This document shows, piece after piece, positions 1-64,000 of a stretch of DNA of 64,000 bases; the first letter of the stretch is position 1, and the number at the start of each line of letters is the position of its first letter. The DNA comes from Bacillota bacterium (lineage in GTDB: Bacteria > Bacillota > Bacilli > Alicyclobacillales > SLC66). The notes beneath the pieces are model-generated. The model was not told where the DNA came from and made no database searches. It saw nothing but the letters and a program-made list of their open reading frames with translations. Location: assembly GCA_021846285.1 (NCBI GenBank), contig JAJZCB010000003.1, forward strand, positions 1-64,000. The letters run 5' to 3'. A program made the position numbers and the translations under genes.

Positions 1-12
1 TTCGGCTAACGA

Positions 13-89
13 TGGCGTGCCCGGAGAGATTCGAACTCCCGGCCTTTTGATTCGTAGTCAAACGCTCTATCCAGCTGAGCTACGGGCAC
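13..89 (-). tRNA. tRNA-Arg (anticodon ACG)
   Basis: The minus strand folds as a complete cloverleaf. The acceptor arms GTGCCCG and CGGGCAC pair, the anticodon stem TTTGA/TCAAA encloses the loop CTACGAA (anticodon ACG), and a TTCGAAT T-loop is present. The 3' CCA is encoded. Confidence 0.96.
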
Positions 90-268
90 AAAAAGGAGAA
101 CACGAGTAGAATAGCAAAAATCGACTACCCACGTCAAGGCATTTCAGGGTAAAACTTTTATGGAGAAGATTTGCATCTGCTGCCAACAGTCGCGCCGCGT
201 TGTACAGGAATGCCTGAAACCGCCTTATCCCCGCGGCGGTAGCCGGGGGTTTGCGGCTGGATTTTTGG

Positions 269-499
269 TTAGTCTCTGCGGTTTGCCTGTTCGTTCTCGT
301 CCTTAATTTCCTGACGGAACCCTTCTATGCTGTTCCGCCTGCGCTCATTTTTGGCCTCAATATCAGCCTTGTCGCGGTCGCTCATTTCATGTTCGTGGGC
401 GCGCAGTTTCATTTCAGCATGGCGTAAGTTATCCTGTGTGTCCGCAATGTGGTTCTGCAGTTTTTCTACATTGTCACGACGGTCGTCTGGATTGGCCAA
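269..499 (-). CDS. tlp: Small acid-soluble spore protein Tlp
   Basis: This 76-residue, highly charged protein has the conserved Tlp opening NPDDRRDNVEKLQ and the helical block NERRRNSIEGFRQEIKDE. Tlp proteins are made in the forespore and are found in the spore core. I chose the TTG start at 499 because it gives the canonical MANPDDR N-terminus and lies 7 bases after GAGGAG. A GTG three codons upstream overlaps the ribosome-binding site. The gene shows that the host forms endospores. It stands alone between tRNA-Arg and the yhaN 3' end. Confidence 0.88.
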   Translation of the reverse strand: MANPDDRRDNVEKLQNHIADTQDNLRHAEMKLRAHEHEMSDRDKADIEAKNERRRNSIEGFRQEIKDENEQANRRD

Positions 500-598
500 T
501 GGTATCACTCCTCGCTGCTCGTCTAAGTGGCGCAGGAGTAGTATGAAACAACAGTCACGGGCCTATGCGTCAACACTCACGTCCGCGTTGCCATTGAG

Positions 599-3500
599 TT
601 ATTCGAGGCGTATGACGTGAACCTCTTCCTGCTCCAGGGCGGCGGCTTCCAATACAGTGTCGTGGCAAGTCAAGTAGATCATCTGTCGCGCACGCGCTTC
701 TTGCGCCAATATATGCATGTACTCCCGGAGACGTTTCTGATCAAAGTTAACCATTGGATCGTCAAGAACAATCGGTAAAATCAGTTCTCGTTGCGCGTAG
801 TCGCGAATCAAAGCCAACCGCATCGCAAGATAGATCTGTTCCTTCGTACCGCGCGACAATTGACTCACATTCCACTCTCGTTGAAAACGATCCGTACAGA
901 TCAGTTCAGGTTTGTCTGCATTGGCGACGTTGATGCCCAACTGAGTGTATTTCCCTTGTGTCACGCGCGTAAAGATCTCCGTGGTTTCCCTGATCGCCTG
1001 CGGTTGGCGCTCACGCTCAAAAGTCTCCCTGGCGCTTCGCATTAGCGCTTCCGCAGTTCTGTACACTGCCCAGGATCTGGCCAGTCGCTGCCGTTCCGTT
1101 TCAAGGGTTGCAACGGTCCAGGCCGCATCCATGGCTCCCACTCCGTCATTCCAGGATCGCAGTTCGGCCTCCAGAGTGGTAATATCCTGAATGCACGCTT
1201 CTTCTTCCTGGCGGCATTGCCGCCAGTCTGCCTCTGCAGACACGAGCGCAGCATCGAGATCTTCTTTCGTCACACCACGGAGAGATTCCACACGTAAATC
1301 GTAGGCGTCATGCCCCCCACAAATGCCATACGCCCGCATCCGCTCACCTTGCAGCTCCTTGTCGAGTCTCTCGCGGTCAAGATGGATCGCATCAAGTTGA
1401 TCAAATTCTTCCCGAGTCGTAACGCCCAAAGCTAAAAACACTTGCTCTCTGCGCTCTTTATGGATTCCCAGGGCACTTCGGTCGGCCTCGATGACTCGTT
1501 CGCTGTCGGCCAGCTTGTCCAGTAAGGTCAACCTATTTCTATCTGCCTCCTGAGCTTCCTGCGCGGCTCGCAGAGCCAACTCCAGCTCTGTCTTCAAACG
1601 TGTAAAAACAGCGTCCAGTTCACGTCCATCAGGATTAGCCGCGTTTGCCGCAGCAACCTCCACTCCCTCACTGTCGGTGTCTGACAGAAGGGCCAAGACT
1701 CGCTGGACCGACTCGTTGAAGCCAATCACTCGTTGTGTGTCAATCTCCTGAACCTGCTGTTTGTGTTCAATATCATCGCGATTCTCCCGCCACTGTTTCA
1801 CCAATCGCGCTTCTTCCAGGAATGGTTGCACAGCACAGGGAAAGCCGTGCAGACTGAATCTCTCCAAAAAGGCGCGCCACGATTCACATACATCCTCGTA
1901 GTTCCGCAAGGTCCGTTGCTGCTTGTCCAAAGCCTCCCGGTATTCGTTGGTCCGCGAAAGCCACTGGGCATGTCTGCCCCTGGTGTCATCGATATTTTTT
2001 CGCTCCGCCTCTACAGAACGGATCTTGACTGCAAGTTCAGTCTGAGCCCGTACGAATTCAGCCGCGCCCAGAAGCTCAACAACTACATGAACCAGGGCTT
2101 TCTGCAGTTTTCCAATCTCCGTGTTAACCAGAGCCAATTCACTGTCACAGCGCGCCAATTCACGCTGCGCCTCGGCTGCCGAGTCGACGGCGGCCCTGGG
2201 CTGCACTCTTTGCACCCACACGAAACCGCTGACAAACAGGGCCAACCCCACGACAATGGTGCCTAGACCCGAGACCACAGCGTTGTGCAGCAGCGCCGCA
2301 ACTCCCAATACGATCAGCAGACACGAGGCGATCGCCAGTACCGAGAGGGCCGCGCCGCGACCTGAGTTACCGTGCTCAAGCAGGACAGCGACGTGTTTTT
2401 CCCGACCATCCCTGTCTGACAGAAGGCGATCACGCGCCATCATCCGTTCCCGCAGTTCACTCAGACGCGTGGCGTCATCTTGAAGATCAGTCAGATCTGC
2501 CTCCAACTGAGTACTCTGAAGTTCCAAATCCGCAGCACTTTCCGTTTGCCAGGAATCGGGCAGGTCGCTCCTTGCCGGCGCGGCCAATTCCCGACAGCGA
2601 TTCGCCTCTTGCGCCGCATTGTCCCGATTATTGACAGCTGCCTGCAATTGTTCACCGAAACGCTTGGCCTTGTCGATCGCAACAGAGCCGAAATCGGCGT
2701 TGTTGACAGTTTCATCCGTCATGTGCGCAGACATTTGGCCCCGCAGTGAGCGCGAAGCGCGATGAAGTTCCGCCAGTTCCTGATCGCGTGCGGCGATATG
2801 GCGCAACTGCTCTTCCACGCCGCTGGCCTGCCTGTAGAGCGCCTGTAATTCCGTCGCGAGCGCGAGCGCCGGCTGATCGATGACAATTCCGTCATGTTCC
2901 CGTCTGCGCGCCTCAAATGTTTCGACATGCTGGTTGAGCTGTCGCTCGACCTGTTCGAGCGCGGCCGTTGAAGCGCTGACGATCTCACGTTGTGCGCCGG
3001 TGATTCTTGGCACTCCAGCGAATGGCGCCAGCTCTTCCGTGAGCAGGACGATATGTTGGTGGATGGGATACAGCTCCACATCTCTTCGCAAGCGGAGCCG
3101 TCGGGCGTCGATCTCTACTTCCCGAGTCCTTATCTCGCGCGCAAGGTTGTCACGAGCGAGCGCGAGTTTCCTGGTAAGCTCCATGTAAGCCTCTGGCGTA
3201 TCCGAACGGTTTGCTTCCTGTGATCGCGCCTCCGCCAATTTTGCCAGACATTGACGCAGTCGGGCGTTGCGAGCCCGTCCGTCAGAACTGAAGATGTCGC
3301 GCGCCTTCGCTGCAAATATCTGTTCGATTTCCACTGGGGAATGTGACCCGAGCAGGCCAACCGTGTAGATGCGTCGATGCAGACTTTGATTCAGTTGCTC
3401 GATCCCTTCCAATTCAGCGAGCTGGAAGGTAAATACCGAACGATAGATGAGGTCCTCTACAAGTCCGAGCACTGGCACTGCTTCCCTGATGGCCGGATCG

Positions 3501-3817
3501 CCCACATAGCTCTCTCCGGTCGGCGACGTGAGCATCGGTCGACCGCGTCCGGCTGTCGTCAATGCGCGTTCGAGACGCCACAGACCCTGTATCCCGTCCA
3601 GTTCAAAGGAGGCCGTTCCCCGCGCCGCCTGACCAAGCAGCGCAGTATTCTCCGCAATGATCGCCTTTCCAAACAACACCCCTCGAAGTCCGGCCAAAAT
3701 GGTGCTCTTTCCCGCCTCATTGGGTCCAAACACGATTGTCATGCCGTCAGGCAGATGGTCCAGAACCGGACCATTGTGTTTGCCGACATTGTACAGTGAG
3801 AGAGCGCGCAGTTTCAC
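599..3817 (-). CDS. yhaN: SbcC/YhaN-like AAA ATPase, DNA repair
   Basis: This 1,072-residue SMC-like ATPase has Walker A GPNEAGKST at residues 31-39, long coiled-coil arms, a hydrophobic pair near residues 480-530, and a C-terminal ABC half. The C-terminal half carries the signature LSRGTKEQ and Walker B LPIVLDDP. A membrane segment in the middle is typical of the YhaN branch (COG4717) rather than classical SbcC. By family knowledge it partners the nuclease YhaO, and the start overlaps the yhaO stop by four bases (ATGA), so the two are translationally coupled. The exact DNA substrate is not known from sequence. Confidence 0.85.
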   Translation of the reverse strand: MKLRALSLYNVGKHNGPVLDHLPDGMTIVFGPNEAGKSTILAGLRGVLFGKAIIAENTALLGQAARGTASFELDGIQGLWRLERALTTAGRGRPMLTSPTGESYVGDPAIREAVPVLGLVEDLIYRSVFTFQLAELEGIEQLNQSLHRRIYTVGLLGSHSPVEIEQIFAAKARDIFSSDGRARNARLRQCLAKLAEARSQEANRSDTPEAYMELTRKLALARDNLAREIRTREVEIDARRLRLRRDVELYPIHQHIVLLTEELAPFAGVPRITGAQREIVSASTAALEQVERQLNQHVETFEARRREHDGIVIDQPALALATELQALYRQASGVEEQLRHIAARDQELAELHRASRSLRGQMSAHMTDETVNNADFGSVAIDKAKRFGEQLQAAVNNRDNAAQEANRCRELAAPARSDLPDSWQTESAADLELQSTQLEADLTDLQDDATRLSELRERMMARDRLLSDRDGREKHVAVLLEHGNSGRGAALSVLAIASCLLIVLGVAALLHNAVVSGLGTIVVGLALFVSGFVWVQRVQPRAAVDSAAEAQRELARCDSELALVNTEIGKLQKALVHVVVELLGAAEFVRAQTELAVKIRSVEAERKNIDDTRGRHAQWLSRTNEYREALDKQQRTLRNYEDVCESWRAFLERFSLHGFPCAVQPFLEEARLVKQWRENRDDIEHKQQVQEIDTQRVIGFNESVQRVLALLSDTDSEGVEVAAANAANPDGRELDAVFTRLKTELELALRAAQEAQEADRNRLTLLDKLADSERVIEADRSALGIHKERREQVFLALGVTTREEFDQLDAIHLDRERLDKELQGERMRAYGICGGHDAYDLRVESLRGVTKEDLDAALVSAEADWRQCRQEEEACIQDITTLEAELRSWNDGVGAMDAAWTVATLETERQRLARSWAVYRTAEALMRSARETFERERQPQAIRETTEIFTRVTQGKYTQLGINVANADKPELICTDRFQREWNVSQLSRGTKEQIYLAMRLALIRDYAQRELILPIVLDDPMVNFDQKRLREYMHILAQEARARQMIYLTCHDTVLEAAALEQEEVHVIRLE

Positions 3818-5094
3818 CCGTTTACCCCTCCTTCCCCCACGTATTGCAACACGAGACTCTGAGCGGCTTCCAGGAGTTCCCGGATCTCTTCGTCTGACAG
3901 ACGATCGAGAGAGAGGTCGTGGCCATCATGAAACACCTCATTCAACACCGGCTTCAAAAATCGTCTGGCTGCCTGTGCATCCTCCCGATACACTCGCACA
4001 CTGCGCAAGAACTCCCCGATGAATTCACTGCTCCCGGCCAATACGTCGATGTCGACAGGCGGCCTCGTTTTAATCTCCACACCCTCAAGCAGCACGGGGA
4101 GCGATGCGTTCATCACTTCCTGCTCGAGCGTTGACTCGAACTCAGTCTGCGCCCCCAGATCCCTGTGCAGCGCGGTTACACCCTTCACGATCACTCTGAC
4201 CACATAGGCGGCGCCCGCCCCGGCAGCCGCTTCCCGCACACTGCGCAAAACACTCTGAACCGCCTGGCCCAAGTCGTGGATCCCGGAAATATCCGTCTCC
4301 AGTACGCGCCAGACTACCGTGCTCGTCACGCGCGTTTTCATCTCCACGCGCCCCGATCTGTCAACCGAGACGATGAGGCACCCGCGTTCTCCCTCCTCTT
4401 TCACATGTCTCCCCTGTGGATTCCCCGGATACACCACCGCAGGACTGTGCGGCCGCAGCACAGCGGGTTTATGAATATGCCCCAGACCCCAAAAGTCAAA
4501 GTTCCTGCGCATCAGGTCCTCCAGGCGCGTGGCGCAGTAATTGGCGTGGTCGCCCGCCTGGCCCACCGCTCCATGGTACAATCCGAGCGCAAAATCAGCT
4601 GTCGCGTCACGTTCAAAATGGGCCGCCAGCGATTGGTATATTTCTGACTGTCCATAGCTGAATCCGCTGACCTGAACGCGCGTATCGCGTATCGTGAACA
4701 CTGTCGACGGCACTCGATAATCAGGTGCGGGAACGGGAGGCATAGCCGCAAACACAGTGACGTTGTCAGGCCACGCGAGTGGACGCACGCGACCAAGCGG
4801 ATCGTGGTTTCCATGACTCACGAACACCCGAATGTCCGCATCCCGAAGCCGCTCAAATCCTCTTGCCAACTCAAACTGAACGGCCATCGGCACACGGGTT
4901 GAATCAAACAGATCGCCCGCCACTGTGACAAAATCCACTCTCTCTTCAAGCGCAATGTCAACGATTCGGTCAAACGCTTTATAAGACGCCGTCTGAACCC
5001 GGCGCAACCACTCCTGGGGCAGCTGTTTCGCCAGCCCGCTAAAGGGGGTGCCCAGATGCAAATCCGCAGTGTGCAAGAATCGAAATGCGTTCAC
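3814..5094 (-). CDS. yhaO: SbcD/YhaO-like metallophosphoesterase, DNA repair nuclease
   Basis: This 426-residue protein has the calcineurin-type phosphoesterase motifs: DLHLG near the N-terminus, GDLFD, and GNHDPLG, followed by the GLGHIHKP and YPGNPQGRH histidine motifs. This is the Mre11/SbcD fold, which binds two metal ions. The GTG at 5094 is chosen because GGAGG lies just upstream and because it places the DLHLG motif close to the N-terminus. An upstream ATG would add 12 residues without a site. It is the first gene of the yhaO-yhaN operon and probably supplies the nuclease activity to the YhaN ATPase. Confidence 0.85.
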   Translation of the reverse strand: MNAFRFLHTADLHLGTPFSGLAKQLPQEWLRRVQTASYKAFDRIVDIALEERVDFVTVAGDLFDSTRVPMAVQFELARGFERLRDADIRVFVSHGNHDPLGRVRPLAWPDNVTVFAAMPPVPAPDYRVPSTVFTIRDTRVQVSGFSYGQSEIYQSLAAHFERDATADFALGLYHGAVGQAGDHANYCATRLEDLMRRNFDFWGLGHIHKPAVLRPHSPAVVYPGNPQGRHVKEEGERGCLIVSVDRSGRVEMKTRVTSTVVWRVLETDISGIHDLGQAVQSVLRSVREAAAGAGAAYVVRVIVKGVTALHRDLGAQTEFESTLEQEVMNASLPVLLEGVEIKTRPPVDIDVLAGSSEFIGEFLRSVRVYREDAQAARRFLKPVLNEVFHDGHDLSLDRLSDEEIRELLEAAQSLVLQYVGEGGVNG

Positions 5095-5370
5095 GTGCCA
5101 CCTCCAGATCTGGGTGTATCCTGTATACACCTACTTCGACAAGGCGTCTGCGGTTCCTGCATCGCCCTATGGTCGCCCGATCAGGTCGCAAGAACACGGC
5201 ATGCTGGTAGACACCGAAAACTCCGGAACGGCGATTTGCGTTCGCTCTCCCGGAGTCTCTGTTGCAGTCTGGCGGCGCGATCGCCCCAAGCGGGCGATGA
5301 CCATTTTTCGTGTCTGAACCTCCCTATGGGTAAAACTCCACCTCGTCAGCAAACAGAGGGCGCGACGCGT

Positions 5371-5940
5371 CTAACGATTCTCACAGACCAAAAGATAATG
5401 AGCATCGTTTGGTTTTCGTTCTTTGACCACCGTCATTCCAAGTTTCTCCAGAGCCGTCTTTAGGTCATGCTTGGCAAGGCGGTCAGCAACCGGAGGCCCA
5501 AACGATGTCTCCTGCTTTTCCCACTCTACCACGCAGAGCAAGCCGTCAGCCTTAGTGATCCTGCGCAGTTCGCGCAACGCCTTGTCCAAATCCGGCACCT
5601 CGTGCAATACGAAGGCGCACAGCGTGCGATCCACAGCCCTGTCAGGCAGCGGAATCGTCTCCGCCGCGCCCTCAAGGGTCTCAACGTTGGTCAGACCTTC
5701 TTCTGCCGCACGCTGTTGCAGGGCCGCGAGCATCTTTGGTTCTACATCAATCCCGTATACGATGCCCTTCGTCTTGCGGGCCGCCGGAATTGCAAAATAA
5801 CCCGGACCCACCCCCACATCGGCCACACTGGTCAGAAATCCAACAGACAACTCAGTCAATACAGTTTCGGGGGGCAGCAAGCGGTGGCGCTCAGGCGATA
5901 GCAAACGTTGCATGTGTTCGGGGCCAAAACGATGACTCAA
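5371..5940 (-). CDS. Class I SAM-dependent methyltransferase
   Basis: This 189-residue protein has the Rossmann motifs of a small-molecule or lipid methyltransferase. Motif I reads DVGVGPGYF, the acidic loop is GIDVEPKML, and the post-motif region is AAETIPLPDRAVDRTLCAFVLHEV. It resembles the UbiE/Methyltransf_11 group, in which the substrate cannot be read from sequence. It is a single-gene unit between the yhaO promoter region and the aco operon terminator. Confidence 0.8.
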   Translation of the reverse strand: MSHRFGPEHMQRLLSPERHRLLPPETVLTELSVGFLTSVADVGVGPGYFAIPAARKTKGIVYGIDVEPKMLAALQQRAAEEGLTNVETLEGAAETIPLPDRAVDRTLCAFVLHEVPDLDKALRELRRITKADGLLCVVEWEKQETSFGPPVADRLAKHDLKTALEKLGMTVVKERKPNDAHYLLVCENR

Positions 5941-6249
5941 AATGAGTTGCTCCTCTCCGGTGCTCGAATCAGCTGCTCATCTGCAAAAATCCACATCATA
6001 GTCTAGCTTATCCCATCCGGTCGCCTGGAGCAATGCTGGCCCGCTGGATCGTTGCACCATCGCCCTGGAGAGATCTCTCATACCGAACGGATCACCATAC
6101 AACGCATAAAACGCATAAAACGACAGAAACCAAGGCGCGACACAGACGCCTTGGTCCATATATCAATCATTTACCACCACAGAAATGCCAGCGCGAAAAT
6201 CCAGGCGAACACATGGTGTTCGAAAAAGACCCCCTGTTATACAGCGTCG
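5941..6249. other. Intergenic region between aco operon end and methyltransferase
   Basis: No convincing gene is visible in this 309-base gap. It holds the promoter region of the leftward methyltransferase, a short TAAAACGCA direct repeat near 6100-6120, and the hairpin listed separately. Confidence 0.6.
6129..6155 (-). terminator. Probable intrinsic terminator of the aco operon
   Basis: A perfect 9-bp inverted repeat, ACCAAGGCG and CGCCTTGGT, flanks a 9-base loop. It lies about 95 bases after the acoC stop, and on the minus strand it is followed by a T-rich tail (TTCTGTCGTTTT). The tail is imperfect. Confidence 0.6.
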
Positions 6250-7455
6250 TCAAACCATATTGTCCGGTTCGACCAGCACATGAACCAGGGTTTGCAGGAA
6301 CCTCGCTGCTGGTCCGCCATCCAGAACCCGATGGTCAAAGGTGAGACTGAGCGGCAGTCTCTGCCGCACTTCGAAATTACCAATGTCGAGAACTATCTGC
6401 TCCTCCACTTTTCCGACGCCAAGAATGCCCGCCTCTGGCGGATTCAAGACGGGAGTAAAGAATCCAATTCCATATCCACCAAGATTGGTTACCGTGAAAG
6501 TACTTCCAGTAAACTCATGCGCGGACAGTCTGTGCAGCCGCGCCTGCTCTGCCAGACGACTCGACTCTTGGTGGATTTCCTGCAATGTCAATTGATCGGC
6601 ATGCCGAATCACTGGAACAAACAGCCCTTCATCCGTGTCGACCGCCAGTCCGAGGTTCACGTCTGGATGATGGACAATTCCCGTATCCGTCCAACTCGCG
6701 TTGACATGTGGATGCTCGCGAAGAGCCATGCAGACACCTCGCAAAACCCAATCATTCCAACTCGCCTTCGCAGCGAGCAACTTGCGTTTTTGAGCCAGGA
6801 CCGTGACGTCCGCCCAGGTGGTGATTGTCAACTGGGCGCTTTGCTGCAGGCTTTGCAGCATTCGATCCGCTATGGTTCGACGTACCGCGCTGATGCCGAT
6901 GACATCTTCAGTTTGCCTCCCGGCAGTCTCCAGCGAGTCGCTCAGGGAACCCAAGGCTGAGCCGCTCGATGCCGCGGCGGCCGAGCGGCTCGACGCCGAG
7001 GCGCGAATGTCCTCCTCAGTCACGCGGCTGTTTGCACCCGTTCCCACCACCATTGCGGGGTTCACGCCCAACTGCTGTGCCAGCCGTCGCAGACGGGGTG
7101 TCATCGGCACAAAATCACCGCGCGTTCCGGAGGCTTCCGCAAAAGGCGCTGGCTCGTGAACCTCCTCGCCTTGCGCAATCTCATGGACAGACTCACTACG
7201 CACGTCCGCACCATGAGTCAGATCCGTTTCAATCAACGCCAGAACATCTCCGACCACAGCAACCTCCGCTCGTTTGATCAAAATTTCCTTGACCATGCCG
7301 GCGACAGGAGCTTCCAATTCGAAGGTGGCCTTTTCCGTCTGAACCTCAACCAGGGTTTCCCCCGCCTGAACATACTCCCCCTCAGATTTATACCAAATGA
7401 CAATCAAGCTTTCGGCAATGTCTTCTGACGTTTGCGGCAGTTTGAACTCAAGCAC
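6250..7455 (-). CDS. acoC: Dihydrolipoyl acyltransferase (E2) of acetoin/2-oxoacid dehydrogenase
   Basis: The E2 core enzyme transfers the acyl group from E1 to CoA. Domains in order: an N-terminal lipoyl domain with the lipoylated lysine in QTEKATFE, a peripheral-subunit-binding domain (MTPRLRRLAQQLG to TEEDIRA), and a C-terminal acetyltransferase domain ending with the catalytic DHRVLDGG. I chose the GTG at 7455 because GGAGG lies 8 bases upstream and the protein then opens directly with the lipoyl domain. An ATG at 7479 has no site. It is the last gene of the operon. No dihydrolipoamide dehydrogenase (E3) follows, so E3 must be supplied from elsewhere. Confidence 0.85.
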   Translation of the reverse strand: MLEFKLPQTSEDIAESLIVIWYKSEGEYVQAGETLVEVQTEKATFELEAPVAGMVKEILIKRAEVAVVGDVLALIETDLTHGADVRSESVHEIAQGEEVHEPAPFAEASGTRGDFVPMTPRLRRLAQQLGVNPAMVVGTGANSRVTEEDIRASASSRSAAAASSGSALGSLSDSLETAGRQTEDVIGISAVRRTIADRMLQSLQQSAQLTITTWADVTVLAQKRKLLAAKASWNDWVLRGVCMALREHPHVNASWTDTGIVHHPDVNLGLAVDTDEGLFVPVIRHADQLTLQEIHQESSRLAEQARLHRLSAHEFTGSTFTVTNLGGYGIGFFTPVLNPPEAGILGVGKVEEQIVLDIGNFEVRQRLPLSLTFDHRVLDGGPAARFLQTLVHVLVEPDNMV

Positions 7456-7481
7456 TGCTTCGTCCTCCGTCTGCAGCATAT

Positions 7482-8501
7482 TTAATGGCGCACAAGTTGT
7501 TCAACCGCTTTGCGAATCTCCTTGACACCTGGAACAATCGCCTGCTCCAGTGGACGACTGTACGGAATCGGCACATCCGGCACGGCGAGACGCAAAATGG
7601 GATCTTCCAGGTCATACAGGGCTTCCTCCGCTACTATCGCCGCAATTTCTGCTGTCATCCCATAAGATCGATAGTCCTCATCCACGACCAATAGGCGGTG
7701 AGTTTTACGCACTGAGTTCAAGATAGTCTCCTTGTCCAGCGGCACAAGAGACCGCAAATCAATCACTTCCGCTTCAATACCCTCTACCGCCAGTTGGTTG
7801 GCGGCTTCAACAGCGTGATGCATGGTCATCTGGATACCTACTATGGTGACATCTTTGCCCTCCCGGACTACATTAGCCTTCCCAAGCGGCACCGTGTACT
7901 CTTCCTCTGGAACATGGCCGACCGAGTAGTCGAGTTGATCCATCCAGCCGAGACCCTGCAGGGTCTTGTGAAACATGAAGATCACCGGGTTGTCGTCCCG
8001 GATGGCGGAAACCATCATTCCCTTCAGATCATAAGGAGTCGCTGGAGCCACCACCTTGAGCCCTGGCATGTGCGCAAATGTGGCGTACAGAGTTTGCGAG
8101 TGTTGAGCGGCGTCGCTGTACCCCCCGCCGACGGCCGTCATCAGCACCATGGGAAGTTTGACATTACCCCCCGACATGTAATGAATTTTCGCCATATGGT
8201 TGTAAATCTGGTCCATACAAACACCAAAGAAATCAACAAACATAAGTTCTACAATGGGTCGCATGCCTTCAGCCGCCGCTCCGATGGCCGCGCCAATAAA
8301 GGCTGTCTCCGAAATCGGCGTATCGCGCACGCGTTCCGCCCCAAATCTTTGATGGAGGCCTTCAGCGGATCCAAATATACCGCCATACGCTCCGACATCT
8401 TCCCCCATGACAAAAACGTTCTCGTCGCGCTCCATTTCCTGGGCAATCGCTTCTGCCATGGCCTTGTTGCCGGTCAACAACCGTCTATGAACCGTACTCA
8501 C
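7482..8501 (-). CDS. acoB: Acetoin/pyruvate dehydrogenase E1 beta subunit
   Basis: This 339-residue transketolase-type beta subunit contains the N-terminal signature GEDVGAYGG and the region RDTPISETAFIGAAIGAA, followed by the C-terminal transketolase domain with VVDEDYRSYG. With the alpha subunit it forms the thiamine-diphosphate E1 that cleaves acetoin or a 2-oxoacid. Assignment to acetoin rather than pyruvate rests on the AcoR-like activator and the sigma-54 promoter, not on active-site residues. Confidence 0.85.
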   Translation of the reverse strand: MSTVHRRLLTGNKAMAEAIAQEMERDENVFVMGEDVGAYGGIFGSAEGLHQRFGAERVRDTPISETAFIGAAIGAAAEGMRPIVELMFVDFFGVCMDQIYNHMAKIHYMSGGNVKLPMVLMTAVGGGYSDAAQHSQTLYATFAHMPGLKVVAPATPYDLKGMMVSAIRDDNPVIFMFHKTLQGLGWMDQLDYSVGHVPEEEYTVPLGKANVVREGKDVTIVGIQMTMHHAVEAANQLAVEGIEAEVIDLRSLVPLDKETILNSVRKTHRLLVVDEDYRSYGMTAEIAAIVAEEALYDLEDPILRLAVPDVPIPYSRPLEQAIVPGVKEIRKAVEQLVRH

Positions 8502-8572
8502 GACGTGACTCCTCCTTTATCTGGAACCCATATTCCGCAAATAGTCTGTGTCCACGGCAATAACCGAGCGCC

Positions 8573-9568
8573 CTACTGAGCTGACAGATCAAACACATCT
8601 TCCAGCGCAGCCCCAGGATGCGGGTATGCGCTTTCACGGGCAAACTGGTAGGCCTCGTCGACCGCACGGCGCGCGCGCGTCTCCATGGCGTTCAGTTCGC
8701 CTTGCGCAACCCCCTCTTCCACCAACAGTGATTTCACCCGTACGATCGGATCTTTTTCACGCAACGCGGGAACCTCATCTCTGCCACGATAGACTTCGGG
8801 GTCACCCTGAAAGTGTCCGAGATAGCGATAGGTTTCAATCTCGATCAAGGCTGGTCCTTCACCAAGTCTTGCCCGTTTGACAGCGTCTTCGGAAACGCGG
8901 TACATCTCTACGGGATCGTTGTTACGAACGTAATAACCCGCGATGCCGTATGCACTGGCCCTTTCCGCGTTAAAAGGCACGGCCGTGGAAACCGCCTTGG
9001 GAACGGAGATCCCATACGAATTATCCTCGACAACCACAATCAGCGGAAGTTTCCAGACGGCCGCCAGATTCAGGGACTCGTGAAAGGCGCCGGCATTGGC
9101 TGCTCCCTCGCCAATGAACGCGACCGCCACCCAGTCCTTCCCTTTCATCTTGGCGGCCAGCGCGGCGCCCACCGCATGCGGAATACCGGCAGCTACTATG
9201 CCCCCACAGGAGAATTTGACATCCGTATCAAACAGATGCATGTGCCCCCCTTTTCCCTTACCAAGTCCAGTCTCCTTGCCAAATATCTCAGCCGTCATCC
9301 TGTTTAGATCAACGCCCTTGGCGATGGCGTTATGATGCGGCCGATGAGGCGCCGTAACCGTGTCTTCCTTTCGGAGATGAGCGCCGATGCCAACCGCCGC
9401 CGGCTCCTGCCCAGCGGCCAGATGCATTTCTCCCGGCACCGTGCCCGCCCCGATGTTAAACACAGGATTCTTTCCTTCCATGTACACCTGCACCATGGTT
9501 TCCTCATAGAGACGAATCTTGACCATCGTTTCGTACATCCACTTCAACTTCTCAAGCGGTATGGACAA
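8573..9568 (-). CDS. acoA: Acetoin/pyruvate dehydrogenase E1 alpha subunit
   Basis: This 331-residue E1 alpha subunit carries the thiamine-diphosphate motif in GEGAANAGAFHESLN with EDN about 25 residues later, plus the GGHMHLFD loop. The start is a TTG at 9568 preceded by AAGGAGG at 8 bases. Longer readings start in sequence occupied by the promoter. It is the first gene of acoA-acoB-acoC. A sigma-54 promoter lies 60 bases upstream and an enhancer-like palindrome about 125 bases upstream, so expression probably depends on the adjacent activator. Confidence 0.87.
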   Translation of the reverse strand: MSIPLEKLKWMYETMVKIRLYEETMVQVYMEGKNPVFNIGAGTVPGEMHLAAGQEPAAVGIGAHLRKEDTVTAPHRPHHNAIAKGVDLNRMTAEIFGKETGLGKGKGGHMHLFDTDVKFSCGGIVAAGIPHAVGAALAAKMKGKDWVAVAFIGEGAANAGAFHESLNLAAVWKLPLIVVVEDNSYGISVPKAVSTAVPFNAERASAYGIAGYYVRNNDPVEMYRVSEDAVKRARLGEGPALIEIETYRYLGHFQGDPEVYRGRDEVPALREKDPIVRVKSLLVEEGVAQGELNAMETRARRAVDEAYQFARESAYPHPGAALEDVFDLSAQ

Positions 9569-9627
9569 TCTCTTCTCCTCCTTCAATATTGTGTTCAGGA
9601 CAGAATGCACCCTCCACGCAGTTTCTA

Positions 9628-9643
9628 TGCAAGGTTCGTACCA
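9628..9643 (-). promoter_or_regulatory. Sigma-54 (-24/-12) promoter of the aco operon
   Basis: The minus strand reads TGGTACGAACCTTGCA. It differs at one position from the consensus TGGCACG-N4-TTGCA and has exact GG/GC spacing. It sits about 60 bases before the acoA start and next to a gene for a sigma-54 activator. Confidence 0.82.
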
Positions 9644-9692
9644 TGACTGCAAAGGCTGCCCCAGCGCCAATGATGGGAACAGCCCAACAGAA

Positions 9693-9717
9693 AAAGTGTT
9701 CCACCCCGGAACACTTT
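9693..9717. promoter_or_regulatory. 25-bp palindrome, probable AcoR enhancer site
   Basis: AAAGTGTTCC and GGAACACTTT form a perfect 10-bp inverted repeat around ACCCC. It lies 50 bases upstream of the -24 element and just after the acoR stop. The position and symmetry fit an upstream activating sequence bound by the Fis-type HTH of the neighbouring activator. This is inference. Confidence 0.7.
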
Positions 9718-9758
9718 GGTACACGCTATTCCGTTACAGACACAAAACAGTACACAGT

Positions 9759-11711
9759 CTAACGCAACCCAAACTTGTCCATCTGCCGATACAAGGTACT
9801 TCGTGAAATTCCAAGGTATTTGGCCGCTTCCTTGAGATTGCCACGGCAGTACTGAATCGATCGAACGAGCGCGTCCTTTTTGATTTCTTCCCTTAGCGGA
9901 GTGTGTGTAGCCTCCACTGGCGTAGTCGTGTTCACACCGCGCAGGTCCGCTGGCAAGTTTTCCGCCAGCAACTCTGGTCCATTGGTCTTTAGAACCGCCC
10001 TTTCAAGGACATTTTGCAACTCCCGAACGTTTCCCGGCCACTCGGCGTGAGTGAGGATCTGCACTGCCGTTGGAGACACCGCGCGGACATCGCGTCCGAG
10101 TCGCACACTAAACTGTCTGGTAAAATGCTCAATCAACGGTGGGATGTCCTGCCTGCGCTGACGCAAACTCGGAATTTGGATGGGCATGACATTCAATCGA
10201 TAATACAGATCAGCGCGAAAGTGCCCCTGCAACACTTCATTGCGAAGATCCTGGTTCGTGGCTGCGACAATGCGCACGTCAACCGGGATCACCTCATGTC
10301 CACCGATGCGGACCACTTCCCGGTTTTGTAAAACCCGAAGCAACAACACCTGCATCTCAAGCGACATTTCGCCCACCTCATCAAGGAAGAGCGTTCCGCC
10401 GTCTGCGAGTTCAAATTTCCCTGCGCTGCCCCCTTTACGCGCGCCTGTAAAAGCGCCCTCCACGTAACCAAACAACTCACTGCCAAGCAGGTCTCGCGGA
10501 ATGGCTCCACAGTTGATGGCGATAAATGGTCTGTCCCTCCTCTCACTCTCGCAGTGAATCGCCTGTGCAAACAAGTCCTTGCCCGTACCGCTTTCCCCCA
10601 TGAGCACAATCGTCGCATCGGTTTTGGCCGCCAGTTTAGCCTCTCGCACACAGTCCATAAACTCGCGACTGTCGCCAAGAATGTCAGCGAAAGTCACCTT
10701 CGCATGACTGTTGATCATCTGATTGACAAATTGTCGAACCTGTTTCATTTGCTTAAAGATCACGAGAAACCCCATTTTTTCTCCCTGTGATCCGAAAATC
10801 GGTTGACTGGTTGCCAGCACATGCACGGTTTTCCCCGTTGGCCTCACGGAGAGGTTTAATTCTCGATGTGTAAAAGACCCCTGCACAGACCAGCGACTGT
10901 TCTGGCCCTGATCATCGACGAGTTGACCAAGCGTCAGGTCCATCACCTGCTCTTCCCTCAATCCCAGCAATTGCAGGAATAGATCATTCACTTTCAATAC
11001 AAGCCCGGAGGCGTCAAGGATCGCCACGCCATCGGTCAAAGCGTTCACTGTAGCTTCCAGGTAACGCTGCATCATCTCATTCTTGCGATTCCTTTCTCCC
11101 AGACTAAGCTGATTCTCAATGGCTTTGACAGCGGATACAACCATGCCAAGCGTGTGAGCGTGAACCTTTTCGAATGGCCCGGACATGTTCAGGACCCCGA
11201 CAATCTCGCCCGCCGGATTGTGAACAGGGGATGCGGAGCAGGTCCATGACTGGCAAGCGAAGGTGTAATGTTCTGCGGCATAAATCTGCAGAGGACGGTT
11301 TAAGGAAATGCAGGTGCCGATGGCGTTTGTGCCCATGACAGGTTCGCTCCAGTCGGCGCCTTCCACAAACCGAATGCGCTCCGCATCCTGTAATGTCTGG
11401 GAGTCCCCAATCACCCGGAGCAAAATTCCAGACTCATTGCACAGTGTCACCATAAACCCCGAGCCCTGCAACAACTCGTACAGATGATGCATGAGCGGCA
11501 TGGAAATGGAGATGAAGTCAGCACGTTGCCGTATGCACGCCTCCAAGTCAGTTGCAGACAAACACTTTGCCCCCACCGTTCGCAGAGGATTCACTCCAAA
11601 AGCGCTCGATCTGGCCCAGGATTCGCCAACCAGAGCATCCACGTCCGGATTGAGAACCCCATGTTGAACAAAACGTTCCCACGACAGCTTGAGGGATCTC
11701 TCCTCTTTCAT
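9759..11711 (-). CDS. acoR: Sigma-54-dependent transcriptional activator, AcoR type
   Basis: This 650-residue enhancer-binding protein has a GAF-type sensor region at the N-terminus, a PAS domain around residues 230-340, and a central AAA+ domain. The AAA+ domain has Walker A GESGTGKD, the sigma-54 contact loop GAFTGA, and Walker B GTLFLDEVGEM. A Fis-type HTH closes it (LKEAAKYLGISRSTLYRQM). By family, AcoR senses acetoin and remodels sigma-54 RNA polymerase at the aco promoter. It lies directly upstream on the same strand. The start at 11711 is the ATG nearest to the conserved N-terminus, and its ribosome-binding site is weak. Confidence 0.85.
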   Translation of the reverse strand: MKEERSLKLSWERFVQHGVLNPDVDALVGESWARSSAFGVNPLRTVGAKCLSATDLEACIRQRADFISISMPLMHHLYELLQGSGFMVTLCNESGILLRVIGDSQTLQDAERIRFVEGADWSEPVMGTNAIGTCISLNRPLQIYAAEHYTFACQSWTCSASPVHNPAGEIVGVLNMSGPFEKVHAHTLGMVVSAVKAIENQLSLGERNRKNEMMQRYLEATVNALTDGVAILDASGLVLKVNDLFLQLLGLREEQVMDLTLGQLVDDQGQNSRWSVQGSFTHRELNLSVRPTGKTVHVLATSQPIFGSQGEKMGFLVIFKQMKQVRQFVNQMINSHAKVTFADILGDSREFMDCVREAKLAAKTDATIVLMGESGTGKDLFAQAIHCESERRDRPFIAINCGAIPRDLLGSELFGYVEGAFTGARKGGSAGKFELADGGTLFLDEVGEMSLEMQVLLLRVLQNREVVRIGGHEVIPVDVRIVAATNQDLRNEVLQGHFRADLYYRLNVMPIQIPSLRQRRQDIPPLIEHFTRQFSVRLGRDVRAVSPTAVQILTHAEWPGNVRELQNVLERAVLKTNGPELLAENLPADLRGVNTTTPVEATHTPLREEIKKDALVRSIQYCRGNLKEAAKYLGISRSTLYRQMDKFGLR

Positions 11712-12017
11712 ACCTTCACCCGCTATCAGTCTTGAATCTTCAGACAGCACCAGTATACAACAAAGGACCTCCACATCTCCCCGTGCATGGGCATACTGTG
11801 TACCCTGCAATCGAGTGCTTCGTTCTGACTCTCATTCCCCACACCCTATATGAACAATTACGCATATACTATATTATAACGATAAAGATTGGGTGTGGAC
11901 ACTGGGGGGCGGTCGCGCCCTGTTCATGACCTGGCTCAGTGGCAGCGGAGCAGCCATTTTGTCCGCTTCGAGTTTTCATACAGTCAGCCTGACGCATCGT
12001 GAATAGAGGATGGTGTT
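11712..12017. other. Divergent intergenic region, acoR / cation transporter
   Basis: No gene is seen. An AT-rich stretch at about 11,850-11,885 (ACTATATTATAAC) looks promoter-like. G-rich sequence follows at 11,890-11,960, and the efflux gene start is at 12,018. Confidence 0.5.
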
Positions 12018-12644
12018 ATGTTGTCCACTCAGGTCGTGAACTTGAGAAAAGGCGTTACTATTGAAATTCTCAGCATCCTGTGGATGATTGTGGAGGCCGC
12101 CGTCGCCACTTCATCCGGTCTCCAGGCGCACTCGCTCGCTCTCGTCGCATTTGGAGCCGACAGCATCATTGAACTGATTGCAGGCGTGATCCTGTTATGG
12201 CGACTGCTGGTTGAGATGAACGGCGGAAGTTTGAGCCAGGTGAAACGGGCTGAGAGAACATCGTCGTGGGTTGTTGGGGTGGCGCTCCTACTCTTGGCGG
12301 TATATATTGTGACCTCCGCCGCCCATGGCCTACTCACGCACAGCAGCGCTGATGCGAGCCTGTCGGGTCTGGCATTGGCTGTGGCGTCGGGTCTCCTGAT
12401 GCCCATTCTTGCTCGGGCGAAGAAACGCATTGGATCCGAGATTGGCAGTAAGGCTCTGAAGGCAGACGGTTCATGCAGCATCGTGTGTGCGTACATGGCC
12501 TGGACCCTGCTCGTCGGGCTGGTTTTGACCACCCTGTTTGGCTGGTGGTGGTTGAATGCTGTCGCAGGTTTGGCGCTGGTCTATTTCGTTGTGAAAGAAG
12601 GCATCGAAGCCATTCAGGAGGCGCGCGGCGTTCCTGACACCTGA
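12018..12644 (+). CDS. Cation-efflux (CDF-like) membrane protein
   Basis: This 208-residue protein has about six hydrophobic segments. It resembles the transmembrane part of cation diffusion facilitators, with an acidic helix GADSIIELIAG that could coordinate metal and a second acidic helix near KADGSCS. The cytoplasmic C-terminal metal-binding domain of full CDF exporters (about 300 residues) is absent, as in a compact subgroup of the family. The metal cannot be told. It is a single gene followed by a short hairpin with a T tract. Confidence 0.7.
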   Translation: MLSTQVVNLRKGVTIEILSILWMIVEAAVATSSGLQAHSLALVAFGADSIIELIAGVILLWRLLVEMNGGSLSQVKRAERTSSWVVGVALLLLAVYIVTSAAHGLLTHSSADASLSGLALAVASGLLMPILARAKKRIGSEIGSKALKADGSCSIVCAYMAWTLLVGLVLTTLFGWWWLNAVAGLALVYFVVKEGIEAIQEARGVPDT

Positions 12645-12660
12645 GGATGCCATTGATGGA

Positions 12661-12679
12661 GTCCCGGTGGGACGTTTTT
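12661..12679 (+). terminator. Short intrinsic terminator after the efflux gene
   Basis: A 5-bp GC stem (GTCCC/GGGAC, loop GGT) is followed by GTTTTT, 17 bases after the stop. The stem is short, so strength is uncertain. Confidence 0.45.
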
Positions 12680-12873
12680 CCCGCACACTTTATAGGAAAA
12701 AATGATGGAGAGAGGCATACAAAGTCACTGATTAGGCTCAAAAGTGCAGGAGACGCATAGGGGAACTTCAGCATACGGGGAGGTTCCCCTGCATATGTTC
12801 ATGACAATGACCACCACAATACTTCACTCGTAGTTGGGCAAGACATTGGCCCACGCTTCGCAAATGGAGAGGC

Positions 12874-13110
12874 CTACGCCCCTCTGTCCACACTCGCCGC
12901 ATCAGTCGTTGTATGGTTTGCCGTGGAACGACCTTCCGATAATGCGCGACTCACGATGCTGAGAACTATCTCATTGAACCGTTCCAGAATTTCACGAGAT
13001 GGCGCATTGTCTACGATTACCTTGATGCTGGGCCGAGTCTTCAAACCACCACCCCCAATGTCTAACGTATGCCGATAACGCTTGGCCAGGTGACTCGGGC
13101 GGCAATGTCA
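12874..13110 (-). pseudogene. Broken small ORF beside recombinase Int1
   Basis: One minus-strand frame ending at 12,874 reads like real protein (KTRPSIKVIVDNAPSREILERFNEIVLSIVSRALSEG). It has no start codon and is cut by a stop after about 75 codons. A neighbouring frame upstream opens with MSVASSMEMETKGYL. A frameshifted small gene joining the two is possible. I do not recognise the family. Confidence 0.3.
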
Positions 13111-13228
13111 AATATCCCTTGGTCTCCATTTCCATTGAGGAAGCGACACTCATGTGGCAGGCAGGGTCACAATCGTTCCGTCTCGGGTAACCCTTGCTAA
13201 AGAATCCAAGCGAAACGGGGAATTCGCC

Positions 13229-14746
13229 GTGACACAAGAGGGTATATCTGTTAGATCATACATTCGGGTGTCAACGGAAGAGCAGGCGGACGAAGGATTC
13301 TCCATATCCGCTCAGAAGGATCGCCTTGATGCATTCGTCAAATCTCAGGGGTGGATCTTGCAGGAATCGTACATCGAGGAGGGTGCAAGCGCCAAAAATA
13401 TGGATCGGCCTCAACTGCGCCGATTGCTCACAGATCTAGCATCCAAAGAGAAGCAGACTGACGTCGTGCTTGTGTACCGCTTGGACAGGTTAACCAGATC
13501 TGTCGTAGATCTGTACACACTCTTGAGTTACTTTGATCGCCATAACGTTAAATTTCGCAGCGCGACAGAAGTATATGATACAACCACGGCGATCGGGCGG
13601 CTCTTCATAACCCTGGTCGGCGCACTCGCTCAATGGGAACGAGAGAACTTGGGGGAACGAACCAAACTTGGACAGATTGAAATGACGAGACAGGGCAAAT
13701 GGAGCGGAGGACACCGCCCATTCGGATACATTTACGAAAACGGGCAGTTGGTTGTCCAGCCTGAAGAAGCTGACCTGATCACAAGCATATTTGAGCGCTA
13801 CACCTCCGGTGGACAGGGAACTCATAGGCTCTTGCGATGGTTGAACGACCCGGCTCAACCCCAAATTTCCAGAGGAAGACACTGGACGCTCACCGCCCTC
13901 CGATATGTTCTGGATAACCCTTTATATGCCGGGTTTGTAAGATATAACTATAGAACTCCTTCAGGCAGACGCCAAAAATCGGCCATCATAGAGCCGGGGC
14001 AACATGAGGCCATTATTACTGAAGAGACATTTAGGGCGGCACAGGAACTTCGCTGTAGCAGATCAGCCCAGCCCAGGCGCTCCGGAACGGGAACATTCAG
14101 TTTGACGGGTCTTCTTCGGTGTGCACTATGCGGCGCCACACTAGTGGGAGAAACCAAGTATCGCACAAACAAAAACGAAGGCTCTCCGCGCCGTTACTAT
14201 GTCTGCGTCAATCGCGCACACTCCGGCGCGTGTCGACTACCCATCATTCAGGCGCAGACCCTTGAAGAAACCGCGCTTAGTGAAATAGACAGATACTATA
14301 ACGACATGTCCTCCCTGGCAGGCAACGTAATCGCCAATCACCAGACACTCGAAGAACAGATACAACAACTCAGCGACCAACTTGCGACAATCGAGGCAAA
14401 ACAGCGCAGATGGCTCAATGCGTATGAGGAAGGGGTCATATCTGCGGGGCAACTGCGCCAACGCCTTGACGGACTGCGGCGCAACGAGCAGAGCATTGAA
14501 CAGAAACGGGCATCTTTACAAGAGAAACAGTATGAGACCGTGGACATGGAGTTCCTTAGGTCGGTCCTGAGCTCCTTTCGGGGCGTGTGGGGCATCTCCA
14601 CCAACGCAGAACGTAAAGAACTCGCGCGATTGATCATTGAACGGATCATTGTATTTGAAGGGCCCGAAATCAGATTGACTTTTCGACAGCACCTGAATCG
14701 GAGTATGGACCAGGGATCGCACCCATGTCAGATTCCCGACGCGTAA
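13229..14746 (+). CDS. Large serine recombinase Int1
   Basis: This 505-residue recombinase has an N-terminal resolvase domain with the nucleophile in YIRVSTEEQ and the catalytic stretch VYRLDRLTRSVVDLYTLL, then a recombinase domain. A zinc ribbon (RCALCGATL and a second cysteine pair in YYVCVNRAHSGAC) and a coiled coil follow. It looks intact. Such enzymes insert and excise phages and conjugative elements. The GTG at 13,229 is chosen because GGGGAA precedes it. It is clearly related to Int2 but divergent. Its stop overlaps the 3' end of the host gene that Int2 split, so it may mark a second insertion in the same locus. Confidence 0.88.
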   Translation: MTQEGISVRSYIRVSTEEQADEGFSISAQKDRLDAFVKSQGWILQESYIEEGASAKNMDRPQLRRLLTDLASKEKQTDVVLVYRLDRLTRSVVDLYTLLSYFDRHNVKFRSATEVYDTTTAIGRLFITLVGALAQWERENLGERTKLGQIEMTRQGKWSGGHRPFGYIYENGQLVVQPEEADLITSIFERYTSGGQGTHRLLRWLNDPAQPQISRGRHWTLTALRYVLDNPLYAGFVRYNYRTPSGRRQKSAIIEPGQHEAIITEETFRAAQELRCSRSAQPRRSGTGTFSLTGLLRCALCGATLVGETKYRTNKNEGSPRRYYVCVNRAHSGACRLPIIQAQTLEETALSEIDRYYNDMSSLAGNVIANHQTLEEQIQQLSDQLATIEAKQRRWLNAYEEGVISAGQLRQRLDGLRRNEQSIEQKRASLQEKQYETVDMEFLRSVLSSFRGVWGISTNAERKELARLIIERIIVFEGPEIRLTFRQHLNRSMDQGSHPCQIPDA

Positions 14747-15053
14747 TAAAAAATCATGTCAACAGATTCGATGCCTTCTATGGATAGATAGGTGTTTATC
14801 GACGCCAAGGCGAACGCCAGCCACCACCACCACCAGCCGCCGGCCCACCAGCCACCGTAACCACGTCCGGCTCCATAACCTGGAGCCCCTCCCCATGGAC
14901 CATATCGTGGAACTCCATAGCCAGGTCCGTAAGCGGGACCGTAGCCCCACTGCGCCAGAGCCAAATCCAACCTCTCTTGGTCACTGCCTTGCAGTTGCTG
15001 ACCACCTGCCGGTGCTGCCGGTGCGTATTGACGGGGTACGCGCATCAGTACAC
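14728..15053 (-). pseudogene. 3' fragment of the split host gene (Gly/Tyr/Trp-rich protein)
   Basis: About 107 codons remain: VLMRVPRQYAPAAPAGG, then an acidic helix, repeats of the GPGYG type, GGWWAGGWWWWW and a hydrophobic tail. There is no ribosome-binding site at its first ATG. Its frame runs through the att core (codons GTA CTG) exactly as in the 5' fragment at 41,812-41,925, so the two join into one gene of about 142 codons when the element is removed. The composition suggests a spore- or surface-associated protein, which is a weak inference. Its last 19 bases overlap the end of Int1, so the natural C-terminus may also have been altered. Confidence 0.75.
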
Positions 15054-15071
15054 TTTGACAGTCGAAACTAC
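15030..15071. other. attL of the 26.8-kb element
   Basis: The core CAGTACAC lies at 15,046-15,053. The left arm is host sequence and codes for the split host protein. The right arm (15,052-15,071, ACTTTGACAGTCGAAACTAC) matches the inverted attR element arm at 14 of 20 positions. The inferred crossover dinucleotide is AC at 15,050-15,051. Confidence 0.82.
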
Positions 15072-15109
15072 CCCATCCTGGTTGCGCGGGCTCAGTTCTC
15101 TTTTGAGCA

Positions 15110-16246
15110 TTATGTGACCGCCTGGGAGGTTTGGCAGCGTTGCTCTGCCCGTGCTTCGGGGTTGTCCACTATGCGTGAACGAGTCAGGTGTCGACCGAGC
15201 CATATGGACGGACGTTCGAGGTAGCGATAGCCTAAAGTTGCGACGCCTAAACTGAGTGCCACAGTACCGGCCAAGATCAAGTAGGGGGGCACCTCGTGGA
15301 CGAGGAGGTTCATTAGCGTCAGCAAGACGACGAGATGCACCAGATACAGGCTGTACGAGATATGCCCAATGAAGACAAGTGGCCTCATTCGAAGAAACTC
15401 TTGGAACCTCGCCGACGACAAGGCTGCCAAAAGGAAGTAGCACGCTGCAAACATTGTGAACCAATCCGATATCAGATCCCCAGCAAGTCCCCAAGTCCAG
15501 GAAATGCTGTTCCCCCACGTATAGAGGACGAATGCTACCGCCCCCGCAACAACTTTTGTGGTCGTTGCGCGCGTGCGAAGAAACTCGGTCAGCCCAATGC
15601 GGTGCTTGGCCAGCAGTGCCCCCGCGATAAACATGAGCGCGTAGTGCGCGGTATCGAAATAATTCGTGAAGAAATCCACATTGCTCTGATACCGCAAATG
15701 CAGGACAATTCCGCACGCGGATAACAGGAAACCCGTCAGCAAGTTCCAGCGCCAGTTTGCTCTGAGTACGAACCAAATAAGGAGGGGGAAGATGAGGGCT
15801 ATGCGCATCTCCATGACCAAGGACCAAATGACGGGGTCGAAGTATTTCTGATGGAACTGGTCGATCATCAATACCTGATGCAGAATGGGGAGCCAACTGA
15901 TCTGGCCAGTCCAGAGAGAATTGACGCGGATTCTGTGGAAGAGCACCCTCATGACGAGACCAAAAGCGATCGCCGCGATGTACGGCGGGTACAACCTGCA
16001 GAAGCGTCGTATCAGGAAGGTGCGGTAGTTGTGTGGCCGGCCGGAGATGTACGGGAGGGCCAGCACAAACCCGCTTAGGAGAAAAAAGAAGATTACGGCT
16101 TGGTGGCCCGCCAGAAGCACCTGCAAAGGCGAGAAGTATAAGAAGGGAACCGCCGCCCCAATGCCAAGCAAAGTCGTGCTATGGTACAGCACAACACTCA
16201 GAGACGCGAGCCCGCGCAAAGAGTCGAGTTCCTTCAAATGATCCAC
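15110..16246 (-). CDS. Acyltransferase 3 family membrane protein (OafA-like)
   Basis: This protein of about 378 residues has roughly ten hydrophobic segments and the family opening LKELDSLRGLASLSVVLYHS, whose histidine is catalytic in the family. The second motif region is FLIRRFCRLYPPY. Such enzymes O-acetylate cell-surface or exported glycans. The GTG at 16,246 with GGGGGCG upstream gives the typical short N-terminus. It is the leftmost gene of the element, 57 bases from the attL core, and follows the sugar-activation genes, so a role in modifying host surface or virion glycan is plausible. Confidence 0.82.
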   Translation of the reverse strand: MDHLKELDSLRGLASLSVVLYHSTTLLGIGAAVPFLYFSPLQVLLAGHQAVIFFFLLSGFVLALPYISGRPHNYRTFLIRRFCRLYPPYIAAIAFGLVMRVLFHRIRVNSLWTGQISWLPILHQVLMIDQFHQKYFDPVIWSLVMEMRIALIFPLLIWFVLRANWRWNLLTGFLLSACGIVLHLRYQSNVDFFTNYFDTAHYALMFIAGALLAKHRIGLTEFLRTRATTTKVVAGAVAFVLYTWGNSISWTWGLAGDLISDWFTMFAACYFLLAALSSARFQEFLRMRPLVFIGHISYSLYLVHLVVLLTLMNLLVHEVPPYLILAGTVALSLGVATLGYRYLERPSIWLGRHLTRSRIVDNPEARAEQRCQTSQAVT

Positions 16247-16320
16247 TGTGCCCGCCCCCAATCCCAAAACTAGCACTCTGAGACAGGCGTCCGCTGCCTG
16301 GAAGGGCGCCCGACAGGCGT

Positions 16321-16707
16321 TTATTTCCCGGAGTGCGCCTTTCGCGTCGTCGGGTTCACTATGATAGGAGAACTAAATCGCCCCAACCCAACGGCATTAT
16401 AAGCCGCCACAACGTACTGGCCGCTGCGCGGGAACTGCATCATGTAGTAGGGCGCCAATAAGGCAGATGTTGCGGATCTCCCATTGCGTTCTACCACGTA
16501 AGACATCGCCCCGGCAACCGGGTTCCATTGTAATTCAGGAACCCCGTGCCATGTCACCATCCGGACGTGTTGGGGCACGCCCGGCAGAGCTTGGCGCGAT
16601 GCCGCCGCGACACCGAGGCTGGCAATCACCAAAGCAGCCGTAAGGGTCCAGACTGAGAGAATTGCAGCACCAAATTCTCCAGAGCGTGCGAAACGCGGAT
16701 TCCTCAT
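16321..16707 (-). CDS. Small exported fibronectin type III protein
   Basis: This 128-residue protein has a long N-terminal hydrophobic signal or anchor (about residues 14-36) and one fibronectin type III-like domain (PELQWNPVAGAMSYVVERNG to YVVAAYNAVGLGRFSSP). The same domain style is found in the 505-residue surface protein of the element. Its ribosome-binding site AGGAGG overlaps the manC stop, so it belongs to that operon. The function is unknown. It may be an accessory virion or cell-surface protein. Confidence 0.65.
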   Translation of the reverse strand: MRNPRFARSGEFGAAILSVWTLTAALVIASLGVAAASRQALPGVPQHVRMVTWHGVPELQWNPVAGAMSYVVERNGRSATSALLAPYYMMQFPRSGQYVVAAYNAVGLGRFSSPIIVNPTTRKAHSGK

Positions 16708-16722
16708 TGCTTTTGTTCCTCC

Positions 16723-17706
16723 TCATCCCGTCTCTTTGAGCGCGTCCTTGATGGCGTCTGCAGCGGATTTGCCCGTAACTAAAATGCCGTCTCCCGTAGC
16801 CACGACGATGATGTCCTTCAACCCATTGACAACCACAGGCATTGGGAGTTTGTTCACGACGCGCGTTCCCTCGGAGTCGTGCAGCACCGAGTTTCCATCG
16901 GAGTCCACCTCGCCAGCCGAAAGGAACGAATCCCACGTGCCGAGATCCGACCAGTTCCCCAAGTACGTCTTCGCGATGATGTGCGTAGCTTTTTCCGCCA
17001 CGACTCTATCAAAGCTATTTATCGGAAGATCGCCATAATGGTCCGTCATTTCCCGGTAGTGCGTTGGATACCCCAGGGTGCGTAGTATGCCTTTCAGGTA
17101 TCCTACTGAAAAACAGTAAACCCCGGAGTTCCATAGCGCCCCGGCCTGCACCAATCGGATGGCCGAAGCGGCAGAGGGCTTCTCGATGAAACCGCTTACG
17201 CGAATTCCTGCGGCTGTGGCTTCTCCAAGCAATAAATACCCGAACTTCGTGCGCGGCGCATTGGGACGGATGCCCAAAGTGGCCAGGTCTGCGCCGGAGT
17301 ATCGCAGGGCGACTGGGAGTTTTGAGGCTTCCCGGTAAAACTCGTCATCCGCCAAATGGTCGGCAGGGAGAACGAGGATCGTTTCTTCATCCCGCATGTT
17401 GTAATATGACGCGCAGGCCAACGTGCTTAGCGCGATCGCCCCAAAGGTGTCCCGTCGATGAGGTTCTTGAATAATGGAGACCTCACCCAGCTGTTCTCGA
17501 ATGAGGGAGACCTGATCCCCTGCCGCGCAGATCGAGGCCACCCGGTAAAGTCCGGTCTTCCTGAGTTGGCCCCAGATGCGCTGGAGCATGCTGACCGATT
17601 CCCCATTCTCGTTTCGGAATAAGGGATAAAATTGCTTCGGTAGCCGTCCGTTTGACAAAGGCCACAGTCGGCTGCCCACCCCTCCGGAAAGCAAAACTAC
17701 TCTCAT
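16723..17706 (-). CDS. manC: Mannose-1-phosphate guanylyltransferase
   Basis: This 327-residue nucleotidyltransferase makes GDP-mannose from GTP and mannose-1-phosphate. The signature LSGGVGSRLWPLSNGRLPKQF is at the N-terminus, FIEKP near the middle, and a partial beta-helix at the end. The phosphomannose-isomerase domain found in long ManC/AlgA enzymes is absent. The ATG at 17,706 has AGGAGG at 7 bases. An upstream ATG would add 12 residues. It lies in the element beside a polyprenyl-phosphate mannose synthase and a mannosyltransferase, giving a short mannosylation route. Confidence 0.85.
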   Translation of the reverse strand: MRVVLLSGGVGSRLWPLSNGRLPKQFYPLFRNENGESVSMLQRIWGQLRKTGLYRVASICAAGDQVSLIREQLGEVSIIQEPHRRDTFGAIALSTLACASYYNMRDEETILVLPADHLADDEFYREASKLPVALRYSGADLATLGIRPNAPRTKFGYLLLGEATAAGIRVSGFIEKPSAASAIRLVQAGALWNSGVYCFSVGYLKGILRTLGYPTHYREMTDHYGDLPINSFDRVVAEKATHIIAKTYLGNWSDLGTWDSFLSAGEVDSDGNSVLHDSEGTRVVNKLPMPVVVNGLKDIIVVATGDGILVTGKSAADAIKDALKETG

Positions 17707-17849
17707 GCCGCAACTCCTCCTATCGTGTTCTTCGACTGTCAAATGCGACGGCTTCTGAGCAGATAGATTCCTCCGCTCGCGCCGCGATCCCGCGCGGTTA
17801 ATCGAGGACTCACTGACGGCCAGCCACCCTGAACGCCGTCGCGCACGGA

Positions 17850-18947
17850 TTACGGTATTTCACGCACGCCGGAGACCATTCGCGCCCGTTTCTTCCAAAC
17901 CCAGAGGGAGCTTGCCGCGAAGTTCCACGCCGTGGCAGCCCCGATCCCGACTAAGTTCGCCAAGATCAAATTCGCATCCAGAACCCGGACCAATGCGGAG
18001 AGAACGCCCACGTCGAGCACGACACCCACCCCAGACGCCAGAGCGTACTTGCAGGCACGGGTAAGCCACGCCTCCCTTCCGTGGCTCTCTCTCCACGTCA
18101 CGCCGTCATTAAGTGCGAAATTAGAGATCATGGCCGCCAGTGCGGACAGGAACCCGGAAGTTTCCGGTGGCAGGCCCAGAGTCACCAGAAGGATATACAC
18201 AAGAGAGTTCAGCAGGACCCCGGAGATGCCCACGCAGGCAAACACGTAGATCCGGCGATCGTCGGGACTCTCCGCGACCAAGTGGGCGAGATGCCTGGTG
18301 AAGTTCCACTGCTCCTTTAGGGACATCTTAGATTGACCAGTCGCCCTGGGCGCAAACGCATAGGGAATCTCGGCGACGCGCGCGTAATGTCCGCGCGCAA
18401 GGATCTCAATGAGAATCTTCCATCCTATGGGACGCAACGAGATGCCCTCGATGACGTCTCGCCGAAACATGAAATACCCGCTCGTAGGATCGCTCGACAG
18501 GCGTACCCGCTTCAGGGCCGCTTTAGCCATCGTACGCGCGATCCCCGAGATGACCTTGCGCGGGAGCGACAGACCGCCGTCGCTCCCACCAGGGATGAAA
18601 CGACTGGGAATCACCACGTCGTGTCCCGCTTGGATCTGGGCAAACATGGGAAGGAGCATTTCCGGGGGATGCTGCATATCTGCGTCCATAACTGCGACCA
18701 CATCCCCACGGGCCAATTCGAACCCCCGTAGCACGGCGGCGCCCAGGCCCCGGTTATTTGCGCGATGTTCACACCGGATACGCGGATTAGCCTGGGCCAT
18801 CTGTTGCAAGATCTCCTCCGTTTCGTCCGTGCTGTCGTCCACGAAAATAATCTCGTACTCATGATCGCGCAAAGCCCATTTGATCGCCTTGGCGACCTTC
18901 GTCACGTTGTTCCGCTCGTTGTACGTGGGCACAATGATGGATATCAT
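17850..18947 (-). CDS. Polyprenyl-phosphate mannose synthase with GtrA domain
   Basis: This 365-residue fusion has an N-terminal family-2 glycosyltransferase (IIVPTYNERNNV, FVDDSTDET, VMDADMQHPPE, IPSRFIPGG) of the Dpm1 type. A C-terminal GtrA-like domain with four membrane segments follows. Enzymes of this architecture move mannose or glucose from a nucleotide sugar to a lipid phosphate carrier and help it cross the membrane. The ATG at 18,947 follows GGAGGTGGGGAG and starts right at the conserved strand. Together with ManC and the PIG-V-like protein it can supply lipid-linked mannose for extracytoplasmic transfer. Confidence 0.85.
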   Translation of the reverse strand: MISIIVPTYNERNNVTKVAKAIKWALRDHEYEIIFVDDSTDETEEILQQMAQANPRIRCEHRANNRGLGAAVLRGFELARGDVVAVMDADMQHPPEMLLPMFAQIQAGHDVVIPSRFIPGGSDGGLSLPRKVISGIARTMAKAALKRVRLSSDPTSGYFMFRRDVIEGISLRPIGWKILIEILARGHYARVAEIPYAFAPRATGQSKMSLKEQWNFTRHLAHLVAESPDDRRIYVFACVGISGVLLNSLVYILLVTLGLPPETSGFLSALAAMISNFALNDGVTWRESHGREAWLTRACKYALASGVGVVLDVGVLSALVRVLDANLILANLVGIGAATAWNFAASSLWVWKKRARMVSGVREIP

Positions 18948-19070
18948 GCGCTCCCCACCTCCCGCAGCCACGTCCGCGTAGCCCTACTCACACCAAGTTT
19001 CTTAGGGACCACTGGGAACTCCTTCACCTTCTTCATCGCGAAATGCCACTCCCGCTTCCAGCCATTCCAG

Positions 19071-19256
19071 TCATTCTTCCTCGTCATAGTCATCGGAGAA
19101 AACCCCCTTGATAAACCTGACCAACATGGGCGCGAACATCATAGCCATGGCTAGCAGAATGAACCCAGCCACACTGGTGACCAATGCTCCGGCATTGGAG
19201 ACAATATCCCCTGCACTAAATCCAAAAGTCACCCCGCTTTGCGGTATCACATTCAT
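19071..19256 (-). CDS. Small membrane protein, coat-like paralogue A
   Basis: This 61-residue protein has a short polar N-terminus (MNVIPQSGVTFGFSAGDI), one hydrophobic helix (about residues 24-46), a basic patch MLVRFIKGVF and an acidic tail DDYDEEE. It is clearly paralogous to the 59-residue protein at 26,085-26,264 and to the membrane anchor of the 505-residue surface protein just upstream (shared pattern FxxxDIxxNAxALVxxxxGF, then APxLVxxI). The size and single helix recall filamentous-phage coat proteins, but no signal peptide is visible. Structural function is inferred. Confidence 0.75.
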   Translation of the reverse strand: MNVIPQSGVTFGFSAGDIVSNAGALVTSVAGFILLAMAMMFAPMLVRFIKGVFSDDYDEEE

Positions 19257-19383
19257 CGGACTTCCCCTTCCCCTGAGAAACTACCTGCGTTTCGCGGGCA
19301 CCCGACAATAATCCTCTTGTTGTTTTTCCCTCCCTTTTTCGCCTATGGTGGCCCCATGCACCCCCCTTTCGCCTTCACCTTCT

Positions 19384-20901
19384 TTAGTCGTTGCGATCCC
19401 GTCCGTAGTCGTAGCGATCAAAGCTCCGTTCGGGGATAACCGGAGGATGATACGGCGCCGGTTCTGCCTCATAGGTGCGAGGGCGCCAGACATCCACGTC
19501 CACCGGATCTGCGAGAACTTCTGAGGACCAATAGGCCTCATCCACCGTGAGCATCATGGCTACGCCGGATTCACTCTCCTTCCCACGCGACAGTCCTGCT
19601 CGAATCAGAGCAACAAGACGCGGAGCCACAAGCAGTGCCAGCATCAAAAGCAAAAACCCTCCAATGCCCCAGACCAGTGCTGCTGCGTTGGTGATAATAT
19701 CGAGGGGCGTGAACGCTAGCCCCAGATGCCCATACTGCGTCTGAGGAGCAGCCGAGATGTAGCCGGGCGCTGACGCGCCCACGCCATACACGGCGTTCGG
19801 GTTGTAGTTGGAGACTGGCAAACTGGAGCCACTGGTCGAACCGATCGGGGTGCCGTTTTGCGTGACGGTATACACGGTGCCCGGTGGGGCGTTGGGCGCA
19901 GGATTCCACGAGATAGATCCGCTTCCTCCGGGGGTTCCAGACTGGGTTACGCCGGTCGGGGCGGGCGCAACGGGCTTCTGCACGGTTACATTCACGGACG
20001 AAGTGAAACCATTCGCATCGGTTGCCATAACGGTATAAGAGCCTGCGGGAACGGCCTCGCTAAACGAACTCCCCGAACTCTGAATGGTCCAAGTGTATGT
20101 GGCCGCAGAGACCGTATAAGGCGCTGCGCCTCCGGAGAGCGAACCGGTGATAACCCCCTGCCCTCCGCTGGCGGTGAGTTGCACTGGGGGGATCGCGGTG
20201 ACAGTCACAGCATTGCTCTGGGCGCCAGTGGCGGAGGCATTCTCCCCCGCCACCGAGTAGGTGTGCGCGCTTAATCCATGCAGACCAGTCACTTTATATG
20301 TCAGCCCGGTTACGCTCGTGGCGATAGGCAGCCCATCTTGATACACCACGTAGCTGGAGGCGTTTGAACTGGCAGTCCAGGACAACGTGACCGCCCCCTC
20401 CGAGGGCGTTCCAGAGAGGGTGGGCGGGGCGGGAGGCAAGGCGCCAAACGTAGCCCAAGAAGACCCGCCGTTAAGAGACATCCGATAAGGCACGAAGAGA
20501 CCTTTCGAAGTATTGTAAGTCGTCCACGGACTTCCAACATTAGTAAAATTGTAGACATTCTCAGTGCCGTTCCAAGGAACAGTCATATTCGCAGAAGTAA
20601 TCGTCGTATATGCAAAAACCCACCCTGCAGTTCCGGGAGTAGCGCTATTGCCAACGAAGATCGAGGTGCCCACATAAGCAGAGGCATTTGAAATACTTAG
20701 AGTCCACGAAGACGACGAAACATAGTCAATGATCGCGAAAGTCGGCGTAGAAGTAGCAGCAAAAGCAGACCCGGCAGGAGAGAATACGAGTGCGACCAAC
20801 AGGGCCAACAAGCCAACAATCCGCTTAGATCCTGTCAGCCACGCCCCTATCAATCTCCATGCAACAATGCCAGCTCCAATTCCCCGCTTATGCGTTCGCA
20901 T
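19384..20901 (-). CDS. Large exported surface protein with fibronectin III domains and coat-like anchor
   Basis: This 505-residue protein has a signal peptide (cleavage probably after GSAFA, near residue 48), then a Ser/Thr/Asn-rich ectodomain with about three fibronectin type III or Ig-like units. One transmembrane helix lies near residues 405-440, followed by a charged tail of about 65 residues, presumably on the inner side. The helix region (FTPLDIITNAAALVWGIGGF) matches the small coat-like proteins A and B. This is the layout of a virion spike that shares its anchor with the coat. The ectodomain is rich in possible glycosylation residues, and mannosyl-transfer genes flank it. Confidence 0.8.
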   Translation of the reverse strand: MRTHKRGIGAGIVAWRLIGAWLTGSKRIVGLLALLVALVFSPAGSAFAATSTPTFAIIDYVSSSSWTLSISNASAYVGTSIFVGNSATPGTAGWVFAYTTITSANMTVPWNGTENVYNFTNVGSPWTTYNTSKGLFVPYRMSLNGGSSWATFGALPPAPPTLSGTPSEGAVTLSWTASSNASSYVVYQDGLPIATSVTGLTYKVTGLHGLSAHTYSVAGENASATGAQSNAVTVTAIPPVQLTASGGQGVITGSLSGGAAPYTVSAATYTWTIQSSGSSFSEAVPAGSYTVMATDANGFTSSVNVTVQKPVAPAPTGVTQSGTPGGSGSISWNPAPNAPPGTVYTVTQNGTPIGSTSGSSLPVSNYNPNAVYGVGASAPGYISAAPQTQYGHLGLAFTPLDIITNAAALVWGIGGFLLLMLALLVAPRLVALIRAGLSRGKESESGVAMMLTVDEAYWSSEVLADPVDVDVWRPRTYEAEPAPYHPPVIPERSFDRYDYGRDRND

Positions 20902-20949
20902 TTCTTTCCTCCCTCCTGTGCTAGGACTGAAATTACCTTTGCCCTTCTC

Positions 20950-22164
20950 TCAGGCCAGAAACACGTGCCCGGCGATCAAGACGGATACGCCGCACAACAT
21001 TGTTCCGGACAGGTAAAGAATGAGCCTAGCTGCAGCTCCATGCCGGGCCAGAATCTGCCCCCAGACCAGAAACATGGGAAACATCGGAATGATCAGGCGC
21101 CCCAAGCTAAAGAAGTAGTCCACCACTGGCCGAGGACCGCCCACGATGGAGAGCATTCCCGTGGCCGGATCCGACAGAGGCACGGCCACCCAAATCACGG
21201 AGAACCAAAACCACGACCGCGGCACTCGCTTGAACATCACCGCTAGAGACGCGACGGCCAGCACGGCGAACGCGGCCTCCAGAGAGTAGTAGATATGGCC
21301 GTAAAGCCCGTTGTGCTGCCACAGCCAAGGCAGGCTGGTAAACCCGTTGACCAGCGTCACGAAGGGTAGCGCGAAATGGCGCCCCCACAGCTGTTCCTCT
21401 GTGGTGAAGAGAAAGGGGTTCCCGAACCGAATCCACAGATAGGCCAAGTAGGCACCTAACGCTGCGGGGAGACTCGCCAGCGCCACCCATCCTCGCTTGT
21501 TCCATCTCCCGGTTTCGCGCCGTTCCCGCCACAACTCTGCCAATAGCGGGACCGCGATCAAGCCGCCCTCGTTTCTCGCTAGGACCGCCAGAAAGCCTAG
21601 GATCGCCGCCAAGTAATTACGGCGGGCGCGTGCAGCCAGCAAGCAACCCACGAGAAGCACAACGAACAGGCTTTCGGTATAGAGGGAGGGAAGAAACACG
21701 GCGAACGGATACAAGGCATACAGCCACACCCCCAGGCGCGCCGCACGATCATCCTTGGCGATCCCCCGGAAGAGACGGTACAAGAGGATGAAGGAAAGAA
21801 CCTCGCTGGCGTTGGCGATCAGGAGTCCGGAGGTGGTGAGAGAGAGCCCAAGGACATAATGGGTGGCCGCCATAGCCATCGGGTAGAGCGGGAAAAAGGG
21901 AGTGTCTTGCCGGATATAGCCCTGAGAAGCAATAAAGTGATACCACCCTGAGTCATCGTGAACCATTGTCCAATCCAGAGCAATGTAGGGCAGAGACGCC
22001 AATGGGAGGTGATGAGCCAATAAATACAGGGCAGAACCTGCCCCGATGACGGCCCTCGAAAGCAGGTACATCCCTACGGCGAACGTCACATCACGCCGGG
22101 AAATCGGGACCATGGTCCGCGCTGGCTCCCTCGCATTTAACGGGAGCGCGACCTCAGGCATCAT
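20950..22164 (-). CDS. PIG-V-like polyprenyl-phosphate mannosyltransferase
   Basis: This 404-residue multispanning protein of the GT-C fold has the luminal-loop motif HDDSGWYHFIASQGY and then FFPLYP, typical of PIG-V/PIG-M type mannosyltransferases (PF04188-like). It probably transfers mannose from a lipid carrier to a protein or glycan outside the membrane. The ATG at 22,164 follows AAGGAG at 7 bases and overlaps the end of the preceding gene by 11 bases. Its place next to the spike gene and upstream of Dpm1-GtrA and ManC suggests that the spike or coat is the acceptor. Confidence 0.75.
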   Translation of the reverse strand: MMPEVALPLNAREPARTMVPISRRDVTFAVGMYLLSRAVIGAGSALYLLAHHLPLASLPYIALDWTMVHDDSGWYHFIASQGYIRQDTPFFPLYPMAMAATHYVLGLSLTTSGLLIANASEVLSFILLYRLFRGIAKDDRAARLGVWLYALYPFAVFLPSLYTESLFVVLLVGCLLAARARRNYLAAILGFLAVLARNEGGLIAVPLLAELWRERRETGRWNKRGWVALASLPAALGAYLAYLWIRFGNPFLFTTEEQLWGRHFALPFVTLVNGFTSLPWLWQHNGLYGHIYYSLEAAFAVLAVASLAVMFKRVPRSWFWFSVIWVAVPLSDPATGMLSIVGGPRPVVDYFFSLGRLIIPMFPMFLVWGQILARHGAAARLILYLSGTMLCGVSVLIAGHVFLA

Positions 22165-22525
22165 TAGAATTCTCCTTCCCCAAAGGACCACCGATAAAGG
22201 GCCACGACGTGCCGGGGCTCCGAACCACGCGGGCCCGGACGGGCAGATCCCCTTCGGCCACGAGATAGTAGCTATGCCGGCCAATGGCCAGATGCTGCTC
22301 GCGCAACTCCTCGCGTCTCTGCCTGCTCAATAGATCGCGATGCACTGCCCAATGCTTGGTGGCCCGCAGGATGTCTACCGCCTGGATGAGCTCCCTGTCA
22401 TACTGGTGGCGCCGGATTCGCGGAACCAGAACGCGCATCGGAATGCTCGGGTAGAGATAGGCCAAACGCAGCGGGTCTTTCTGCTTTTCGCGCGTTGCGG
22501 ATGTCGGACGGGTTGATCCAGCCAC
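22154..22525 (-). CDS. Unknown basic protein following the Zot-like ATPase
   Basis: This 123-residue Arg-rich soluble protein starts at a GTG with a strong AGGAGGAG site 6 bases upstream. It overlaps the last 128 bases of the Zot-like gene in another frame. I do not recognise a domain. The C-terminal part (AIGRHSYYLVAEGDLPVRARVVRSPGTSWPF) looks like beta structure. It is co-transcribed with the putative assembly genes. Confidence 0.65.
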   Translation of the reverse strand: MAGSTRPTSATREKQKDPLRLAYLYPSIPMRVLVPRIRRHQYDRELIQAVDILRATKHWAVHRDLLSRQRREELREQHLAIGRHSYYLVAEGDLPVRARVVRSPGTSWPFIGGPLGKENSNDA

Positions 22526-23171
22526 TGGGCTCTCCTCCTAACTGGATGGCGTCCCGTTCTCGGGCCGCAGCCTCGCGCTGCCGATCGATGATCCGCTGCA
22601 GCAACTGAATCTGGTCGCGCTCCGTCTTCGGACTGGGGAACGGGTAGAGCATCTGATCCGTATCGTAGAGCTCCAGAGCGAAGAGCTGCTTGACCCTTGC
22701 CCACGATATTCGCGCCGTTCTCAACTGGCGACCCCATTGGCCAAATCTCTTGTCCTGAAATTCGTACATGTCGAGATAGATGGCGCGATTCTGACTCTTA
22801 CGGACGTGAATGAACACTTCCACAAGGTCCAAGATGCGTGAATCGAGGTTCGCGCCGACCGGGTTAATGAACACGTGGACCGCGCGCAGCTTCCGGGTCA
22901 TATTGAAGATTTGTGTGGCAAAGGTGTTACGGGTCCAGAGGCGCCGGTCGTATTGCGTCTGAGCCTCATCCCAAATGATTACGCTCCCACGCGCGTCAGC
23001 CACCTCCAGCCAGCGATCGGCGCGATCGAACGGCGTTGCGCCCGCCAGGTCGTAGTTGGCAAAGATCCTTGCCTCCCCGCCACTGCGAATCCGCCAATAG
23101 TGGGCCAATACGGAAGCCATCAGCGTTTTACCGGCCCCAAGGCCGCCCTCAATGAGAATGAAATGGGGCAT
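22398..23171 (-). CDS. Zot-like (filamentous phage pI family) P-loop ATPase
   Basis: This 257-residue ATPase starts directly with a Walker A (IEGGLGAGKT, residues 7-16) and has Walker B VIIWDEAQ at about residues 64-71. An Arg/Asn sensor region (MTRKLRAVHVFINP) follows. N-terminal Walker A plus the DEAQ box is characteristic of Zot/pI morphogenesis ATPases within the FtsK-HerA group. Unlike classical pI, no C-terminal membrane segment is visible. A small upstream gene (23,543) has one instead. The start overlaps the previous stop by one base (TAATG). The likely role is virion assembly or extrusion. Confidence 0.72.
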   Translation of the reverse strand: MPHFILIEGGLGAGKTLMASVLAHYWRIRSGGEARIFANYDLAGATPFDRADRWLEVADARGSVIIWDEAQTQYDRRLWTRNTFATQIFNMTRKLRAVHVFINPVGANLDSRILDLVEVFIHVRKSQNRAIYLDMYEFQDKRFGQWGRQLRTARISWARVKQLFALELYDTDQMLYPFPSPKTERDQIQLLQRIIDRQREAAARERDAIQLGGEPSGWINPSDIRNARKAERPAAFGLSLPEHSDARSGSANPAPPV

Positions 23172-23530
23172 TAGCGTCTCCTCCGTTGCGGCGGGGCCTG
23201 GGAAGACTCGGGCGCGACTCGAGGAGCGGGCGGAATGACCGCCTCAATGGTGCGCAGAAACACGCCAGGGTCCGCGTGACTTTGGGCGCTGTCCACGATC
23301 CAGCGGATCAAGTCACTGTAGGGATGCTTGCCTTTGTGCTGGTCACGATATTCTTTGTGCACATCCCGCATCCCCAGATAGTTCAGGTACGCGATGCCGC
23401 GCAGCTGCTCCGTGCTCAGTGGTTGCGCGTGAGGCTCCATGAACTGCAGGACCTGACGCAGGCCGTCCACGGAAGGGGTGGAGGTGAACAGGTCCGCCCC
23501 GATCACCTGCTGCAATCGATCCTCTTGCAT
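23171..23530 (-). CDS. Unknown soluble protein upstream of the Zot-like ATPase
   Basis: This 119-residue, mostly helical protein has a Pro/Ala/Arg-rich C-terminus ending in RRRR. It has a good site (AAGGGGG) and a TAATG junction with the ATPase gene. No family is recognised. Tight coupling suggests a partner of the ATPase. Confidence 0.65.
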   Translation of the reverse strand: MQEDRLQQVIGADLFTSTPSVDGLRQVLQFMEPHAQPLSTEQLRGIAYLNYLGMRDVHKEYRDQHKGKHPYSDLIRWIVDSAQSHADPGVFLRTIEAVIPPAPRVAPESSQAPPQRRRR

Positions 23531-23542
23531 GATACGTCCCCC

Positions 23543-23917
23543 TTATGGTTTGACCGCCCAGAGAATGGCCAGCGCCGCCGCGACAAGCCAGGGGAGAATC
23601 TTGAGAAATGGTGAGCCTGTCGGAGTGGCGGCGCCGGGGCGTTGGTAGTTGACTGTCTGTCGGATGACATTCGACATTTCCACCGTGGCCAGGTGGCGAG
23701 TCTCCTGGATATACCACTCTGGCGCATTCACCACGTACAAGATCCCTTCCGGAGTGATGTATTCGCGGGCGTCCTCTCGCGGCACGCTGCAGTCCCCTGC
23801 CAAGATTCGCTCATGATTGACATGGGCCACGGGAAGGATGCTGGCGGTCCTGTGATCGTGCTCAAGAACCACCATGCGCTCCCTCACTGGCGGTAGATGC
23901 TCGGTATCCTTCTTCAT
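23543..23917 (-). CDS. Small tail-anchored membrane protein
   Basis: This 124-residue protein has a soluble N-terminal part with beta character (MVVLEHDHRTASILPV, EYITPEGILYVVNAPEWY) and one C-terminal membrane helix (FLKILPWLVAAALAILWAV). It could provide the membrane anchor missing from the Zot-like ATPase. That is speculation from gene order. Its start overlaps the preceding tiny gene by ATGA. Confidence 0.65.
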   Translation of the reverse strand: MKKDTEHLPPVRERMVVLEHDHRTASILPVAHVNHERILAGDCSVPREDAREYITPEGILYVVNAPEWYIQETRHLATVEMSNVIRQTVNYQRPGAATPTGSPFLKILPWLVAAALAILWAVKP

Positions 23918-24030
23918 GACCTCCCGCCCCCCAAAAATCTTCGGTAAAACCAGAGACCCGGCAGCCCAATGATTAGGATCCCAGTCACGAATCCGGCCCC
24001 CATCTGAAAGAAGTAACTATATGGCGTCAT
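23914..24030 (-). CDS. 38-residue membrane peptide
   Basis: MTPYSYFFQMGAGFVTGIL is followed by a hydrophobic stretch and a basic tail (FYRRFLGGGRS), giving a single membrane helix. GGTGGTGAG precedes the ATG. The TGA overlaps the next ATG (ATGA). It is too small for routine gene finding, but its coupling to both neighbours makes it credible. Confidence 0.6.
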   Translation of the reverse strand: MTPYSYFFQMGAGFVTGILIIGLPGLWFYRRFLGGGRS

Positions 24031-24039
24031 TTGCGCAAC

Positions 24040-24303
24040 TCACCACCATTTCACGCCTTGTTTCAGGCTAAGATAGGCTCTATAGGCCGATCGGGTGACA
24101 AAGAGGATGGCTACCAGAGAAAAACTGGCGAGCAGACTGTCCACCGTTCCCTGCCAGGCCCCATCCAGAACTCCTAACCACGACAGATAGTCTGAGAGAT
24201 TAATGCCGGACGCCGCCACGGTGGCGAGATTCGACAAGTACAAAATCGCTTGGCGAAGGAGCTGCTCCGGACCTTGAAAGATAGTGGTAATCAGTCCGAT
24301 CAT
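24040..24303 (-). CDS. 87-residue membrane protein
   Basis: The protein has two hydrophobic segments (LLRQAILYLSNLATVAASGI and LLASFSLVAILFVTRSAY) and a C-terminus ending in KQGVKWW. The ATG at 24,303 lies after GGGGGAGGGGG and overlaps the stop of the 154-residue gene (ATGA). It is part of the run of small membrane proteins between the secreted protein and the Zot-like ATPase. Confidence 0.68.
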   Translation of the reverse strand: MIGLITTIFQGPEQLLRQAILYLSNLATVAASGINLSDYLSWLGVLDGAWQGTVDSLLASFSLVAILFVTRSAYRAYLSLKQGVKWW

Positions 24304-24764
24304 GATCCCCCTCCCCCCATCCCGAAGTTTCCAAGCATTTTGACCACGATGTAGGCCGTGAAGACCCAAATGGCGAAGTGTAGGACATAGGCGATGTTGT
24401 CCAATTGCAGGAGTCCGAACACAGTCTGGAAGTGCGCGAATACGCCCGACACGTCCCCTGGCAACGTTGGGGCGCTGTTGTTGTAGGAGATTCCCGTCAA
24501 TGTCGCGAGAAGCCCGCCTGCAAACGCAAACAGAACGTGAAACACCCCTGCCAGTAATTCAAAGAGAAGGCCCACTAATGTAAACAACTGCTGCACGAAG
24601 TAGAAAAAAGCATTGATGATAGCAAAAACAGGCTGGAGAAGTTGCTGCAGGAAATTCCCGATCCCATTGACGACCCCTTGGAGGAGCTGTCCTATGGCAG
24701 TTACGGCGTTGTTGACAAGCTTGGAGACCCACGCCCATAAATCCTGCGCGAATACGCTAAGCAT
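24300..24764 (-). CDS. 154-residue membrane protein, possible pVI-like virion component
   Basis: The N-terminal 45 residues form amphipathic helices (WVSKLVNNAVTAIGQLLQGV). Three or four hydrophobic helices follow. The C-terminus LDNIAYVLHFAIWVFTAYIV resembles the end of small inovirus pVI/DUF2523 proteins, though this is a weak similarity judged by eye. Its position between the secreted protein and the Zot-like ATPase is where pVI lies in filamentous phages. Confidence 0.65.
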   Translation of the reverse strand: MLSVFAQDLWAWVSKLVNNAVTAIGQLLQGVVNGIGNFLQQLLQPVFAIINAFFYFVQQLFTLVGLLFELLAGVFHVLFAFAGGLLATLTGISYNNSAPTLPGDVSGVFAHFQTVFGLLQLDNIAYVLHFAIWVFTAYIVVKMLGNFGMGGGGS

Positions 24765-24900
24765 GGAAGTCGCGCCCGAACGTTCGATAAAGGAGCTTGA
24801 TCAGGGAATCTGCATTAGCCACGATCGCCGTCACTAGAATGGCAGGACCCATAGCGCTGATAAAAGGCAAACAGTATGAAAAGATGTCGGAAGCGCTCAT
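24757..24900 (-). CDS. 47-residue membrane peptide
   Basis: The protein starts MSASDIFSYCLPFISAMGPA, has one hydrophobic helix, then a basic C-terminus with LLYRTFGRDF. AGGAGG lies 7 bases before the ATG at 24,900, and the stop overlaps the next start by 8 bases. It is probably a minor structural membrane peptide. Confidence 0.62.
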   Translation of the reverse strand: MSASDIFSYCLPFISAMGPAILVTAIVANADSLIKLLYRTFGRDFHA

Positions 24901-24915
24901 GCATCTTCCTCCTGA

Positions 24916-26055
24916 CTAGGGACTGCCGTAGATCGGATCTGGAACGTTCGCAATCGTGGCCCCTGAGTACGACGGCGTTGGGTTAATGTAAGTAGATCCA
25001 GTGAAGCTACCCGGAAATGGCCCTGACGCCGAAGACGGCGGCGTAGTCTGAGGAATAGCCCCCGTGCCGGGGATCGGCGCTCCCACGGCCGGTTGCGGCC
25101 CCCCTCCCGCGTAGGAGCCGCTGAAAAGCGTCGAAGGCCCACTCGCAGGAGGGGGTGCACTCGCACTCGGCGCTGGAGACGAGTTGACCAAAGAGGGCGC
25201 GACAGGGGTAAAACCGACCGCTGGGGCGCTCCCTGGGACGAGAATGGCGCCCGGCGCTTGGTGTGGCAAATTTTCTGGATCCCCGATCGCGAACGCGCTG
25301 CTCCCGGAGGTCGAAACGGTAATTGGGGTGTACCCACTCGTGAAGTCCACCGTCAGAGACTGGTCGGGAGGACTTTGCGGGATCCCGGTTAGAACTGGCG
25401 CTGTAATCGGGGGCGGCGCACTCACCTGACTCGACCCGGAAGGGGGAGGGGGGATGGGCGGCGCCTCGAACCATATGTCATGGCCAATTTCCTGTTCGAT
25501 TTGCGTCCAATTGGGGGGTGGTGGCCAGCCTGGGCCCAAGCCGGTCGTGGGCGCCGTGGTATAGCCCCACGGAGGAGTCACCCACAGAACCGCCCCGGAC
25601 GTGCTTTCCGCATACGCGTTGCTCCATGTCTCTGTCAGCCAGACATCCCCCGCAGAATTACTGGGCTCATAGATATGCATGATCATTCCCCAGGTTCCGG
25701 TCGGGAGGGCAGTAATTTCTTGGTTCAGTTGCGCGGAGGTGATGTTTGCTGTTCCGATCATGGTTCCCTGATTGTTTAGGTACTCCATTTGCACTTCGGC
25801 ATCGCTGGGCAAATAGCCGGTGAGTTCGAATCCGGAGAAAGACGTCGTTAAATCGTACACATCCGCGACAATCTCCTCTGAGGGATCGCCCTGTTGCTGC
25901 AAACTGTCATTGTATGTTCCCGCCGCTGTCCAATAGTTGCCCACATACAATGTCTGCTGGTATGTGGCGGGCACGGTAGACGCACCCGCCTTTCCCGGCA
26001 GCGAAAGGGAGATCAGAAGGCATGCGACCGCTGTTGCGAGTGGTCCTTTGCGCAT
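24916..26055 (-). CDS. Secreted Pro/Ser-rich protein, candidate adsorption or spike protein
   Basis: This 379-residue protein has a signal peptide (residues 1-25, ending KAGAS), a folded N-terminal domain (about residues 30-190, rich in Tyr/Trp) and a long Pro/Ser/Gly/Ala-rich tail from about 195 to the end. No C-terminal membrane anchor is visible. It lies directly after a coat-like protein gene and before a chain of small membrane proteins and the Zot ATPase, the position of the pIII adsorption protein in inoviruses. No domain family is recognised. Confidence 0.72.
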   Translation of the reverse strand: MRKGPLATAVACLLISLSLPGKAGASTVPATYQQTLYVGNYWTAAGTYNDSLQQQGDPSEEIVADVYDLTTSFSGFELTGYLPSDAEVQMEYLNNQGTMIGTANITSAQLNQEITALPTGTWGMIMHIYEPSNSAGDVWLTETWSNAYAESTSGAVLWVTPPWGYTTAPTTGLGPGWPPPPNWTQIEQEIGHDIWFEAPPIPPPPSGSSQVSAPPPITAPVLTGIPQSPPDQSLTVDFTSGYTPITVSTSGSSAFAIGDPENLPHQAPGAILVPGSAPAVGFTPVAPSLVNSSPAPSASAPPPASGPSTLFSGSYAGGGPQPAVGAPIPGTGAIPQTTPPSSASGPFPGSFTGSTYINPTPSYSGATIANVPDPIYGSP

Positions 26056-26084
26056 TCCGATCCCCCCTTGTCAATTTTCCGGGA

Positions 26085-26264
26085 TTAGCCGCGGCTTCCC
26101 CGGGAGAATACGCCTTTGATAAAGCCGACAAGCTTGGGTGCGAACATGAGGGCCATGGCCAGTAGAATAAAGCCTGCCACCGATCCAACGAGTGCGGCCG
26201 AGTTCGATACAATGTCGTTCGCGGTGAAGCCAAAGCTGATGCCAGTTGACGGAATGACGTTCAC
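26085..26264 (-). CDS. Small membrane protein, coat-like paralogue B
   Basis: This 59-residue protein starts VNVIPSTGISFGFTANDIVS, has one hydrophobic helix, then PKLVGFIKGVF and a basic end RGSRG. It is very similar to paralogue A at 19,071-19,256, although A ends in acidic residues and this one in basic residues. The GTG start overlaps the previous TGA (GTGA). Being one of two coat-like copies, with the same anchor also in the spike, it is the best candidate for the major virion protein. Confidence 0.75.
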   Translation of the reverse strand: MNVIPSTGISFGFTANDIVSNSAALVGSVAGFILLAMALMFAPKLVGFIKGVFSRGSRG

Positions 26265-26476
26265 TCTTCATCCTCCTCAAAATAGGGGTTTTCCTCTCCG
26301 TCGATCGCGGGAACCAAGGCGCGTCGGATAATCCAGACGACCCACCCGGCCACGCTGGCGGCAAAGAGGAGCATGATCCAAGGCGCCGCTTGCCCCATCG
26401 CCCAGGTTAAAACGGAGTAAAAGAAATCCATGTTCTGCGTGGTGGTCAGGTCGAGAGAGGCAGTAATGGGCACCAT
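26261..26476 (-). CDS. 71-residue membrane protein
   Basis: The soluble N-terminus MVPITASLDLTTTQNMDFF is followed by a helix (WIMLLFAASVAGWVVWII), RRALVP and an acidic end (EENPYFEEDEE). The start shares its A with the TAA of the preceding gene (TAATG). It is one of six tiny membrane proteins in series. Confidence 0.7.
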   Translation of the reverse strand: MVPITASLDLTTTQNMDFFYSVLTWAMGQAAPWIMLLFAASVAGWVVWIIRRALVPAIDGEENPYFEEDEE

Positions 26477-26634
26477 TAGTGACCCATCCCCTTCACGGCC
26501 CGAACCACTACGCTGAGCAGCAGTCCGACCACGATCGCCGCCACGACAATCAGAACAAATGGGGAGGCCGAAGCGAGGAAGTTTTGAAACACCGACCAGA
26601 AGAAGTTCCAGTCCCACACATTCCCGAAATACAT
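26476..26634 (-). CDS. 52-residue membrane peptide
   Basis: MYFGNVWDWNFFWSVFQNFL is followed by a hydrophobic helix and RAVKGMGH. There is a single membrane segment and an aromatic N-terminus. Its stop overlaps the next start by one base, which indicates translational coupling. Confidence 0.68.
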   Translation of the reverse strand: MYFGNVWDWNFFWSVFQNFLASASPFVLIVVAAIVVGLLLSVVVRAVKGMGH

Positions 26635-26637
26635 GCC

Positions 26638-26769
26638 CTATTCCCTCCTCGCATATCCCACAATCGCCATTACGATGGCCACCGGCATGGCGTAGATCAG
26701 CAGGAATTCGAGGACTGTGGGTGACGAGAAGTACCAGGCGACCAGACCGTTGAGGATTGTCCTCGTCAT
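26638..26769 (-). CDS. 43-residue membrane peptide
   Basis: MTRTILNGLVAWYFSSPTVL is followed by a hydrophobic helix and GYARRE. I chose the ATG at 26,769 because it overlaps the preceding TGA (ATGA) and gives the same size as the neighbours. The frame stays open for 34 further codons upstream. Confidence 0.65.
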   Translation of the reverse strand: MTRTILNGLVAWYFSSPTVLEFLLIYAMPVAIVMAIVGYARRE

Positions 26770-26873
26770 CGGAGGCGTCTGGGGAACCAGGCGTAGATTC
26801 CGAGAACGCTGAACGGCACTGCCATCAAGAGCCATGGAGCCACGATTGCGACCCCACTTGTCACGGTCCACAT
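26766..26873 (-). CDS. 35-residue membrane peptide
   Basis: MWTVTSGVAIVAPWLLMAVP is followed by FSVLGIYAWFPRRLR. It is one membrane helix with a strongly basic C-terminus, preceded by GGGGGAACAG. It is coupled to the next gene by ATGA. Confidence 0.6.
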   Translation of the reverse strand: MWTVTSGVAIVAPWLLMAVPFSVLGIYAWFPRRLR

Positions 26874-26886
26874 CGTCTGTTCCCCC

Positions 26887-27042
26887 TTAGCGGTACATCC
26901 ACTCCCCAAACCATCGAAGCAGCATCGTGACCAAGATGGCCATGAGGATGCAGGCCAACAGCACTTGCCCCAATGTAATCTGGTAGGAGACGAAGAAGCT
27001 GCCGGTGGATAGGCTGATCGTCGTTCCCAGTGTCGTTCCCAC
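26887..27042 (-). CDS. 51-residue membrane peptide, first of the tiny-protein run
   Basis: It starts with GTG at 27,042, preceded by GAGAGGTGAC. The N-terminus is polar (VGTTLGTTISLSTGSFF), the helix reads QVLLACILMAILVTMLL, and the end is RWFGEWMYR. It opens the block of six small membrane proteins that leads to coat-like paralogue B. Confidence 0.65.
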   Translation of the reverse strand: MGTTLGTTISLSTGSFFVSYQITLGQVLLACILMAILVTMLLRWFGEWMYR

Positions 27043-27269
27043 TTGTCACCTCTCTGGCCGGGAGGCTACAATTTTCGCGACCAGGAGCGATCCGCTAGCC
27101 ACGCGCTGACCGCTCCCTGCGCACCCGGCGGGCAGGCCAAATGCACTGCGCCCATAGACCAAGCCTGGAGCGCGCCGCATCGGGGGGCAACCGCCGAATT
27201 TCGCCGATTCTATCCCCTTTTTAAGCCGGTTTTAGTCGGTTTTGAGCTCACGTGCGCTGAGCGCATTTT
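27043..27269. other. Non-coding interval, possible promoter or origin
   Basis: These 227 bases separate the replication-side genes from the structural-side genes in an otherwise gapless leftward block. They include the direct repeat AAAACCGACT/AAAACCGGCT (minus strand, about 27,220-27,242) and a short hairpin TGCGC-TGA-GCGCA at about 27,250-27,263, then AT-rich sequence. A structural-operon promoter or replication origin would fit here. Neither is proven. Confidence 0.4.
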
Positions 27270-27788
27270 TCACTTATTTTTTCCTTCCCCCCTCCGAATC
27301 CCATTAGGAAACCACCATGTGGTATTCCTCAATCGGTCTTTTTCGACTCGCTGCCCCTTGGCGCGCCTACGAGAGAACAAAATTTTCGTAATGGCCGCGG
27401 CAGCCCCAATGGCCGCCAAATTCCCCAGCACGCCAACGACGAAGTGCACGCGGGGGCGAAAGATCCAGAGCGGACGCCGTGGAGCGGCCCCTGCCCGGCC
27501 CTGTTTCGCATAGGAAAATGTGTGACCCCCGCCTCTTTGCTGCCGGTGGCGATTCTCAGAGATCTCCGCGGCCAGGAAAAGCGCGATCAAGAACACTTCC
27601 ATTCCCAATATGAAGTGCCCAGGAGACGCAAAGTACATATGGGATTTGATCGCGTAGTTGTACATGGCTACATAGGCAGCATCGCCGGGCGAAGCGTGCG
27701 GGCCCGCGTGAAGCAATGGGAGCTGGGCGGCATCTCGAGCGCCCTGGGGGATGCTGACCCTGCGGGCCAAGAGCAAATGTGGCCTCAT
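27270..27788 (-). CDS. Two-helix membrane protein of unknown function
   Basis: This 172-residue protein has hydrophobic segments near residues 59-77 (FILGMEVFLIALFLAAEI) and 115-137 (FVVGVLGNLAAIGAAAAITK), with an Arg-rich segment between and a very basic C-terminus. The ATG at 27,788 has GGAGGAG upstream and overlaps the remA-like stop (ATGA). It is the last gene before the non-coding interval. Confidence 0.65.
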   Translation of the reverse strand: MRPHLLLARRVSIPQGARDAAQLPLLHAGPHASPGDAAYVAMYNYAIKSHMYFASPGHFILGMEVFLIALFLAAEISENRHRQQRGGGHTFSYAKQGRAGAAPRRPLWIFRPRVHFVVGVLGNLAAIGAAAAITKILFSRRRAKGQRVEKDRLRNTTWWFPNGIRRGEGKNK

Positions 27789-28090
27789 GCCTGCTCCTCC
27801 AGTACGTCAGCGGTGGTTCCGATGACCAATGCGGGCCCGCTCTCGGCGCCCGAGTGTCCGAGTCGTGTGGCCAGCGTCTCCGCGAGCAGCGAGCTGACAA
27901 TGACGTGATCACTGTCGCAGAAAATAACCGAACGCATCTGGCGGCCCTTGGTGGCGTCTATTACTTTTCCCCGAGACTTCGCGTCCTGGATGAGGCGTCG
28001 AACTGGTGATGAATCACTCGGAACGATGGTCACAATCCGCCCTACAAATACCGTCGCCCCGTACCCCACATTGACTAGCTTTAGCTCCAA
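27785..28090 (-). CDS. RemA-family DNA-binding protein (DUF370)
   Basis: This 101-residue protein aligns along nearly its whole length with RemA/YlzA of Bacillus. It shows LVNVGYGATVFVGRIVTIV, SSPVRRLIQDAKSRGKVIDAT, GRQMRSVIFCDSDHVIVSS and then AETLATRL. RemA forms ring-shaped oligomers that bind DNA and activate biofilm-matrix genes. Here it is carried by the element, between the helicase loader and a membrane protein, with overlapping ATGA junctions. It could control element late genes or alter host matrix or osmoprotection genes. The family call is strong and the role is inferred. Confidence 0.85.
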   Translation of the reverse strand: MELKLVNVGYGATVFVGRIVTIVPSDSSPVRRLIQDAKSRGKVIDATKGRQMRSVIFCDSDHVIVSSLLAETLATRLGHSGAESGPALVIGTTADVLEEQA

Positions 28091-28093
28091 AGT

Positions 28094-28945
28094 TTATGCC
28101 TCCCTCTGCCCCAAGCGATAATTCAAATTCATTCCCTCGGTTTGCTCCCCGTCTGTCAGCCGCATGTTAATCAGAAAATGGCTGCACATTTCGTAGATGC
28201 GACTCCCAATGGCTTCGTCGACCTCGCAGAGCCCTTCGATATCTCGCTCACTGGACACAAGGATCGGGAGCTGATTCAGGTAACGGAAATTGACGACGTC
28301 GAACAAGAATTCCAGTTGGAATTCTGTGGGCTCCTTGCGCCCCTTGTACAGGTCGTCCACATACAGAACGTCAGAGTTTTTCAAAGCGCCAAGCAGGCGC
28401 GTCACGGAATCTCCGTGGCCTTTCACTGCGTCACGAAGATCGCCGCTCCCTTCCACCCACGGAAAGTAGTGGACTCCTATCCCTTGTGAGAGAAGGGCGT
28501 TGGAGACCGCGACCAGCAAATGAGTCTTTCCGGCTCCCGAGGGCCCCAGCAATGCCATGCTGTTTTGCCGCCTCAGACGCAAAACATCGAAGTTGTGGGA
28601 GTAAAACTGGGCAGACTCGTAAGCGCGCAGCACGCATGCAGGCCGTCCTTCAACCCTAAAACTCCCAAAGCTGATTTTCTGAAATTCAGGTGAAATATGG
28701 GAAGATGCCATCAACCGTTGTACCCTCCTTCTTGGCACACAATCACAGATGCGCCATGTACATTCGCCATTGTCGGACTGCACGAGATACCCTGTTTCGT
28801 CTCGGCAGATGGGGCACTCGTAGTTCTCATGCGTCGAGGGGGGGCGGTGTCCAATCCGGAACAACGAGTCGCGGTCTACGCTCCTGATTTTCTCGATTCG
28901 CTGTAGAATCTCTTGCGCGACCGGGGCGAACGGTTCCATTGCCAT
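28094..28945 (-). CDS. DnaC/DnaI-like helicase loader ATPase
   Basis: This 283-residue protein has an N-terminal zinc-binding region (CPICRDETGY and CTWRICDCVPRRR) and a AAA+ domain with Walker A LLGPSGAGKTHLL and Walker B VLYVDDLYKG. This is the organisation of phage and plasmid DnaC/DnaI loaders, which place the replicative helicase on the origin. The ATG at 28,945 follows AAAGGAG and lies inside the end of the DnaD-like gene (118-base overlap). It implies theta-type replication using host helicase. Confidence 0.85.
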   Translation of the reverse strand: MAMEPFAPVAQEILQRIEKIRSVDRDSLFRIGHRPPSTHENYECPICRDETGYLVQSDNGECTWRICDCVPRRRVQRLMASSHISPEFQKISFGSFRVEGRPACVLRAYESAQFYSHNFDVLRLRRQNSMALLGPSGAGKTHLLVAVSNALLSQGIGVHYFPWVEGSGDLRDAVKGHGDSVTRLLGALKNSDVLYVDDLYKGRKEPTEFQLEFLFDVVNFRYLNQLPILVSSERDIEGLCEVDEAIGSRIYEMCSHFLINMRLTDGEQTEGMNLNYRLGQREA

Positions 28946-29786
28946 GACGCAGCTCCTTTCGCTCTCTAAATTCCTCGGCTTCCTGTGTGGCGGCAGAGAT
29001 GGTCAGAATCCCTTTCTCTCGCCAGGCCCCAAGTGTCCGAATGGCATACCGCAGGTCCTTCTGGCCCAGCGCGGCCTGCTCGATCGCACGGATGACAAGA
29101 CCTAGTTCCATGCGGTCGTCAAGCGCATAGAGCAGGAGCCGCGAAACTTGAAAATCGGTAGCAAGGATTCCGAATGTCCGTTCGATTACGCTGTGAACCG
29201 CCTTGTATGCCGCTGGATCTCGCTCCACGGGAGATCGTTCCGTGACTTCGGGGATCTCGCGCGCACGCGCGTGTTGCTGGTGCTGTTGGTCTTTTGATGG
29301 TGAAGGAGAAGGTGAAGGTACGGGGAACTGCGGGGAACCATGGGGATTTTCGGGGGTTTGCGGGGCCCCGTGGTTCCCCGTGGGGGTCTGTGGGGCGTTA
29401 TTGCCGATGCCCTCGGGAGCAGGAAAATCGGATTCCATTTTGTCCTTGCCAGGACGGCGATTGGTCCGGTTCATATGTGTTTGAAACTTGTACCAGCGTT
29501 CTTCCGGAATTCGCATATATCGTCTACCGCTGACCTCATAGAGTTCCACAAGGCCCGTTTCGCCAAAGAGAAGGAGGGCGCGCTCAATGTCCTCTGCAGA
29601 GAGGGAGTCCAGGGACGGAAAGATGCGTGCTTTCAGTACCTTGGCGTTCGCCTCGGCCCGCCCCCAATCGTCAAAAGTGAGGAGGATCCATGGCCAGAGG
29701 AGGACCGCCTGCTGATCCTTCTCCCCCACTTCCAGCAGCTTGTCGTCCGAACTCATCTCGCTGGAAATAAAAACCTTGCGCGCCAT
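28827..29786 (-). CDS. DnaD-like replication initiation protein
   Basis: This 319-residue protein has an N-terminal winged-helix region (MARKVFISSEMSSDDKL to RRYMRIPEERWYKFQ), a Pro/Gln-rich linker, and a DnaD/DnaB-II type helical domain around residues 190-265 (ERTFGILATDFQVSRLLLYALDD to LGAWREKGI). Phage replication initiators of Bacillota often have this form and are followed by a DnaC-like loader, as here. A short Ser-Pro repeat (PSPSPSPSK) lies in the linker. It is probably the element's initiator, and its own coding sequence may contain the origin. Confidence 0.82.
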   Translation of the reverse strand: MARKVFISSEMSSDDKLLEVGEKDQQAVLLWPWILLTFDDWGRAEANAKVLKARIFPSLDSLSAEDIERALLLFGETGLVELYEVSGRRYMRIPEERWYKFQTHMNRTNRRPGKDKMESDFPAPEGIGNNAPQTPTGNHGAPQTPENPHGSPQFPVPSPSPSPSKDQQHQQHARAREIPEVTERSPVERDPAAYKAVHSVIERTFGILATDFQVSRLLLYALDDRMELGLVIRAIEQAALGQKDLRYAIRTLGAWREKGILTISAATQEAEEFRERKELRHGNGTVRPGRARDSTANRENQERRPRLVVPDWTPPPLDA

Positions 29787-29804
29787 ATCGTACTGCCCTC
29801 TTTC

Positions 29805-30038
29805 TTACTTGAGATTTGTTGCTCCCTGAGAATTCCTACGGAGAACATTCTGCGCGACGAGATTCCGCCTGCCTTTCTCATTCCACTGCCAGGCGAACTG
29901 GAGGAACGCGACCTCACGCATGGCGTGGCGGCACCGAGGACAACTGGGGGGGATCACGACGCTCCCCATGCACCATAATTCCTCGCATCCACCGCAGCTG
30001 CACCAGAATTCATGTCGCTCCATGGCATTCTCGGCCAT
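29805..30038 (-). CDS. Small zinc-ribbon protein
   Basis: This 77-residue protein has four or more cysteines arranged as zinc knuckles (FWCSCGGCEELWC and PSCPRCRH) and a basic C-terminus. The ATG at 30,038 has AAGGAGG 8 bases upstream. It precedes the DnaD-like gene by 18 bases, so it is co-transcribed. No specific family is recognised. Confidence 0.7.
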   Translation of the reverse strand: MAENAMERHEFWCSCGGCEELWCMGSVVIPPSCPRCRHAMREVAFLQFAWQWNEKGRRNLVAQNVLRRNSQGATNLK

Positions 30039-30040
30039 GA

Positions 30041-30352
30041 TCAAACCTCCTTCAGCTTCCCCCGATTCCGACACGATGAGGGCGCAGAGTCTTCCGGCTG
30101 TGGAGAGGCCATGAGTCCGTCCTCTTCCTGGCCCGCGACAGGGAACAGGGTTGCCTGCTCCCATGTGATGATCAGGTCTCCATCGGCCCCTTTGGCCTTG
30201 CAAACGTACTGGGGATTCCACAGCCACGATGTGCTGATTTGGTACAGACCCAGCCACGGATAGCGAAAAGACAAAACGGACAGAAACCCCGAAATCCCGA
30301 GATTATTGACTTTGTCCATGGCGTCCGATCGCCTCATCACGATTTCCGGCAT
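30041..30352 (-). CDS. Unknown 103-residue phage-type protein
   Basis: The protein has a central region FLSVLSFRYPWLGLYQISTS and WLWNPQYVCKAK, and a Pro/Ser-rich acidic end. GGGAGG lies before the ATG at 30,352. It is two bases from the zinc-ribbon gene. No domain is recognised. Confidence 0.6.
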   Translation of the reverse strand: MPEIVMRRSDAMDKVNNLGISGFLSVLSFRYPWLGLYQISTSWLWNPQYVCKAKGADGDLIITWEQATLFPVAGQEEDGLMASPQPEDSAPSSCRNRGKLKEV

Positions 30353-30510
30353 AATGTTACCTCCCATGTTTTGATGTCCGGACCCGGCGGTAGCCCTAAG
30401 GAAATTCTCGAGCGCTTCGCCGCCTGTTCGACCTGATGCGCGAGGGACCGGAGCTGCATCGCTTCGGCCACCATGCACCTCGCGATTTCTTCCATTCTGT
30501 TAATGCCCAT
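30337..30510 (-). CDS. 57-residue helical protein
   Basis: A short helical protein (MGINRMEEIARCMVAEAMQL and LAHQVEQAAKRSR) starts at 30,510 after GGGGGGAGGAG. It overlaps the next gene by 16 bases. Function is unknown. Confidence 0.58.
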   Translation of the reverse strand: MGINRMEEIARCMVAEAMQLRSLAHQVEQAAKRSRISLGLPPGPDIKTWEVTLCRKS

Positions 30511-30961
30511 CTGACTCCTCCCCCCAGTGTTCATCGACTGTATAAGGCGTAGAGATATCCAAGTTCTTTTGCGGTTGAAATACGTTACATTGCACATTCT
30601 GGATCTTTCCCACCCTCCCGCTCTGGCTCAAAAACTCGACCATGATTTTTGCGTTAGATTCGTCCGATCCGATGCCTACGAGAGACCAATCCTCCGTGCT
30701 CCCCCGTTCCTTGGCCCAAACCAGAAAAACAGATATTGCCCCACTCATTTCAATCCCCCTTCCGAATTCGCCTCCACGAACAGATCTAGCTGCGTGACAA
30801 GTTGGTAATTTGTCAGACCAGCTCCAGCGCTGCAAGTCGGCCACGGTAAGGTTATGGCGGCCGATCCTCGACGTAGACGACCACATGACAGCGTCGCCGT
30901 CGCAGACCATCTCAAGAATTTGCCGGGTAGCGCGCATCAACTTCCGCTCGCTGTCACTCAT
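30500..30961 (-). CDS. Fused small ORF created by a segmental duplication
   Basis: The 153-codon frame has two parts. Codons 1-50 (ATRQILEMVCDGDAV to TVADLQRWSW) resemble the 63-residue protein at 32,417-32,608. Codons 72-153 form an 82-residue protein (MSGAISVFLVWAKERGSTED) with its own site GGAAGGGGG before an ATG at 30,748. That second protein is a close copy of the start of the 30,965-31,585 product. Between them, another frame still encodes a decayed copy of the adenine methyltransferase C-terminus. The real products are probably a truncated first protein and the 82-residue protein. Confidence 0.6.
   Translation of the reverse strand: MSDSERKLMRATRQILEMVCDGDAVMWSSTSRIGRHNLTVADLQRWSWSDKLPTCHAARSVRGGEFGRGIEMSGAISVFLVWAKERGSTEDWSLVGIGSDESNAKIMVEFLSQSGRVGKIQNVQCNVFQPQKNLDISTPYTVDEHWGEESDGH
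30590..30815. repeat. Duplicated segment, copy 1 (methyltransferase tail plus small gene)
   Basis: This stretch matches 31,410-31,640 at DNA level with many identical blocks, for example AACAGATCT near 30,779 and 31,619. It contains a relic of the adenine methyltransferase 3' end (TNYQLVTQLDLF against ANYQLLTQPDLF) and the start of the following small gene. Confidence 0.75.
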
Positions 30962-30964
30962 GAG

Positions 30965-31585
30965 TCATACCTCCCGATAATCCGCAATCACATGTCCGTT
31001 TGCATCGAAGTACCGCGTCTTCCAGTGTGGATGGCAGTACTCCTCATGGAAACTGCCGTCAAGAACGACCGCCCAATTACTGCTGGAATTCGCTCCAACG
31101 ATAGTACCCATCTTGCCGCCCACTTCAATCCGCGTGCCTTGGTGGACAAATGGCATGTTTCTTTGGTCGCGTACCGATGCGAAGGTGTCGGGATTCCCGA
31201 AGAAAGATTGAATGCTGGCTCTACCGATCTTCTTGACGAGTAAGCGGGGCATGATCTCCGCAAACGTCGTTTCCCAAATCCCGTCCTGTAGATACCGATA
31301 GTACGCATACTTCGCCTTTCCCGCCGTTTTGGCCACACAGCGATATCCGAAATCCCATCCGTCCACACGAACCTCAAACTGGAACATTCTCACACCTCCT
31401 CCGGTAAGCGGTTGAAATATATTGCATTTCACAGGCTGGATCTTGCCCACCCGTCCGCGCTGGCTCAACAAATCGACCATGTTTTTTGCGTTAGATTCGT
31501 CCGATCCAATGCCTACGAGAGACCAATCCTCAATGCTGCCACGTTTCCTGGACCAAACCAGAAAAACAGATTTTGCCCGGCTCAT
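30965..31585 (-). CDS. Unknown protein with duplicated N-terminal module
   Basis: This 206-residue frame starts at 31,585 after GGAAGGGTGG and overlaps the methyltransferase stop (ATGA). The first 60 residues (MSRAKSVFLVWSRKRGSIED, GIGSDESNAKNMVDLLSQRG) match the 82-residue protein from copy 1. A second ATG at 31,387 with GGAGGAGG just upstream opens a 140-residue protein (MFQFEVRVDGWDFGYRCVAK). The frame may therefore be a fusion of two formerly separate small genes, or yield two products. No family is recognised. Confidence 0.6.
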   Translation of the reverse strand: MSRAKSVFLVWSRKRGSIEDWSLVGIGSDESNAKNMVDLLSQRGRVGKIQPVKCNIFQPLTGGGVRMFQFEVRVDGWDFGYRCVAKTAGKAKYAYYRYLQDGIWETTFAEIMPRLLVKKIGRASIQSFFGNPDTFASVRDQRNMPFVHQGTRIEVGGKMGTIVGANSSSNWAVVLDGSFHEEYCHPHWKTRYFDANGHVIADYREV

Positions 31586-31640
31586 TCCCACCACCCTTCC
31601 AAATTCGTCTCCACTTCGAACAGATCTGGCTGCGTGAGAA
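31410..31640. repeat. Duplicated segment, copy 2
   Basis: This is the partner of 30,590-30,815. Here the adenine methyltransferase reading frame is intact, so this copy is probably the original. Confidence 0.75.
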
Positions 31641-32433
31641 GTTGATAGTTGGCCAGCACTAACTCCGTGGCCTGTTCCTTGACATCGCATCCAGGTCTCC
31701 CGAATCGGTAGCTGCCGAGTGTGGAGCGTTGCCAGCCAGCGTAGAGTTGATCCACAAACGGATGCGGGTAATAACTCACCATCGCCCGCCCACGGATGTT
31801 TGCCAGCATCGCCGCCAGTTCTCGATGATCGTCCGCCGAGAATCCCCCCTTGTAGTTATGCTCTTGGCCTACATACGGCGGGTCCGCATAGAAAAGTGTC
31901 TGAGGACTGTCGTAGACCCGCAAAACCTCACGAAAATCGCGGCATTCGATCATGACACCTCGCATTCGCTCTGAGAAAGACCGAAACCGATCTGGCACCC
32001 TGGCCCATTTAAGCGCGGGATTAACGCCTGCATGCCGGCTGTGCGCCCACCCTGTTTTGTAGGCGTTCCCGCCTGCAATCGCGGAGCGGTTGCCGTAGAA
32101 CCACCGCACAGCACGCTCAAAAGGATCGTCAGGCGACTCCTCCCACTTCCAGCGCTCAAAGAGGGCGCGTGAGTAAGGAAGGGTTTCGCAGGCTTGGGCA
32201 AACCGATCCGGATCCTCGCGGAGCACCAACAGGAAATTCACCAGGTCACCGTCGATATCGTTATAAACGTCGCAGGATGTTGGCGGTTTGGCCGCGATGA
32301 CATGTGCCCCCCCCCCGAAGAGTTCGACATAGACCTTATGGGGAGGCATGAGGTCGATGAGCCTGTGCGCCAGGCGTGCCTTGCCCCCGAACCAGATCAG
32401 AGGGCTTCGCCATTCGTTAACAGGAGTATTCAT
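31582..32433 (-). CDS. D12-class N6-adenine DNA methyltransferase (Dam-like)
   Basis: This 283-residue enzyme has the FxGxG motif YVELFGGGAHV, the catalytic DPPY (TLFYADPPYVG) and an opening SPLIWFGGKARLAHRL, as in D12-class Dam enzymes. It methylates adenine N6 in DNA. The target sequence cannot be told. I chose the ATG at 32,433, which starts just before the conserved region. It overlaps the previous small gene by 17 bases. There is no partner nuclease beside it, so a protective or regulatory role for the element DNA is likely. Confidence 0.86.
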   Translation of the reverse strand: MNTPVNEWRSPLIWFGGKARLAHRLIDLMPPHKVYVELFGGGAHVIAAKPPTSCDVYNDIDGDLVNFLLVLREDPDRFAQACETLPYSRALFERWKWEESPDDPFERAVRWFYGNRSAIAGGNAYKTGWAHSRHAGVNPALKWARVPDRFRSFSERMRGVMIECRDFREVLRVYDSPQTLFYADPPYVGQEHNYKGGFSADDHRELAAMLANIRGRAMVSYYPHPFVDQLYAGWQRSTLGSYRFGRPGCDVKEQATELVLANYQLLTQPDLFEVETNLEGWWE

Positions 32434-32608
32434 TCGTTCCACGTCCCCTCTGTGCCTCATATTTCTGAGTCTGGAGGTGCCAGCGCTCCATGTCCGCGAC
32501 TGTTATGCCACGGCGGAGCATAAGAACAGAAGAATAGAGTGCGGCTGAGTCCGCATCACCAACCATGCGAAGATACCGCCAAGCCATGTCATATTCGACT
32601 CGGCGCAT
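32417..32608 (-). CDS. 63-residue protein between the two methyltransferases
   Basis: A small protein (MRRVEYDMAWRYLRMVGDAD, GITVADMERWHLQTQKY) starts at 32,608 after GGAGGGAGGGG. It resembles codons 1-50 of the 30,500-30,961 frame. Its start lies inside the end of the C5 methyltransferase and its end inside the start of the adenine methyltransferase. Function is unknown. Confidence 0.6.
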   Translation of the reverse strand: MRRVEYDMAWRYLRMVGDADSAALYSSVLMLRRGITVADMERWHLQTQKYEAQRGRGTNEYSC

Positions 32609-34253
32609 TTTTCTCACCCCTCCCTCCTGGCGCCACCCAGATCTCCGCCGCGTCCATGAGCCACACGCCCTCACTTTGGGCCATGAGCGCGCGCAGTGCT
32701 TCTCCAGCAATAGCGCGGGCGGCGGGCGGTGGCACGTCATTGCCAATGCGCTCCCGCCATTTCGCGTCCGACTTTCCGACGAGTTGGAACGGCGTGCCAT
32801 CCGGCAGGTGAGTAGGAAAGCCTTGGAGCATCGCCAACTCGTATGTGGTGAGTGGGCGGTGCCAGGTTCCGTCTTCCGCGATGGCCACCCAGACGCCATT
32901 ATCGGTGTCGTCAGGAATGCGCGGGTCGGCGACCGCTCCCGCACTGGCGTGGATGTCTCCGGCGCCAATCACAGTTCTGGCGGGTTCATTCCATCCTTGA
33001 ACACCCATTGTTCCTGAACGCGGCGCGCAACCAAGACGCGGATCCGCGATTGACGCCGATGTGTTCATGATCCTGGCCGCACCCCGAACTGTCGGCGCAG
33101 CCTTTTCCCAATCCAGCACCCCGTAGCCACCTGGATGTCCTTGCGCCTTCACGCGGGGGTCTGCCACGCTGATCAGCCCGTTCGCGACGTGTGTTGCGCC
33201 AGTCACCGTGCCAGACGGCTCCGTCCAGTGCGTCAGTCGATAGTGCGTGGTGTGGCGTGTCTTTTCGTCGTTGTTTTCGAAACGCGGATCGGCAATTGCA
33301 GCTGCCGCGTTGCTCCGCCCCCACCCCGCAGCGCCGGTCACAGCGCCACTTGGTTCGTTCCAAGCCTGCACACCCATCGCCCCAGCTCCTCGCGGTGTGT
33401 ATTCCAAGCGATACGCCGTGTGGTCGATCCGCTGCAGGTCACGCCAGTCCCCACCGGCCGGAATCAGTGCGAGTCGCACCCACGTTTTCCACGCGAGGCG
33501 CGGCATCCGGTGCAGCGGCCCGCCCGCCGGATCATCAGGCATCGGGAGCGGCCCAATCACCTGGCCGATGGCGCGTACACGCTGTTTGGTCGGGAGACGC
33601 ACGAAGCTGTCCAGTTTTTGCGGCAGTCGCGCCAAGAGCAGATAGCGCCTGCGATGCTGTGCGAGTCCGCCCAGCTCACCGCAGTCGTGGGTCCGGTCGT
33701 CAAACATGTATCCAACGCGGGTGAGCATCGCGCGAATCTCCGAGAGAAGCGCGTTGCCGCGTGTTTGGATGCGCGGAACGTTCTCGAACAAGATCAACGA
33801 CGGCAGGTCGTCCTCGAACGCCTGGATCGTCAGTCGCAGTCCACGCACCGTGAGGCGATTGAGCGCTTGATACTTGTCTCCAGCGGCGCATTGCTGCGGC
33901 AGGAGTCCGGAGAACCCCTTACACGGTGCAGACAGAAAGACCACATCCGGTGTCTCCCCATCCGTCGCACGCCAGATGTCGTAAGACGTGGCTTCCGTCC
34001 AGTCTGCTGGAGGCTCCTGGCCGTGGAAAGCGACGTAATCCTCACGCGCGAACAGGTCCATCTCAACGGCCGGCGCACTCGTGATGCGTCGGAAGTCCTC
34101 ACACGCCTGCGGATCTACGTCGATCCCGCCCAGCGTCTCGAAATGGCCCATCCGACCCCCGAATTCCTCGCGGGCTTGCTGAAATCCCAGCGCCCCGCCG
34201 CCAATGCCTGAAAACAAATGGAGCACGGTATATATACGTTCTGAGTTAATCAT
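32589..34253 (-). CDS. C5-cytosine DNA methyltransferase with internal repeats
   Basis: This 554-residue enzyme has motif I LHLFSGIGGGALGF, catalytic motif IV SAPCKGFSG, motif VI FENVPRI, motif VIII QHRRRYLLLA and C-terminal motifs IX-X (LTTYELAMLQGFPTHL, RIGNDVPPPAARAIAGEAL). Between motifs VIII and IX it carries four copies of a unit of about 30-40 residues with W-N-E-P, T-V-x-G-A and ending in A-D-P-R. Units of this type occur in some long phage methyltransferases. The ATG at 34,253 follows GGGAGGG. No cognate nuclease is seen. Confidence 0.85.
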   Translation of the reverse strand: MINSERIYTVLHLFSGIGGGALGFQQAREEFGGRMGHFETLGGIDVDPQACEDFRRITSAPAVEMDLFAREDYVAFHGQEPPADWTEATSYDIWRATDGETPDVVFLSAPCKGFSGLLPQQCAAGDKYQALNRLTVRGLRLTIQAFEDDLPSLILFENVPRIQTRGNALLSEIRAMLTRVGYMFDDRTHDCGELGGLAQHRRRYLLLARLPQKLDSFVRLPTKQRVRAIGQVIGPLPMPDDPAGGPLHRMPRLAWKTWVRLALIPAGGDWRDLQRIDHTAYRLEYTPRGAGAMGVQAWNEPSGAVTGAAGWGRSNAAAAIADPRFENNDEKTRHTTHYRLTHWTEPSGTVTGATHVANGLISVADPRVKAQGHPGGYGVLDWEKAAPTVRGAARIMNTSASIADPRLGCAPRSGTMGVQGWNEPARTVIGAGDIHASAGAVADPRIPDDTDNGVWVAIAEDGTWHRPLTTYELAMLQGFPTHLPDGTPFQLVGKSDAKWRERIGNDVPPPAARAIAGEALRALMAQSEGVWLMDAAEIWVAPGGRGEKNAPSRI

Positions 34254-34273
34254 GTTCTTGCCCTCCCACCCAC

Positions 34274-34660
34274 TCACCACCACATCATGACGCCACCATT
34301 TGACGGATCGACCCATAATTGCAACGTGCGATCATACGATGTGCTCCGCTTTCCCCGCAATACCACCTCCACGACCCGCCATCCCTCGTATGACCCGCTC
34401 GCTCTCAGATCGATGACATCCACCACGTTTCGCGCCCCATACCGAGCGTCCATGATGGCGATCTCTTGGGCATAGCGCGTTGTCCAGTGCACATGGTAGG
34501 CCGTGATGGCTGCCACAATGCACAAAAGCATCGCGAGAGGGGGAAGCCAGAGGAGAGGCTTATTTGATCCCCAAATAAAGTCGTCTCTTAAGAACATCAC
34601 TACAATGAGTGAAACGAAGCCGGAGAAAATGCCCACACCGATCAAGAAACCCAGCAACAC
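34274..34660 (-). CDS. Two-helix membrane protein, unknown
   Basis: This 128-residue protein has two N-terminal membrane helices (LLGFLIGVGIFSGFVSLIVV and LLWLPPLAMLLCIVAAITAY) and a soluble C-terminal domain ending VDPSNGGVMMWW. The GTG start lies after GAGGGAGG. It is located among early genes of the element. Confidence 0.6.
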   Translation of the reverse strand: MLLGFLIGVGIFSGFVSLIVVMFLRDDFIWGSNKPLLWLPPLAMLLCIVAAITAYHVHWTTRYAQEIAIMDARYGARNVVDVIDLRASGSYEGWRVVEVVLRGKRSTSYDRTLQLWVDPSNGGVMMWW

Positions 34661-34690
34661 ACCCAGCCTCCCTCATCGCAACATGAAATT

Positions 34691-34936
34691 TCATGCTCGC
34701 GATTCCTCTTCACGCGCGGTGGCAATATCACCTTCTGAGAAACCCTCCTCGAAGTAGTCAGGATTCTCGCGCAACCATTCCTCGCATTCATTGCAGAGAT
34801 AGTAAGCGCTGAAGTCCCACCCCGCTTTCGCCACGGTGTACGTGACGTATTCTCCTGCGGGAATGGCCTCAAGACAGCCGATGCAAACATGCGGCAGGCG
34901 CGTGCGAACGGAACGACTCGTGATCCACCAGCTCAA
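34691..34936 (-). CDS. Small zinc-finger protein
   Basis: This 81-residue protein has two CxxC pairs (VCIGCLEAIPAGEYV and YYLCNECEEWL) and an acidic C-terminus. The TTG start at 34,936 is preceded by GGGAGG. The pattern suggests a treble-clef or zinc-ribbon fold common in phage early proteins. Confidence 0.62.
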   Translation of the reverse strand: MSWWITSRSVRTRLPHVCIGCLEAIPAGEYVTYTVAKAGWDFSAYYLCNECEEWLRENPDYFEEGFSEGDIATAREEESRA

Positions 34937-34969
34937 GTTAGCTCACCTCCCACGAAGATTTCCTGCGCT

Positions 34970-35155
34970 TCACAATCGCGCCGTCCCGAACGGATAATCG
35001 ACCATACGGCGTCCCGGCAGGGAGTCAGCGGCATGCTGCCGGCCGCCATGCGCCGCGCCGCAGCATGGGCAGCTGGGGTGAACCGCGCTGGACCGAAAGA
35101 CCTTTTTGCACTTGCGGCATGTCAAGACGATAACCTCGCGTCTCGCATTGGTCAT
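34970..35155 (-). CDS. 61-residue zinc-ribbon protein
   Basis: CxxC pairs lie at LTCRKCKKVF and PSCPCCGAAH. The ATG follows GAGGGG. Function is unknown. It is adjacent to two other cysteine-rich proteins. Confidence 0.6.
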   Translation of the reverse strand: MTNARREVIVLTCRKCKKVFRSSAVHPSCPCCGAAHGGRQHAADSLPGRRMVDYPFGTARL

Positions 35156-35568
35156 GGCTGCCCCTCAGTTCTGCGGGTGGAATAGGAAACTGAAATCGTC
35201 CGCTCATAGTGGAATGCCCGGTCGCAACTCTCACATGTTGCCTCCCCGTCAGTTCCGGCGAACTCCCACGAGTCCGAGTAGTGATACCCGCAGTAAGGGC
35301 AGATGACCCCATCGGTTCCTTGCGTTTCCTGGGGATCTGCGTAGGGGGACTCGGAAACTGCCAATCTCCTTTTATCAATCTGGTTCAATAAGTGCGCTCG
35401 GGCACACGCGGAACATAAACGTGCTAAGTCATACGGAAACGGAAAGCCACTAGTCAGCGGAAAATACTCCCCTGGCCCATTCTTTTGGTGACAACATTGA
35501 CATTCATAGTCTCCGGCCGGATGCTTGACCTGCCGCGTTGCTTCTGCAGACATGGCGTGACTATTCAC
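35152..35568 (-). CDS. Cysteine-rich multi-zinc-ribbon protein
   Basis: This protein of about 138 residues has four CxxC pairs (YECQCCHQKNG, RLCSACARAH, VICPYCGYHY, ATCESCDRAF), enough for two zinc sites. The GTG at 35,568 has GAGGGG about 10 bases upstream, and an ATG at 35,553 is an alternative. The end overlaps the following zinc-ribbon gene by ATGA. Confidence 0.62.
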   Translation of the reverse strand: MNSHAMSAEATRQVKHPAGDYECQCCHQKNGPGEYFPLTSGFPFPYDLARLCSACARAHLLNQIDKRRLAVSESPYADPQETQGTDGVICPYCGYHYSDSWEFAGTDGEATCESCDRAFHYERTISVSYSTRRTEGQP

Positions 35569-35800
35569 GGACGACCATCCCCTCTCTGGAATTCTCGAAC
35601 CCAAAACGGACAACCGGCACGATCTCCGGTGTCCAAAATGGAAAATGTGGACGACGAGACTGCTTTTCAGCGAGCTCATAGCTGGCGCACCAGTTCGTAT
35701 TCACAACTACGCCGTCGCGAACCCACATCACCGCGTGGGTATACGTCCATGCGCTCCTGCGGATCGACATGCCCTCCGGGCATTCTGCCTTGTATATCAT
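35561..35800 (-). CDS. 79-residue unknown protein
   Basis: The product starts MIYKAECPEGMSIRRSAWTY and contains AVMWVRDGVVVNTNWC. The ATG at 35,800 lies 7 bases after GGAGGG. It overlaps the next gene by 8 bases. No domain is recognised. Confidence 0.55.
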   Translation of the reverse strand: MIYKAECPEGMSIRRSAWTYTHAVMWVRDGVVVNTNWCASYELAEKQSRRPHFPFWTPEIVPVVRFGFENSREGMVVRE

Positions 35801-35835
35801 GATCATCCCTCCAAGTCTCGATTTGAGATTGTCGG

Positions 35836-36645
35836 TTACTTCTTTAGGTGCACCGCAAGTTTACGGTCGATGTACCCTTGCAGATGCACCAAAATATCCG
35901 AGTCACCGAGCAAGTCCTCCAGTTCCATCCAACTCCCCCCAAGAGCCTCCAAGACCAAATCAAACGATAGAAGAAGAGATTCATTGCGATGCAATTTCGT
36001 GGCAGGAATAATTTTTTGGCCCGTTCCCTCAATCCACTGGTGGATCGCCCGCAGCGGAATCTGGATCATCACGCATGATTCGTCGGCGCTAGGCCCTGGA
36101 CACTCCTGCGATTGATCAACCGCAGCGACTGCTGCAACTGGCGCCGTCGGCTCTGTGGAGTCGGACATGTGGTCGACAGAAGTGTCCAAGGCGGCGAGCG
36201 CCGCGGTTTCGTCTTCCTCAGTGAGTAATCGCCATTTCCCCCGCATGGCACGGAGAGTGCGATGTGTGAAACCAAAGTCTTTTTCTATTTGCTCTGGCGT
36301 CTGCCCTTGCTGGCGAAGAGCGAGGTAATTGGCTCGCCTCAATGGTGGGGGTAGTGCGCTCACGGTGTACTCAACCTCCTCGGGTGCGGATTCAGGAACG
36401 AGAGTTTGTGCCCTTCCGGCCATCTGGTTCGTCGCGGCCTTTTCTCGTTCGATACTTGCTGCCAAGGTCAAGGGGTTTGGCCGACAAAGCGGTGGAGCGC
36501 TGGACGAGGCCAGTGGGGGACATCGGAGGTTGAACTCCTCCAGTTCCTTGGGCGATAGTCGATACTGAGTGATTGGTCCAGCTCCCATGGACCGTCGTGA
36601 GCCAAAACGAAGATCATCTACAACCTCGGATCGGACCACTATCAT
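35836..36645 (-). CDS. HTH-containing protein of the early region
   Basis: This 269-residue protein has a central helix-turn-helix-like segment (RANYLALRQQGQTPEQIEKDFGFTHRTLRAMRGKW, about residues 103-137), flanked by low-complexity Ala/Pro-rich linkers, and a helical C-terminal domain. It may be a regulator or DNA-binding accessory factor. The ATG at 36,645 overlaps the stop of the preceding membrane protein (ATGA). Confidence 0.6.
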   Translation of the reverse strand: MIVVRSEVVDDLRFGSRRSMGAGPITQYRLSPKELEEFNLRCPPLASSSAPPLCRPNPLTLAASIEREKAATNQMAGRAQTLVPESAPEEVEYTVSALPPPLRRANYLALRQQGQTPEQIEKDFGFTHRTLRAMRGKWRLLTEEDETAALAALDTSVDHMSDSTEPTAPVAAVAAVDQSQECPGPSADESCVMIQIPLRAIHQWIEGTGQKIIPATKLHRNESLLLSFDLVLEALGGSWMELEDLLGDSDILVHLQGYIDRKLAVHLKK

Positions 36646-36860
36646 CCGTGATTCACTCCCCAAATGATCGCCGCGTACCATACAAGCAGTATTGCGATGG
36701 GTAAAATAATTTCTAAGATCGGATCGAGTCTGACTGACCGTCTGCGCAATCTGTATTTATATCCCTTCCACCACGCGCCTTGCTTTGACCCAGTAGCAGT
36801 CGCCTGGCCCATCAAGCTCTCAGACCCGCAAGAGGTCATCCAGTTGGTTGGGTTGTTCAA
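36642..36860 (-). CDS. 72-residue membrane protein
   Basis: A basic N-terminal half (KGYKYRLRRRSVRLD) precedes one C-terminal helix (ILEIILPIAILLVWYAAIIW). The TTG start follows GGAGAAAGGG. The C-terminal anchor is typical of small phage membrane proteins. Function is unknown. Confidence 0.55.
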   Translation of the reverse strand: MNNPTNWMTSCGSESLMGQATATGSKQGAWWKGYKYRLRRRSVRLDPILEIILPIAILLVWYAAIIWGVNHG

Positions 36861-36956
36861 GATCCCTTTCTCCTTTCTCTGCTCTTTAGAGCCTGTCCGA
36901 TTTGTGGGTGCTGCGGATCGCAGCCCTATGACCTTGCGAAACGATCCGCGAAACTC

Positions 36957-37121
36957 TTACGCCTCCTGTTTTTGCGCCACCTTCAATTCTAAAAAGCGAT
37001 CTCGCTCGTCCAGGTCGTCGGCGATCCGGTGCCCCATAGCGACCATTGCCGCAGTATGTTTCTCGGTCCACTTTCCGATGATCGTGACTTTCATTTCCGG
37101 AAGCTCCTTTTTGGGTCGCAT
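36957..37121 (-). CDS. 54-residue unknown protein
   Basis: MRPKKELPEMKVTIIGKWTE opens a short alpha/beta protein. It has a very strong site (AGGAGGTGGGAGGAG) before the ATG at 37,121. No family is recognised. Confidence 0.55.
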   Translation of the reverse strand: MRPKKELPEMKVTIIGKWTEKHTAAMVAMGHRIADDLDERDRFLELKVAQKQEA

Positions 37122-37182
37122 GACTCCTCCCACCTCCTGCGAAAAGATATGCGCTGCTGCTCGGACGGGTGACGGCCGAATG

Positions 37183-37404
37183 TCACGCGCCTGCTTCGGA
37201 TACTTCCTCTTTCCAATCCTTGAGACTGTAGTGTAAAATATCGGTAATAGAAGCAATATCCTCGACCCGAAGCGTCGTGTCCTTCGTGAGGTCGTTTAGG
37301 ATCGCGGCGGCGTAATTTAAGCGGTAGACGACCCGAGCAAGGGGATGCAATTCGCCCCCTGAAGCCTCCTTTGGATGGGTAGGAAACTCCTCATGATCAG
37401 GCAC
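37183..37404 (-). CDS. 73-residue unknown early protein
   Basis: The GTG at 37,404 has GGGGAGG upstream. The C-terminal half is helical (VVYRLNYAAAILNDLTKD, ITDILHYSLKDWKEE). It overlaps the end of the Cro-like gene by 8 bases, so it is the second gene of the leftward operon. Confidence 0.55.
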   Translation of the reverse strand: MPDHEEFPTHPKEASGGELHPLARVVYRLNYAAAILNDLTKDTTLRVEDIASITDILHYSLKDWKEEVSEAGA

Positions 37405-37612
37405 GGTCTCTTTCCTCCCCTCGCGCATCGGCGAAAAACAAATAATCGACCGAGACGCCAAAGTAATTCGCGAGCTTGGCTTGCAAGTCTCTGCGGGGGA
37501 ACCGCTCCCCATTTTCAACCATGGCATATGTCGTTCTCGGAACACCTAGATCGGCTGCCACCTGCGTCTGGGTCCTCTTTCCCCTTAATCTTGCGATCCG
37601 GACATTCTTCAT
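37397..37612 (-). CDS. Cro-like HTH (Xre family) regulator
   Basis: This 71-residue protein is almost entirely an Xre HTH (RIARLRGKRTQTQVAADLGVPRTTYAMVENGERFP). It is the first gene of the long leftward block and is divergent from the cI-like gene. A 39-bp palindrome lies between them. This is the standard layout of a lysis-lysogeny switch, in which Cro opposes the repressor. Confidence 0.82.
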   Translation of the reverse strand: MKNVRIARLRGKRTQTQVAADLGVPRTTYAMVENGERFPRRDLQAKLANYFGVSVDYLFFADARGEERDRA

Positions 37613-37626
37613 TTCCTCACTCCCTC

Positions 37627-37665
37627 AGTCCTTTACTGTGTCTAATTTAGCCACAGTAAAGGACT
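37627..37665. promoter_or_regulatory. Operator palindrome of the lysogeny switch
   Basis: AGTCCTTTACTGTG and CACAGTAAAGGACT form a perfect 14-bp inverted repeat separated by 11 bases. Further AAAGGAC-like half sites follow at about 37,692. It lies 15 bases before the cro-like start and 95 bases before the cI-like start, and it probably binds both regulators. Confidence 0.78.
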
Positions 37666-37759
37666 AAAGTCAAGTATATAAAACACTAAAAAGGACGTTA
37701 AAAGACACAAAAAGGAAATTCACATTTCGTGTCGAAATTGGAACGAGGGGAGGCGCCAT

Positions 37760-38125
37760 ATGGAACAGTTTGGGGATAAAATCATCAAGTTGCGCGCAAT
37801 CAAAGGACTCTCGCAACAAGAGTTGGCGGACAAAATAGGCATTAAACGAAGTTCTTTGGGAATGTATGAAAGAAATGAACGCAAGCCAGGATTCAATGTG
37901 CTCAGGAAATTCGCGAATTACTTCGCCGTCAGTACGGATTATCTAATGGGATTGAATGATGATTCATCTGGAGAACTGGAATATCAAGAATTGCTTGCGG
38001 AGGCGACTGCCAAAGCAGAGGAACTAAAAGCCTCCGCTCTACTCCGGGCCCAAGCGGGAAGCAAAGAAAGTCTACGGGACCTGATTAAAATTCTCGACGC
38101 CTTTAAGCGCGATATGGAGGATTAA
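37760..38125 (+). CDS. cI-like repressor (Xre family)
   Basis: This 121-residue protein has an N-terminal HTH (IIKLRAIKGLSQQELADKIGIKRSSLGMYERNERKP) and a short helical C-terminal oligomerisation region. It lacks a LexA-type protease domain, so induction is probably by the ImmA-like protease encoded next, as in ICEBs1. GAGGGGAGG lies upstream of the ATG. Confidence 0.85.
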   Translation: MEQFGDKIIKLRAIKGLSQQELADKIGIKRSSLGMYERNERKPGFNVLRKFANYFAVSTDYLMGLNDDSSGELEYQELLAEATAKAEELKASALLRAQAGSKESLRDLIKILDAFKRDMED

Positions 38126-38126
38126 T

Positions 38127-38786
38127 TTGCGGGCGACCATAGAGGCCAAGGCACTCGAAGTGCTCTTTACCTGCGGCATTCCCTTGTCGAATACACTGGA
38201 GACTAATCCCATTTCCCTGCGCACTATATTCGCCCGCTACCCTCACCTTATTCTGCGATTTACGGATCTCTCCCCCACAACCGATGGGGCATACGTCAGG
38301 AATGAAAGGGCCCACGCGATCTACATAAACCGAAAGCGCCCCTATGTACGGCGACGATTTTCACTAGCGCACGAGTTTGGCCATTACATCCTGGGCCATC
38401 CCTCGAGTACGTCTACATTCGGATCTCGGAACCACTGGACAGAGGTACAAGCCAATCAATTCGCAGCTTTTTTACTTATGCCCCGCGAGCTGGTGAAATT
38501 ACTGAACAGGCGAATGTGTTCGATCGCGGAAATCGCGCTCTGGTTCCGCGTTTCCGAGCTGGCCATGGCGATCCGTATGGACGAGTTGGGACTGCGAGCC
38601 TTCGAGACCCGGCTGGTGCGCTTTCGCTATCAACGTCTCCGCCAGAGCCTCCCTGCCAGGAAGGGTGGCGAGAAGTGGCTACAGGAACGGATCATTCGGG
38701 ATTTGCGGTCCTTGGACTTTGAAACTCGAGCCCGAGTGATCCGCGCCTTTCTGCCGCTTCAAGGCAAGGAATGCGCCAAGGACTAA
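38127..38786 (+). CDS. ImmA/IrrE-type anti-repressor metallopeptidase
   Basis: This 219-residue protein has the zinc-protease motif SLAHEFGHYILGH and the downstream glutamate region WTEVQANQFAAFLLMP, as in ImmA (DUF955). By family knowledge it cleaves the adjacent Xre repressor and switches the element from lysogeny to excision. A TTG start lies one base after the repressor stop, with GGAGGATTAAT upstream, so the two are coupled. Confidence 0.86.
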   Translation: MRATIEAKALEVLFTCGIPLSNTLETNPISLRTIFARYPHLILRFTDLSPTTDGAYVRNERAHAIYINRKRPYVRRRFSLAHEFGHYILGHPSSTSTFGSRNHWTEVQANQFAAFLLMPRELVKLLNRRMCSIAEIALWFRVSELAMAIRMDELGLRAFETRLVRFRYQRLRQSLPARKGGEKWLQERIIRDLRSLDFETRARVIRAFLPLQGKECAKD

Positions 38787-38818
38787 ATGATTAATATTCG
38801 AATCATCGAAGGGAAAGG

Positions 38819-39529
38819 GTGTGCAGTGAATTGGCAAGACGAAAGAAGCAAGATTGGAGAGACCTCGTTCTAAGTTTGGGTGTCTTGGGGTCTATCTATG
38901 TAGGGTTTTCCGCGTGGGCACATGTGCATCCACATTGGCTAGCGCTCACTTATGGGTCACTACCTTTGGTCGCGTCGATCGTCCTCATGTTTCTCATAGA
39001 CAAACTGATCCGTTCTCTCACTCCGAGCAAAACAACTCAGCGCGGTTCCGAGCGCGTCTCAGCTGCGCCCCGACCAACTGGATCCCGTTCCGTGCGCCCA
39101 GATGAAGAAATACTGCGGGCTCCATTGGACGGCTTGAGTCCCTACGAATTTGAACACTTGCTGGCGCTCTATTTCCGGGACCATGGCTACCGAGTTGAGG
39201 AGAGAGGCGGCAGCGGTGACGGGGGCGTGGACCTGGTTCTGATCGACAAAGAATCCGGGGAGAGAATCGCGGTGCAAGCGAAACACTGGGCAGACCACAG
39301 GCTTGTCGGCCCTGATATCGTCAGGGCGCTCGATTCCTCCCGAAAGAACACCAAACCTGCCTGCTACACCTCCTGGCTAATTACTACCTCTGATCTCACA
39401 CAACAGGCGCGCAGAGAGGCAGATAGAAACCACATGCAGTACTGGCATGGTGGGCTCCTGAGCAGCGAGCTTTCTAAGTGGCCGAAGTGGCAGCCACCCG
39501 GAATGAAATCCAACCGCCGCCCGCGATGA
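38819..39529 (+). CDS. Membrane-anchored Mrr-like restriction endonuclease
   Basis: This 236-residue protein has two N-terminal membrane helices (DLVLSLGVLGSIYVGFSAWA and LPLVASIVLMFLIDKL) and a C-terminal Mrr-type PD-(D/E)xK domain (LSPYEFEHLLALYFRDHGY, GGSGDGGVDLVL, RIAVQAKHW). The active-site acidic residue in GGVDL and the QAK motif are intact. Such proteins are often antiviral nucleases that act on foreign or modified DNA. Here it sits in the lysogeny module, which suggests defence of the host against competing phages. The target is unknown. Confidence 0.8.
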   Translation: MCSELARRKKQDWRDLVLSLGVLGSIYVGFSAWAHVHPHWLALTYGSLPLVASIVLMFLIDKLIRSLTPSKTTQRGSERVSAAPRPTGSRSVRPDEEILRAPLDGLSPYEFEHLLALYFRDHGYRVEERGGSGDGGVDLVLIDKESGERIAVQAKHWADHRLVGPDIVRALDSSRKNTKPACYTSWLITTSDLTQQARREADRNHMQYWHGGLLSSELSKWPKWQPPGMKSNRRPR

Positions 39530-39606
39530 GGGCATTTTGAGGCGCATATGGGTTTACCGCGATTGACGCGGAGAATACATAAGATTACTATAGAATCACA
39601 AGGCGG

Positions 39607-39912
39607 GTGGCATGGGTGAAAATCAGAAAAGTCAACATTCCGCCTAGCCGGGAAGATCATTTCTGGCAGGCACACCAAGTCACCAAAGACGATGTGATTC
39701 ATGTGTTTGACGGTGGCCAAAAAAATGTATTTCTCCGCGTTCCGGATAAACAACCCGAATCGGATGGTACGTTATTAAAGGTGCTTGGCCGAGGTGAAGA
39801 TGGACGGTATCTGACCGTGATTTTCCGCCTTTATGAGGATTTTCACGCCTATGTGATCACCGCGCGCGACATGGATGACGCGGAACGCAGATTGTACGGG
39901 AGGAGGAGATGA
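39607..39912 (+). CDS. BrnT-like toxin candidate
   Basis: This 101-residue protein has a BrnT/RelE-like ending (YLTVIFRLYEDFHAYVITARDMDDAERRLYGRR). The core would be a ribonuclease fold. The start is uncertain: a GTG at 39,607 or one at 39,616. It is followed directly by an antitoxin-like gene with a 4-base overlap, the usual BrnT-BrnA order. Confidence 0.62.
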   Translation: MAWVKIRKVNIPPSREDHFWQAHQVTKDDVIHVFDGGQKNVFLRVPDKQPESDGTLLKVLGRGEDGRYLTVIFRLYEDFHAYVITARDMDDAERRLYGRRR

Positions 39913-40250
39913 ACATGAGGAAAGAACCGCTTCCGTTCGATCCGGACGATGATGCTTCGGTGGCAGAATACTTCGATCATCACTCGGGCGACGAGTTGGA
40001 ATTGGAAGAGGTCGAGGTCGAACTGGTTAAACCACTCGAAATCACAAGTGTTTCTGACGAGGAGTTTAAGAAGATGCGTCGACGCTCTGAGGAGGCCGAA
40101 TCCAAGGGCTTGAACATCATCACGGTGCGCCTGTCTGACGACGACCTGGAAGGCCTCAAAGATTTGGCGAGCGACCAGGGTGTTGGCCATACAACGATGG
40201 CACGCATTGCGATCCATCGTTATATCGCGGCAGCAAGGAAAGCCAAATGA
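39909..40250 (+). CDS. BrnA-like/ribbon-helix-helix antitoxin candidate
   Basis: This 113-residue protein has an acidic N-terminal half and a C-terminal ribbon-helix-helix-like segment (NIITVRLSDDDLEGLKDLASDQGVGHTTMARIAIHRYI). It probably neutralises the preceding toxin and represses the pair. A toxin-antitoxin pair beside the integrase would stabilise the element. GGAGGAGG lies directly before the ATG. Confidence 0.65.
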   Translation: MNMRKEPLPFDPDDDASVAEYFDHHSGDELELEEVEVELVKPLEITSVSDEEFKKMRRRSEEAESKGLNIITVRLSDDDLEGLKDLASDQGVGHTTMARIAIHRYIAAARKAK

Positions 40251-40394
40251 GTGACCGAGCAAAATAGAGCGCCTCGGTAGCGCAAGAGGAAATCAAAAAA
40301 AAGGCGTCGGACCGACTATCGTGGCGCGTCGGCACGCTTAAGAATCGGTCAAACGGATTATCCGTGGGGCAAACCAATGTATAGGAAGGATGCG

Positions 40395-41792
40395 ATGTGG
40401 GTGAGAGCAGCCCTGTACCTGCGCGTGTCCACGCAGGAGCAGGCCGATGAGGGGTTCTCTCTCGCGGCCCAACTTGATCGTCTGAGAGCCTACTGTGACA
40501 GCCAGGAATGGCTGATCGCCGAAGTCTATACAGACGAAGGGGTCAGCGCCAAAACTGCCGATCGTCCCGAACTCCAACGCCTCTTAGCCGATGCAGCGGG
40601 AGGCCGGATCGATCTCGTCTTGGTGTACAAGCTGGATCGTCTCACGCGCAGCGTGGTGGATCTCTACGATCTGCTCCAGACGTTTGACCGCCATAAGGTG
40701 GGCTTCAAGTCTGCCACGGAAGTCTTTGATACCACCACGGCCATCGGGCGCCTGTTTATGACGCTCGTGGCGGCACTGGCTCAATGGGAGCGGGAGCAGC
40801 TCGGCGAGCGCGTTTACTTGGGCATGCGACAGAAGGCGCTCGAGGGGAAACTCGTGGTTCCACGCGCACCGTATGGCTACCGCATCATGGACGGAAAACT
40901 TATTCTTGAATCCACAGAGGCCGAGATCGTGCGGCGAATCTTCGCGCGCTACTTGGACGGGGCAGGAGCAGTGCGGATTGCGCGAGAGCTGCAGGGAGAA
41001 GGTGTCAGACCTCCAGGCGGGCACGTGTGGCGCGGAAACGTGATTCTATACATGATTCACAACCCGATTTATGCGGGTCTGAGCCGGTGGGGTTATCGGA
41101 CTGCTGGAGGTGCCCGGAAGAGCGGCCGGGAAGTAACGGGGGCCGGCGAGCATGAGGCGATCATCGACGAGCTGACTTTCTCCCGAACGCAGGATACTGT
41201 CTCCAGTCGCCGCAAGGTGTTCCCGCGGGCCGGTACGGGGCGCTACCCGCTGACAGGTCTTCTGTACTGCTCCTGCGGCGGCCATATGACCGGAAACGCT
41301 AGAGGGAGTCGGTCATATTACCGTTGCCTCAATCGCATCATCTGTACCTCTGGATACGGTGTGCGTCAGGAACGCCTTGAGGCCGCGCTGATTTCGCACT
41401 TAGCTTTGATCGCGGAGACACCCCCTGACCACGCGGCCAAGCTGCCCGCGCGAAAGACAACTACTAACCCCGACAAGCTGAGGGAGGCGCTCAAAGTACG
41501 CAAGCAGCGCCTGTGGGATGCCTACGAAGCCGGAGAACTTGAGATGGAGGAATTAAAAACCCGCCTAGCGCGCCTGCGCAATGAGGAAGAACGGATCTCG
41601 CAGGAGGCCTCCCTTGATGGAGAGGAAGAGGCTGACGCAAGGAAAACGGAGCGGCGCCGTACACTCGTCCAGGATCTCTTGTCCCAGTGGGAACAATCGA
41701 CAGCGCAGCGACGCAAAGAATTGGTGCGAGCTGTCGTGGAGCGCATTGATGTCACGGGCCCGAACAGTATTGAGGTAAGGCTCAGAGACTAA
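40395..41792 (+). CDS. int: Large serine recombinase Int2, integrase of the element
   Basis: This 465-residue recombinase has the nucleophile serine in YLRVSTQEQADEGFS, the catalytic region YKLDRLTRSVVDLYDLL, a recombinase domain, a zinc ribbon (YCSCGGHMTG and a later CLNRIICTSGYG) and a coiled coil. The ATG at 40,395 has AGGAAGG at 5 bases. The stop is 22 bases from the attR core, the usual place of attP beside the integrase. It should catalyse integration at the host-gene site and, with a directionality factor not identified here, excision. Confidence 0.9.
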   Translation: MWVRAALYLRVSTQEQADEGFSLAAQLDRLRAYCDSQEWLIAEVYTDEGVSAKTADRPELQRLLADAAGGRIDLVLVYKLDRLTRSVVDLYDLLQTFDRHKVGFKSATEVFDTTTAIGRLFMTLVAALAQWEREQLGERVYLGMRQKALEGKLVVPRAPYGYRIMDGKLILESTEAEIVRRIFARYLDGAGAVRIARELQGEGVRPPGGHVWRGNVILYMIHNPIYAGLSRWGYRTAGGARKSGREVTGAGEHEAIIDELTFSRTQDTVSSRRKVFPRAGTGRYPLTGLLYCSCGGHMTGNARGSRSYYRCLNRIICTSGYGVRQERLEAALISHLALIAETPPDHAAKLPARKTTTNPDKLREALKVRKQRLWDAYEAGELEMEELKTRLARLRNEEERISQEASLDGEEEADARKTERRRTLVQDLLSQWEQSTAQRRKELVRAVVERIDVTGPNSIEVRLRD

Positions 41793-41798
41793 ATTCGC

Positions 41799-41840
41799 GT
41801 AGTTTTGCGCATCACAGTACACCCTGATTTGTAACCCGCT
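41799..41840. other. attR of the 26.8-kb element
   Basis: The core CAGTACAC lies at 41,815-41,822. The left arm (41,799-41,818, GTAGTTTTGCGCATCACAGT) belongs to the element and is the inverted partner of the attL right arm. The right arm is host sequence inside the 5' fragment of the split gene. The crossover dinucleotide is AC at 41,819-41,820. Confidence 0.82.
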
Positions 41841-41925
41841 CCACAATGCCTCTGTGCAAACCCCACTGAGTCTGGAATTGGACCCAGCCGCCCCTTGCCT
41901 CTTGGCATTGATCCATCGTGCACAT
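41812..41925 (-). pseudogene. 5' fragment of the split host gene
   Basis: The fragment starts with ATG at 41,925 after a strong GGAGGAGGG. It encodes GGWVQFQTQWGLHRGIVERV and then TNQGVL, and stops at a TGA contributed by the element immediately after the core. The frame continues into the fragment at 14,728-15,053 once the element is removed. It can still be translated as a 37-residue stub. Confidence 0.78.
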
Positions 41926-42003
41926 CGCAATATCCCTCCTCCGCTGATGGTGCCGCACGCGGCATGGCCGTCTATCCTGGAAAATCGATCGTCTCTGCCC
42001 GCC

Positions 42004-42072
42004 GGAATCGTATGCTGCGCCGCTTCTCAAACACGGCTGCGCCGAACTCGCCTCGGCACAGCATACGATTCC
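42004..42072. repeat. 14-bp perfect inverted repeat, 41-base spacer
   Basis: GGAATCGTATGCTG at 42,004-42,017 is repeated in inverse orientation at 42,059-42,072. It lies 80-150 bases upstream of the split host gene. It could be an operator pair, a long hairpin or the ends of a tiny non-autonomous element. Confidence 0.7.
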
Positions 42073-42114
42073 AGCCAAGCGAGTTTTCAGGCTGCTGATG
42101 GTGACGCGCAAGCC

Positions 42115-42166
42115 CTGAGATTTTGCTTCGCAAAACTCAGTTGAGATTTTGCTTCGCAAAACTCAG
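42115..42166. repeat. Tandem 26-bp stem-loop repeat
   Basis: Two adjacent 26-bp units (TGAGATTTTGCTTCGCAAAA core) differ only in the first base. Each folds into a stem with a TTC loop. A third small hairpin AGACT-TGAG-AGTCT follows. They lie downstream of the YjcZ-like gene and may act as terminator or RNA stabiliser. Confidence 0.72.
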
Positions 42167-42204
42167 ACTTGAGAGTCTACCCTGATTCTGGTGTCAGAGT
42201 TCCA

Positions 42205-42315
42205 CTAGTATGCGGTCGCGCCAGCGCCATAACCTGGAACCAGCAGGAAGAAGAGCACAAAGATGATGAGAAACACAACTGCCCAACGCGTATATCCGCC
42301 AAACGTTCCATACAT
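42205..42315 (-). CDS. YjcZ-like small hydrophobic sporulation-type peptide
   Basis: This 36-residue protein (MYGTFGGYTRWAVVFLIIFV) is mostly one hydrophobic helix ending VPGYGAGATAY. It resembles the YjcZ family of short sporulation peptides, with Gly/Tyr residues flanking a Phe/Leu/Ile/Val helix. GGAGGG lies 8 bases before the ATG. It stands next to the split Gly/Tyr-rich gene, which suggests a small cluster of spore-associated genes. Confidence 0.62.
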   Translation of the reverse strand: MYGTFGGYTRWAVVFLIIFVLFFLLVPGYGAGATAY

Positions 42316-42499
42316 CATACATCCCTCCTTCAAACACGCCATACAGCAACCTATGTTTTTGGGGTGTATGATTCCAGTGATGTTTGACCCGACAGTGGCG
42401 CCCATTTTATACGCGGTCAGGTCCGCACTGCCGGCGCAGGAGTGTATTTTTCCCGGCTGTTGGCTCCGCGAAGCGGCATTAGAGTCTATGTCAGCGCCT

Positions 42500-43600
42500 C
42501 TATACGTCTAGCGCAGTGGAATGCGAATGCTCCTGTATTTCGGCAGCCTCCACCTCACGCCCTAGCCGATCAGACAAGTAGATGCCCTCGCTGATGAGCA
42601 TGGTCTCCAATGCGAGTTCGGCTGTCGGCAATAGCTCCACTCTTCCCTGCAAAGCCGCCGCCCAATGCCGCTCCGAAGAATCGTAGGCGTCTTCGTTCTC
42701 GTACAGCGCATGACGTCGAAAATCGTCGGCGTCCAGGTCAAACGTGGCGTCAATGTCCATGTCTCCGACTGTATGGTGAAAACTGAGCGGATTCAGCCGC
42801 ACGCCTCCCTCGCTGCCTACCACATAACTGCCCTCAAACTTATTGAGATGAATAGCCCAGGATTCTATCACGTCAAGCGTCATCCCACCGCCAAACCGTA
42901 CAAATCCCATGCCCAATTCTTCCACGTTATAACCGCTCTCCTGTCTTCTCCGCTCATTCATTCCAGTCTCCTGATAGATTTTCCCGCTGATCCGATCTAC
43001 TGTTGGCAGGTCGAGCAGGTACAGCATTTGCGAAATATGATAGACGCCCATGTCAAACAACGCTCCACCGCCCGCCGTCTGTTTGTTGACAAAGGCCTGC
43101 GTGCCATATCCATCCACAAAAGGACGTCCCCGTCGGCGAAACCCTGTCGATCGCGCGTGATAGAGATTGCCCAGTCTCCCATCCTCAATCAGACGCTTGG
43201 CCACACGTGTCTCCCTTGCGTACAGGTTCGCGAGTTGAATGTGGAGTTTTCGCTGCGTTTCCTCCGCGACGGACACCATCGCCATGGCATCGGTCAACGA
43301 ACCGGCGATCGGTTTCTCACAGTAGACGTGCTTGCCTGCACGCATGGCGGCAATGGAAACTTGGGCATGGTAATTATTGTGGAGGCAGACATCGACCGCC
43401 GTAATATCATCGCGCGCCAAGAGTTCTCGAAAGTTGGTGTACGTATGGGGCACTCCATATCTGTTTGCCACACTCTGCAGTTCTGTTGCATTAATATCGG
43501 CCACAGCGACAACTTCCGCTTCGCTCAGACGTTCATACGCATCGAGATGATGCTTCCCAATCTGTCCGACTCCGATAATGCCAATACGAATAGGTTCCAA
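42500..43600 (-). CDS. Gfo/Idh/MocA family sugar oxidoreductase
   Basis: This 366-residue NAD(P)-dependent dehydrogenase has an N-terminal Rossmann fold (RIGIIGVGQIGKHHLDAY), the motif VYCEKPIAGS (catalytic lysine in EKP), and a C-terminal dimerisation beta domain. It oxidises or epimerises sugars or inositols. The precise substrate is not visible. It is divergent from a ThuA-like gene and a sugar-phosphate isomerase/epimerase, suggesting a local carbohydrate-catabolism cluster. Confidence 0.86.
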   Translation of the reverse strand: MEPIRIGIIGVGQIGKHHLDAYERLSEAEVVAVADINATELQSVANRYGVPHTYTNFRELLARDDITAVDVCLHNNYHAQVSIAAMRAGKHVYCEKPIAGSLTDAMAMVSVAEETQRKLHIQLANLYARETRVAKRLIEDGRLGNLYHARSTGFRRRGRPFVDGYGTQAFVNKQTAGGGALFDMGVYHISQMLYLLDLPTVDRISGKIYQETGMNERRRQESGYNVEELGMGFVRFGGGMTLDVIESWAIHLNKFEGSYVVGSEGGVRLNPLSFHHTVGDMDIDATFDLDADDFRRHALYENEDAYDSSERHWAAALQGRVELLPTAELALETMLISEGIYLSDRLGREVEAAEIQEHSHSTALDV

Positions 43601-43848
43601 CCGTTACCCCTCCATTGTTCTTGGCGAACCCCGCGTGACGTGCACCCATCCACGTTGCATCGGCTCAGCCATCTGTTTCTCCCATCATCATATCACTCCG
43701 CGCAACGGAGCCCTGAATGGAACGCAAAACTGTTGACGCAGGCTCTTGAAACACTCGTGGTTTTGTGGTTAAGTCTAGAAGTACCTGTAGAGAAGTGCAT
43801 AGAGACAGGCTGCGATTGGCATGTATAACAATTAGGAGTGAAGCCCCT

Positions 43849-44577
43849 TTGAATCAGGCGCCTCGGGTAACGGTTTGGAACGAGTTTCGGCATGAAAAGA
43901 CGGACGACAGTGTCCGTGAGATTTATCCAGATGGCATTCATGAGGCCATTGCCGCCCCCCTTCGCGAGAGGGGATTTCAGGTGCGTACAGCAACACTCGA
44001 CGATCCGGCGCACGGATTGTCTTCCGACGTTCTGGACAATACAGACGTTCTCATCTGGTGGGGTCATGTGGCCCATGACGAGGTGACTGACGACACCGTG
44101 CGCGCAGTTGTCAACCGTGTATGGAGCGGTATGGGTCTTATCGTTCTTCATTCCGCACACTTTTCGAAAGTTTTCAAGAGTCTCATGGGTACGTCGTGTG
44201 ACCTGAAATGGCGCGAAGCCGGCGAGCGCGAACGCATCTGGACCGTGGACCCTGGTCATCCCATCGCGGCCGGCGTCGGAGAATGCATTGTTTTGGACCA
44301 TGAGGAAATGTATGGAGAGCATTTTGATATTCCTGCGCCGGACGAACTGGTATTTGTAAGCTGGTTCCAGGGCGGAGAAGTTTTTCGCAGTGGCTGTACC
44401 TATCACCGAGGTCGCGGCAGAGTATTTTACTTTCGACCTGGACACGAAACGCACCCGACATATCGTCACAAGGATGTCCAGCGCGTGATTGAAAATGCCG
44501 TCCTGTGGGCTGGTCAAGCTGCGGGCGCAGTACCGACCTATGGCAATCATCAGCCGGAGGAACCGCTGACCCGTTAA
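43849..44577 (+). CDS. ThuA-like (trehalose-utilisation) domain protein
   Basis: This 242-residue protein with a class I glutamine amidotransferase-like fold matches ThuA-family proteins ([56 protein letters not shown]). ThuA proteins take part in conversion of oxidised disaccharides or sugars. The TTG at 43,849 is chosen because AGGAGTGAAG precedes it and the protein then starts at the conserved strand. The following isomerase gene is 48 bases downstream in the same direction. Confidence 0.82.
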
Positions 44578-44625
44578 CCGTTTATCCGATAGCAGAAGAA
44601 GAGCGACAGGGAGGCCGCACAGATC

Positions 44626-45594
44626 ATGAAACTTGGAGTGTTTGCGGTATTATTTTCAGACCGATCGTTCGAGGATGCTCTGGACTACATCGTCCAGAGC
44701 GGACTGGAAACGATCGAAATCGGCGCAGGGCCTTATCCCGGAACGGCTCATTGCAAGCCCGCAGAATTGCTGGACGATCCGGCGAAACTGCAGGCTTTCA
44801 GACAGGCCGTTGAGAGCCGTGGTCTGGAGATCAGCGCCATCAGCTGTCATGGCAATCCACTGCACCCGGACACCGATATCGCACGCAGCCATCACGAACA
44901 GTTTGAACACGCTGTGCTCCTGGCCGAAGCCCTCGGTGTGAAGACAGTGATCACTTTCGCCGGTTGTCCGGGGGAATCCGATCAGTCACGCCATCCTGTG
45001 TGGGTAACCTGCCCCTGGCCCGAGGATTTCCTGAAAGTGCTTGATTGGCAATGGCAGGAAAAAGTCATTCCCTACTGGCGCTCGCAACACGAGTTTCTTA
45101 AGCGGCACGGCGTGCAGGTTGCCATCGAGGCGCATCCCGGCTTTGTCGTGTACAACACCGAGACTATGCTGCGTCTGCGCGAATCCTGCGGCGATACGAT
45201 AGGGATCAACTTTGATCCGAGCCACCTCTTTTGGCAGGGTATGGACCCTGTGGCGGGAATCAAAATACTGGGGGCGGCAGGGGCAATCTACCATTTCCAC
45301 GCCAAAGACACTGCGATTGATGCGCAAAACACTGCGGTCAACGGGGTTCTCGACACCAAGAGTTACCGGGATGAACTACATCGCTCGTGGATCTTTCGCA
45401 CCGTTGGTTACGGCCATGGCGAAGAGACGTGGCGACAGATCATCAGCACTCTGCAGTTGGTCGGCTACCAGGGGGCGATCAGCATAGAACACGAGGACAG
45501 TCTGATGTCAGTGCCGGAAGGTTTTCAAAAGGCGGTCTCGTTTCTGCAGAAATTGTTGATTAAGGAGAAAATCCACGACATCTGGTGGGCATAA
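44626..45594 (+). CDS. Sugar phosphate isomerase/epimerase (xylose-isomerase-like TIM barrel)
   Basis: This 322-residue protein of the AP-endonuclease-2/IolE-like superfamily has metal-ligand regions VAIEAHPGFVVYN, GINFDPSHLFWQG, IYHFHAKDT and ISIEHEDS. Together with the Gfo/Idh/MocA and ThuA-like neighbours it forms a typical set for 3-keto-sugar or inositol-type metabolism. The substrate is not determinable. Confidence 0.86.
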   Translation: MKLGVFAVLFSDRSFEDALDYIVQSGLETIEIGAGPYPGTAHCKPAELLDDPAKLQAFRQAVESRGLEISAISCHGNPLHPDTDIARSHHEQFEHAVLLAEALGVKTVITFAGCPGESDQSRHPVWVTCPWPEDFLKVLDWQWQEKVIPYWRSQHEFLKRHGVQVAIEAHPGFVVYNTETMLRLRESCGDTIGINFDPSHLFWQGMDPVAGIKILGAAGAIYHFHAKDTAIDAQNTAVNGVLDTKSYRDELHRSWIFRTVGYGHGEETWRQIISTLQLVGYQGAISIEHEDSLMSVPEGFQKAVSFLQKLLIKEKIHDIWWA

Positions 45595-45645
45595 CCGAGA
45601 CTCTTCTTGCCACAGCAACTATGAAACAGACGGGGGATGCACCCT

Positions 45646-46806
45646 ATGCAAATGGGTGTGGTGTACAAACAGCCACTGATTGACTCGTTTTACAGCGCCC
45701 TGTTCGAAGTCACTGGCTTGGTAATCGCCTTGATCATCATTGCCGTTTTCGTAAGTCTGACAAAGCGATTCATGCGTTGGGAAACTGACGCCTCCATGAC
45801 CGTGCCGCCTCCGAAAGGCGACGATACGTTGAGTGACGAGCCACCGTCTCAGTATGACAGCGGAGGGAACGGCGCCAAGTATTCTATGCCGATTCCTCTG
45901 CTTGCCCGACTGATTCTGCGGCGAGGCCTCGCGGTTTTGTGGTTCTTTGACGCCATTTTGCAGGCCCAGCCAGCGATGGTCACTCAGGGGTTCGTTGGAG
46001 GGGTGCTGAAAATGGCCCAGCAGAATCAGCCTCCGTGGTTATACCGTCTCATGGAACAGGGTATCCTTGTGTGGACATCTCATCCGATTGCCGCAAACAT
46101 CGCCGCCATCTACATGCAGGCAGGAGTGGGAATCGCGCTGTTCATTGCCGATCCGGACACGCACATGGGCAGAATCGCTCTTTGGACGTCCATGTTCTGG
46201 GCATTCTTCATATGGGTGTTCGGTGAAGGACTGGGTGGAATACTGACCGGAACCGCTACCTACCTGGCCGGAAGCCCCGGATCAGCCCTCTTTTACGCTG
46301 GCGCTGCTATCCTGCTCCTGCTCCCGAAACAGCACTGGCTATCCGGGAGAGTCGCCAGGTTGGGCCAGGTCGGCATTGGGTGTTATTGGATGATTTCGGC
46401 AGGATGGCAAGCTGCGCCACACGCTGCCTTTTTTCAATCTGGCAATCTAATGCCTTTTTTCTCTAATGCTGCCTCTATTTCCCAACCGACGTGGCTCGCC
46501 GCCCCAATCAAGGTCATGACTGCACTGGCCTCCACCCACGCTCTCTTGTTGAACACCGCCTTCGTGGCTATCATGGGTGTCATCGGTATTGGCATGATCG
46601 CAAGTCATTCCAAAACATGGGTCGCGTTCCTGGCTGGCTTTTGGCTCCTGTTCAGTTGGTGGACCAGCATGGATTTCGGCATTATGGGTGGGATCGGCAC
46701 CGATCCAAACACGCCTCCGGTTGTGGCGCTGCTCATGGTCAGCACCTGGTTTATGCACCCTGCAGCGCGCAACGCAACAGGCCAAACCCGCGTGTCGGTT
46801 CCCTAG
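45646..46806 (+). CDS. Multispanning membrane protein of unknown function
   Basis: This 386-residue protein has about nine hydrophobic segments. Conserved-looking patches include LAVLWFFDAILQAQPAM, FWAFFIWVFGEGLGGILTGTATYL and WWTSMDFGIMGGIGTDPNTPP. I do not recognise an enzyme family. The ATG at 45,646 has GGGGG at a sensible distance, while the ATG nine bases earlier is too close. It runs convergent to the CsoR gene. Confidence 0.65.
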   Translation: MQMGVVYKQPLIDSFYSALFEVTGLVIALIIIAVFVSLTKRFMRWETDASMTVPPPKGDDTLSDEPPSQYDSGGNGAKYSMPIPLLARLILRRGLAVLWFFDAILQAQPAMVTQGFVGGVLKMAQQNQPPWLYRLMEQGILVWTSHPIAANIAAIYMQAGVGIALFIADPDTHMGRIALWTSMFWAFFIWVFGEGLGGILTGTATYLAGSPGSALFYAGAAILLLLPKQHWLSGRVARLGQVGIGCYWMISAGWQAAPHAAFFQSGNLMPFFSNAASISQPTWLAAPIKVMTALASTHALLLNTAFVAIMGVIGIGMIASHSKTWVAFLAGFWLLFSWWTSMDFGIMGGIGTDPNTPPVVALLMVSTWFMHPAARNATGQTRVSVP

Positions 46807-46865
46807 CGTGACAACGCTGATGCAGCCGGCACTGTACCTGAAAATCTATCCTGTCACGTCGAAAA

Positions 46866-47147
46866 CTACTTCATGCCAGCGCGAATCACCCGCATCAGCT
46901 CATTGATTTTTTCCTCGCCCCCATCACCTCGGATCGCCTCCGCTACGCAACCGCGAGTGTGACTCTCCAGAAGCGCAAGCTCCACTTTTGAGAGCGCGGC
47001 TTTCATCGATGAGATTTGGGCCAGTATATCCACACAATAGCGGTCATCCTGAATCATTTTCTGTACTCCACGCGCCTGACCCTCAATCTTGCGCAAGCGT
47101 GAAAGCAAATCGCTGGCGTCCTTTTGGTAGGGATGCATGTCGCTCAC
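46866..47147 (-). CDS. csoR: CsoR-type copper-sensing (metal-sensitive) repressor
   Basis: This 93-residue all-helical protein of the CsoR/RcnR family has LLSRLRKIEGQARGVQKMI, a cysteine in DDRYCVDIL and the HxxxC pair in ESHTRGCV, matching the Cys-His-Cys Cu(I) ligand set. It represses copper efflux genes until Cu(I) binds. A GC-rich candidate site (TATGCCCCCGTA) lies about 15 bases upstream of the start and may be autoregulatory. No copper exporter lies beside it in this window, and its target is unknown. Confidence 0.8.
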   Translation of the reverse strand: MSDMHPYQKDASDLLSRLRKIEGQARGVQKMIQDDRYCVDILAQISSMKAALSKVELALLESHTRGCVAEAIRGDGGEEKINELMRVIRAGMK

Positions 47148-47281
47148 CGCCTCGATTCACATACTATGCCCCCGTATCCCACTTGTCAACGAGGGGCAAC
47201 ATTGATGCAAATGACGCAGACCATCAGTCCACACGGAGATTGGGGAACGTCCGTACACATAAAAAGGGGTGACAAGGTTCG

Positions 47282-47296
47282 GATGTGAGTCACATC
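47282..47296. promoter_or_regulatory. 15-bp palindrome before the 47,316 gene
   Basis: GATGTGA-G-TCACATC is perfectly symmetrical and lies 20 bases upstream of the start of the 122-residue gene, just before AAGGAGG. It could be an operator or a leader hairpin. Confidence 0.5.
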
Positions 47297-47315
47297 TGAA
47301 AAGGAGGAAGAGAAC

Positions 47316-47684
47316 ATGGCAACCGTTTACTTCTACGGAGCGGATAAAACGGACTTGACGGCGGCGTTTTTCACAGCTCTTGCGCTGGGTATACCTGTAT
47401 CACAAGTCACTGGGGACCTGAGTTTGGCAGAACGATGGGTAAGCAGTTCCGATCCCGTCATCGCTGTGGGAGGGGCTGCATTGAACAACCTTCTCGATCA
47501 CAATCCTTCGTGGATCAGTTTCTGCAATCTTGCATCGTGGCGAGCGTCCCCTTCCTACGGTCCACTTGACGGTTGCGGAACGACCGGCCTGGATTCACTC
47601 GAAATCACCTATGCGCTGGCGAACAATGCGCTAAACGGAACTTCACTGTCCGGCATTCCGGCGCAGTGTGGAACCTGTCATTAA
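47316..47684 (+). CDS. Unknown 122-residue protein
   Basis: An alpha/beta protein (MATVYFYGADKTDLTAAFFT, SSDPVIAVGGAALNNLLDHN) ends in a cysteine-containing tail (GIPAQCGTCH). AAGGAGG precedes the ATG. It lacks a signal peptide. It is followed after 15 bases by another unknown gene, and the two form an operon. No family is recognised. Confidence 0.65.
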   Translation: MATVYFYGADKTDLTAAFFTALALGIPVSQVTGDLSLAERWVSSSDPVIAVGGAALNNLLDHNPSWISFCNLASWRASPSYGPLDGCGTTGLDSLEITYALANNALNGTSLSGIPAQCGTCH

Positions 47685-47699
47685 GGAGGTGTGCGACTC

Positions 47700-48263
47700 A
47701 TGAGCAACCAGTACGTCAACTTGCAGGAATCGCAGTTGTTGACGGGTGGGTACTCCACAACGAAGGGGGCCATCGACAGCAGCGTTGTCAATGCCAACTA
47801 CAAGTGGATGCAACTGTTCGCAAACCTGTTTGGCTGCGCGTATAATGTCAATCCCAGATTCATTCTGGCGATTTTGGCCATGGAAACGAACTACGGGTAT
47901 GTCGATCCCATGCAAGTAGGCGGAAATGCTCCCTTCATGACGAGCATGAACGAAGGCGCCAACCTGCTCGTCAATGCAAAGATGGCCGCCTATTCAAGCG
48001 TTCCGACCTTTCTGAGCGCGTATAACGGCCTGTGCAACTTCACCGTCTCGGACGGCGAGTTTCTTCCCTACGGGGCAAGCGCCGCGTACCTGGCCCTGCA
48101 GCAAAACTTCTCCGGCTATATCTATACCAACTTCGTAGGTTACATGCCGACACTCGACGGCGCAACCTGCATAGAGTTGGCGAACACCTGCTCCCCCACG
48201 CCCAATTGCGATCCATGCGGCGGCGGGCCGGTTACCTTGTCACAAATGGGAGGAATCTGTTGA
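47700..48263 (+). CDS. Unknown protein with lysozyme-like segment
   Basis: This 187-residue protein contains PRFILAILAMETNYGYVDPM and NEGANLLVNAKMAAYSSVPTFLSAYNG, a layout reminiscent of lytic-transglycosylase folds in which a helix with a glutamate precedes a core. The similarity is judged by eye and weak. The C-terminus is Cys-rich (CSPTPNCDPCGGG). GGAGG precedes the ATG at 47,700. No signal peptide is present. It may be a spore or envelope protein. Confidence 0.6.
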   Translation: MSNQYVNLQESQLLTGGYSTTKGAIDSSVVNANYKWMQLFANLFGCAYNVNPRFILAILAMETNYGYVDPMQVGGNAPFMTSMNEGANLLVNAKMAAYSSVPTFLSAYNGLCNFTVSDGEFLPYGASAAYLALQQNFSGYIYTNFVGYMPTLDGATCIELANTCSPTPNCDPCGGGPVTLSQMGGIC

Positions 48264-50795
48264 CGCCAGCTGCTTTTCAAATTCCCCGGCTGGCAGTGGT
48301 TTCATGAAATAATATCCTTGAAACGTTTTGCATCCCAGTTGAAACAAATTCTCTCTTTCTTCCGCGGTTTCTACACCCTCGGCAACGACCCGGAGGAACA
48401 AACTCTGTCCAATCGCCAAAATTGACTTTGCAATCGCATGCGCGCTGATGTTCGTAATAATTTCCTTCGTAAAGTCACGATCTATTTTCAACTCCTGAAT
48501 CGGCAGCGTATGGAGATAGGCGAGTGACGAGTACCCGGTTCCAAAGTCGTCAATGGAGAATTCCACGCCCATTCCACGCAGCGCCGCGATTGTTTGGCGA
48601 ACCTCTTTCGGGTTTTCCATGAGCACACTCTCGGTGATTTCGAGAACGACCCAGCCTGGATCCACATGCGCCTCTTCAATCGCCAGTCGGATTTGTTCCA
48701 CAAAACTGGGGTCCCGGAATTGACCAGCGCTGATATTGATCGACAACCTGGACAATCGCGCCGAAAACGGATGATTCCATGTGTGTAATTGTTGAAGCGC
48801 GCCCCGGAAAATAAGCATGCCTAGGTTCAAGATCAGTCCGGCCCGCTCTGCAATTGGAATAAACTCCAAGGGCGCAATCGACTCACCGCGGTTCGTCCAT
48901 CGGCTTAGCACTTCAGCGCCAACAAGACGGCCTTGGGCGTCAAATTGTCCCTGATAGTACAGTTCGATTTCTTCTCGCTCGATGGCCGAACGCAAGTCTT
49001 GTTCCAGTTGAAATATCCGACGGGACTTCAACTTCATCTTTGGCTCATAACAGACTACACGATTTCCGCCGGAAGTCTTGGCCTCATACATAGCGAGATC
49101 CGCTTCCTGCACCAGTTCCTCTGCAAAGGCGTGTCCAGCTTCCAGCACACGCACGCCAATACTTGGTTTAACATGAACAACATACGTGTCCAACTCATAG
49201 GGCTCGATCAATTTTGCACGGACATATTCTGCAAACCACATGGCTTCGCTCACAGCACTTTTCGAAGTGGATGGCGCACGACTGAGAAGAACAAATTCGT
49301 CCCCTCCAAGGCGCGCAACGATATCTTCACTTCTTGCAACCTCGGTCAACCTTCTCGCCACTTCCTGCAGCAATAAATCCCCCACGCGATGTCCCAGAGA
49401 GTCATTGATTTCTTTAAAGCGGTCAAAATCAATAAAAAGGAGAAATCCATTCTGAACGGAGTGCCCCGCCTCAGCGACCGCCTGGTCGAGTGTTTGAAAA
49501 AATTGCCGACGATTGGCCAAGTCCGTCAGCGAGTCCCGATAGGCTAAACGGCGAATCTCTGACTCCACAAATTTCCATTTTGACAAGTCTACGAAATGCG
49601 CAACATAGTGCGTGGTCTTTGCTTCCTCATCTTTGACTGCGGAAATCGTCAACCACTCAGGATAAATCTCTCCATTCTTTCGTCGATTCCAGATCTCGCC
49701 TTCCCACCGCCCCGTGGTTAACAGAACATTCCACAATTGTCGATAAAACTTGGCGCTATGTCGGCCAGACTGCAAAATGCGAGGATTTTTCCCCAGGACT
49801 TCTTCCCGGCTGAACCCCGTAATCTTCGTAAACGCTTTATTCACCAGCACGATGTTTGCGTCGGCATCAGTAATCGTCATTGCCTCTTGCGATTCAAACG
49901 CTTTGGCCGCAAGACGAATCTGGGTTTCAGCCTGCCTGCGCTTTTCAGCCATGGCATGAACTTCAACCGCAAACGCGAGTCCATCGACAACCTCCCCAAT
50001 AAGTCGAAGCTCTTCCCTTTCGAAGAAATGAGGTCGGGGATGATAAAGATTCAAGACGCCCACGACTTGCCCATTCAGCAAAACAGGAAACCCTGCCAGG
50101 GAATGAACTCCCAGTTTCAAGGCTTCATCACGCCACGGTGTCATGGCCGGATCCGAAGCAATATCCTGGATGATTTGCGGTTTCCCCGTCCGTAGGGCCA
50201 TCATCAGAGGCCCTCTTCCTTCGGGAAGATTCTCATCGTCTGTGAGCCGTAACTGATCCAAGTAGTCTTCAGTTACTCCTTCGTGCGCCACAATATCCAC
50301 GGGGTGCGTGACCGTTGGCGAAGGCACACCCATCCACGCCATGCGAAACGGACCCACATCCACCATGATGCGACATATTTCTGAATACAGGACATTCAAA
50401 TCACGAAGGCGCAAAATGGCCTGGTATACCTGATTGTTGACTTCATAGATGCGCCAAAGTTCGACGTACGAACGCAGGGTCGCTTCTTCGAACGCTCGAA
50501 ATACGACCGTCACATCCCGTGGGTTCACACCGGTTTGCGACGGAACCGCGAGGGCCTCGACAACTCGTATGGTCCCATCGCGATGCCGAAGTCGAACGAG
50601 CTTCGTTGTCTCCGGAATGTCGGTGAGTGAATGGAGTTGACAGGCCGGACAATTATCCCTGTCCGCTTGCCTTTCGTGAAAAACAGCATGAATATCTTGA
50701 CCGACAACCTCTCGCAACTCATAGCCAAGGAGATTCTGGGCTTCCGCACTCCAATGCGTACAGGTTCCATTGTGATGAACCCTGTACCACCCCAT
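48240..50795 (-). CDS. PAS-GAF-PAS-GGDEF-EAL cyclic-di-GMP signalling protein
   Basis: This protein of about 851 residues contains an N-terminal PAS domain (WSAEAQNLLGYELREVVGQDI), a GAF domain (about 160-320), a second PAS with PAC (about 330-450), a GGDEF domain with intact LGGDEFVLL, and an EAL domain. In the EAL domain the signature reads EVL instead of EAL, while the catalytic residues in NISAGQF, EITES, IDDFGTGYSSL and LKIDRDF are present. It may both make and degrade c-di-GMP. The ATG at 50,795 follows GGAAAGG. The frame is open for 135 further codons upstream without motifs. Confidence 0.85.
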   Translation of the reverse strand: MGWYRVHHNGTCTHWSAEAQNLLGYELREVVGQDIHAVFHERQADRDNCPACQLHSLTDIPETTKLVRLRHRDGTIRVVEALAVPSQTGVNPRDVTVVFRAFEEATLRSYVELWRIYEVNNQVYQAILRLRDLNVLYSEICRIMVDVGPFRMAWMGVPSPTVTHPVDIVAHEGVTEDYLDQLRLTDDENLPEGRGPLMMALRTGKPQIIQDIASDPAMTPWRDEALKLGVHSLAGFPVLLNGQVVGVLNLYHPRPHFFEREELRLIGEVVDGLAFAVEVHAMAEKRRQAETQIRLAAKAFESQEAMTITDADANIVLVNKAFTKITGFSREEVLGKNPRILQSGRHSAKFYRQLWNVLLTTGRWEGEIWNRRKNGEIYPEWLTISAVKDEEAKTTHYVAHFVDLSKWKFVESEIRRLAYRDSLTDLANRRQFFQTLDQAVAEAGHSVQNGFLLFIDFDRFKEINDSLGHRVGDLLLQEVARRLTEVARSEDIVARLGGDEFVLLSRAPSTSKSAVSEAMWFAEYVRAKLIEPYELDTYVVHVKPSIGVRVLEAGHAFAEELVQEADLAMYEAKTSGGNRVVCYEPKMKLKSRRIFQLEQDLRSAIEREEIELYYQGQFDAQGRLVGAEVLSRWTNRGESIAPLEFIPIAERAGLILNLGMLIFRGALQQLHTWNHPFSARLSRLSINISAGQFRDPSFVEQIRLAIEEAHVDPGWVVLEITESVLMENPKEVRQTIAALRGMGVEFSIDDFGTGYSSLAYLHTLPIQELKIDRDFTKEIITNISAHAIAKSILAIGQSLFLRVVAEGVETAEERENLFQLGCKTFQGYYFMKPLPAGEFEKQLASTDSSHL

Positions 50796-51467
50796 TTTCA
50801 TCCTTTCCAATGCTCCTTCCTTCCCGAACGGCAAAATACCACGGTTTTCATTGTTGCGTGCGGCACTTGCATCAACCATATCGCCGAACTCCCTCCGCCA
50901 ACGCGCTTTGTTTATCTTCAAGCTTAGCGAACAATAGCCGCCTTGCGCTAATCCTCGCACTACAGCAAGGGAACATCGAGGTCCTGATAAAACTCTTCTA
51001 CGCGGTAGAGGGGCGAACGGGCACACAAGATATCGACGATCATCGCCTTGATGTATATACCGGGGAGCGCTTTCCCATGCAAAGGATATCGGTTTACCGA
51101 GGCGTTGAATGGGAGCCCCCCAAATTAGACATTTCCTATGAATTCGAGAGAGGGGATTCATCCTCCTTCTGCGGGGAAGAAACAAATCGCGCGGAATCAT
51201 TTTTTTATTCAGAAAAAAGGGTTGTCACCACAACAAACAAGCTGTCGTAAACGAACTGAGTGAAATGAACACACTGGGGCTCTTCGCAAGGATTCGGCGT
51301 ACGGTTTTCCCCATTTCGTGAGACGCCCCGCACACCACAATGACCGTGAAAACAAAACACCGCTCTCCCTATCCATAAATCAAGGAGAGCGGTGTTTCTT
51401 GCATCTGCAATTCACCTAGCGACATCGCCATACTCATCGGCAGTCAACAATCACCTTGCCAGTGTGT
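50796..51467. other. Intergenic region between the GGDEF/EAL gene and the adhesin
   Basis: The 5' part (to about 51,200) could hold an N-terminal extension of the c-di-GMP protein but shows no domain. The only clear structure is the terminator at 51,355-51,397. Confidence 0.5.
51355..51397 (-). terminator. Intrinsic terminator of the adhesin gene
   Basis: A perfect 14-bp stem (AAACACCGCTCTCC / GGAGAGCGGTGTTT) with a 15-base loop is followed on the minus strand by TGTTTTC. It is 71 bases after the adhesin stop. The A/T ends make it likely to work in both directions. Confidence 0.85.
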
Positions 51468-54400
51468 TCATGTCGTGGCAGTCGCCGCAGTCAGCGTCCA
51501 TGTATGTCCATTCCACTCGCTCGTTAACCCCAACCGCTTCAGCACTTGGAATACATACCATATCGGCATGTACGTCGTCACATTGCCGTGCAGCGGATCC
51601 TTGGCCACCGTTCCAGGTACATGCTCGACCACTGTGCCATTGATTGAAATGCTCATGCTCCCCTGACCGAGTTTCACGTTTGACAAGTCAACCGCCGTCG
51701 ACCCGGGCGTCGTCAGGTTCCAGGATGCGCCGTTCCACGTACTCGAGATCCCGTTTGCCTTTAGCGCCTGCATCAGGTACCAGATCGGCATGTACGTCGT
51801 CATCACGTGACTGATCGGATCCTTCTGAACGAACGACGGCAACACCTGTGTCTGCCCCGCCATCGTCAGAACCCGCTGATTTGGTTGCAGGGACAGCCCC
51901 ACGAAGTCTGGATCCGAAGTGAAACTCACCACCGCTTGACCCGCCGTCACCGTCGCCTGCACCGGAATCAGTTGACCGTTTGGCCCCAACTTGTAAAACA
52001 AAGCGTTCGCGGGGATCGACGGATTCTGGATGGTCACCGTGATCGGCTTCGTCGGCGCCGCGCCAGAGAAGTTCACGCCGAGCACCACAGCCACTGCACC
52101 ATCCGGAACGCCTGGCAGGTTGCCGTTTTGCGCAGGGTTACTGCCTTGCGACAGTTGGCTGCTCAGCGCACTTGAGTCCTCTGTCGTTATGGTCATTTGC
52201 TCATTTGACGTGAACGCACCCGGTGTCACATCCACGGTGACTGTCGTGTTTCCGAAAATCTGCGTCGTCGTGCCGCCCGCTGCGTCCACAATCTGCTGGG
52301 CCAATACCGTGGGCAACACAGGTGCCGTGTTGTTCCCGTTGCCTCCGTTGTTCCCGTTGCCCGTGTTGGACGGCTCCGTAACGGTGAAGCTCTCGGCGTT
52401 GCTCGCTGTTCCGCCCACGGTGACCGTCACGTTGGCCGCTCCCGCCGCGACATTCGGAACCGTGGCCGTGATCGAGGTGTCCGACCACGACGTCACCGCC
52501 GCTGCCGTCGCGCCAAAGTCCACCGTCGAACTGCCTTGCGAACTCCCAAAGTTCGAACCAGAAATCGTCACCGATGTTCCCGGTGTGCCCGAAGTCGTAC
52601 TGAGATTCGCGATGCTGGGCGCCGGGCTCGTCGACGAAACCTGGAGCGTTTGCGGCGATGTCGTCTGACCGTAGACGCTAGCCGTAACGGAGTACGTACC
52701 AACGCCCGGAGGCGAGAAGGTGTAGGTAGCCACGCCGTTTTGATTCGTTGGAAAAGGCCCAAACACTGCAGAATTGACAGTGAAGTCAACAGGCACACCC
52801 GAGAGCGTCGCAGCGTTAGCGCTGGTTGCCGTCGCAGAGAAGGTGCTGGATCCCCCCGCCGCCAGACTGCTTGAGGGCAGAACCAAGCTTATCGTGCCCA
52901 GTGAAATAGGAACGAAATTACTAAAACCGCCAGCAGAATACACACCCGCGTAGACGGCTCCCGTGACCAAGCCAGAACTCGACGGGTTTAGCGGAACGTA
53001 CTGTGTACTTGAACTGCTCAGATAAACATCCTGGGAAACTGTTGTCAACCCATTCGGAAAATTATAGCCGCTCAGTATCACAAAATCTCCGACATAGAAA
53101 CCAGAACCAGGACCGAAGTATGTGGCGCCAGTAACGGTTGGCAAAACTGCACTACTCACGTCAAACGCCTGCAGATAAGGGTACCCGCTATTCACACCGG
53201 ACTGCATGCCCCAAGTGTTCGTGAAATCCCAACCAGCATTGGTAAAGGTGCTCTCGGTTTTCATGGCGGACGTTGCTTCTCCCGTCGCTCCGGTTGCGGA
53301 ACTGGACCCCACGCCCTGCGTTTGCCCTGTTGTCTGTGAATCAAAGAAGGAATCGGTGATGGCGCTCTGCGAGAACCAAGCCCCCACCAGCCCGCCATTA
53401 TTGACGGATCCCGTCTCTCCGGTCACCAAACCAGCAGCGTAAGAGTCACTGATGCTTCCGCCGTTCTGGAGACCCACCAGCCCGCCATTGTAAGAGCTGT
53501 TCCCGCCAGAAACCGCTCCCGTGGCGTAAGAGTCCGTGATGGTAGTTCCCCCCGCGCCCTGCTGTCCCACCAGCCCGCCGTTGCCAGAGTAGTTTTCTCC
53601 CGACACCGACGCGGCAGCGTACGAGTCACTGATGCTTCCACCGTTCTGGAGACCGACCAGCCCGCCATTGCCATTGGCCGTTCCCGATACCTTTCCAGTG
53701 GCGTAGGAGTCACTGATGCTGCCGCTCTTCTCGCGGCCCACCAATGCGCCTACCCCGACAGAAAATTGAGCATTCGTGGTATTCACTGTCGCGTTCACGC
53801 CCACAGCCTCGACGGTTCCCGTCAAAACACCGATTAATCCCACATTTTCGTGAGTGGTGTCATTGATTTGGATGTTGCTGATCGCGTATCCATTCCCATT
53901 AAAAGTTCCGGAAAATGGTGTTGAATAGCCCCCAATGCGCACCCAGTTACCGCTCGCGAGAGTCGGATTGGGAAGTGCGATGTCGTTCATCAGTTCAATG
54001 TTGCTGCTCAGATACTGGCTCTGGTTCTGATCGATATACTCGAGCTGTGCGGCTGTCGATACCTGCACCCAGCCACTTACGACCGGCGGCGCGTTTGACG
54101 GGGCCGTAACGGTGAAGCTCTCGGCGTTGCTCGCCGTACCGCCCACGGTGACTGTCACGTTGGCCGCTCCCGCCGCGACATTCGGAACCGTGGCCGTGAT
54201 CGAGGTATCCGACCACGACGTGACCGCCGCGGCCGTCGTGCCAAAGTCCACCGTCGAACCGCTCTGCGAACCGCCAAAGTTCGCGCCGGCAATCGTCACC
54301 GACGTTCCCGGTGCGCCAGACGTTGGACTGACGCTTGAGATGCTCGGCGCCGTACTGGCTGGCTGGTTCGTCGAGGCTTGCAGGTACGGGTAACCGCTGT

Positions 54401-57191
54401 TAACGCTCGCGCTCATCCCCCATGTGTTCGTGAAATCCCAACCTGCGTTTGTAAATGTGCTCTCGGTCTGCATGGCGGACGTGGCTTCTCCTGTCGTTCC
54501 GGTTGCGGAACCGGAACCGACGCCGTTCGTCAGCCCTGTCGTCTGTGTGTCAAAGAAGGAATCGCTCATGCTCCCGCCGTAGTTGTTGCCCACCAACCCG
54601 CCATCGTAGGCGTTGCTCCCTCCCGTCACCGCGCCGCTGGCGTAGGAGTCGACGACGTTCAAACTCAGTTGACCCACCAGCCCACCGTTTTCCGAGGAGG
54701 TTCCTCCTGTCACCGACCCGGTGGCGTACGTATTCGTCACGCTCCCAGTTCCGGAGTTCTGATCCCCCACCAGTCCGCCATTGGCGGAGGTTCTTCCCCC
54801 CGCCACCGCTCCGGTCGCATAGGAGTCTGTGATATTCGCATTTTCAATGCCCACCAACCCGCCATCGTTGGCGCCATCCCCTCCTGTCACCGTATCGGAG
54901 GCGTGAGAGCCTGTGATGCTTCCGATCTGTTCTCCCACGAGCCCGCCATTTAGAGAGGACATTCCTCCGCTCACCGATCCGGCGGAATGGGAGCTTGTGA
55001 TGCTTCCATTTTGAGTGCCCACCAGTCCGCCGTCTGAGGAGGTGGAGGACCCGCCTGTCACCGACGCGGTGGCATAGGAGTCTGTGATGCTTCCGCTCTT
55101 CTCCCAGCCCACCAGCCCGCCGACAGAGCCGACCATCGGGTCGGAAGAGGCATCCACTGTCACGCTTACGCCTACCGCCTCGACCGTTCCAGTCGTTACG
55201 CCGAAAAACCCCACATTGATATGGGTGGTGTCGTCGATCTGGACGTTGCTGATCACATGTCCGTTGCCGTTGAACGTTCCGGCGAAGGGATTTGAGGCTG
55301 AGTTTCCTCCGAAGCGCACCCAAGGAAATCCAGAGAGATCGATGTCGTTCATCAGTTCGATGTTGCTGCCGAGGTACTGGCTCCGGTTCTGGTCGATGTA
55401 CTCAAGCTGTGCGGCTGTGGATACCTGCACCCAGCCACTTACGACCGGCGGCGCGTTTGGCGGGGCCAAAGCGGTGAAGCTCTCGGAGTTGCTCGCCGTA
55501 CCGCCGACGGTAACCGTCACGTTGGCCGCTCCCGCCGCGACATTCGGAACCGTGGCCGTGATCGAGGTGTCCGACCACGACGTCACCGCCGCTGCCGTTG
55601 TGCCAAAGTCCACCGTCGAAGTTCCTTGCGAACTGCCAAAGTTCGAACCGGCAATCGTCACCGACGTTCCCGGTGCGCCGGAGGTTGGACTGACGCTCGA
55701 AATGCTCGGCGCCGTAACGGTGAAGCTCTCGGAGTTGCTCGCCGTACCGCCCACGGTGACCGTCACGTCGGCTGCTCCCGCCGCGACATTCGGAACCGTA
55801 ACCGTGATCGAGGTGTCCGACCACGACGTCACCGCCGCCGCCGTTGTGCCAAAGTCCACCGTCGAAGTTCCCTGCGAGCTGCCAAAGTTCGCACCGGCAA
55901 TCGTCACCGATGTTCCCGGTGCGCCGGAGGTTGGACTGACGCTCGAGATGCTCGGCGCCGGGGCCAAAGCGGTGAAGCTCTCGGAGTTGCTCGCCGTACC
56001 GCCCACGGTGACCGTCACGTTGGCCGTTCCCGCCGCGACATTCGGAATCGTGACCGTGATCGAGGTGTCCGACCACGACGTCACCGCCGCTGCCGTTGTG
56101 CCAAAGTCCACCGTCGAACTGCCTTGCGAACTCCCAAAGTTTGCACCTGCAATCGTCACCGACGTTCCCGGTGCGCCCGAAGTTGGACTGACGCTCGAGA
56201 TGCTCGGCGCCGTACTGGCCGGCTGGCTCACCGGGGCTTGCAGGTAGGGGTAGCCGCCGTTGACGCTCGCGCTCATCCCCCATGTGGACTGAAAATCCCA
56301 ACCCGCATTGGTAAAGGTGCTCTCGGTCTTCATGGCAGCCGTGGTTTCTCCTGTCACTCCGGTTGCGGAACTGGACCCCACGCCCGACGTTTGCCCTGTC
56401 GTCTGGGAGTCAAAGAAGGATCCTGTGATGCCCCCACTGTTACCCGTGTTTGACCCGCCAACCTGATCCCCCAACAATCCGCCGTTGTAGAGGCCGCCGG
56501 TTCCCAACACCGACCCGGTGGCGTAGGAGTCAGTGATGCTGCCGCCATTTTGTCCACCCACCAGCCCGCCATTGTCGGAGTAGCCCCCTCCAGTTACCGA
56601 TCCGGTGGCATAAGTATCCGTAACGCTGGCGCCTGAAAAACCTGCCAGACCGCCATCGTAGGAGGTGGTTCCTCCCGTTACCGATGCGGCTGCATAGGAG
56701 TCGGTGATGTTCCCGCCATACAGATCGCCCACCAGCCCCCCCACAGCGCTGGCCTGTGAATCTGAGGCGGCATTCACCGTACCGCTCACGCCCACCGCCT
56801 CGACAACCCCGTTCAGTACGCCGATAAATCCCACATAGACGTGGGTGGTATCGCTGATTTGGACGTTGCTGATCACATGTCCGTTGCCGTTGAACGTTCC
56901 GGAGAAGGACGCCGACATTCCCGCAAAGCGCACCCAGGGAAACCCGGACAGATCGATGTCGTTCATCAGTTCGATGTTGCTGGCGAGGTACTGGCTCTGG
57001 TTCTGATCGATGTACTCGAGCTGCGCCGCTGTGGATACCTGCACCCAGCCACTTACGACCGGCGGCGCATCGGAGGCAGGCAATGAGGCAGCAGTGCCGA
57101 ATGCGAATGTGGGTGCGGCAGGCGCCGCAAAACTGCTGGTCATCACGAGCGCCACAGCGACGGCGGAGGTGAGAATGGTGCGTTTTTTCAA
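51468..57191 (-). CDS. Giant repeat-rich exported adhesin (GLUG, IPT/TIG, stalk domains)
   Basis: This 1,907-residue surface protein has a signal peptide (KKRTILTSAVAVALVMTSSF to TFAFG) and three large GLUG-type beta-helix modules, each opening with PPVVSGWVQVSTAAQLEYID and containing GGLVG-x-DSYA repeats. IPT/TIG units (SISSVSPTSGAPGTSVTIAG) follow in groups of three, one and one. An Ig-like unit, a ZU5-like segment and two copper-amine-oxidase-N (stalk) repeats ending TSEWNGHTWTL complete it. The TTG at 57,191 has GGGGGTG upstream and places the signal peptide at the N-terminus. It is divergent from a LuxR-type regulator that may control it. No sortase motif is visible. Confidence 0.82.
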   Translation of the reverse strand: MKKRTILTSAVAVALVMTSSFAAPAAPTFAFGTAASLPASDAPPVVSGWVQVSTAAQLEYIDQNQSQYLASNIELMNDIDLSGFPWVRFAGMSASFSGTFNGNGHVISNVQISDTTHVYVGFIGVLNGVVEAVGVSGTVNAASDSQASAVGGLVGDLYGGNITDSYAAASVTGGTTSYDGGLAGFSGASVTDTYATGSVTGGGYSDNGGLVGGQNGGSITDSYATGSVLGTGGLYNGGLLGDQVGGSNTGNSGGITGSFFDSQTTGQTSGVGSSSATGVTGETTAAMKTESTFTNAGWDFQSTWGMSASVNGGYPYLQAPVSQPASTAPSISSVSPTSGAPGTSVTIAGANFGSSQGSSTVDFGTTAAAVTSWSDTSITVTIPNVAAGTANVTVTVGGTASNSESFTALAPAPSISSVSPTSGAPGTSVTIAGANFGSSQGTSTVDFGTTAAAVTSWSDTSITVTVPNVAAGAADVTVTVGGTASNSESFTVTAPSISSVSPTSGAPGTSVTIAGSNFGSSQGTSTVDFGTTAAAVTSWSDTSITATVPNVAAGAANVTVTVGGTASNSESFTALAPPNAPPVVSGWVQVSTAAQLEYIDQNRSQYLGSNIELMNDIDLSGFPWVRFGGNSASNPFAGTFNGNGHVISNVQIDDTTHINVGFFGVTTGTVEAVGVSVTVDASSDPMVGSVGGLVGWEKSGSITDSYATASVTGGSSTSSDGGLVGTQNGSITSSHSAGSVSGGMSSLNGGLVGEQIGSITGSHASDTVTGGDGANDGGLVGIENANITDSYATGAVAGGRTSANGGLVGDQNSGTGSVTNTYATGSVTGGTSSENGGLVGQLSLNVVDSYASGAVTGGSNAYDGGLVGNNYGGSMSDSFFDTQTTGLTNGVGSGSATGTTGEATSAMQTESTFTNAGWDFTNTWGMSASVNSGYPYLQASTNQPASTAPSISSVSPTSGAPGTSVTIAGANFGGSQSGSTVDFGTTAAAVTSWSDTSITATVPNVAAGAANVTVTVGGTASNAESFTVTAPSNAPPVVSGWVQVSTAAQLEYIDQNQSQYLSSNIELMNDIALPNPTLASGNWVRIGGYSTPFSGTFNGNGYAISNIQINDTTHENVGLIGVLTGTVEAVGVNATVNTTNAQFSVGVGALVGREKSGSISDSYATGKVSGTANGNGGLVGLQNGGSISDSYAAASVSGENYSGNGGLVGQQGAGGTTITDSYATGAVSGGNSSYNGGLVGLQNGGSISDSYAAGLVTGETGSVNNGGLVGAWFSQSAITDSFFDSQTTGQTQGVGSSSATGATGEATSAMKTESTFTNAGWDFTNTWGMQSGVNSGYPYLQAFDVSSAVLPTVTGATYFGPGSGFYVGDFVILSGYNFPNGLTTVSQDVYLSSSSTQYVPLNPSSSGLVTGAVYAGVYSAGGFSNFVPISLGTISLVLPSSSLAAGGSSTFSATATSANAATLSGVPVDFTVNSAVFGPFPTNQNGVATYTFSPPGVGTYSVTASVYGQTTSPQTLQVSSTSPAPSIANLSTTSGTPGTSVTISGSNFGSSQGSSTVDFGATAAAVTSWSDTSITATVPNVAAGAANVTVTVGGTASNAESFTVTEPSNTGNGNNGGNGNNTAPVLPTVLAQQIVDAAGGTTTQIFGNTTVTVDVTPGAFTSNEQMTITTEDSSALSSQLSQGSNPAQNGNLPGVPDGAVAVVLGVNFSGAAPTKPITVTIQNPSIPANALFYKLGPNGQLIPVQATVTAGQAVVSFTSDPDFVGLSLQPNQRVLTMAGQTQVLPSFVQKDPISHVMTTYMPIWYLMQALKANGISSTWNGASWNLTTPGSTAVDLSNVKLGQGSMSISINGTVVEHVPGTVAKDPLHGNVTTYMPIWYVFQVLKRLGLTSEWNGHTWTLTAATATT
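52381..52620. repeat. IPT/TIG repeat unit, copy 1 (DNA-level repeat)
   Basis: A unit of about 245 bases beginning ACGGTGAAGCTCTCGG recurs nearly identically at 54,109-54,356, 55,471-55,716, 55,717-55,968 and 55,969-56,215. The identity is high enough for recombination between units. Confidence 0.8.
54109..54356. repeat. IPT/TIG repeat unit, copy 2
   Basis: This is the same unit as at 52,381, located between the second and third GLUG modules. Confidence 0.8.
55471..56215. repeat. Three tandem IPT/TIG repeat units, copies 3-5
   Basis: Three units of about 248 bases in direct tandem have boundaries near 55,717 and 55,969. They are nearly identical in DNA, indicating recent amplification or ongoing homogenisation. 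Confidence 0.85.
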
Positions 57192-57625
57192 TAGAAGCAC
57201 CCCCTTTTTTTGCACAAGCCTGCGACAAAAGGTCACGACAGCCTTCTTTCCATGGGAAGAAGGCCACCCGTCGCTTGGCACGGGAAGCGCTGCATCAGCG
57301 GAGACAATGCAAAGACGCCAATAAAACAGCCAAGCGAGAATTCGCCCAGAATCGAAATCTATGTTTCCTAATCGACAACCTCTCTGAAGTGGTGAGTGTG
57401 TCAGAAACTTCACACCAAACCTATTGACAGTATGCGCAAGTGGTTGGAACGAGGACAATAGGGCTCCCCCCCTATTTAGAGTCAGCGGGTGGTCCTTGTG
57501 GATGGATCAATGGTCCTGCGGGGGATATCCAGAGTGTGCGCCGCGCGGTATACTGTGAACAGAGATCTTCAGATCACGTTCAGTCAGAGGGCGTCGGCAT
57601 CCGTCACAGGGGGATTCAAACTGGC
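57192..57625. other. Divergent promoter region, adhesin / LuxR regulator
   Basis: There are 434 bases between the two starts. No further gene is seen. An AT-rich stretch at 57,350-57,430 (CTATGTTTCCTAATC, TATTGACAGTATGC) could hold promoters. Confidence 0.5.
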
Positions 57626-60538
57626 ATGATGACTGGAATGATTATGGAAAGGGACACAGAATTGCGAGAGATTCGCGACGTGATCGTTCGGGCAACACAC
57701 GGGAGCGGTTCAGCGATCTTCTTTCAGGGCGATCCCGGGCTTGGCAAAACGGAATTGTTGGACGCGGCGATCGAAATCTGTGCTACCCCCGTGATCCCGA
57801 TCAGGGCGAGCGGTCACGTCATGGAGACAGGGGTTCCCTTCTCCCTGGCGCAGCAGATGGTCGAGCAACTCGCCCGGCATTGCAGAGCGCATCCGGAACT
57901 AACGGAGGGCCTGACCGCGTTTCGCAAGCTGTTCCGAAGGCGGAGCCGCAGGCCGGCGCCAGATGACGGATCATGGTTGCGCGCGGAGTTGACCTATTCA
58001 TTTTACTGGCTGTTTGCGTCGGCGGCGGAGCGTTTCCCCCTTCTGCTCTGTCTCGATGACTTGCACTGGGCGGATCGCGACTCCCTGTCGCTCCTGAGTT
58101 TCTTCCTGCGCCGCATGGCGGGGTTGGCCGTGGCCGTGGTCGGCGGTTTTCGGGGCTGGCCCCATGAGGCGGGAGCCGCGATCCGGGCGCTCGGACAGGA
58201 GGCCCCCGTTCAACTGCGGACGCTCGCGCCGCTCAGCGAGAACGCCAGTCGCAGCCTCGTTCGCCGCCAACTCGGAAGCGAACCGTCGCTCCCCCTTTTC
58301 GAGCGCATCCACTCGCTTGCGCGGGGCAATCCGCTGTTGCTCGTCCAAGCCCTGCTTCTGCTTGACAAAAAAAATGCCGACGGCGCAGTTCTGACGACGG
58401 TCGAAGGCTCCCATCGCGCCATCATCCTGGCGAGACTCGATGGTTTGCCAGAGCAGACGCGCCGACTTCTGTTTGTGGCCAGCGTGCTCGGAACGCGATT
58501 TGCCATCACAGTGGCGGCCGAACTTGCGGATCTGGCGGTGGATGCGGCGACAGCTCTGCTCGAACCGGCCGCCATTCTTGGAATTTTGAAACCTTGTGAC
58601 GATGCGTCAGAGCCTCAGTTGCAGTTCGTCCATCCTCTGATCTGGCGGACGCTCTATGATAGTCTTGCGGATGGCGACAGTCGATCGCTGCATCAACGGA
58701 CCGCACAGTTGCTGAGGAAGCGGGGCGCAGACGATTTCACCCTCGCGTACCACCTCACGCACGGAGCCGATGCGGGCGATCGAAACGCCGTCGCCACCTT
58801 GTTTGCCATGGCCGCCCAAGCCGAGGGGCAGGGCGCTTTCGACACCGCCAGTGAGTATTTGAGTCGGGCGGCAAAACTCTGCCGTCCGGGCGCCGACAGG
58901 GCGCAGGCCCGGTTTGCGCTGGGAAATTTGACCCAGAAGCTAGGCGACATGGAGACAGCCTCGCGCGCCTATGACGAAGCGTTTGCCAATACGCAGCGCG
59001 AGTCCGAAGCTGGCGCCGATCTTCCTTTGCGAAACCGGATCCGGAGGGCGCAGGCGTTCGTTTCCCTCGCGACGGGGAACTCGGATCGGGCGAGACGCGG
59101 TTTGGCGGAGGCGCTCAGAGAGACCCGTTCCGTGGACACGCCAATGGCGGTTGCGACCGCCGTCGAAGGAGCCGTTCTCGAACTGACCAGCGGCACTCTG
59201 GAAGCGGCCGCAACCCTGAGCGACGAGGCGGTTGAACTCGCTCGCAAGGCGGGCGACAGGACCCTGATCGCGAGGGCGGATGCGGTTGCTTGCCACGTCG
59301 CGTTTACGCAAGGGTCTCCCGCCGCATACGAGGGCGCGGTGAACGCGTATGAAGCGGGTCGGCCATGGTCGGCTGACGACACGCAGTTTCTGTGGGGATG
59401 GTCGCCGGAGCAGAGTTTGGGCATTATCGCATCGCGTCTCGGACGATATGTTGAGGCCGAAGAGCGATTGACGGAGGTCCTGTCTGAGGATCTGGACCGC
59501 AGATCGTTGATGGGAGTGATCTGGCAGCACACGTTTCTCGCCGAACTGGACTGGCGGCGCGGACACTTACGCGACGCGTATGACCATATCAGTCAAGCGA
59601 AGTCCCGCACGATCTCCGTTCCCTGGGCAAAGGCCATGGTCCGGCATCTGGAGGCGCGCATCCTGATGGACATCGGTGATCTGGACGGCGCGCGGTCGGC
59701 GCTGCGCGAGGCGGAACAGGACGCGGAACAAGGCGTGTTCCAGACGGCCATCGTGTTTTGCCGATGGGCGAACGCAGTGCTGCTTGCCCGCGAATGCAAC
59801 CACGCGGCGGCAGCCGAGCAATTCTTGCAAGGTATGCCGAACCTCGACGTTTCGCACCCGCAGATCCCGTGCTGCTTTTTCAGTTGGTGGGAGACGGAGG
59901 CGGCGGACAGTTGCGTCCGCGCCGGGATGTTCGGGCATGCGCGCACGCTGATCTCGCGCATCGTCGCCGCGGGCGAAACGGTTCAACACCGGGGCCTTCT
60001 GACGGCGGGCCTGCGATGCCGCGCCCTGTTGGCCGACCGCATGGGCGACGAACAGGCGGCGCAGGCGGATTTTGAACAAGCGTACGCTCTGTGCGCCGCA
60101 TTGGATGACTGGTTGGAGCGCGGGCGACTGTTGTTGGACCTCGGGGCTTGGCACAGGAGGCATCGGCGTTTGTCAGAGGCCCGTGCGACACTGCGTGAAG
60201 CGGCGACCACATTCAGCGGATGCGGAAGCGTTTTTTGGCGGGAGCAGGCGCTCGCCGAACTCCGGTCCGCGCACGGACGCCTTCGCGAACCGGATCCAAC
60301 CGACCGGTTGCATGATCTGACATCGCAGGAATACCGAATCGCGAAACTGGTGTCCGAGACGCGCACCAACCGCGAGATTGCCCTCGCCCTGTTCATCAGT
60401 CCTAAGACGCTTGGCATCCACCTGGGCAATATCTATCGGAAGCTCAATCTGAATTCGCGCGACGAGTTGCGGGCGTATGCAGCGTTGAATCTCAAGCCGC
60501 AAGGCTCAAAGAAGACGCCGGTGAACGACATTTTCTGA
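57626..60538 (+). CDS. LuxR-family LAL (MalT-like) ATPase transcriptional regulator
   Basis: This protein of about 970 residues has an N-terminal STAND/AAA ATPase (Walker A FFQGDPGLGKTELLDA, Walker B LLCLDDLHWADRDSL), a long TPR-like helical region, and a C-terminal LuxR HTH (LTSQEYRIAKLVSETRTNREIALALFISPKTLGIHLGNIYRKL). LAL regulators are usually activated by a small ligand and ATP. The start is one of several ATGs between 57,626 and 57,644. The 5' one is given here, with AGGGGGA 13 bases upstream. It is divergent from the adhesin gene, the likely target. Confidence 0.82.
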   Translation: MMTGMIMERDTELREIRDVIVRATHGSGSAIFFQGDPGLGKTELLDAAIEICATPVIPIRASGHVMETGVPFSLAQQMVEQLARHCRAHPELTEGLTAFRKLFRRRSRRPAPDDGSWLRAELTYSFYWLFASAAERFPLLLCLDDLHWADRDSLSLLSFFLRRMAGLAVAVVGGFRGWPHEAGAAIRALGQEAPVQLRTLAPLSENASRSLVRRQLGSEPSLPLFERIHSLARGNPLLLVQALLLLDKKNADGAVLTTVEGSHRAIILARLDGLPEQTRRLLFVASVLGTRFAITVAAELADLAVDAATALLEPAAILGILKPCDDASEPQLQFVHPLIWRTLYDSLADGDSRSLHQRTAQLLRKRGADDFTLAYHLTHGADAGDRNAVATLFAMAAQAEGQGAFDTASEYLSRAAKLCRPGADRAQARFALGNLTQKLGDMETASRAYDEAFANTQRESEAGADLPLRNRIRRAQAFVSLATGNSDRARRGLAEALRETRSVDTPMAVATAVEGAVLELTSGTLEAAATLSDEAVELARKAGDRTLIARADAVACHVAFTQGSPAAYEGAVNAYEAGRPWSADDTQFLWGWSPEQSLGIIASRLGRYVEAEERLTEVLSEDLDRRSLMGVIWQHTFLAELDWRRGHLRDAYDHISQAKSRTISVPWAKAMVRHLEARILMDIGDLDGARSALREAEQDAEQGVFQTAIVFCRWANAVLLARECNHAAAAEQFLQGMPNLDVSHPQIPCCFFSWWETEAADSCVRAGMFGHARTLISRIVAAGETVQHRGLLTAGLRCRALLADRMGDEQAAQADFEQAYALCAALDDWLERGRLLLDLGAWHRRHRRLSEARATLREAATTFSGCGSVFWREQALAELRSAHGRLREPDPTDRLHDLTSQEYRIAKLVSETRTNREIALALFISPKTLGIHLGNIYRKLNLNSRDELRAYAALNLKPQGSKKTPVNDIF

Positions 60539-60693
60539 CAGAGTCTGGTTTTATTGGTTTACGTGTAGCTCAACAGAGAATAAGCGTACATTTATGCCTG
60601 TCGGCTCCGTAATCTCGCTGATGGCATGAAATCACTGCCTCCCGCAACAATACAGCACCAAGACACCACAGGAACCGTCCCCGAGACAAAGCT

Positions 60694-60723
60694 AAAGGCT
60701 TCCCGATACTCCAAGAAGCCTTT
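60694..60723 (-). terminator. Possible terminator after tRNA-Ser
   Basis: AAAGGCTT and AAGCCTTT form an 8-bp stem with a 14-base loop directly downstream of the tRNA on the minus strand. The T tract after it is weak. Confidence 0.45.
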
Positions 60724-60737
60724 TCATCATAGATTTT

Positions 60738-60827
<90 letters not shown>

Positions 60828-61094
60828 GCGGCGAATGAACCACATTATTATAGCACAAGACGAGTCTGTTGCGCAGCCCGTTCCGCGGTCAATGGTACAG
60901 CCTGTCGTGGCCTGTCGCAGACCGTACCACAGCGCATGGTCACTCGTCCTTGCCTGTTTCATCTCTCCAACTTTCACCAGCATCATGAATGAGGTCACTG
61001 CACACCATAGAATTAACGCATTCGCACAAATTGTTCGCAGGAGTTGTTGCAGGCGCGGAAATTCGGGATTCGCAGGAAGTTGAGGGATCCATAT

Positions 61095-62612
61095 ATGGGT
61101 ACATTTCGCACCCTCACTGTCAGCGGCTTCTTAACGGTCGTGCTCGCCGCAGTCGATCTGCCCATGGCCTTCACGACACACCTGAGCAGTTGGATGACAG
61201 GTCGTACCGACCATGCCCTTACCTCCTTCGTTCGTGAACCTGCGACCAACAGACTGTTGACACCTGTGCAACCTGGTTCAGTGACCCTGAGAAAGTTTCC
61301 GTATCCGTATCGCGCCATGTTGGCGATCGCCTCCGACGCGGACGGTCTGACGTTCCGCAAATTTATACTCATTCACCGATACCTCAATACGTTTGAGAGA
61401 ACGCCCATGGGCAAGGGACTCGGCCTCGACGTCGCGGACTCGTTTTTTTTCTTTGTAGGAACGGATCGACCGGGCGCCATCGATACACATAACACGCCCT
61501 GGCAGGATCAAATGAGTTACTTTTACCGTCTGTCCACGAATGATCTTCGTGACGCTCGGGCGATTGTTCGTTTTAGCAGAATCGGCTGGATCGATTCTTT
61601 ACACGGTCTGGGCGACTTCTCGATGATCGATCAGAACAATACCCTGTTTGAGCGCCGATACGCGGAGACTGCGTTACAGGCATTGCGTGAAAACAGGCTT
61701 CGGTACACGGTCTGGATCAATCACGGTAACCGCAGCAATGTAGGCAATTTCGGAAATCCAGAGTCGACCTACCAACAGGGCGACCAGAAACAGTCGCCCT
61801 ATTATATCGCGGATCTGATTGTTCGGAGTGGTGTACAGTATATTTGGACGCGCCGTGACAGCGAGTTTGGTCTCAAGAGCATGCTGTATCCAATCACTTT
61901 GCGAGACGGGGTGAAACGCTGGGGATTTTACCGTTACACTGACGATGGATACGATCCGTGGGGCGATCTCCTGTGGAACTGGAATCCAATGAAGCTGGCC
62001 AAGCAGTTAAGCCCCGAGCATTTGCGAATGATTGAAACCGGGCATCTGTATTCGATCATCGCGCAGCATCTGGGCGGCAATGATATGGAAATTCCCATCT
62101 ACGGCGCCAATCTGCTTGCTCTGATAAACCTGGCGCACGCCTATCGCGAAGGACGGATACTGGTCGCACGCACGAGTCGACTTCTGCAATACAATGAAGT
62201 CCAGCAGTGGCTCCACTATACAGTCCGCTATACACGTGTTCACGCTGACATCGACATTGATCAGATCCGGGATCCAGTCCTGGGGTGGCGTCATCCAACG
62301 TTTGATGATTTGCGAGGCGTCACGTTCTATTCGTCCAGTCCGCGTCAGACGCGTTTCTTCCTGAATGGTCACTCTGTTCCACGCTCGCGATTGCAGTACA
62401 ACCACGCGGACTATACCGGAAGACCCAGCGTGAGCATTCCCTGGTGGCCGGAAAGCACTCTCGACGGCAGCCTGCAGCCTGGTTTCGCGAGCCACGCAAC
62501 AGACACTTCGCAAATAGAGCCAGGCAATGTGAAACCGCCCCGGCGGGTTCCCAATCGGCGCGGGATACTGAGCAAAACACCAATCTGGACTTGGCGTGAG
62601 GATCAGCTGTAA
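61095..62612 (+). CDS. Exported or membrane-anchored protein, possible polysaccharide-deacetylase fold
   Basis: This 505-residue protein has an N-terminal hydrophobic segment (TLTVSGFLTVVLAAVDLPMA) and a domain containing AMLAIASDADGLTF, DSLHGLGDFS and YTVWINHGNRSN. That arrangement recalls the metal-binding Asp and His motifs of polysaccharide deacetylases. A C-terminal beta region (GVTFYSSSPRQTRFFLNG) follows. The similarity is by eye only. The ATG at 61,095 follows GAGGG. It is a single gene, and its function in cell-surface glycan processing is an inference. Confidence 0.6.
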   Translation: MGTFRTLTVSGFLTVVLAAVDLPMAFTTHLSSWMTGRTDHALTSFVREPATNRLLTPVQPGSVTLRKFPYPYRAMLAIASDADGLTFRKFILIHRYLNTFERTPMGKGLGLDVADSFFFFVGTDRPGAIDTHNTPWQDQMSYFYRLSTNDLRDARAIVRFSRIGWIDSLHGLGDFSMIDQNNTLFERRYAETALQALRENRLRYTVWINHGNRSNVGNFGNPESTYQQGDQKQSPYYIADLIVRSGVQYIWTRRDSEFGLKSMLYPITLRDGVKRWGFYRYTDDGYDPWGDLLWNWNPMKLAKQLSPEHLRMIETGHLYSIIAQHLGGNDMEIPIYGANLLALINLAHAYREGRILVARTSRLLQYNEVQQWLHYTVRYTRVHADIDIDQIRDPVLGWRHPTFDDLRGVTFYSSSPRQTRFFLNGHSVPRSRLQYNHADYTGRPSVSIPWWPESTLDGSLQPGFASHATDTSQIEPGNVKPPRRVPNRRGILSKTPIWTWREDQL

Positions 62613-62770
62613 GAGACCGTTCGATAGGCGGTTGCCGCGACACGCACCCTGCCATGTTTTGACCGCATGCGGTTCAACATCTATACTGACGGGAGCAGTC
62701 ATCAACATCAGGTCTGCATCGCGCAACGAATAGCCAGGTCTTTGCGAAGGGGGCCCATTCACCCTCCAAA

Positions 62771-64000
62771 TGCTATATTCTGCCATTTCACTCGCTATCA
62801 TAGCCGTCCTGACCGCTGGTACGTTTGGGCTCGTCCGTCTCCCCTTGATCCGCCGCTTGAACATTCCCGATGTGGCGTTTTTCCTGACTGTCGGCGTCGG
62901 TGCGGATTTCGTCGCCCATGCACTCGGCTTTCATCCCGCGCGCATTCTTGCCCCTATTGCGCAGCCGAATCTGCTGTCAGGGGCGGCGGCATTGATCATT
63001 CTCTATGGCGGCGCTGAACTCACCCATGAAGTCATGCGAATCATCTGGAGACCAGTGCTCTCTCTGGCCACAGCGGGGGTCATGCTGAGCGCGGGAATCC
63101 TTGGCCTGCTGACTTGGATTCTCGGGATCGCCCACATGAGCCTCTTTGTGGCTCTCTTGCTGGGAGCCGTGCTGGCAGGAACCGATCCCGCGGTTCTCGT
63201 GTCCCTGCTGGACCAGGTGCCTCTGAATGAACGTGTGCGTGAAATGCTGATCGCCGAATCGGCGCTCAACGACCCGATGTCCGCCATGATCGCCACGACC
63301 ATGATCGCTTTTATGGTCGCACAGACTCACCACCACGGATCTGTCGCCACGAGCGTACTGGATACCGGGATACAGATTGTGGCCGCGCTTGTCGTCGGCG
63401 TGATCGCGGGCTGGTTTGCGCGGCGCATGCGGGCGCAGATCGCGAGTGTAACCGTCCGTACCATAGGTCTCTTTGCACTGATATCCGCTGTCTCATGGGG
63501 GCTTCATGCGAGCCCATTCCTGTCCGCGTTTGTCGCTGGACTAATCGCGCAACCTCTTGACCAGCATGTACATCCCCGCCATCAGCCAGACAGTGCCAAC
63601 GCGTCGCTGGTCCGACCGCGCAACCCACGCTTCGCGCGATGGAACGCTTTCCGAATGCAGAGGCCGGAGTCGCTGCAGCGCGTAGATCTGCGTATCTTGC
63701 ATGGACTGCTGTTTGTGGACAGGAGCTATATATTTCTGTTACTCGGATTGTCGTTTCCCACTCACGAAAGCCTTCAGGCCGTTTTGTTGGCGGTCGCCGT
63801 CGCCGCGCTTCTCGTCGTGGTTGCCAGACCTCTTTCAGTCGCCGGGGCCAAACTTGTTGCAGGACGCACGGTCAGTCGGCACGAAGCCGCATTTATGGCC
63901 TGCAATCGACAGACAGGCGTCATTCCAGCGCTGTTTGCGGCCGATCTCACGGAACTCCATGTTCCCCACGCCGCCTTTATCAGCCTCAGCGTCACAATCA
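62771..64000 (+). CDS. CPA-type cation/proton antiporter (partial, runs off the window)
   Basis: At least 410 codons are present, and the end lies beyond the window. The protein has about eleven hydrophobic helices. It has the CPA1-type signatures LAGTDPAVLVSLLDQV (ion-site Asp region) and LIAESALNDPMSAM, and a later YGGAELTHEV-like helix in the N-terminal half. It exchanges Na+ or K+ for H+ and would help pH homeostasis. The ribosome-binding site is weak, with AAGGGGG about 17 bases upstream. Confidence 0.82.

Follow-up and report, generated by a model that had tools for sequence, protein, structure and literature searches.

A 26.8-kb integrated element of a Bacillota bacterium with an inovirus-like virion module and DnaD/DnaC replication genes

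Filamentous phages are taught as small single-stranded DNA viruses bound to rolling-circle replication. According to the ICTV, Inoviridae (Tubulavirales) have genomes of 5.5-10.6 kb, rolling-circle replication and Gram-negative hosts (PMC8491893). The 2019 inovirus survey gives a range of 5-20 kb, requires one or two membrane segments in its pI clusters, and describes candidate families of monoderm hosts and wide exchange of replication genes (PMC6813254). Integrated Bacillota inoviruses that are secreted in vitro and in vivo are described from Enterocloster (PMC10061712).

The window analysed here is a 64,000-nucleotide stretch of a Bacillota genome (contig JAJZCB010000003.1). Alignment to congeners identifies 15046-41814 as a single integrated element of 26,769 bp which interrupts a host gene (Table 1); the coordinates 15046-41822 proposed in the preliminary description for an integrated 26.8-kb element are correct. 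In congener G012, the alignment with the window ends at 15053 and picks up again at 41807; these flanks join directly in an empty site (L013 3815-3828); the same site is also empty in congener G011. Beyond CAGTACAC, a repeat comparison of the element ends found no common string of at least 9 nt. The split host gene has no family match in NCBIfam or Pfam. It and its neighbour have a sporulation-like look (YjcZ), which NCBIfam and Pfam do not support; a role of the host gene in sporulation is a guess.

Table 1. Features of the integrated element and its insertion site
Feature	Position	Strand	Basis or remark
Left att core CAGTACAC	15046..15053		C-terminal part of host gene (14728-15045) to its left
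Membrane acyltransferase	15110..16276	-	Acyl_transf_3; relatives in G011 (71%), G441 (33%)
Secreted 128-aa protein with Fn3-like stretch	16321..16707	-	phrog_7440, 1.7e-04; no Pfam
Mannose-1-phosphate guanylyltransferase-like nucleotidyltransferase	16723..17742	-	NTP_transferase, 103 bits
GT2 glycosyltransferase with a fused GtrA/DPMS membrane domain	17850..18971	-	Family scan
Coat-like 61-aa protein, paralogue of 59-aa one	19071..19256	-	Sequence, relatives, hydropathy
505-aa secreted spike resembling pIII in anatomy, with a coat-like membrane anchor at its C-terminus	19384..20901	-	Sequence, relatives, hydropathy
PIG-V-like membrane mannosyltransferase	20950..22164	-	Pfam 21.5 bits, marginally below cut-off 22.4; start codon assigned manually
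123-aa protein with 'YLYPSIP' motif	22154..22525	-	By eye and BLAST; similar ORF adjoins Zot in relatives
Zot/pI-type ATPase without transmembrane segment	22398..23171	-	Pfam, PHROGs, model, hydropathy
o119, conserved soluble partner immediately upstream of Zot	23171..23530	-	Relatives
o124, predicted small beta-barrel, transmembrane anchor at its C-terminus	23543..23917	-	Model, hydropathy, relatives
o87, membrane protein with KWW at end	24040..24303	-	Relatives, hydropathy
o154, hydrophobic multi-pass protein resembling pVI in anatomy	24300..24764	-	Relatives, hydropathy
o47, 47-aa membrane protein	24757..24900	-	Relatives, hydropathy
o379, secreted Pro-rich protein	24916..26055	-	Sequence; relatives in A. 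hesperidum and G441
Coat-like 59-aa protein (coatA)	26085..26264	-	Relatives, hydropathy, dN/dS
Coat-like 71-aa membrane protein	26261..26476	-	Relatives, hydropathy, dN/dS
52-aa membrane protein (coatB)	26476..26634	-	98% to G011, 82% to A. hesperidum; lowest dN/dS, 0.040
RemA-like DNA-binding protein	27785..28090	-	Pfam 95.6 bits; between replication and virion genes
DnaC-like helicase loader	28094..28945	-	phrog_50, 3.4e-39
DnaD-domain replication initiator	28827..29786	-	NCBIfam 32.1 bits, cut-off 24.95
D12-class adenine methyltransferase	31582..32460	-	Pfam
C5 cytosine methyltransferase	32589..34316	-	Pfam
HTH repressor/Cro-like	37397..37612	-	Family scan
HTH repressor	37760..38125	+	Family scan
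ImmA-like peptidase M78	38127..38786	+	Pfam
Mrr-type nuclease, two membrane segments	38819..39529	+	Family scan and hydropathy; Mrr-like gene in relatives too
Large serine integrase	40377..41792	+	Resolvase and Recombinase domains
Right att core CAGTACAC	41815..41822		N-terminal part of split host gene to its right

The preliminary description had divided the element into a lysogeny side (repressor, ImmA, serine integrase), a DnaD/DnaC replication side, and a structural side of small membrane proteins, a secreted Pro-rich protein, a spike and a Zot-like ATPase. All of these are present. The lysogeny genes are recovered by family searches, as are DnaD (above the NCBIfam cut-off; Pfam DnaB_2 is marginally below its own, 21.8 bits against 22) and DnaC. 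No Rep_1 or Rep_trans rolling-circle Rep is found anywhere in the window's genome; it carries DnaD/DnaC instead. The 52-, 59-, 61- and 71-aa coat-like proteins are all single-span by hydropathy and match no known coat family in Pfam or PHROGs. Between the window and G011, dN/dS of 13 genes ranges from 0.04 to 0.15; the coat evolves slowest and the spike has the highest dN. CoatB is the best conserved coat-like protein and, on its sequence, a candidate major coat. The 123-aa protein has no match in Pfam or PHROGs, and o119 has no Pfam, PHROG or NCBIfam family; only one of ten members among the o119 relatives has a PHROG match (E 0.066). The o124 model, whose top PDB match reaches Z 4.6 and whose top viral match has E 0.028, suggests a small barrel plus anchor and nothing further. 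The PIG-V-like mannosyltransferase has relatives in G011, A. hesperidum, G441 and G453.

The ATPase passes the Pfam Zot cut-off (22.8 bits against 20.3), which only four of ten Zots examined reach, and it matches phrog_197 (Zot-like, 6.4e-06). An AlphaFold model had been proposed as a check on this 257-residue protein; the model (pLDDT 76.4) has two Inoviridae Zots as its best viral matches (7.7e-09 and 2.7e-08), which upholds the Zot-like assignment. Against PDB 2r2a, a Zot domain, it scores Z 10.6 (rmsd 4.1, 163 aligned). Scores on a par with that of 2r2a are also reached by RecA/Rad51-type ATPases (Z 10.9 to 9.8), so the fold comparison by itself is not specific to Zot. None of 11 Zots has a transmembrane segment (Kyte-Doolittle, 19-residue window, threshold 1.6); by hydropathy, the membrane segment is instead in the neighbouring o124, as a C-terminal anchor. 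One further 'Zot', in G007 (E 2.5e-4), was rejected by eye as a spurious antisense overlap with another reading frame.

The same gene order was sought in relatives, as the preliminary description had suggested. The module o154-o87-o124-o119-Zot occurs in this order in Alicyclobacillus, Moorella, Desulfosporosinus, Desulforamulus and other Bacillota. Among the 14 loci left out of profile building, eight have the full order (G125, G198, G377, G408C3, G453, G733, G804 and G799b), two are contigs ending at Zot, and four (G441, G799a, L065 and L066) lack one or two of the five genes in the ORF list. In the closed chromosome G125, the overall order of integrase, Mrr, repressors, methyltransferase, DnaD, DnaC, coats and Zot is also the same. 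A single Zot sequence found no relative among viral contigs whereas a Zot alignment did. A public record, a 4,027-bp IMG/VR sequence, is an exact slice of an element of Peptococcaceae CEB3, in which the virion module and phage-like genes extend far longer; this suggests that virus detection tools clip such elements.

Replication genes vary among the relatives. Three small relatives, on contigs of 10.5-12.5 kb, have rolling-circle Reps (L018, Rep_1, 210 bits; G799a and G799b, Rep_trans, 156 and 136 bits). The larger relatives (about 16-28 kb) mostly have DnaD/DnaC, RepO or prim-pol genes; the exception is a 22.8-kb relative with a weak Rep_trans match (G176, 21.0 bits against a cut-off of 29.6). 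A single-stranded-binding protein was named by eye in G176, and a 783-aa ORF of G804 appears primase-like by eye from its resemblance to that of G733, on which the family scan was made. Among the tree members, the replication types (rolling-circle Rep_1/Rep_trans, prim-pol/D5, RepO, DnaD/DnaC) fall on both sides of the Zot tree. Since Reps occur in small relatives and DnaD/DnaC, RepO and prim-pol in larger ones, the element and its relatives look like an inovirus-like lineage which has exchanged replication modules and outgrown the usual size.

GC skew was rejected as a sign of single-stranded DNA. It is 0.233 over the Rep_1 contig L018 and 0.009 to 0.07 over the others; it separates no replication modes because the Rep_trans-like G176 has a low value too (0.07). 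When skew is computed for the module only, values for the other nine lie between -0.049 and 0.088. No repeat of at least 12 nt was found at the G125 element ends in the ranges searched, and the ends of G733, G804 and G377 have only 12-bp strings, at chance level. In the circularity check, L018, L019, L020 and G799a have no terminal repeat. The contig ends of G799b have 31 bp in common; circularity is merely suggested since these fall within a repeated stretch.

The element had been described as free of capsid, portal, terminase, relaxase and type IV secretion genes. The Pfam scan covered 35 of the 36 listed element ORFs (the 87-aa ORF was searched in NCBIfam and PHROGs only) and the PHROGs scan 20 of 36, counts which exclude shorter or overlapping ORFs. 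Within this scope there is no family match to capsid, portal or terminase, which would indicate Caudoviricetes, nor to relaxase or type IV secretion, which would indicate an integrative conjugative element. The absence stands in this scope; against it, PHROGs gives some 'tail' labels: phrog_7440 ('major tail protein') matches residues 151-238 of the spike (7.1e-08) and also the 128-aa protein, and o154 attracts tape-measure labels (best 6.6e-04). These labels are taken here to reflect an Ig/Fn3-type domain in common and low-complexity hydrophobic sequence.

A non-viral element that makes a surface appendage or exports DNA in a pilus- or conjugation-like manner, and forms no virions, is very unlikely. 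The many surface proteins and glycosyltransferases would suit it, the element is known from genes alone, and Zot-type ATPases are part of a wider FtsK/HerA-like group; however, the Pfam scan of 35 of the 36 listed ORFs found no relaxase or type IV secretion match, repressor, ImmA and integrase form a phage-like lysogeny side, and the small relatives have the inovirus layout of coat module and rolling-circle Rep only. It is highly improbable that two neighbouring or nested elements are present, one a small inovirus and the other a decayed tailed phage that left its lysogeny and replication genes. Tailed phages of Bacillota often carry DnaD/DnaC, ImmA, methyltransferases and serine integrases, and the 10.5-kb relative consists of the virion module and Rep_1 only; against this, a single empty site covers the whole element, and its overall order recurs in G125, from Mrr onward among the genes listed in G198, and to a large extent in the Moorella record. 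The pleolipovirus-like enveloped virus offered earlier as an alternative, which tiny membrane proteins, a spike, an NTPase and a genome above the inovirus range would fit, gains nothing in its favour and is very improbable, as among named viral models it is inovirus Zots that match the ATPase model best and small relatives have inovirus-type layouts.

Read from its genes, the element is probably an inovirus-like temperate virus in integrated form. The Zot/inovirus reading has support from sequence, fold, gene order and relatives; the earlier proposal of an inovirus-like gene set in an outsized filamentous phage is supported by the Pfam Zot score, the fold, the conserved order and the Rep-bearing small relatives. 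The lack of a rolling-circle Rep in the window's genome and of a membrane segment in all 11 Zots is unlike classical inoviruses and counts against this type, as do the missing coat-family match of the coat-like proteins, the low specificity of the fold comparison and the 'tail' labels of the spike and o154. For such a virus, induction would lead the integrase to excise the element as a circle, and DnaD/DnaC would load the host helicase so that it is copied as double-stranded DNA. Coat-like proteins would be held in the membrane until assembly. Zot, with no membrane segment of its own, might dock via the tail-anchored o124 and o119 and drive DNA through the membrane, the coats wrapping it on exit; o154/o87 and the Fn3-type spike could form the closing tip. 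The genes for mannosylation and acylation may serve to decorate the virion or alter the host surface against superinfection.

One virion module pairs with Rep_1/Rep_trans, prim-pol/D5, RepO or DnaD/DnaC; whether extrusion needs single-stranded DNA is therefore directly testable in cultured carriers. Carriers of relatives include Alicyclobacillus hesperidum DSM 12489, Desulfosporosinus metallidurans OL, Desulforamulus aeronauticus DSM 10349 and Moorella sp. It is a tentative idea, and rather doubtful, that the 16-28 kb elements are filamentous viruses that package double-stranded DNA, with inovirus extrusion uncoupled from rolling-circle single-strand synthesis and a soluble Zot on a separate membrane anchor serving theta-replicated genomes. 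If true, an extrusion machine exports theta-replicated genomes of 16-28 kb.

Like SPbeta in spsM and other interrupters of sporulation genes (PMC4191935, PMC5595907), the element is a provirus with a site-specific recombinase that splits a host gene, here in a relative of spore formers; it differs in that its host gene lacks a family match and a sporulation role is conjectural. With Inoviridae/Tubulavirales it shares the Zot/pI ATPase, small coat-like membrane proteins, a pIII-like spike, a pVI-like protein and integration with a repressor. It differs in its 26.8 kb, over double the usual length, in DnaD/DnaC and in its host, a Bacillota of the same order as A. hesperidum rather than the Gram-negative host of the family proper. 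Unlike the inoviruses of the 2019 survey, its Zot has no membrane segment by hydropathy, and 26,769 bp is outside 5-20 kb (PMC6813254). The Enterocloster inoviruses, compared by description only, are 6.5-8.5 kb, with one of 16 kb (PMC10061712).

The lineage was not found described in the main text of open-licence papers, and no paper was found there for Moorella phage MCACPph1 (OR602863.1, 19,989 bp, GenBank). The claim of a new virus lineage holds in part: the larger size, different replication and Zot without a membrane segment (by hydropathy) speak for it, while Bacillota inoviruses are already known (PMC10061712, PMC6813254) and the Moorella record and the IMG/VR slice are of the same kind as the element. 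MCACPph1 differs in its Zot (31% over 70%), in a G39P-like loader that replaces DnaC, and in having a lytic transglycosylase and a second recombinase, of the tyrosine type; its Fn3 proteins are labelled 'Hoc-like head decoration' and 'central tail fiber J' in GenBank. It shares the serine integrase, Mrr-like nuclease, HTH repressors and DnaD-like protein and, in the same order, coat-like proteins, Fn3 spike, o154, o87, o124, o119 and Zot.

Alignment of the congener genome G012 to the window runs to 15053 and resumes at 41807, and both stretches are adjacent in G012, which therefore carries an empty site. In the same kind of alignment, the site is also empty in a second congener, G011. The preliminary description of one integrated 26.8-kb element was correct in position and is backed by both empty sites; the element is 26,769 bp long, and the 8-mer CAGTACAC is common to both ends. 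Insertion interrupts a host gene between GVL and MRVPR; no family in NCBIfam or Pfam matches this gene. The same gene is the target of three elements, those of the window, G441 and Alicyclobacillus hesperidum. Insertion is in the N-terminal third in the window and near the C-terminus in G441; it is also near the C-terminus in A. hesperidum, as judged from the single visible element end. The related element of G011 lies on a different contig (C236), adjoining another serine recombinase. By analogy with SPbeta, excision might be linked to sporulation; this is only a suggestion.

Features of the window
Feature	Position	Remark
Split host gene	14728-15045 and 41807-41944	W-rich, GY-rich C-terminus
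Attachment cores	15046-15053 and 41815-41822	8 bp
Zot	22398..23171 (-)	pI-type ATPase
RemA-like regulator	27785-28090	between DnaC and coat genes; Pfam 95.6 bits
BrnT/BrnA-like toxin-antitoxin pair	39607-40250	both below Pfam cut-offs
Self-similar region outside the element	about 52371-56212	many matches in the G012 alignment, spaced by about 250 bp; suggests a tandem-repeat gene

Both the lysogeny side and the replication side of the initial description were identified: the first has two HTH proteins including a repressor, an ImmA-like peptidase, a Mrr-type nuclease and a serine integrase, the second a DnaD domain protein and a DnaC-like loader. The virion side encodes single-span proteins of 52, 59, 61 and 71 aa, a secreted Pro-rich protein, o47, o154, o87, tail-anchored o124, soluble o119 and Zot, as well as a secreted protein of 505 aa with a C-terminus similar to the 59/61-aa coats. 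Two DNA methyltransferases and a sugar set (GT2-GtrA, PIG-V-like, guanylyltransferase, acyltransferase) form the cargo. As first claimed, no capsid, portal, terminase, relaxase or (type IV) secretion family is matched among the 36 listed element ORFs (35 covered by Pfam, 20 by PHROGs). Elements on the Moorella side have a sigma-region-4-like HTH protein at the place of the RemA-like regulator.

The Zot-like ATPase is borne out by a match to Pfam Zot (22.8 bits), which four of ten family members tested reach (window, L025, L027, L066), and by its AlphaFold model (pLDDT 76.4, pTM 0.74), whose two best viral fold matches are Zonular occludens toxins of Inoviridae sp. The third is AMDV2_16 of an uncultured virus, presumably from an acid-mine-drainage virus set. 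The PDB list has the Zot domain 2r2a in third place (Z 10.6), level with Rad51/RecA-type chains; the fold thus gives the class only, and the name comes from sequence and context. A hydropathy scan found no membrane segment in any of 11 Zot proteins; genuine pI clusters are expected to have one or two, according to passages of the 2019 survey (PMC6813254). The o124 model comprises a predicted small barrel, long helix and anchor, and Zot plus membrane-anchored o124 may constitute a split pI.

Zot relatives are found in A. hesperidum DSM 12489, Desulfosporosinus metallidurans OL, Peptococcaceae bacterium CEB3, Desulforamulus aeronauticus DSM 10349, MAG DX2.bin20 and IMG/VR contigs; Moorella phage MCACPph1 is the sole match among 50,697 phage records at an E-value limit of 0.01. 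Counting the window's genome, the Zot profile matches 6 of 398 Bacillota genomes, 9 of 398 genomes in the class and 7 of 59 in the order, with two weak matches in each of the last two sets. It also matches 2 of 63 genomes of the class of G125, a count without the window's genome; both were known from earlier searches. Weak matches at G454:C188:2599-2871 (two internal stops) and G442:C43:87692-87892 are possibly remains or chance. One genome, G408, has three Zot copies of the family (contigs C3, C18 and C29), two at contig ends. The suggested search for the same gene order in related genomes was positive: the full series o154-o87-o124-o119-Zot is present in 8 of the 14 loci left out of profile building; of the other six, two are on cut contigs and four lack one or two genes in ORF picking. 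The Moorella-side elements L004, G125, G198, G377, G408C3, G456 and G459 have a tyrosine recombinase downstream of Zot (at 18301-19119 in L004) and, where visible, a serine integrase at the opposite end.

Replication modules vary with the element. Rolling-circle types are Rep_1 in L018 (10.5-kb contig) and Rep_trans in G799a and G799b (11.1- and 12.5-kb contigs). Prim-pol/D5 is found in G733 (gene span about 16 kb) and, judged by eye, in G804. The DnaD/RepO/DnaC class comprises G441 (18.0 kb between host-gene halves; DnaB_2 18.2 bits, below cut-off), the Moorella element (20.0 kb), the window element (26.8 kb, DnaD/DnaC), G125 (gene span about 28 kb), G198, G456, G457 and G408. The exception is the element of D. 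aeronauticus (G176), which is flanked by 95-bp repeats 22.8 kb apart and matches Rep_trans weakly (21.0 bits against a cut-off of 29.6); no nameable initiator was found in G377. The 18-row Zot tree, midpoint-rooted and subject to long-branch warnings, has two groups (support 100/100 each). DnaD types occur in both groups, whereas Rep_1 (L018) belongs to one and the Rep_trans-like element to the other. Each group has therefore seen one or more swaps of the replication module, with the virion module retained. Wide exchange of replication genes is also described in parts of the 2019 survey (PMC6813254).

Four relatives (G011, A. hesperidum, G441 and G453) have a PIG-V-like gene after Zot; all but G453 also carry the GT2, and G011 and G441 have the acyltransferase as well. 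Six of the seven other Moorella-side elements inspected have a different GT2 homologue, placed between the coat genes and the spike gene (G125, G377, G408C3, G456, G457 and G459, not G176; G198 is outside the seven). Glycosylation of virion or receptor probably belongs to the life cycle, a role much like that of gtr/oac seroconversion sets. Between the window and G011, dN/dS is 0.04-0.15 across the 13 genes computed, a sign of selection for function; it is lowest for the 52-aa coat candidate, and dN is highest (0.398) for the 505-aa spike. A coat that is conserved and a receptor binder that varies would be expected to give this pattern.

The preliminary description proposed a new virus lineage, possibly an outsized filamentous phage. 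Bacillota inoviruses were already known, as portions of two earlier papers indicate (PMC10061712, PMC6813254), and part of the CEB3 element was already public: the clipped 4,027-bp IMG/VR record L069, spanning o87 through the tyrosine recombinase, is 100% identical to L026 8796-12822. What stands is that elements combining this module with DnaD/DnaC at a size of 18-28 kb are apparently undescribed in the literature searched. The finding would mean far more if the packaged DNA were double-stranded. Compared with Inoviridae proper, the element falls outside the family in size, replication and host; the reading that it works like an inovirus stands.

Follow-up and report, generated by a model that had tools for sequence, protein, structure and literature searches.

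A RemA-like protein encoded by a virus-like integrated element, and a phased A/T array that may place the element's structural genes under RemA control

The described system closest to the protein considered here is RemA (YlzA, DUF370/PF04025) of Bacillus and Geobacillus, known mainly from one Bacillus regulon. Residues R18, P29, R32, D36 and D59 matter for the RemA ring and double ring, and RemA footprints span at least six 7-bp AT-rich sites with 3-bp spacing, the phased sites being needed (PMC8481266). In Geobacillus RemA, R50A and R51A each abolish DNA binding, and R51A leaves the ring structure unblocked. Among mobile elements, ~200-kb plasmids of Bacillus and Paenibacillus likewise carry a RemA-like gene adjoining a replication gene. 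Two phage systems also offer points of comparison. In phage phi29, the early DNA-bending and DNA-wrapping proteins p4 and p6 reshape the promoter region and turn on the late genes (PMC3100819). Filamentous phages that encode Zot (inoviruses) resemble the element described below in having a Zot-like ATPase and small coat-like membrane peptides.

The window, which is the whole 64-kb stretch of DNA that was analysed, contains an integrated element. A small host gene is split into a start (41812-41925, minus strand) and an end (14809-15054, minus strand), and an 8-bp core, GTGTACTG on the minus strand, is common to both junctions. The gene is whole in both congeneric genomes, G012 and G011, and in G012 it reads through the core. 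Since the split gene and the shared core are found at both junctions and the gene is intact in G012, the element measures ~26.8 kb. The features that define its ends and its particle genes are as follows.

15046-15053, no strand: left attachment core, 8-bp shared core (the gene split here is whole in G011 and G012)
41815-41822, no strand: right attachment core, 8-bp shared core
40377-41792, plus strand: large serine recombinase (PF00239, PF07508, PF13408), 22 bp from the right core
22398-23171, minus strand: Zot-like ATPase (PF05707, 22.8 bits, cut-off 20.3)
26085-26264, minus strand: 59-aa coat-like membrane peptide, 93% identical in G011, also in L038, L128 and L129
26887-27042, minus strand: first gene of the structural operon, a 51-aa membrane peptide conserved in related elements

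The cargo comprises the Zot-like ATPase, small membrane peptides, DnaD, DnaC, a glycosyltransferase, an acyltransferase and two methyltransferases. The element is virus-like, and by its PF05707 match its ATPase is of the Zot/pI-like morphogenesis type of filamentous phages; unlike the inoviruses, the element is 26.8 kb long with DnaD/DnaC replication genes.

The RemA-like gene lies with these replication genes on one side and the structural operon on the other.

27270-27788, minus strand: 172-aa ORF with a hydrophobic stretch, conserved in G011
27785-28090, minus strand: remA-like gene, 101 aa, TTG start, RemA-like protein (PF04025)
28094-28945, minus strand: DnaC-like helicase loader directly upstream of remA (phrog_50, E 3.4e-39)
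28827-29786, minus strand: DnaD-like replication initiation protein (phrog_4016 and phrog_186; PF07261 just below cut-off)

The product of 27785-28090 aligns with all 73 of the 73 positions of the PF04025 profile at 95.6 bits (curated cut-off 26), and it matches Geobacillus RemA of solved structure (7bm2) in sequence with an E value of 1.4e-24. The motif GAGGGAGG precedes its TTG start, and TTG is the start codon of the G011 orthologue too. The DnaC-like gene stops 3 bp before remA starts, and the stop of remA overlaps the start of the 172-aa ORF in an ATGA, with the structural operon beyond. The earlier note's description of a RemA homologue inside an integrated virus-like element, coupled to replication and structural genes, is thus confirmed by the profile match, the core-bounded insertion and this gene order.

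With residues numbered one-to-one with Geobacillus RemA, the five ring and double-ring residues are all kept, and position 39 is S. Among the DNA-contact residues, R50 and R53 are kept, and R51, which is R in 31 and K in one of 32 canonical RemAs, is Q in the window copy and P in that of G011, so that the canonical trio is incomplete. Both element copies have K or R at residue 48, where all 32 canonical proteins have Y or F, and the charge of the loop is therefore kept. DNA binding by the element protein is putative and, judged from these residues, may be retuned or weakened. The window copy further differs from Bacillus and Geobacillus RemA in that an integrated element encodes it, next to replication genes, and in having a C-terminal tail of ~20 residues past the domain. 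We regard a functional, diverged RemA-family protein, presumably able to assemble into rings, as the best explanation of the gene.

The genome holds three PF04025 genes: canonical remA, remB and the window copy. Among the 51 genomes of the order surveyed, only this one has three, and more than two are found in 6 of 398 genomes of the phylum. In the tree suggested by the earlier note, the two element RemAs group together (100/100) and, on a long stem, nest among RemAs from the family to which the host belongs (94/84); the placement is suggestive only, since it rests on 76 columns. The element gene was probably captured from a RemA native to this bacterial family. In the tree, RemA-like proteins from other mobile elements branch elsewhere, but the AU test (p 0.22) is compatible with one common origin for all mobile RemAs.

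Related elements allow the locus to be compared. The congeneric G011 carries a syntenic element that spans two contigs (L030 and L031), in which a single 281-aa replication protein stands in place of DnaD and DnaC. Its RemA keeps its position directly downstream of the replication gene and is 78% identical to the window RemA. Substitutions between the two genes are mostly silent (pN 0.125, pS 0.78, the latter saturated); judged against this orthologue, the element remA is under purifying selection. Further related elements are found in G045, G055 and A. hesperidum (G028 matches L038). The G045 element is without RemA, the two PF04025 copies of that genome being on other contigs. G055 has a single PF04025 copy on a contig other than that of its element, which is incomplete. 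The A. hesperidum element and whole genome gave no PF04025 gene. Within genus g10, which includes A. hesperidum, none of the 15 genomes examined has PF04025, and most other genera of the order have two. The G055 element contig stops short of the promoter, and close comparison covers four promoters (window, G011, G045 and A. hesperidum).

The region 27,043-27,269, in which the earlier note had proposed looking for repeated RemA boxes, does contain candidate boxes in the form of a phased A/T array.

27184-27243, no strand: 10-bp-phased A/T array, candidate RemA box array, with the top 10-bp A/T periodicity of the window
27151-27156, minus strand: TATGGG, candidate -10 region of the structural promoter, weak and found by eye

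We scored 10-bp A/T periodicity in 60-bp windows at 63,941 positions. The maximum for the whole 64 kb (0.243) falls at 27184-27243, a stretch 142-201 bp upstream of the first structural gene; a simpler block score also ranks this stretch high, with five peaks above it. Another 47 kb of host DNA stays at or below 0.194 throughout, and one of 2000 dinucleotide shuffles attains the value of the array. In G011, the maximum of both contigs falls in the orthologous region (3 of 2000 shuffles as high), at -208 to -149 from the first structural gene as compared with -201 to -142 in the window. G045, scored once the statistic had been settled, peaks at -207 to -148 when 20 kb are considered. The statistic itself was picked after phased tracts had been seen by eye in the window and G011, the period and region having come from outside, and the elements of the window, G011 and G045 share descent, so that their three arrays are not independent. 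The arrays of the window and G011 share 50% identity and their flanks 63-70%, which indicates that the phasing is kept while the letters change. A. hesperidum scores 0.149 at the same place, with 0.8% of its positions higher, and has no comparable array; three distant relatives of the element gave no clear periodicity peak. As a positive control we used regions upstream of tapA, a published RemA target, which come near the top of their locus, with 14, 22, 6 and 0 of ~3,500 positions higher; the control holds in several genomes, not in all seven tested. A TTGG/TTGA-TAT core can be seen by eye at about -112 in the window, G011 and G045, and a consensus promoter scan gave no minus-strand promoter at the structural operon. 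Opposite this operon, 27043-27266 (plus strand) contains promoter-like and terminator-like matches at about chance frequency, and a short antisense RNA from there is possible.

Since the phased array lies just ahead of the particle genes, we propose that RemA is used here for the element's own genes and not for host slime. The element RemA would be made together with the replication proteins; it, the host RemA or both would bind the array at 27184-27243 and wrap its DNA, as is thought to occur at the tapA and epsA promoters, and this wrapping would switch on the weak structural-operon promoter ~30 bp downstream of the array. The particle genes would thereby come after replication, in an early-to-late order. 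This proposal draws on the family match and the five conserved ring residues, on an extra copy in a cell that already has remA and remB, and on a RemA that stays put while the adjoining replication genes are swapped in G011. It also fits the top phasing of the 64 kb and of both G011 contigs in orthologous regions, the G045 maximum at the same relative position, the lack of any similar array in A. hesperidum, whose genome is devoid of PF04025, and the like signal at several tapA promoters. Several observations argue against it. R51, needed for binding in Geobacillus, is replaced in both element copies, and K/R at 48 may or may not compensate for its loss. Phased A/T tracts are also found in curved DNA unconnected with RemA, the statistic was chosen after two sequences had been viewed in elements that share descent, and other phages and plasmids gave no clear phased peak near RemA. 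Since binding, activation and timing are all things that we infer, we consider activation of the structural promoter by a RemA, host or element, to be about evenly poised. The suggestion that the gene is a late-gene regulator nevertheless gains support from an array in the very region named, with DNA binding as the conjectural step.

In G045 the array is present but the element has no RemA, so the protein that binds it may be host RemA alone. This permits a broader reading, in which the element family would have its structural promoter under RemA control through a phased-box array. Host RemA would read the array in some hosts and a retuned element RemA in others, and in hosts without RemA the array would have been lost; a biofilm regulator of the host would thus have been turned into a late-gene switch. 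We offer this tentatively, as somewhat less probable than its negation. Its working would be similar to that of p4 and p6 in phi29, although the proteins are unrelated, with no common descent. The element RemA and its adjoining candidate array may provide a compact system for studying the recognition of phased DNA by RemA rings and the roles of residues 48 and 51. They also point to a recurrent link of RemA-like proteins with the replication modules of mobile elements.

This link suggests another role, in which RemA would be a replication accessory that wraps origin DNA beside the initiator and helicase loader and helps the excised element to replicate. In both elements RemA comes directly after the replication genes, though these are not the same. 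In unrelated prophages, too, RemA-like genes adjoin replication genes (the order is initiator, helicase loader, RemA in G241 and DnaB, an 86-aa ORF, RemA, SSB in G327), and on the ~200-kb Bacillus and Paenibacillus plasmids, as on G041 contig C7, they stand directly before DnaE. The plasmid RemA differs from that of the window in its separate lineage, its GKK or GRK loop and its other kind of element. Because genes of this kind are found repeatedly next to replication genes in mobile elements that are not related, a replication role, and with it the DNA-organiser suggestion of the earlier note, is possible. Against it, the phased array sits at the structural promoter and would be no more than a putative origin, and three related elements replicate, as far as is visible, without a RemA gene of their own. 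A position after the replication genes is also usual for phage late regulators. On balance we think a replication role unlikely.

On the ~212-kb Bacillus licheniformis plasmid NZ_CP035189.1 (88820-92677 and 117700-118872), the RemA-like gene adjoins the plasmid's own DnaE, and CsrA-like and flagellin genes lie elsewhere. None of five mobile RemAs tested had a PHROG match, scans of viral contigs with RemA, Zot and a 119-aa protein gave no match, and our literature search found no paper tying RemA to phages. Eight human-faecal phage records (MT83xxxx) did match; in the three of these that were read (MT835556, MT835604 and MT835528), remA sits in a chromosomal-type cluster (YicC/gmk/rpoZ/priA type), for which reason they look like host DNA and were set aside as phage RemAs. 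RemA on large "plasmids" of Monoglobus, Pusillibacter and Paenibacillus cellulosilyticus was likewise rejected, the loci being of the chromosomal gmk-rpoZ-priA type.

The loss of R51 raises the further idea of a poison subunit or altered competitor, in which the element copy would join or displace host RemA rings and shift host RemA-dependent expression, including that of the structural promoter. Both elements keep the ring residues and lack R51, a combination reminiscent of the Geobacillus R51A protein, which stops binding without losing its ring structure. However, identity to the host RemA is only 51%, and the K/R at 48, where canonical proteins uniformly have Y/F, restores the loop charge. 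We therefore find this idea quite doubtful. Still less probable is a takeover of host matrix or osmotic-stress genes, the hijacking that the earlier note had put forward. B. subtilis RemA does regulate such genes (PMC8481266), and the element bears genes of surface-glycan type (GT2-GtrA, acyltransferase), but the candidate target array lies in the element itself, no matrix gene was found linked to the element RemA, and the host genome gave no match to the TapA family (TIGR04087). That the window gene is the host's sole remA, moved by the insertion, can practically be dismissed because the host keeps both canonical remA (at C154, in the order YicC-remA-coaBC-priA) and remB (at C163, within dnaN-yaaA-recF-remB-gyrB-gyrA) at their usual loci, its remA being 51% identical to the element copy, which lies outside the YicC to gmk/rpoZ/coaBC/priA locus of canonical orthologues.

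Some further features were observed in passing. At L004:6968-7442, gmk, the usual direct neighbour after remA, is not seen directly after the host's canonical remA. Within the replication gene of the G011 element, 12-bp tandem repeats (TTGTGCGACGTG, L030:1872-1938) resemble origin iterons. Another large serine recombinase of the window (13154-14746; PF00239, PF07508) lies outside the element, directly adjoining the split gene's left end, and may come from an adjacent element or the remains of one. Acyltransferase, nucleotidyltransferase and GT2-GtrA glycosyltransferase genes are found at the element's left end (15110-18971), and surface-glycan modification is possible for them. Adenine-type (PF02086) and cytosine-type (PF00145) methyltransferase genes are adjacent at 31582-34316, and the stretch 37397-39529 resembles a lysogeny-control region, having genes for HTH regulators, for an IrrE-like M78 peptidase and for an Mrr-type endonuclease.
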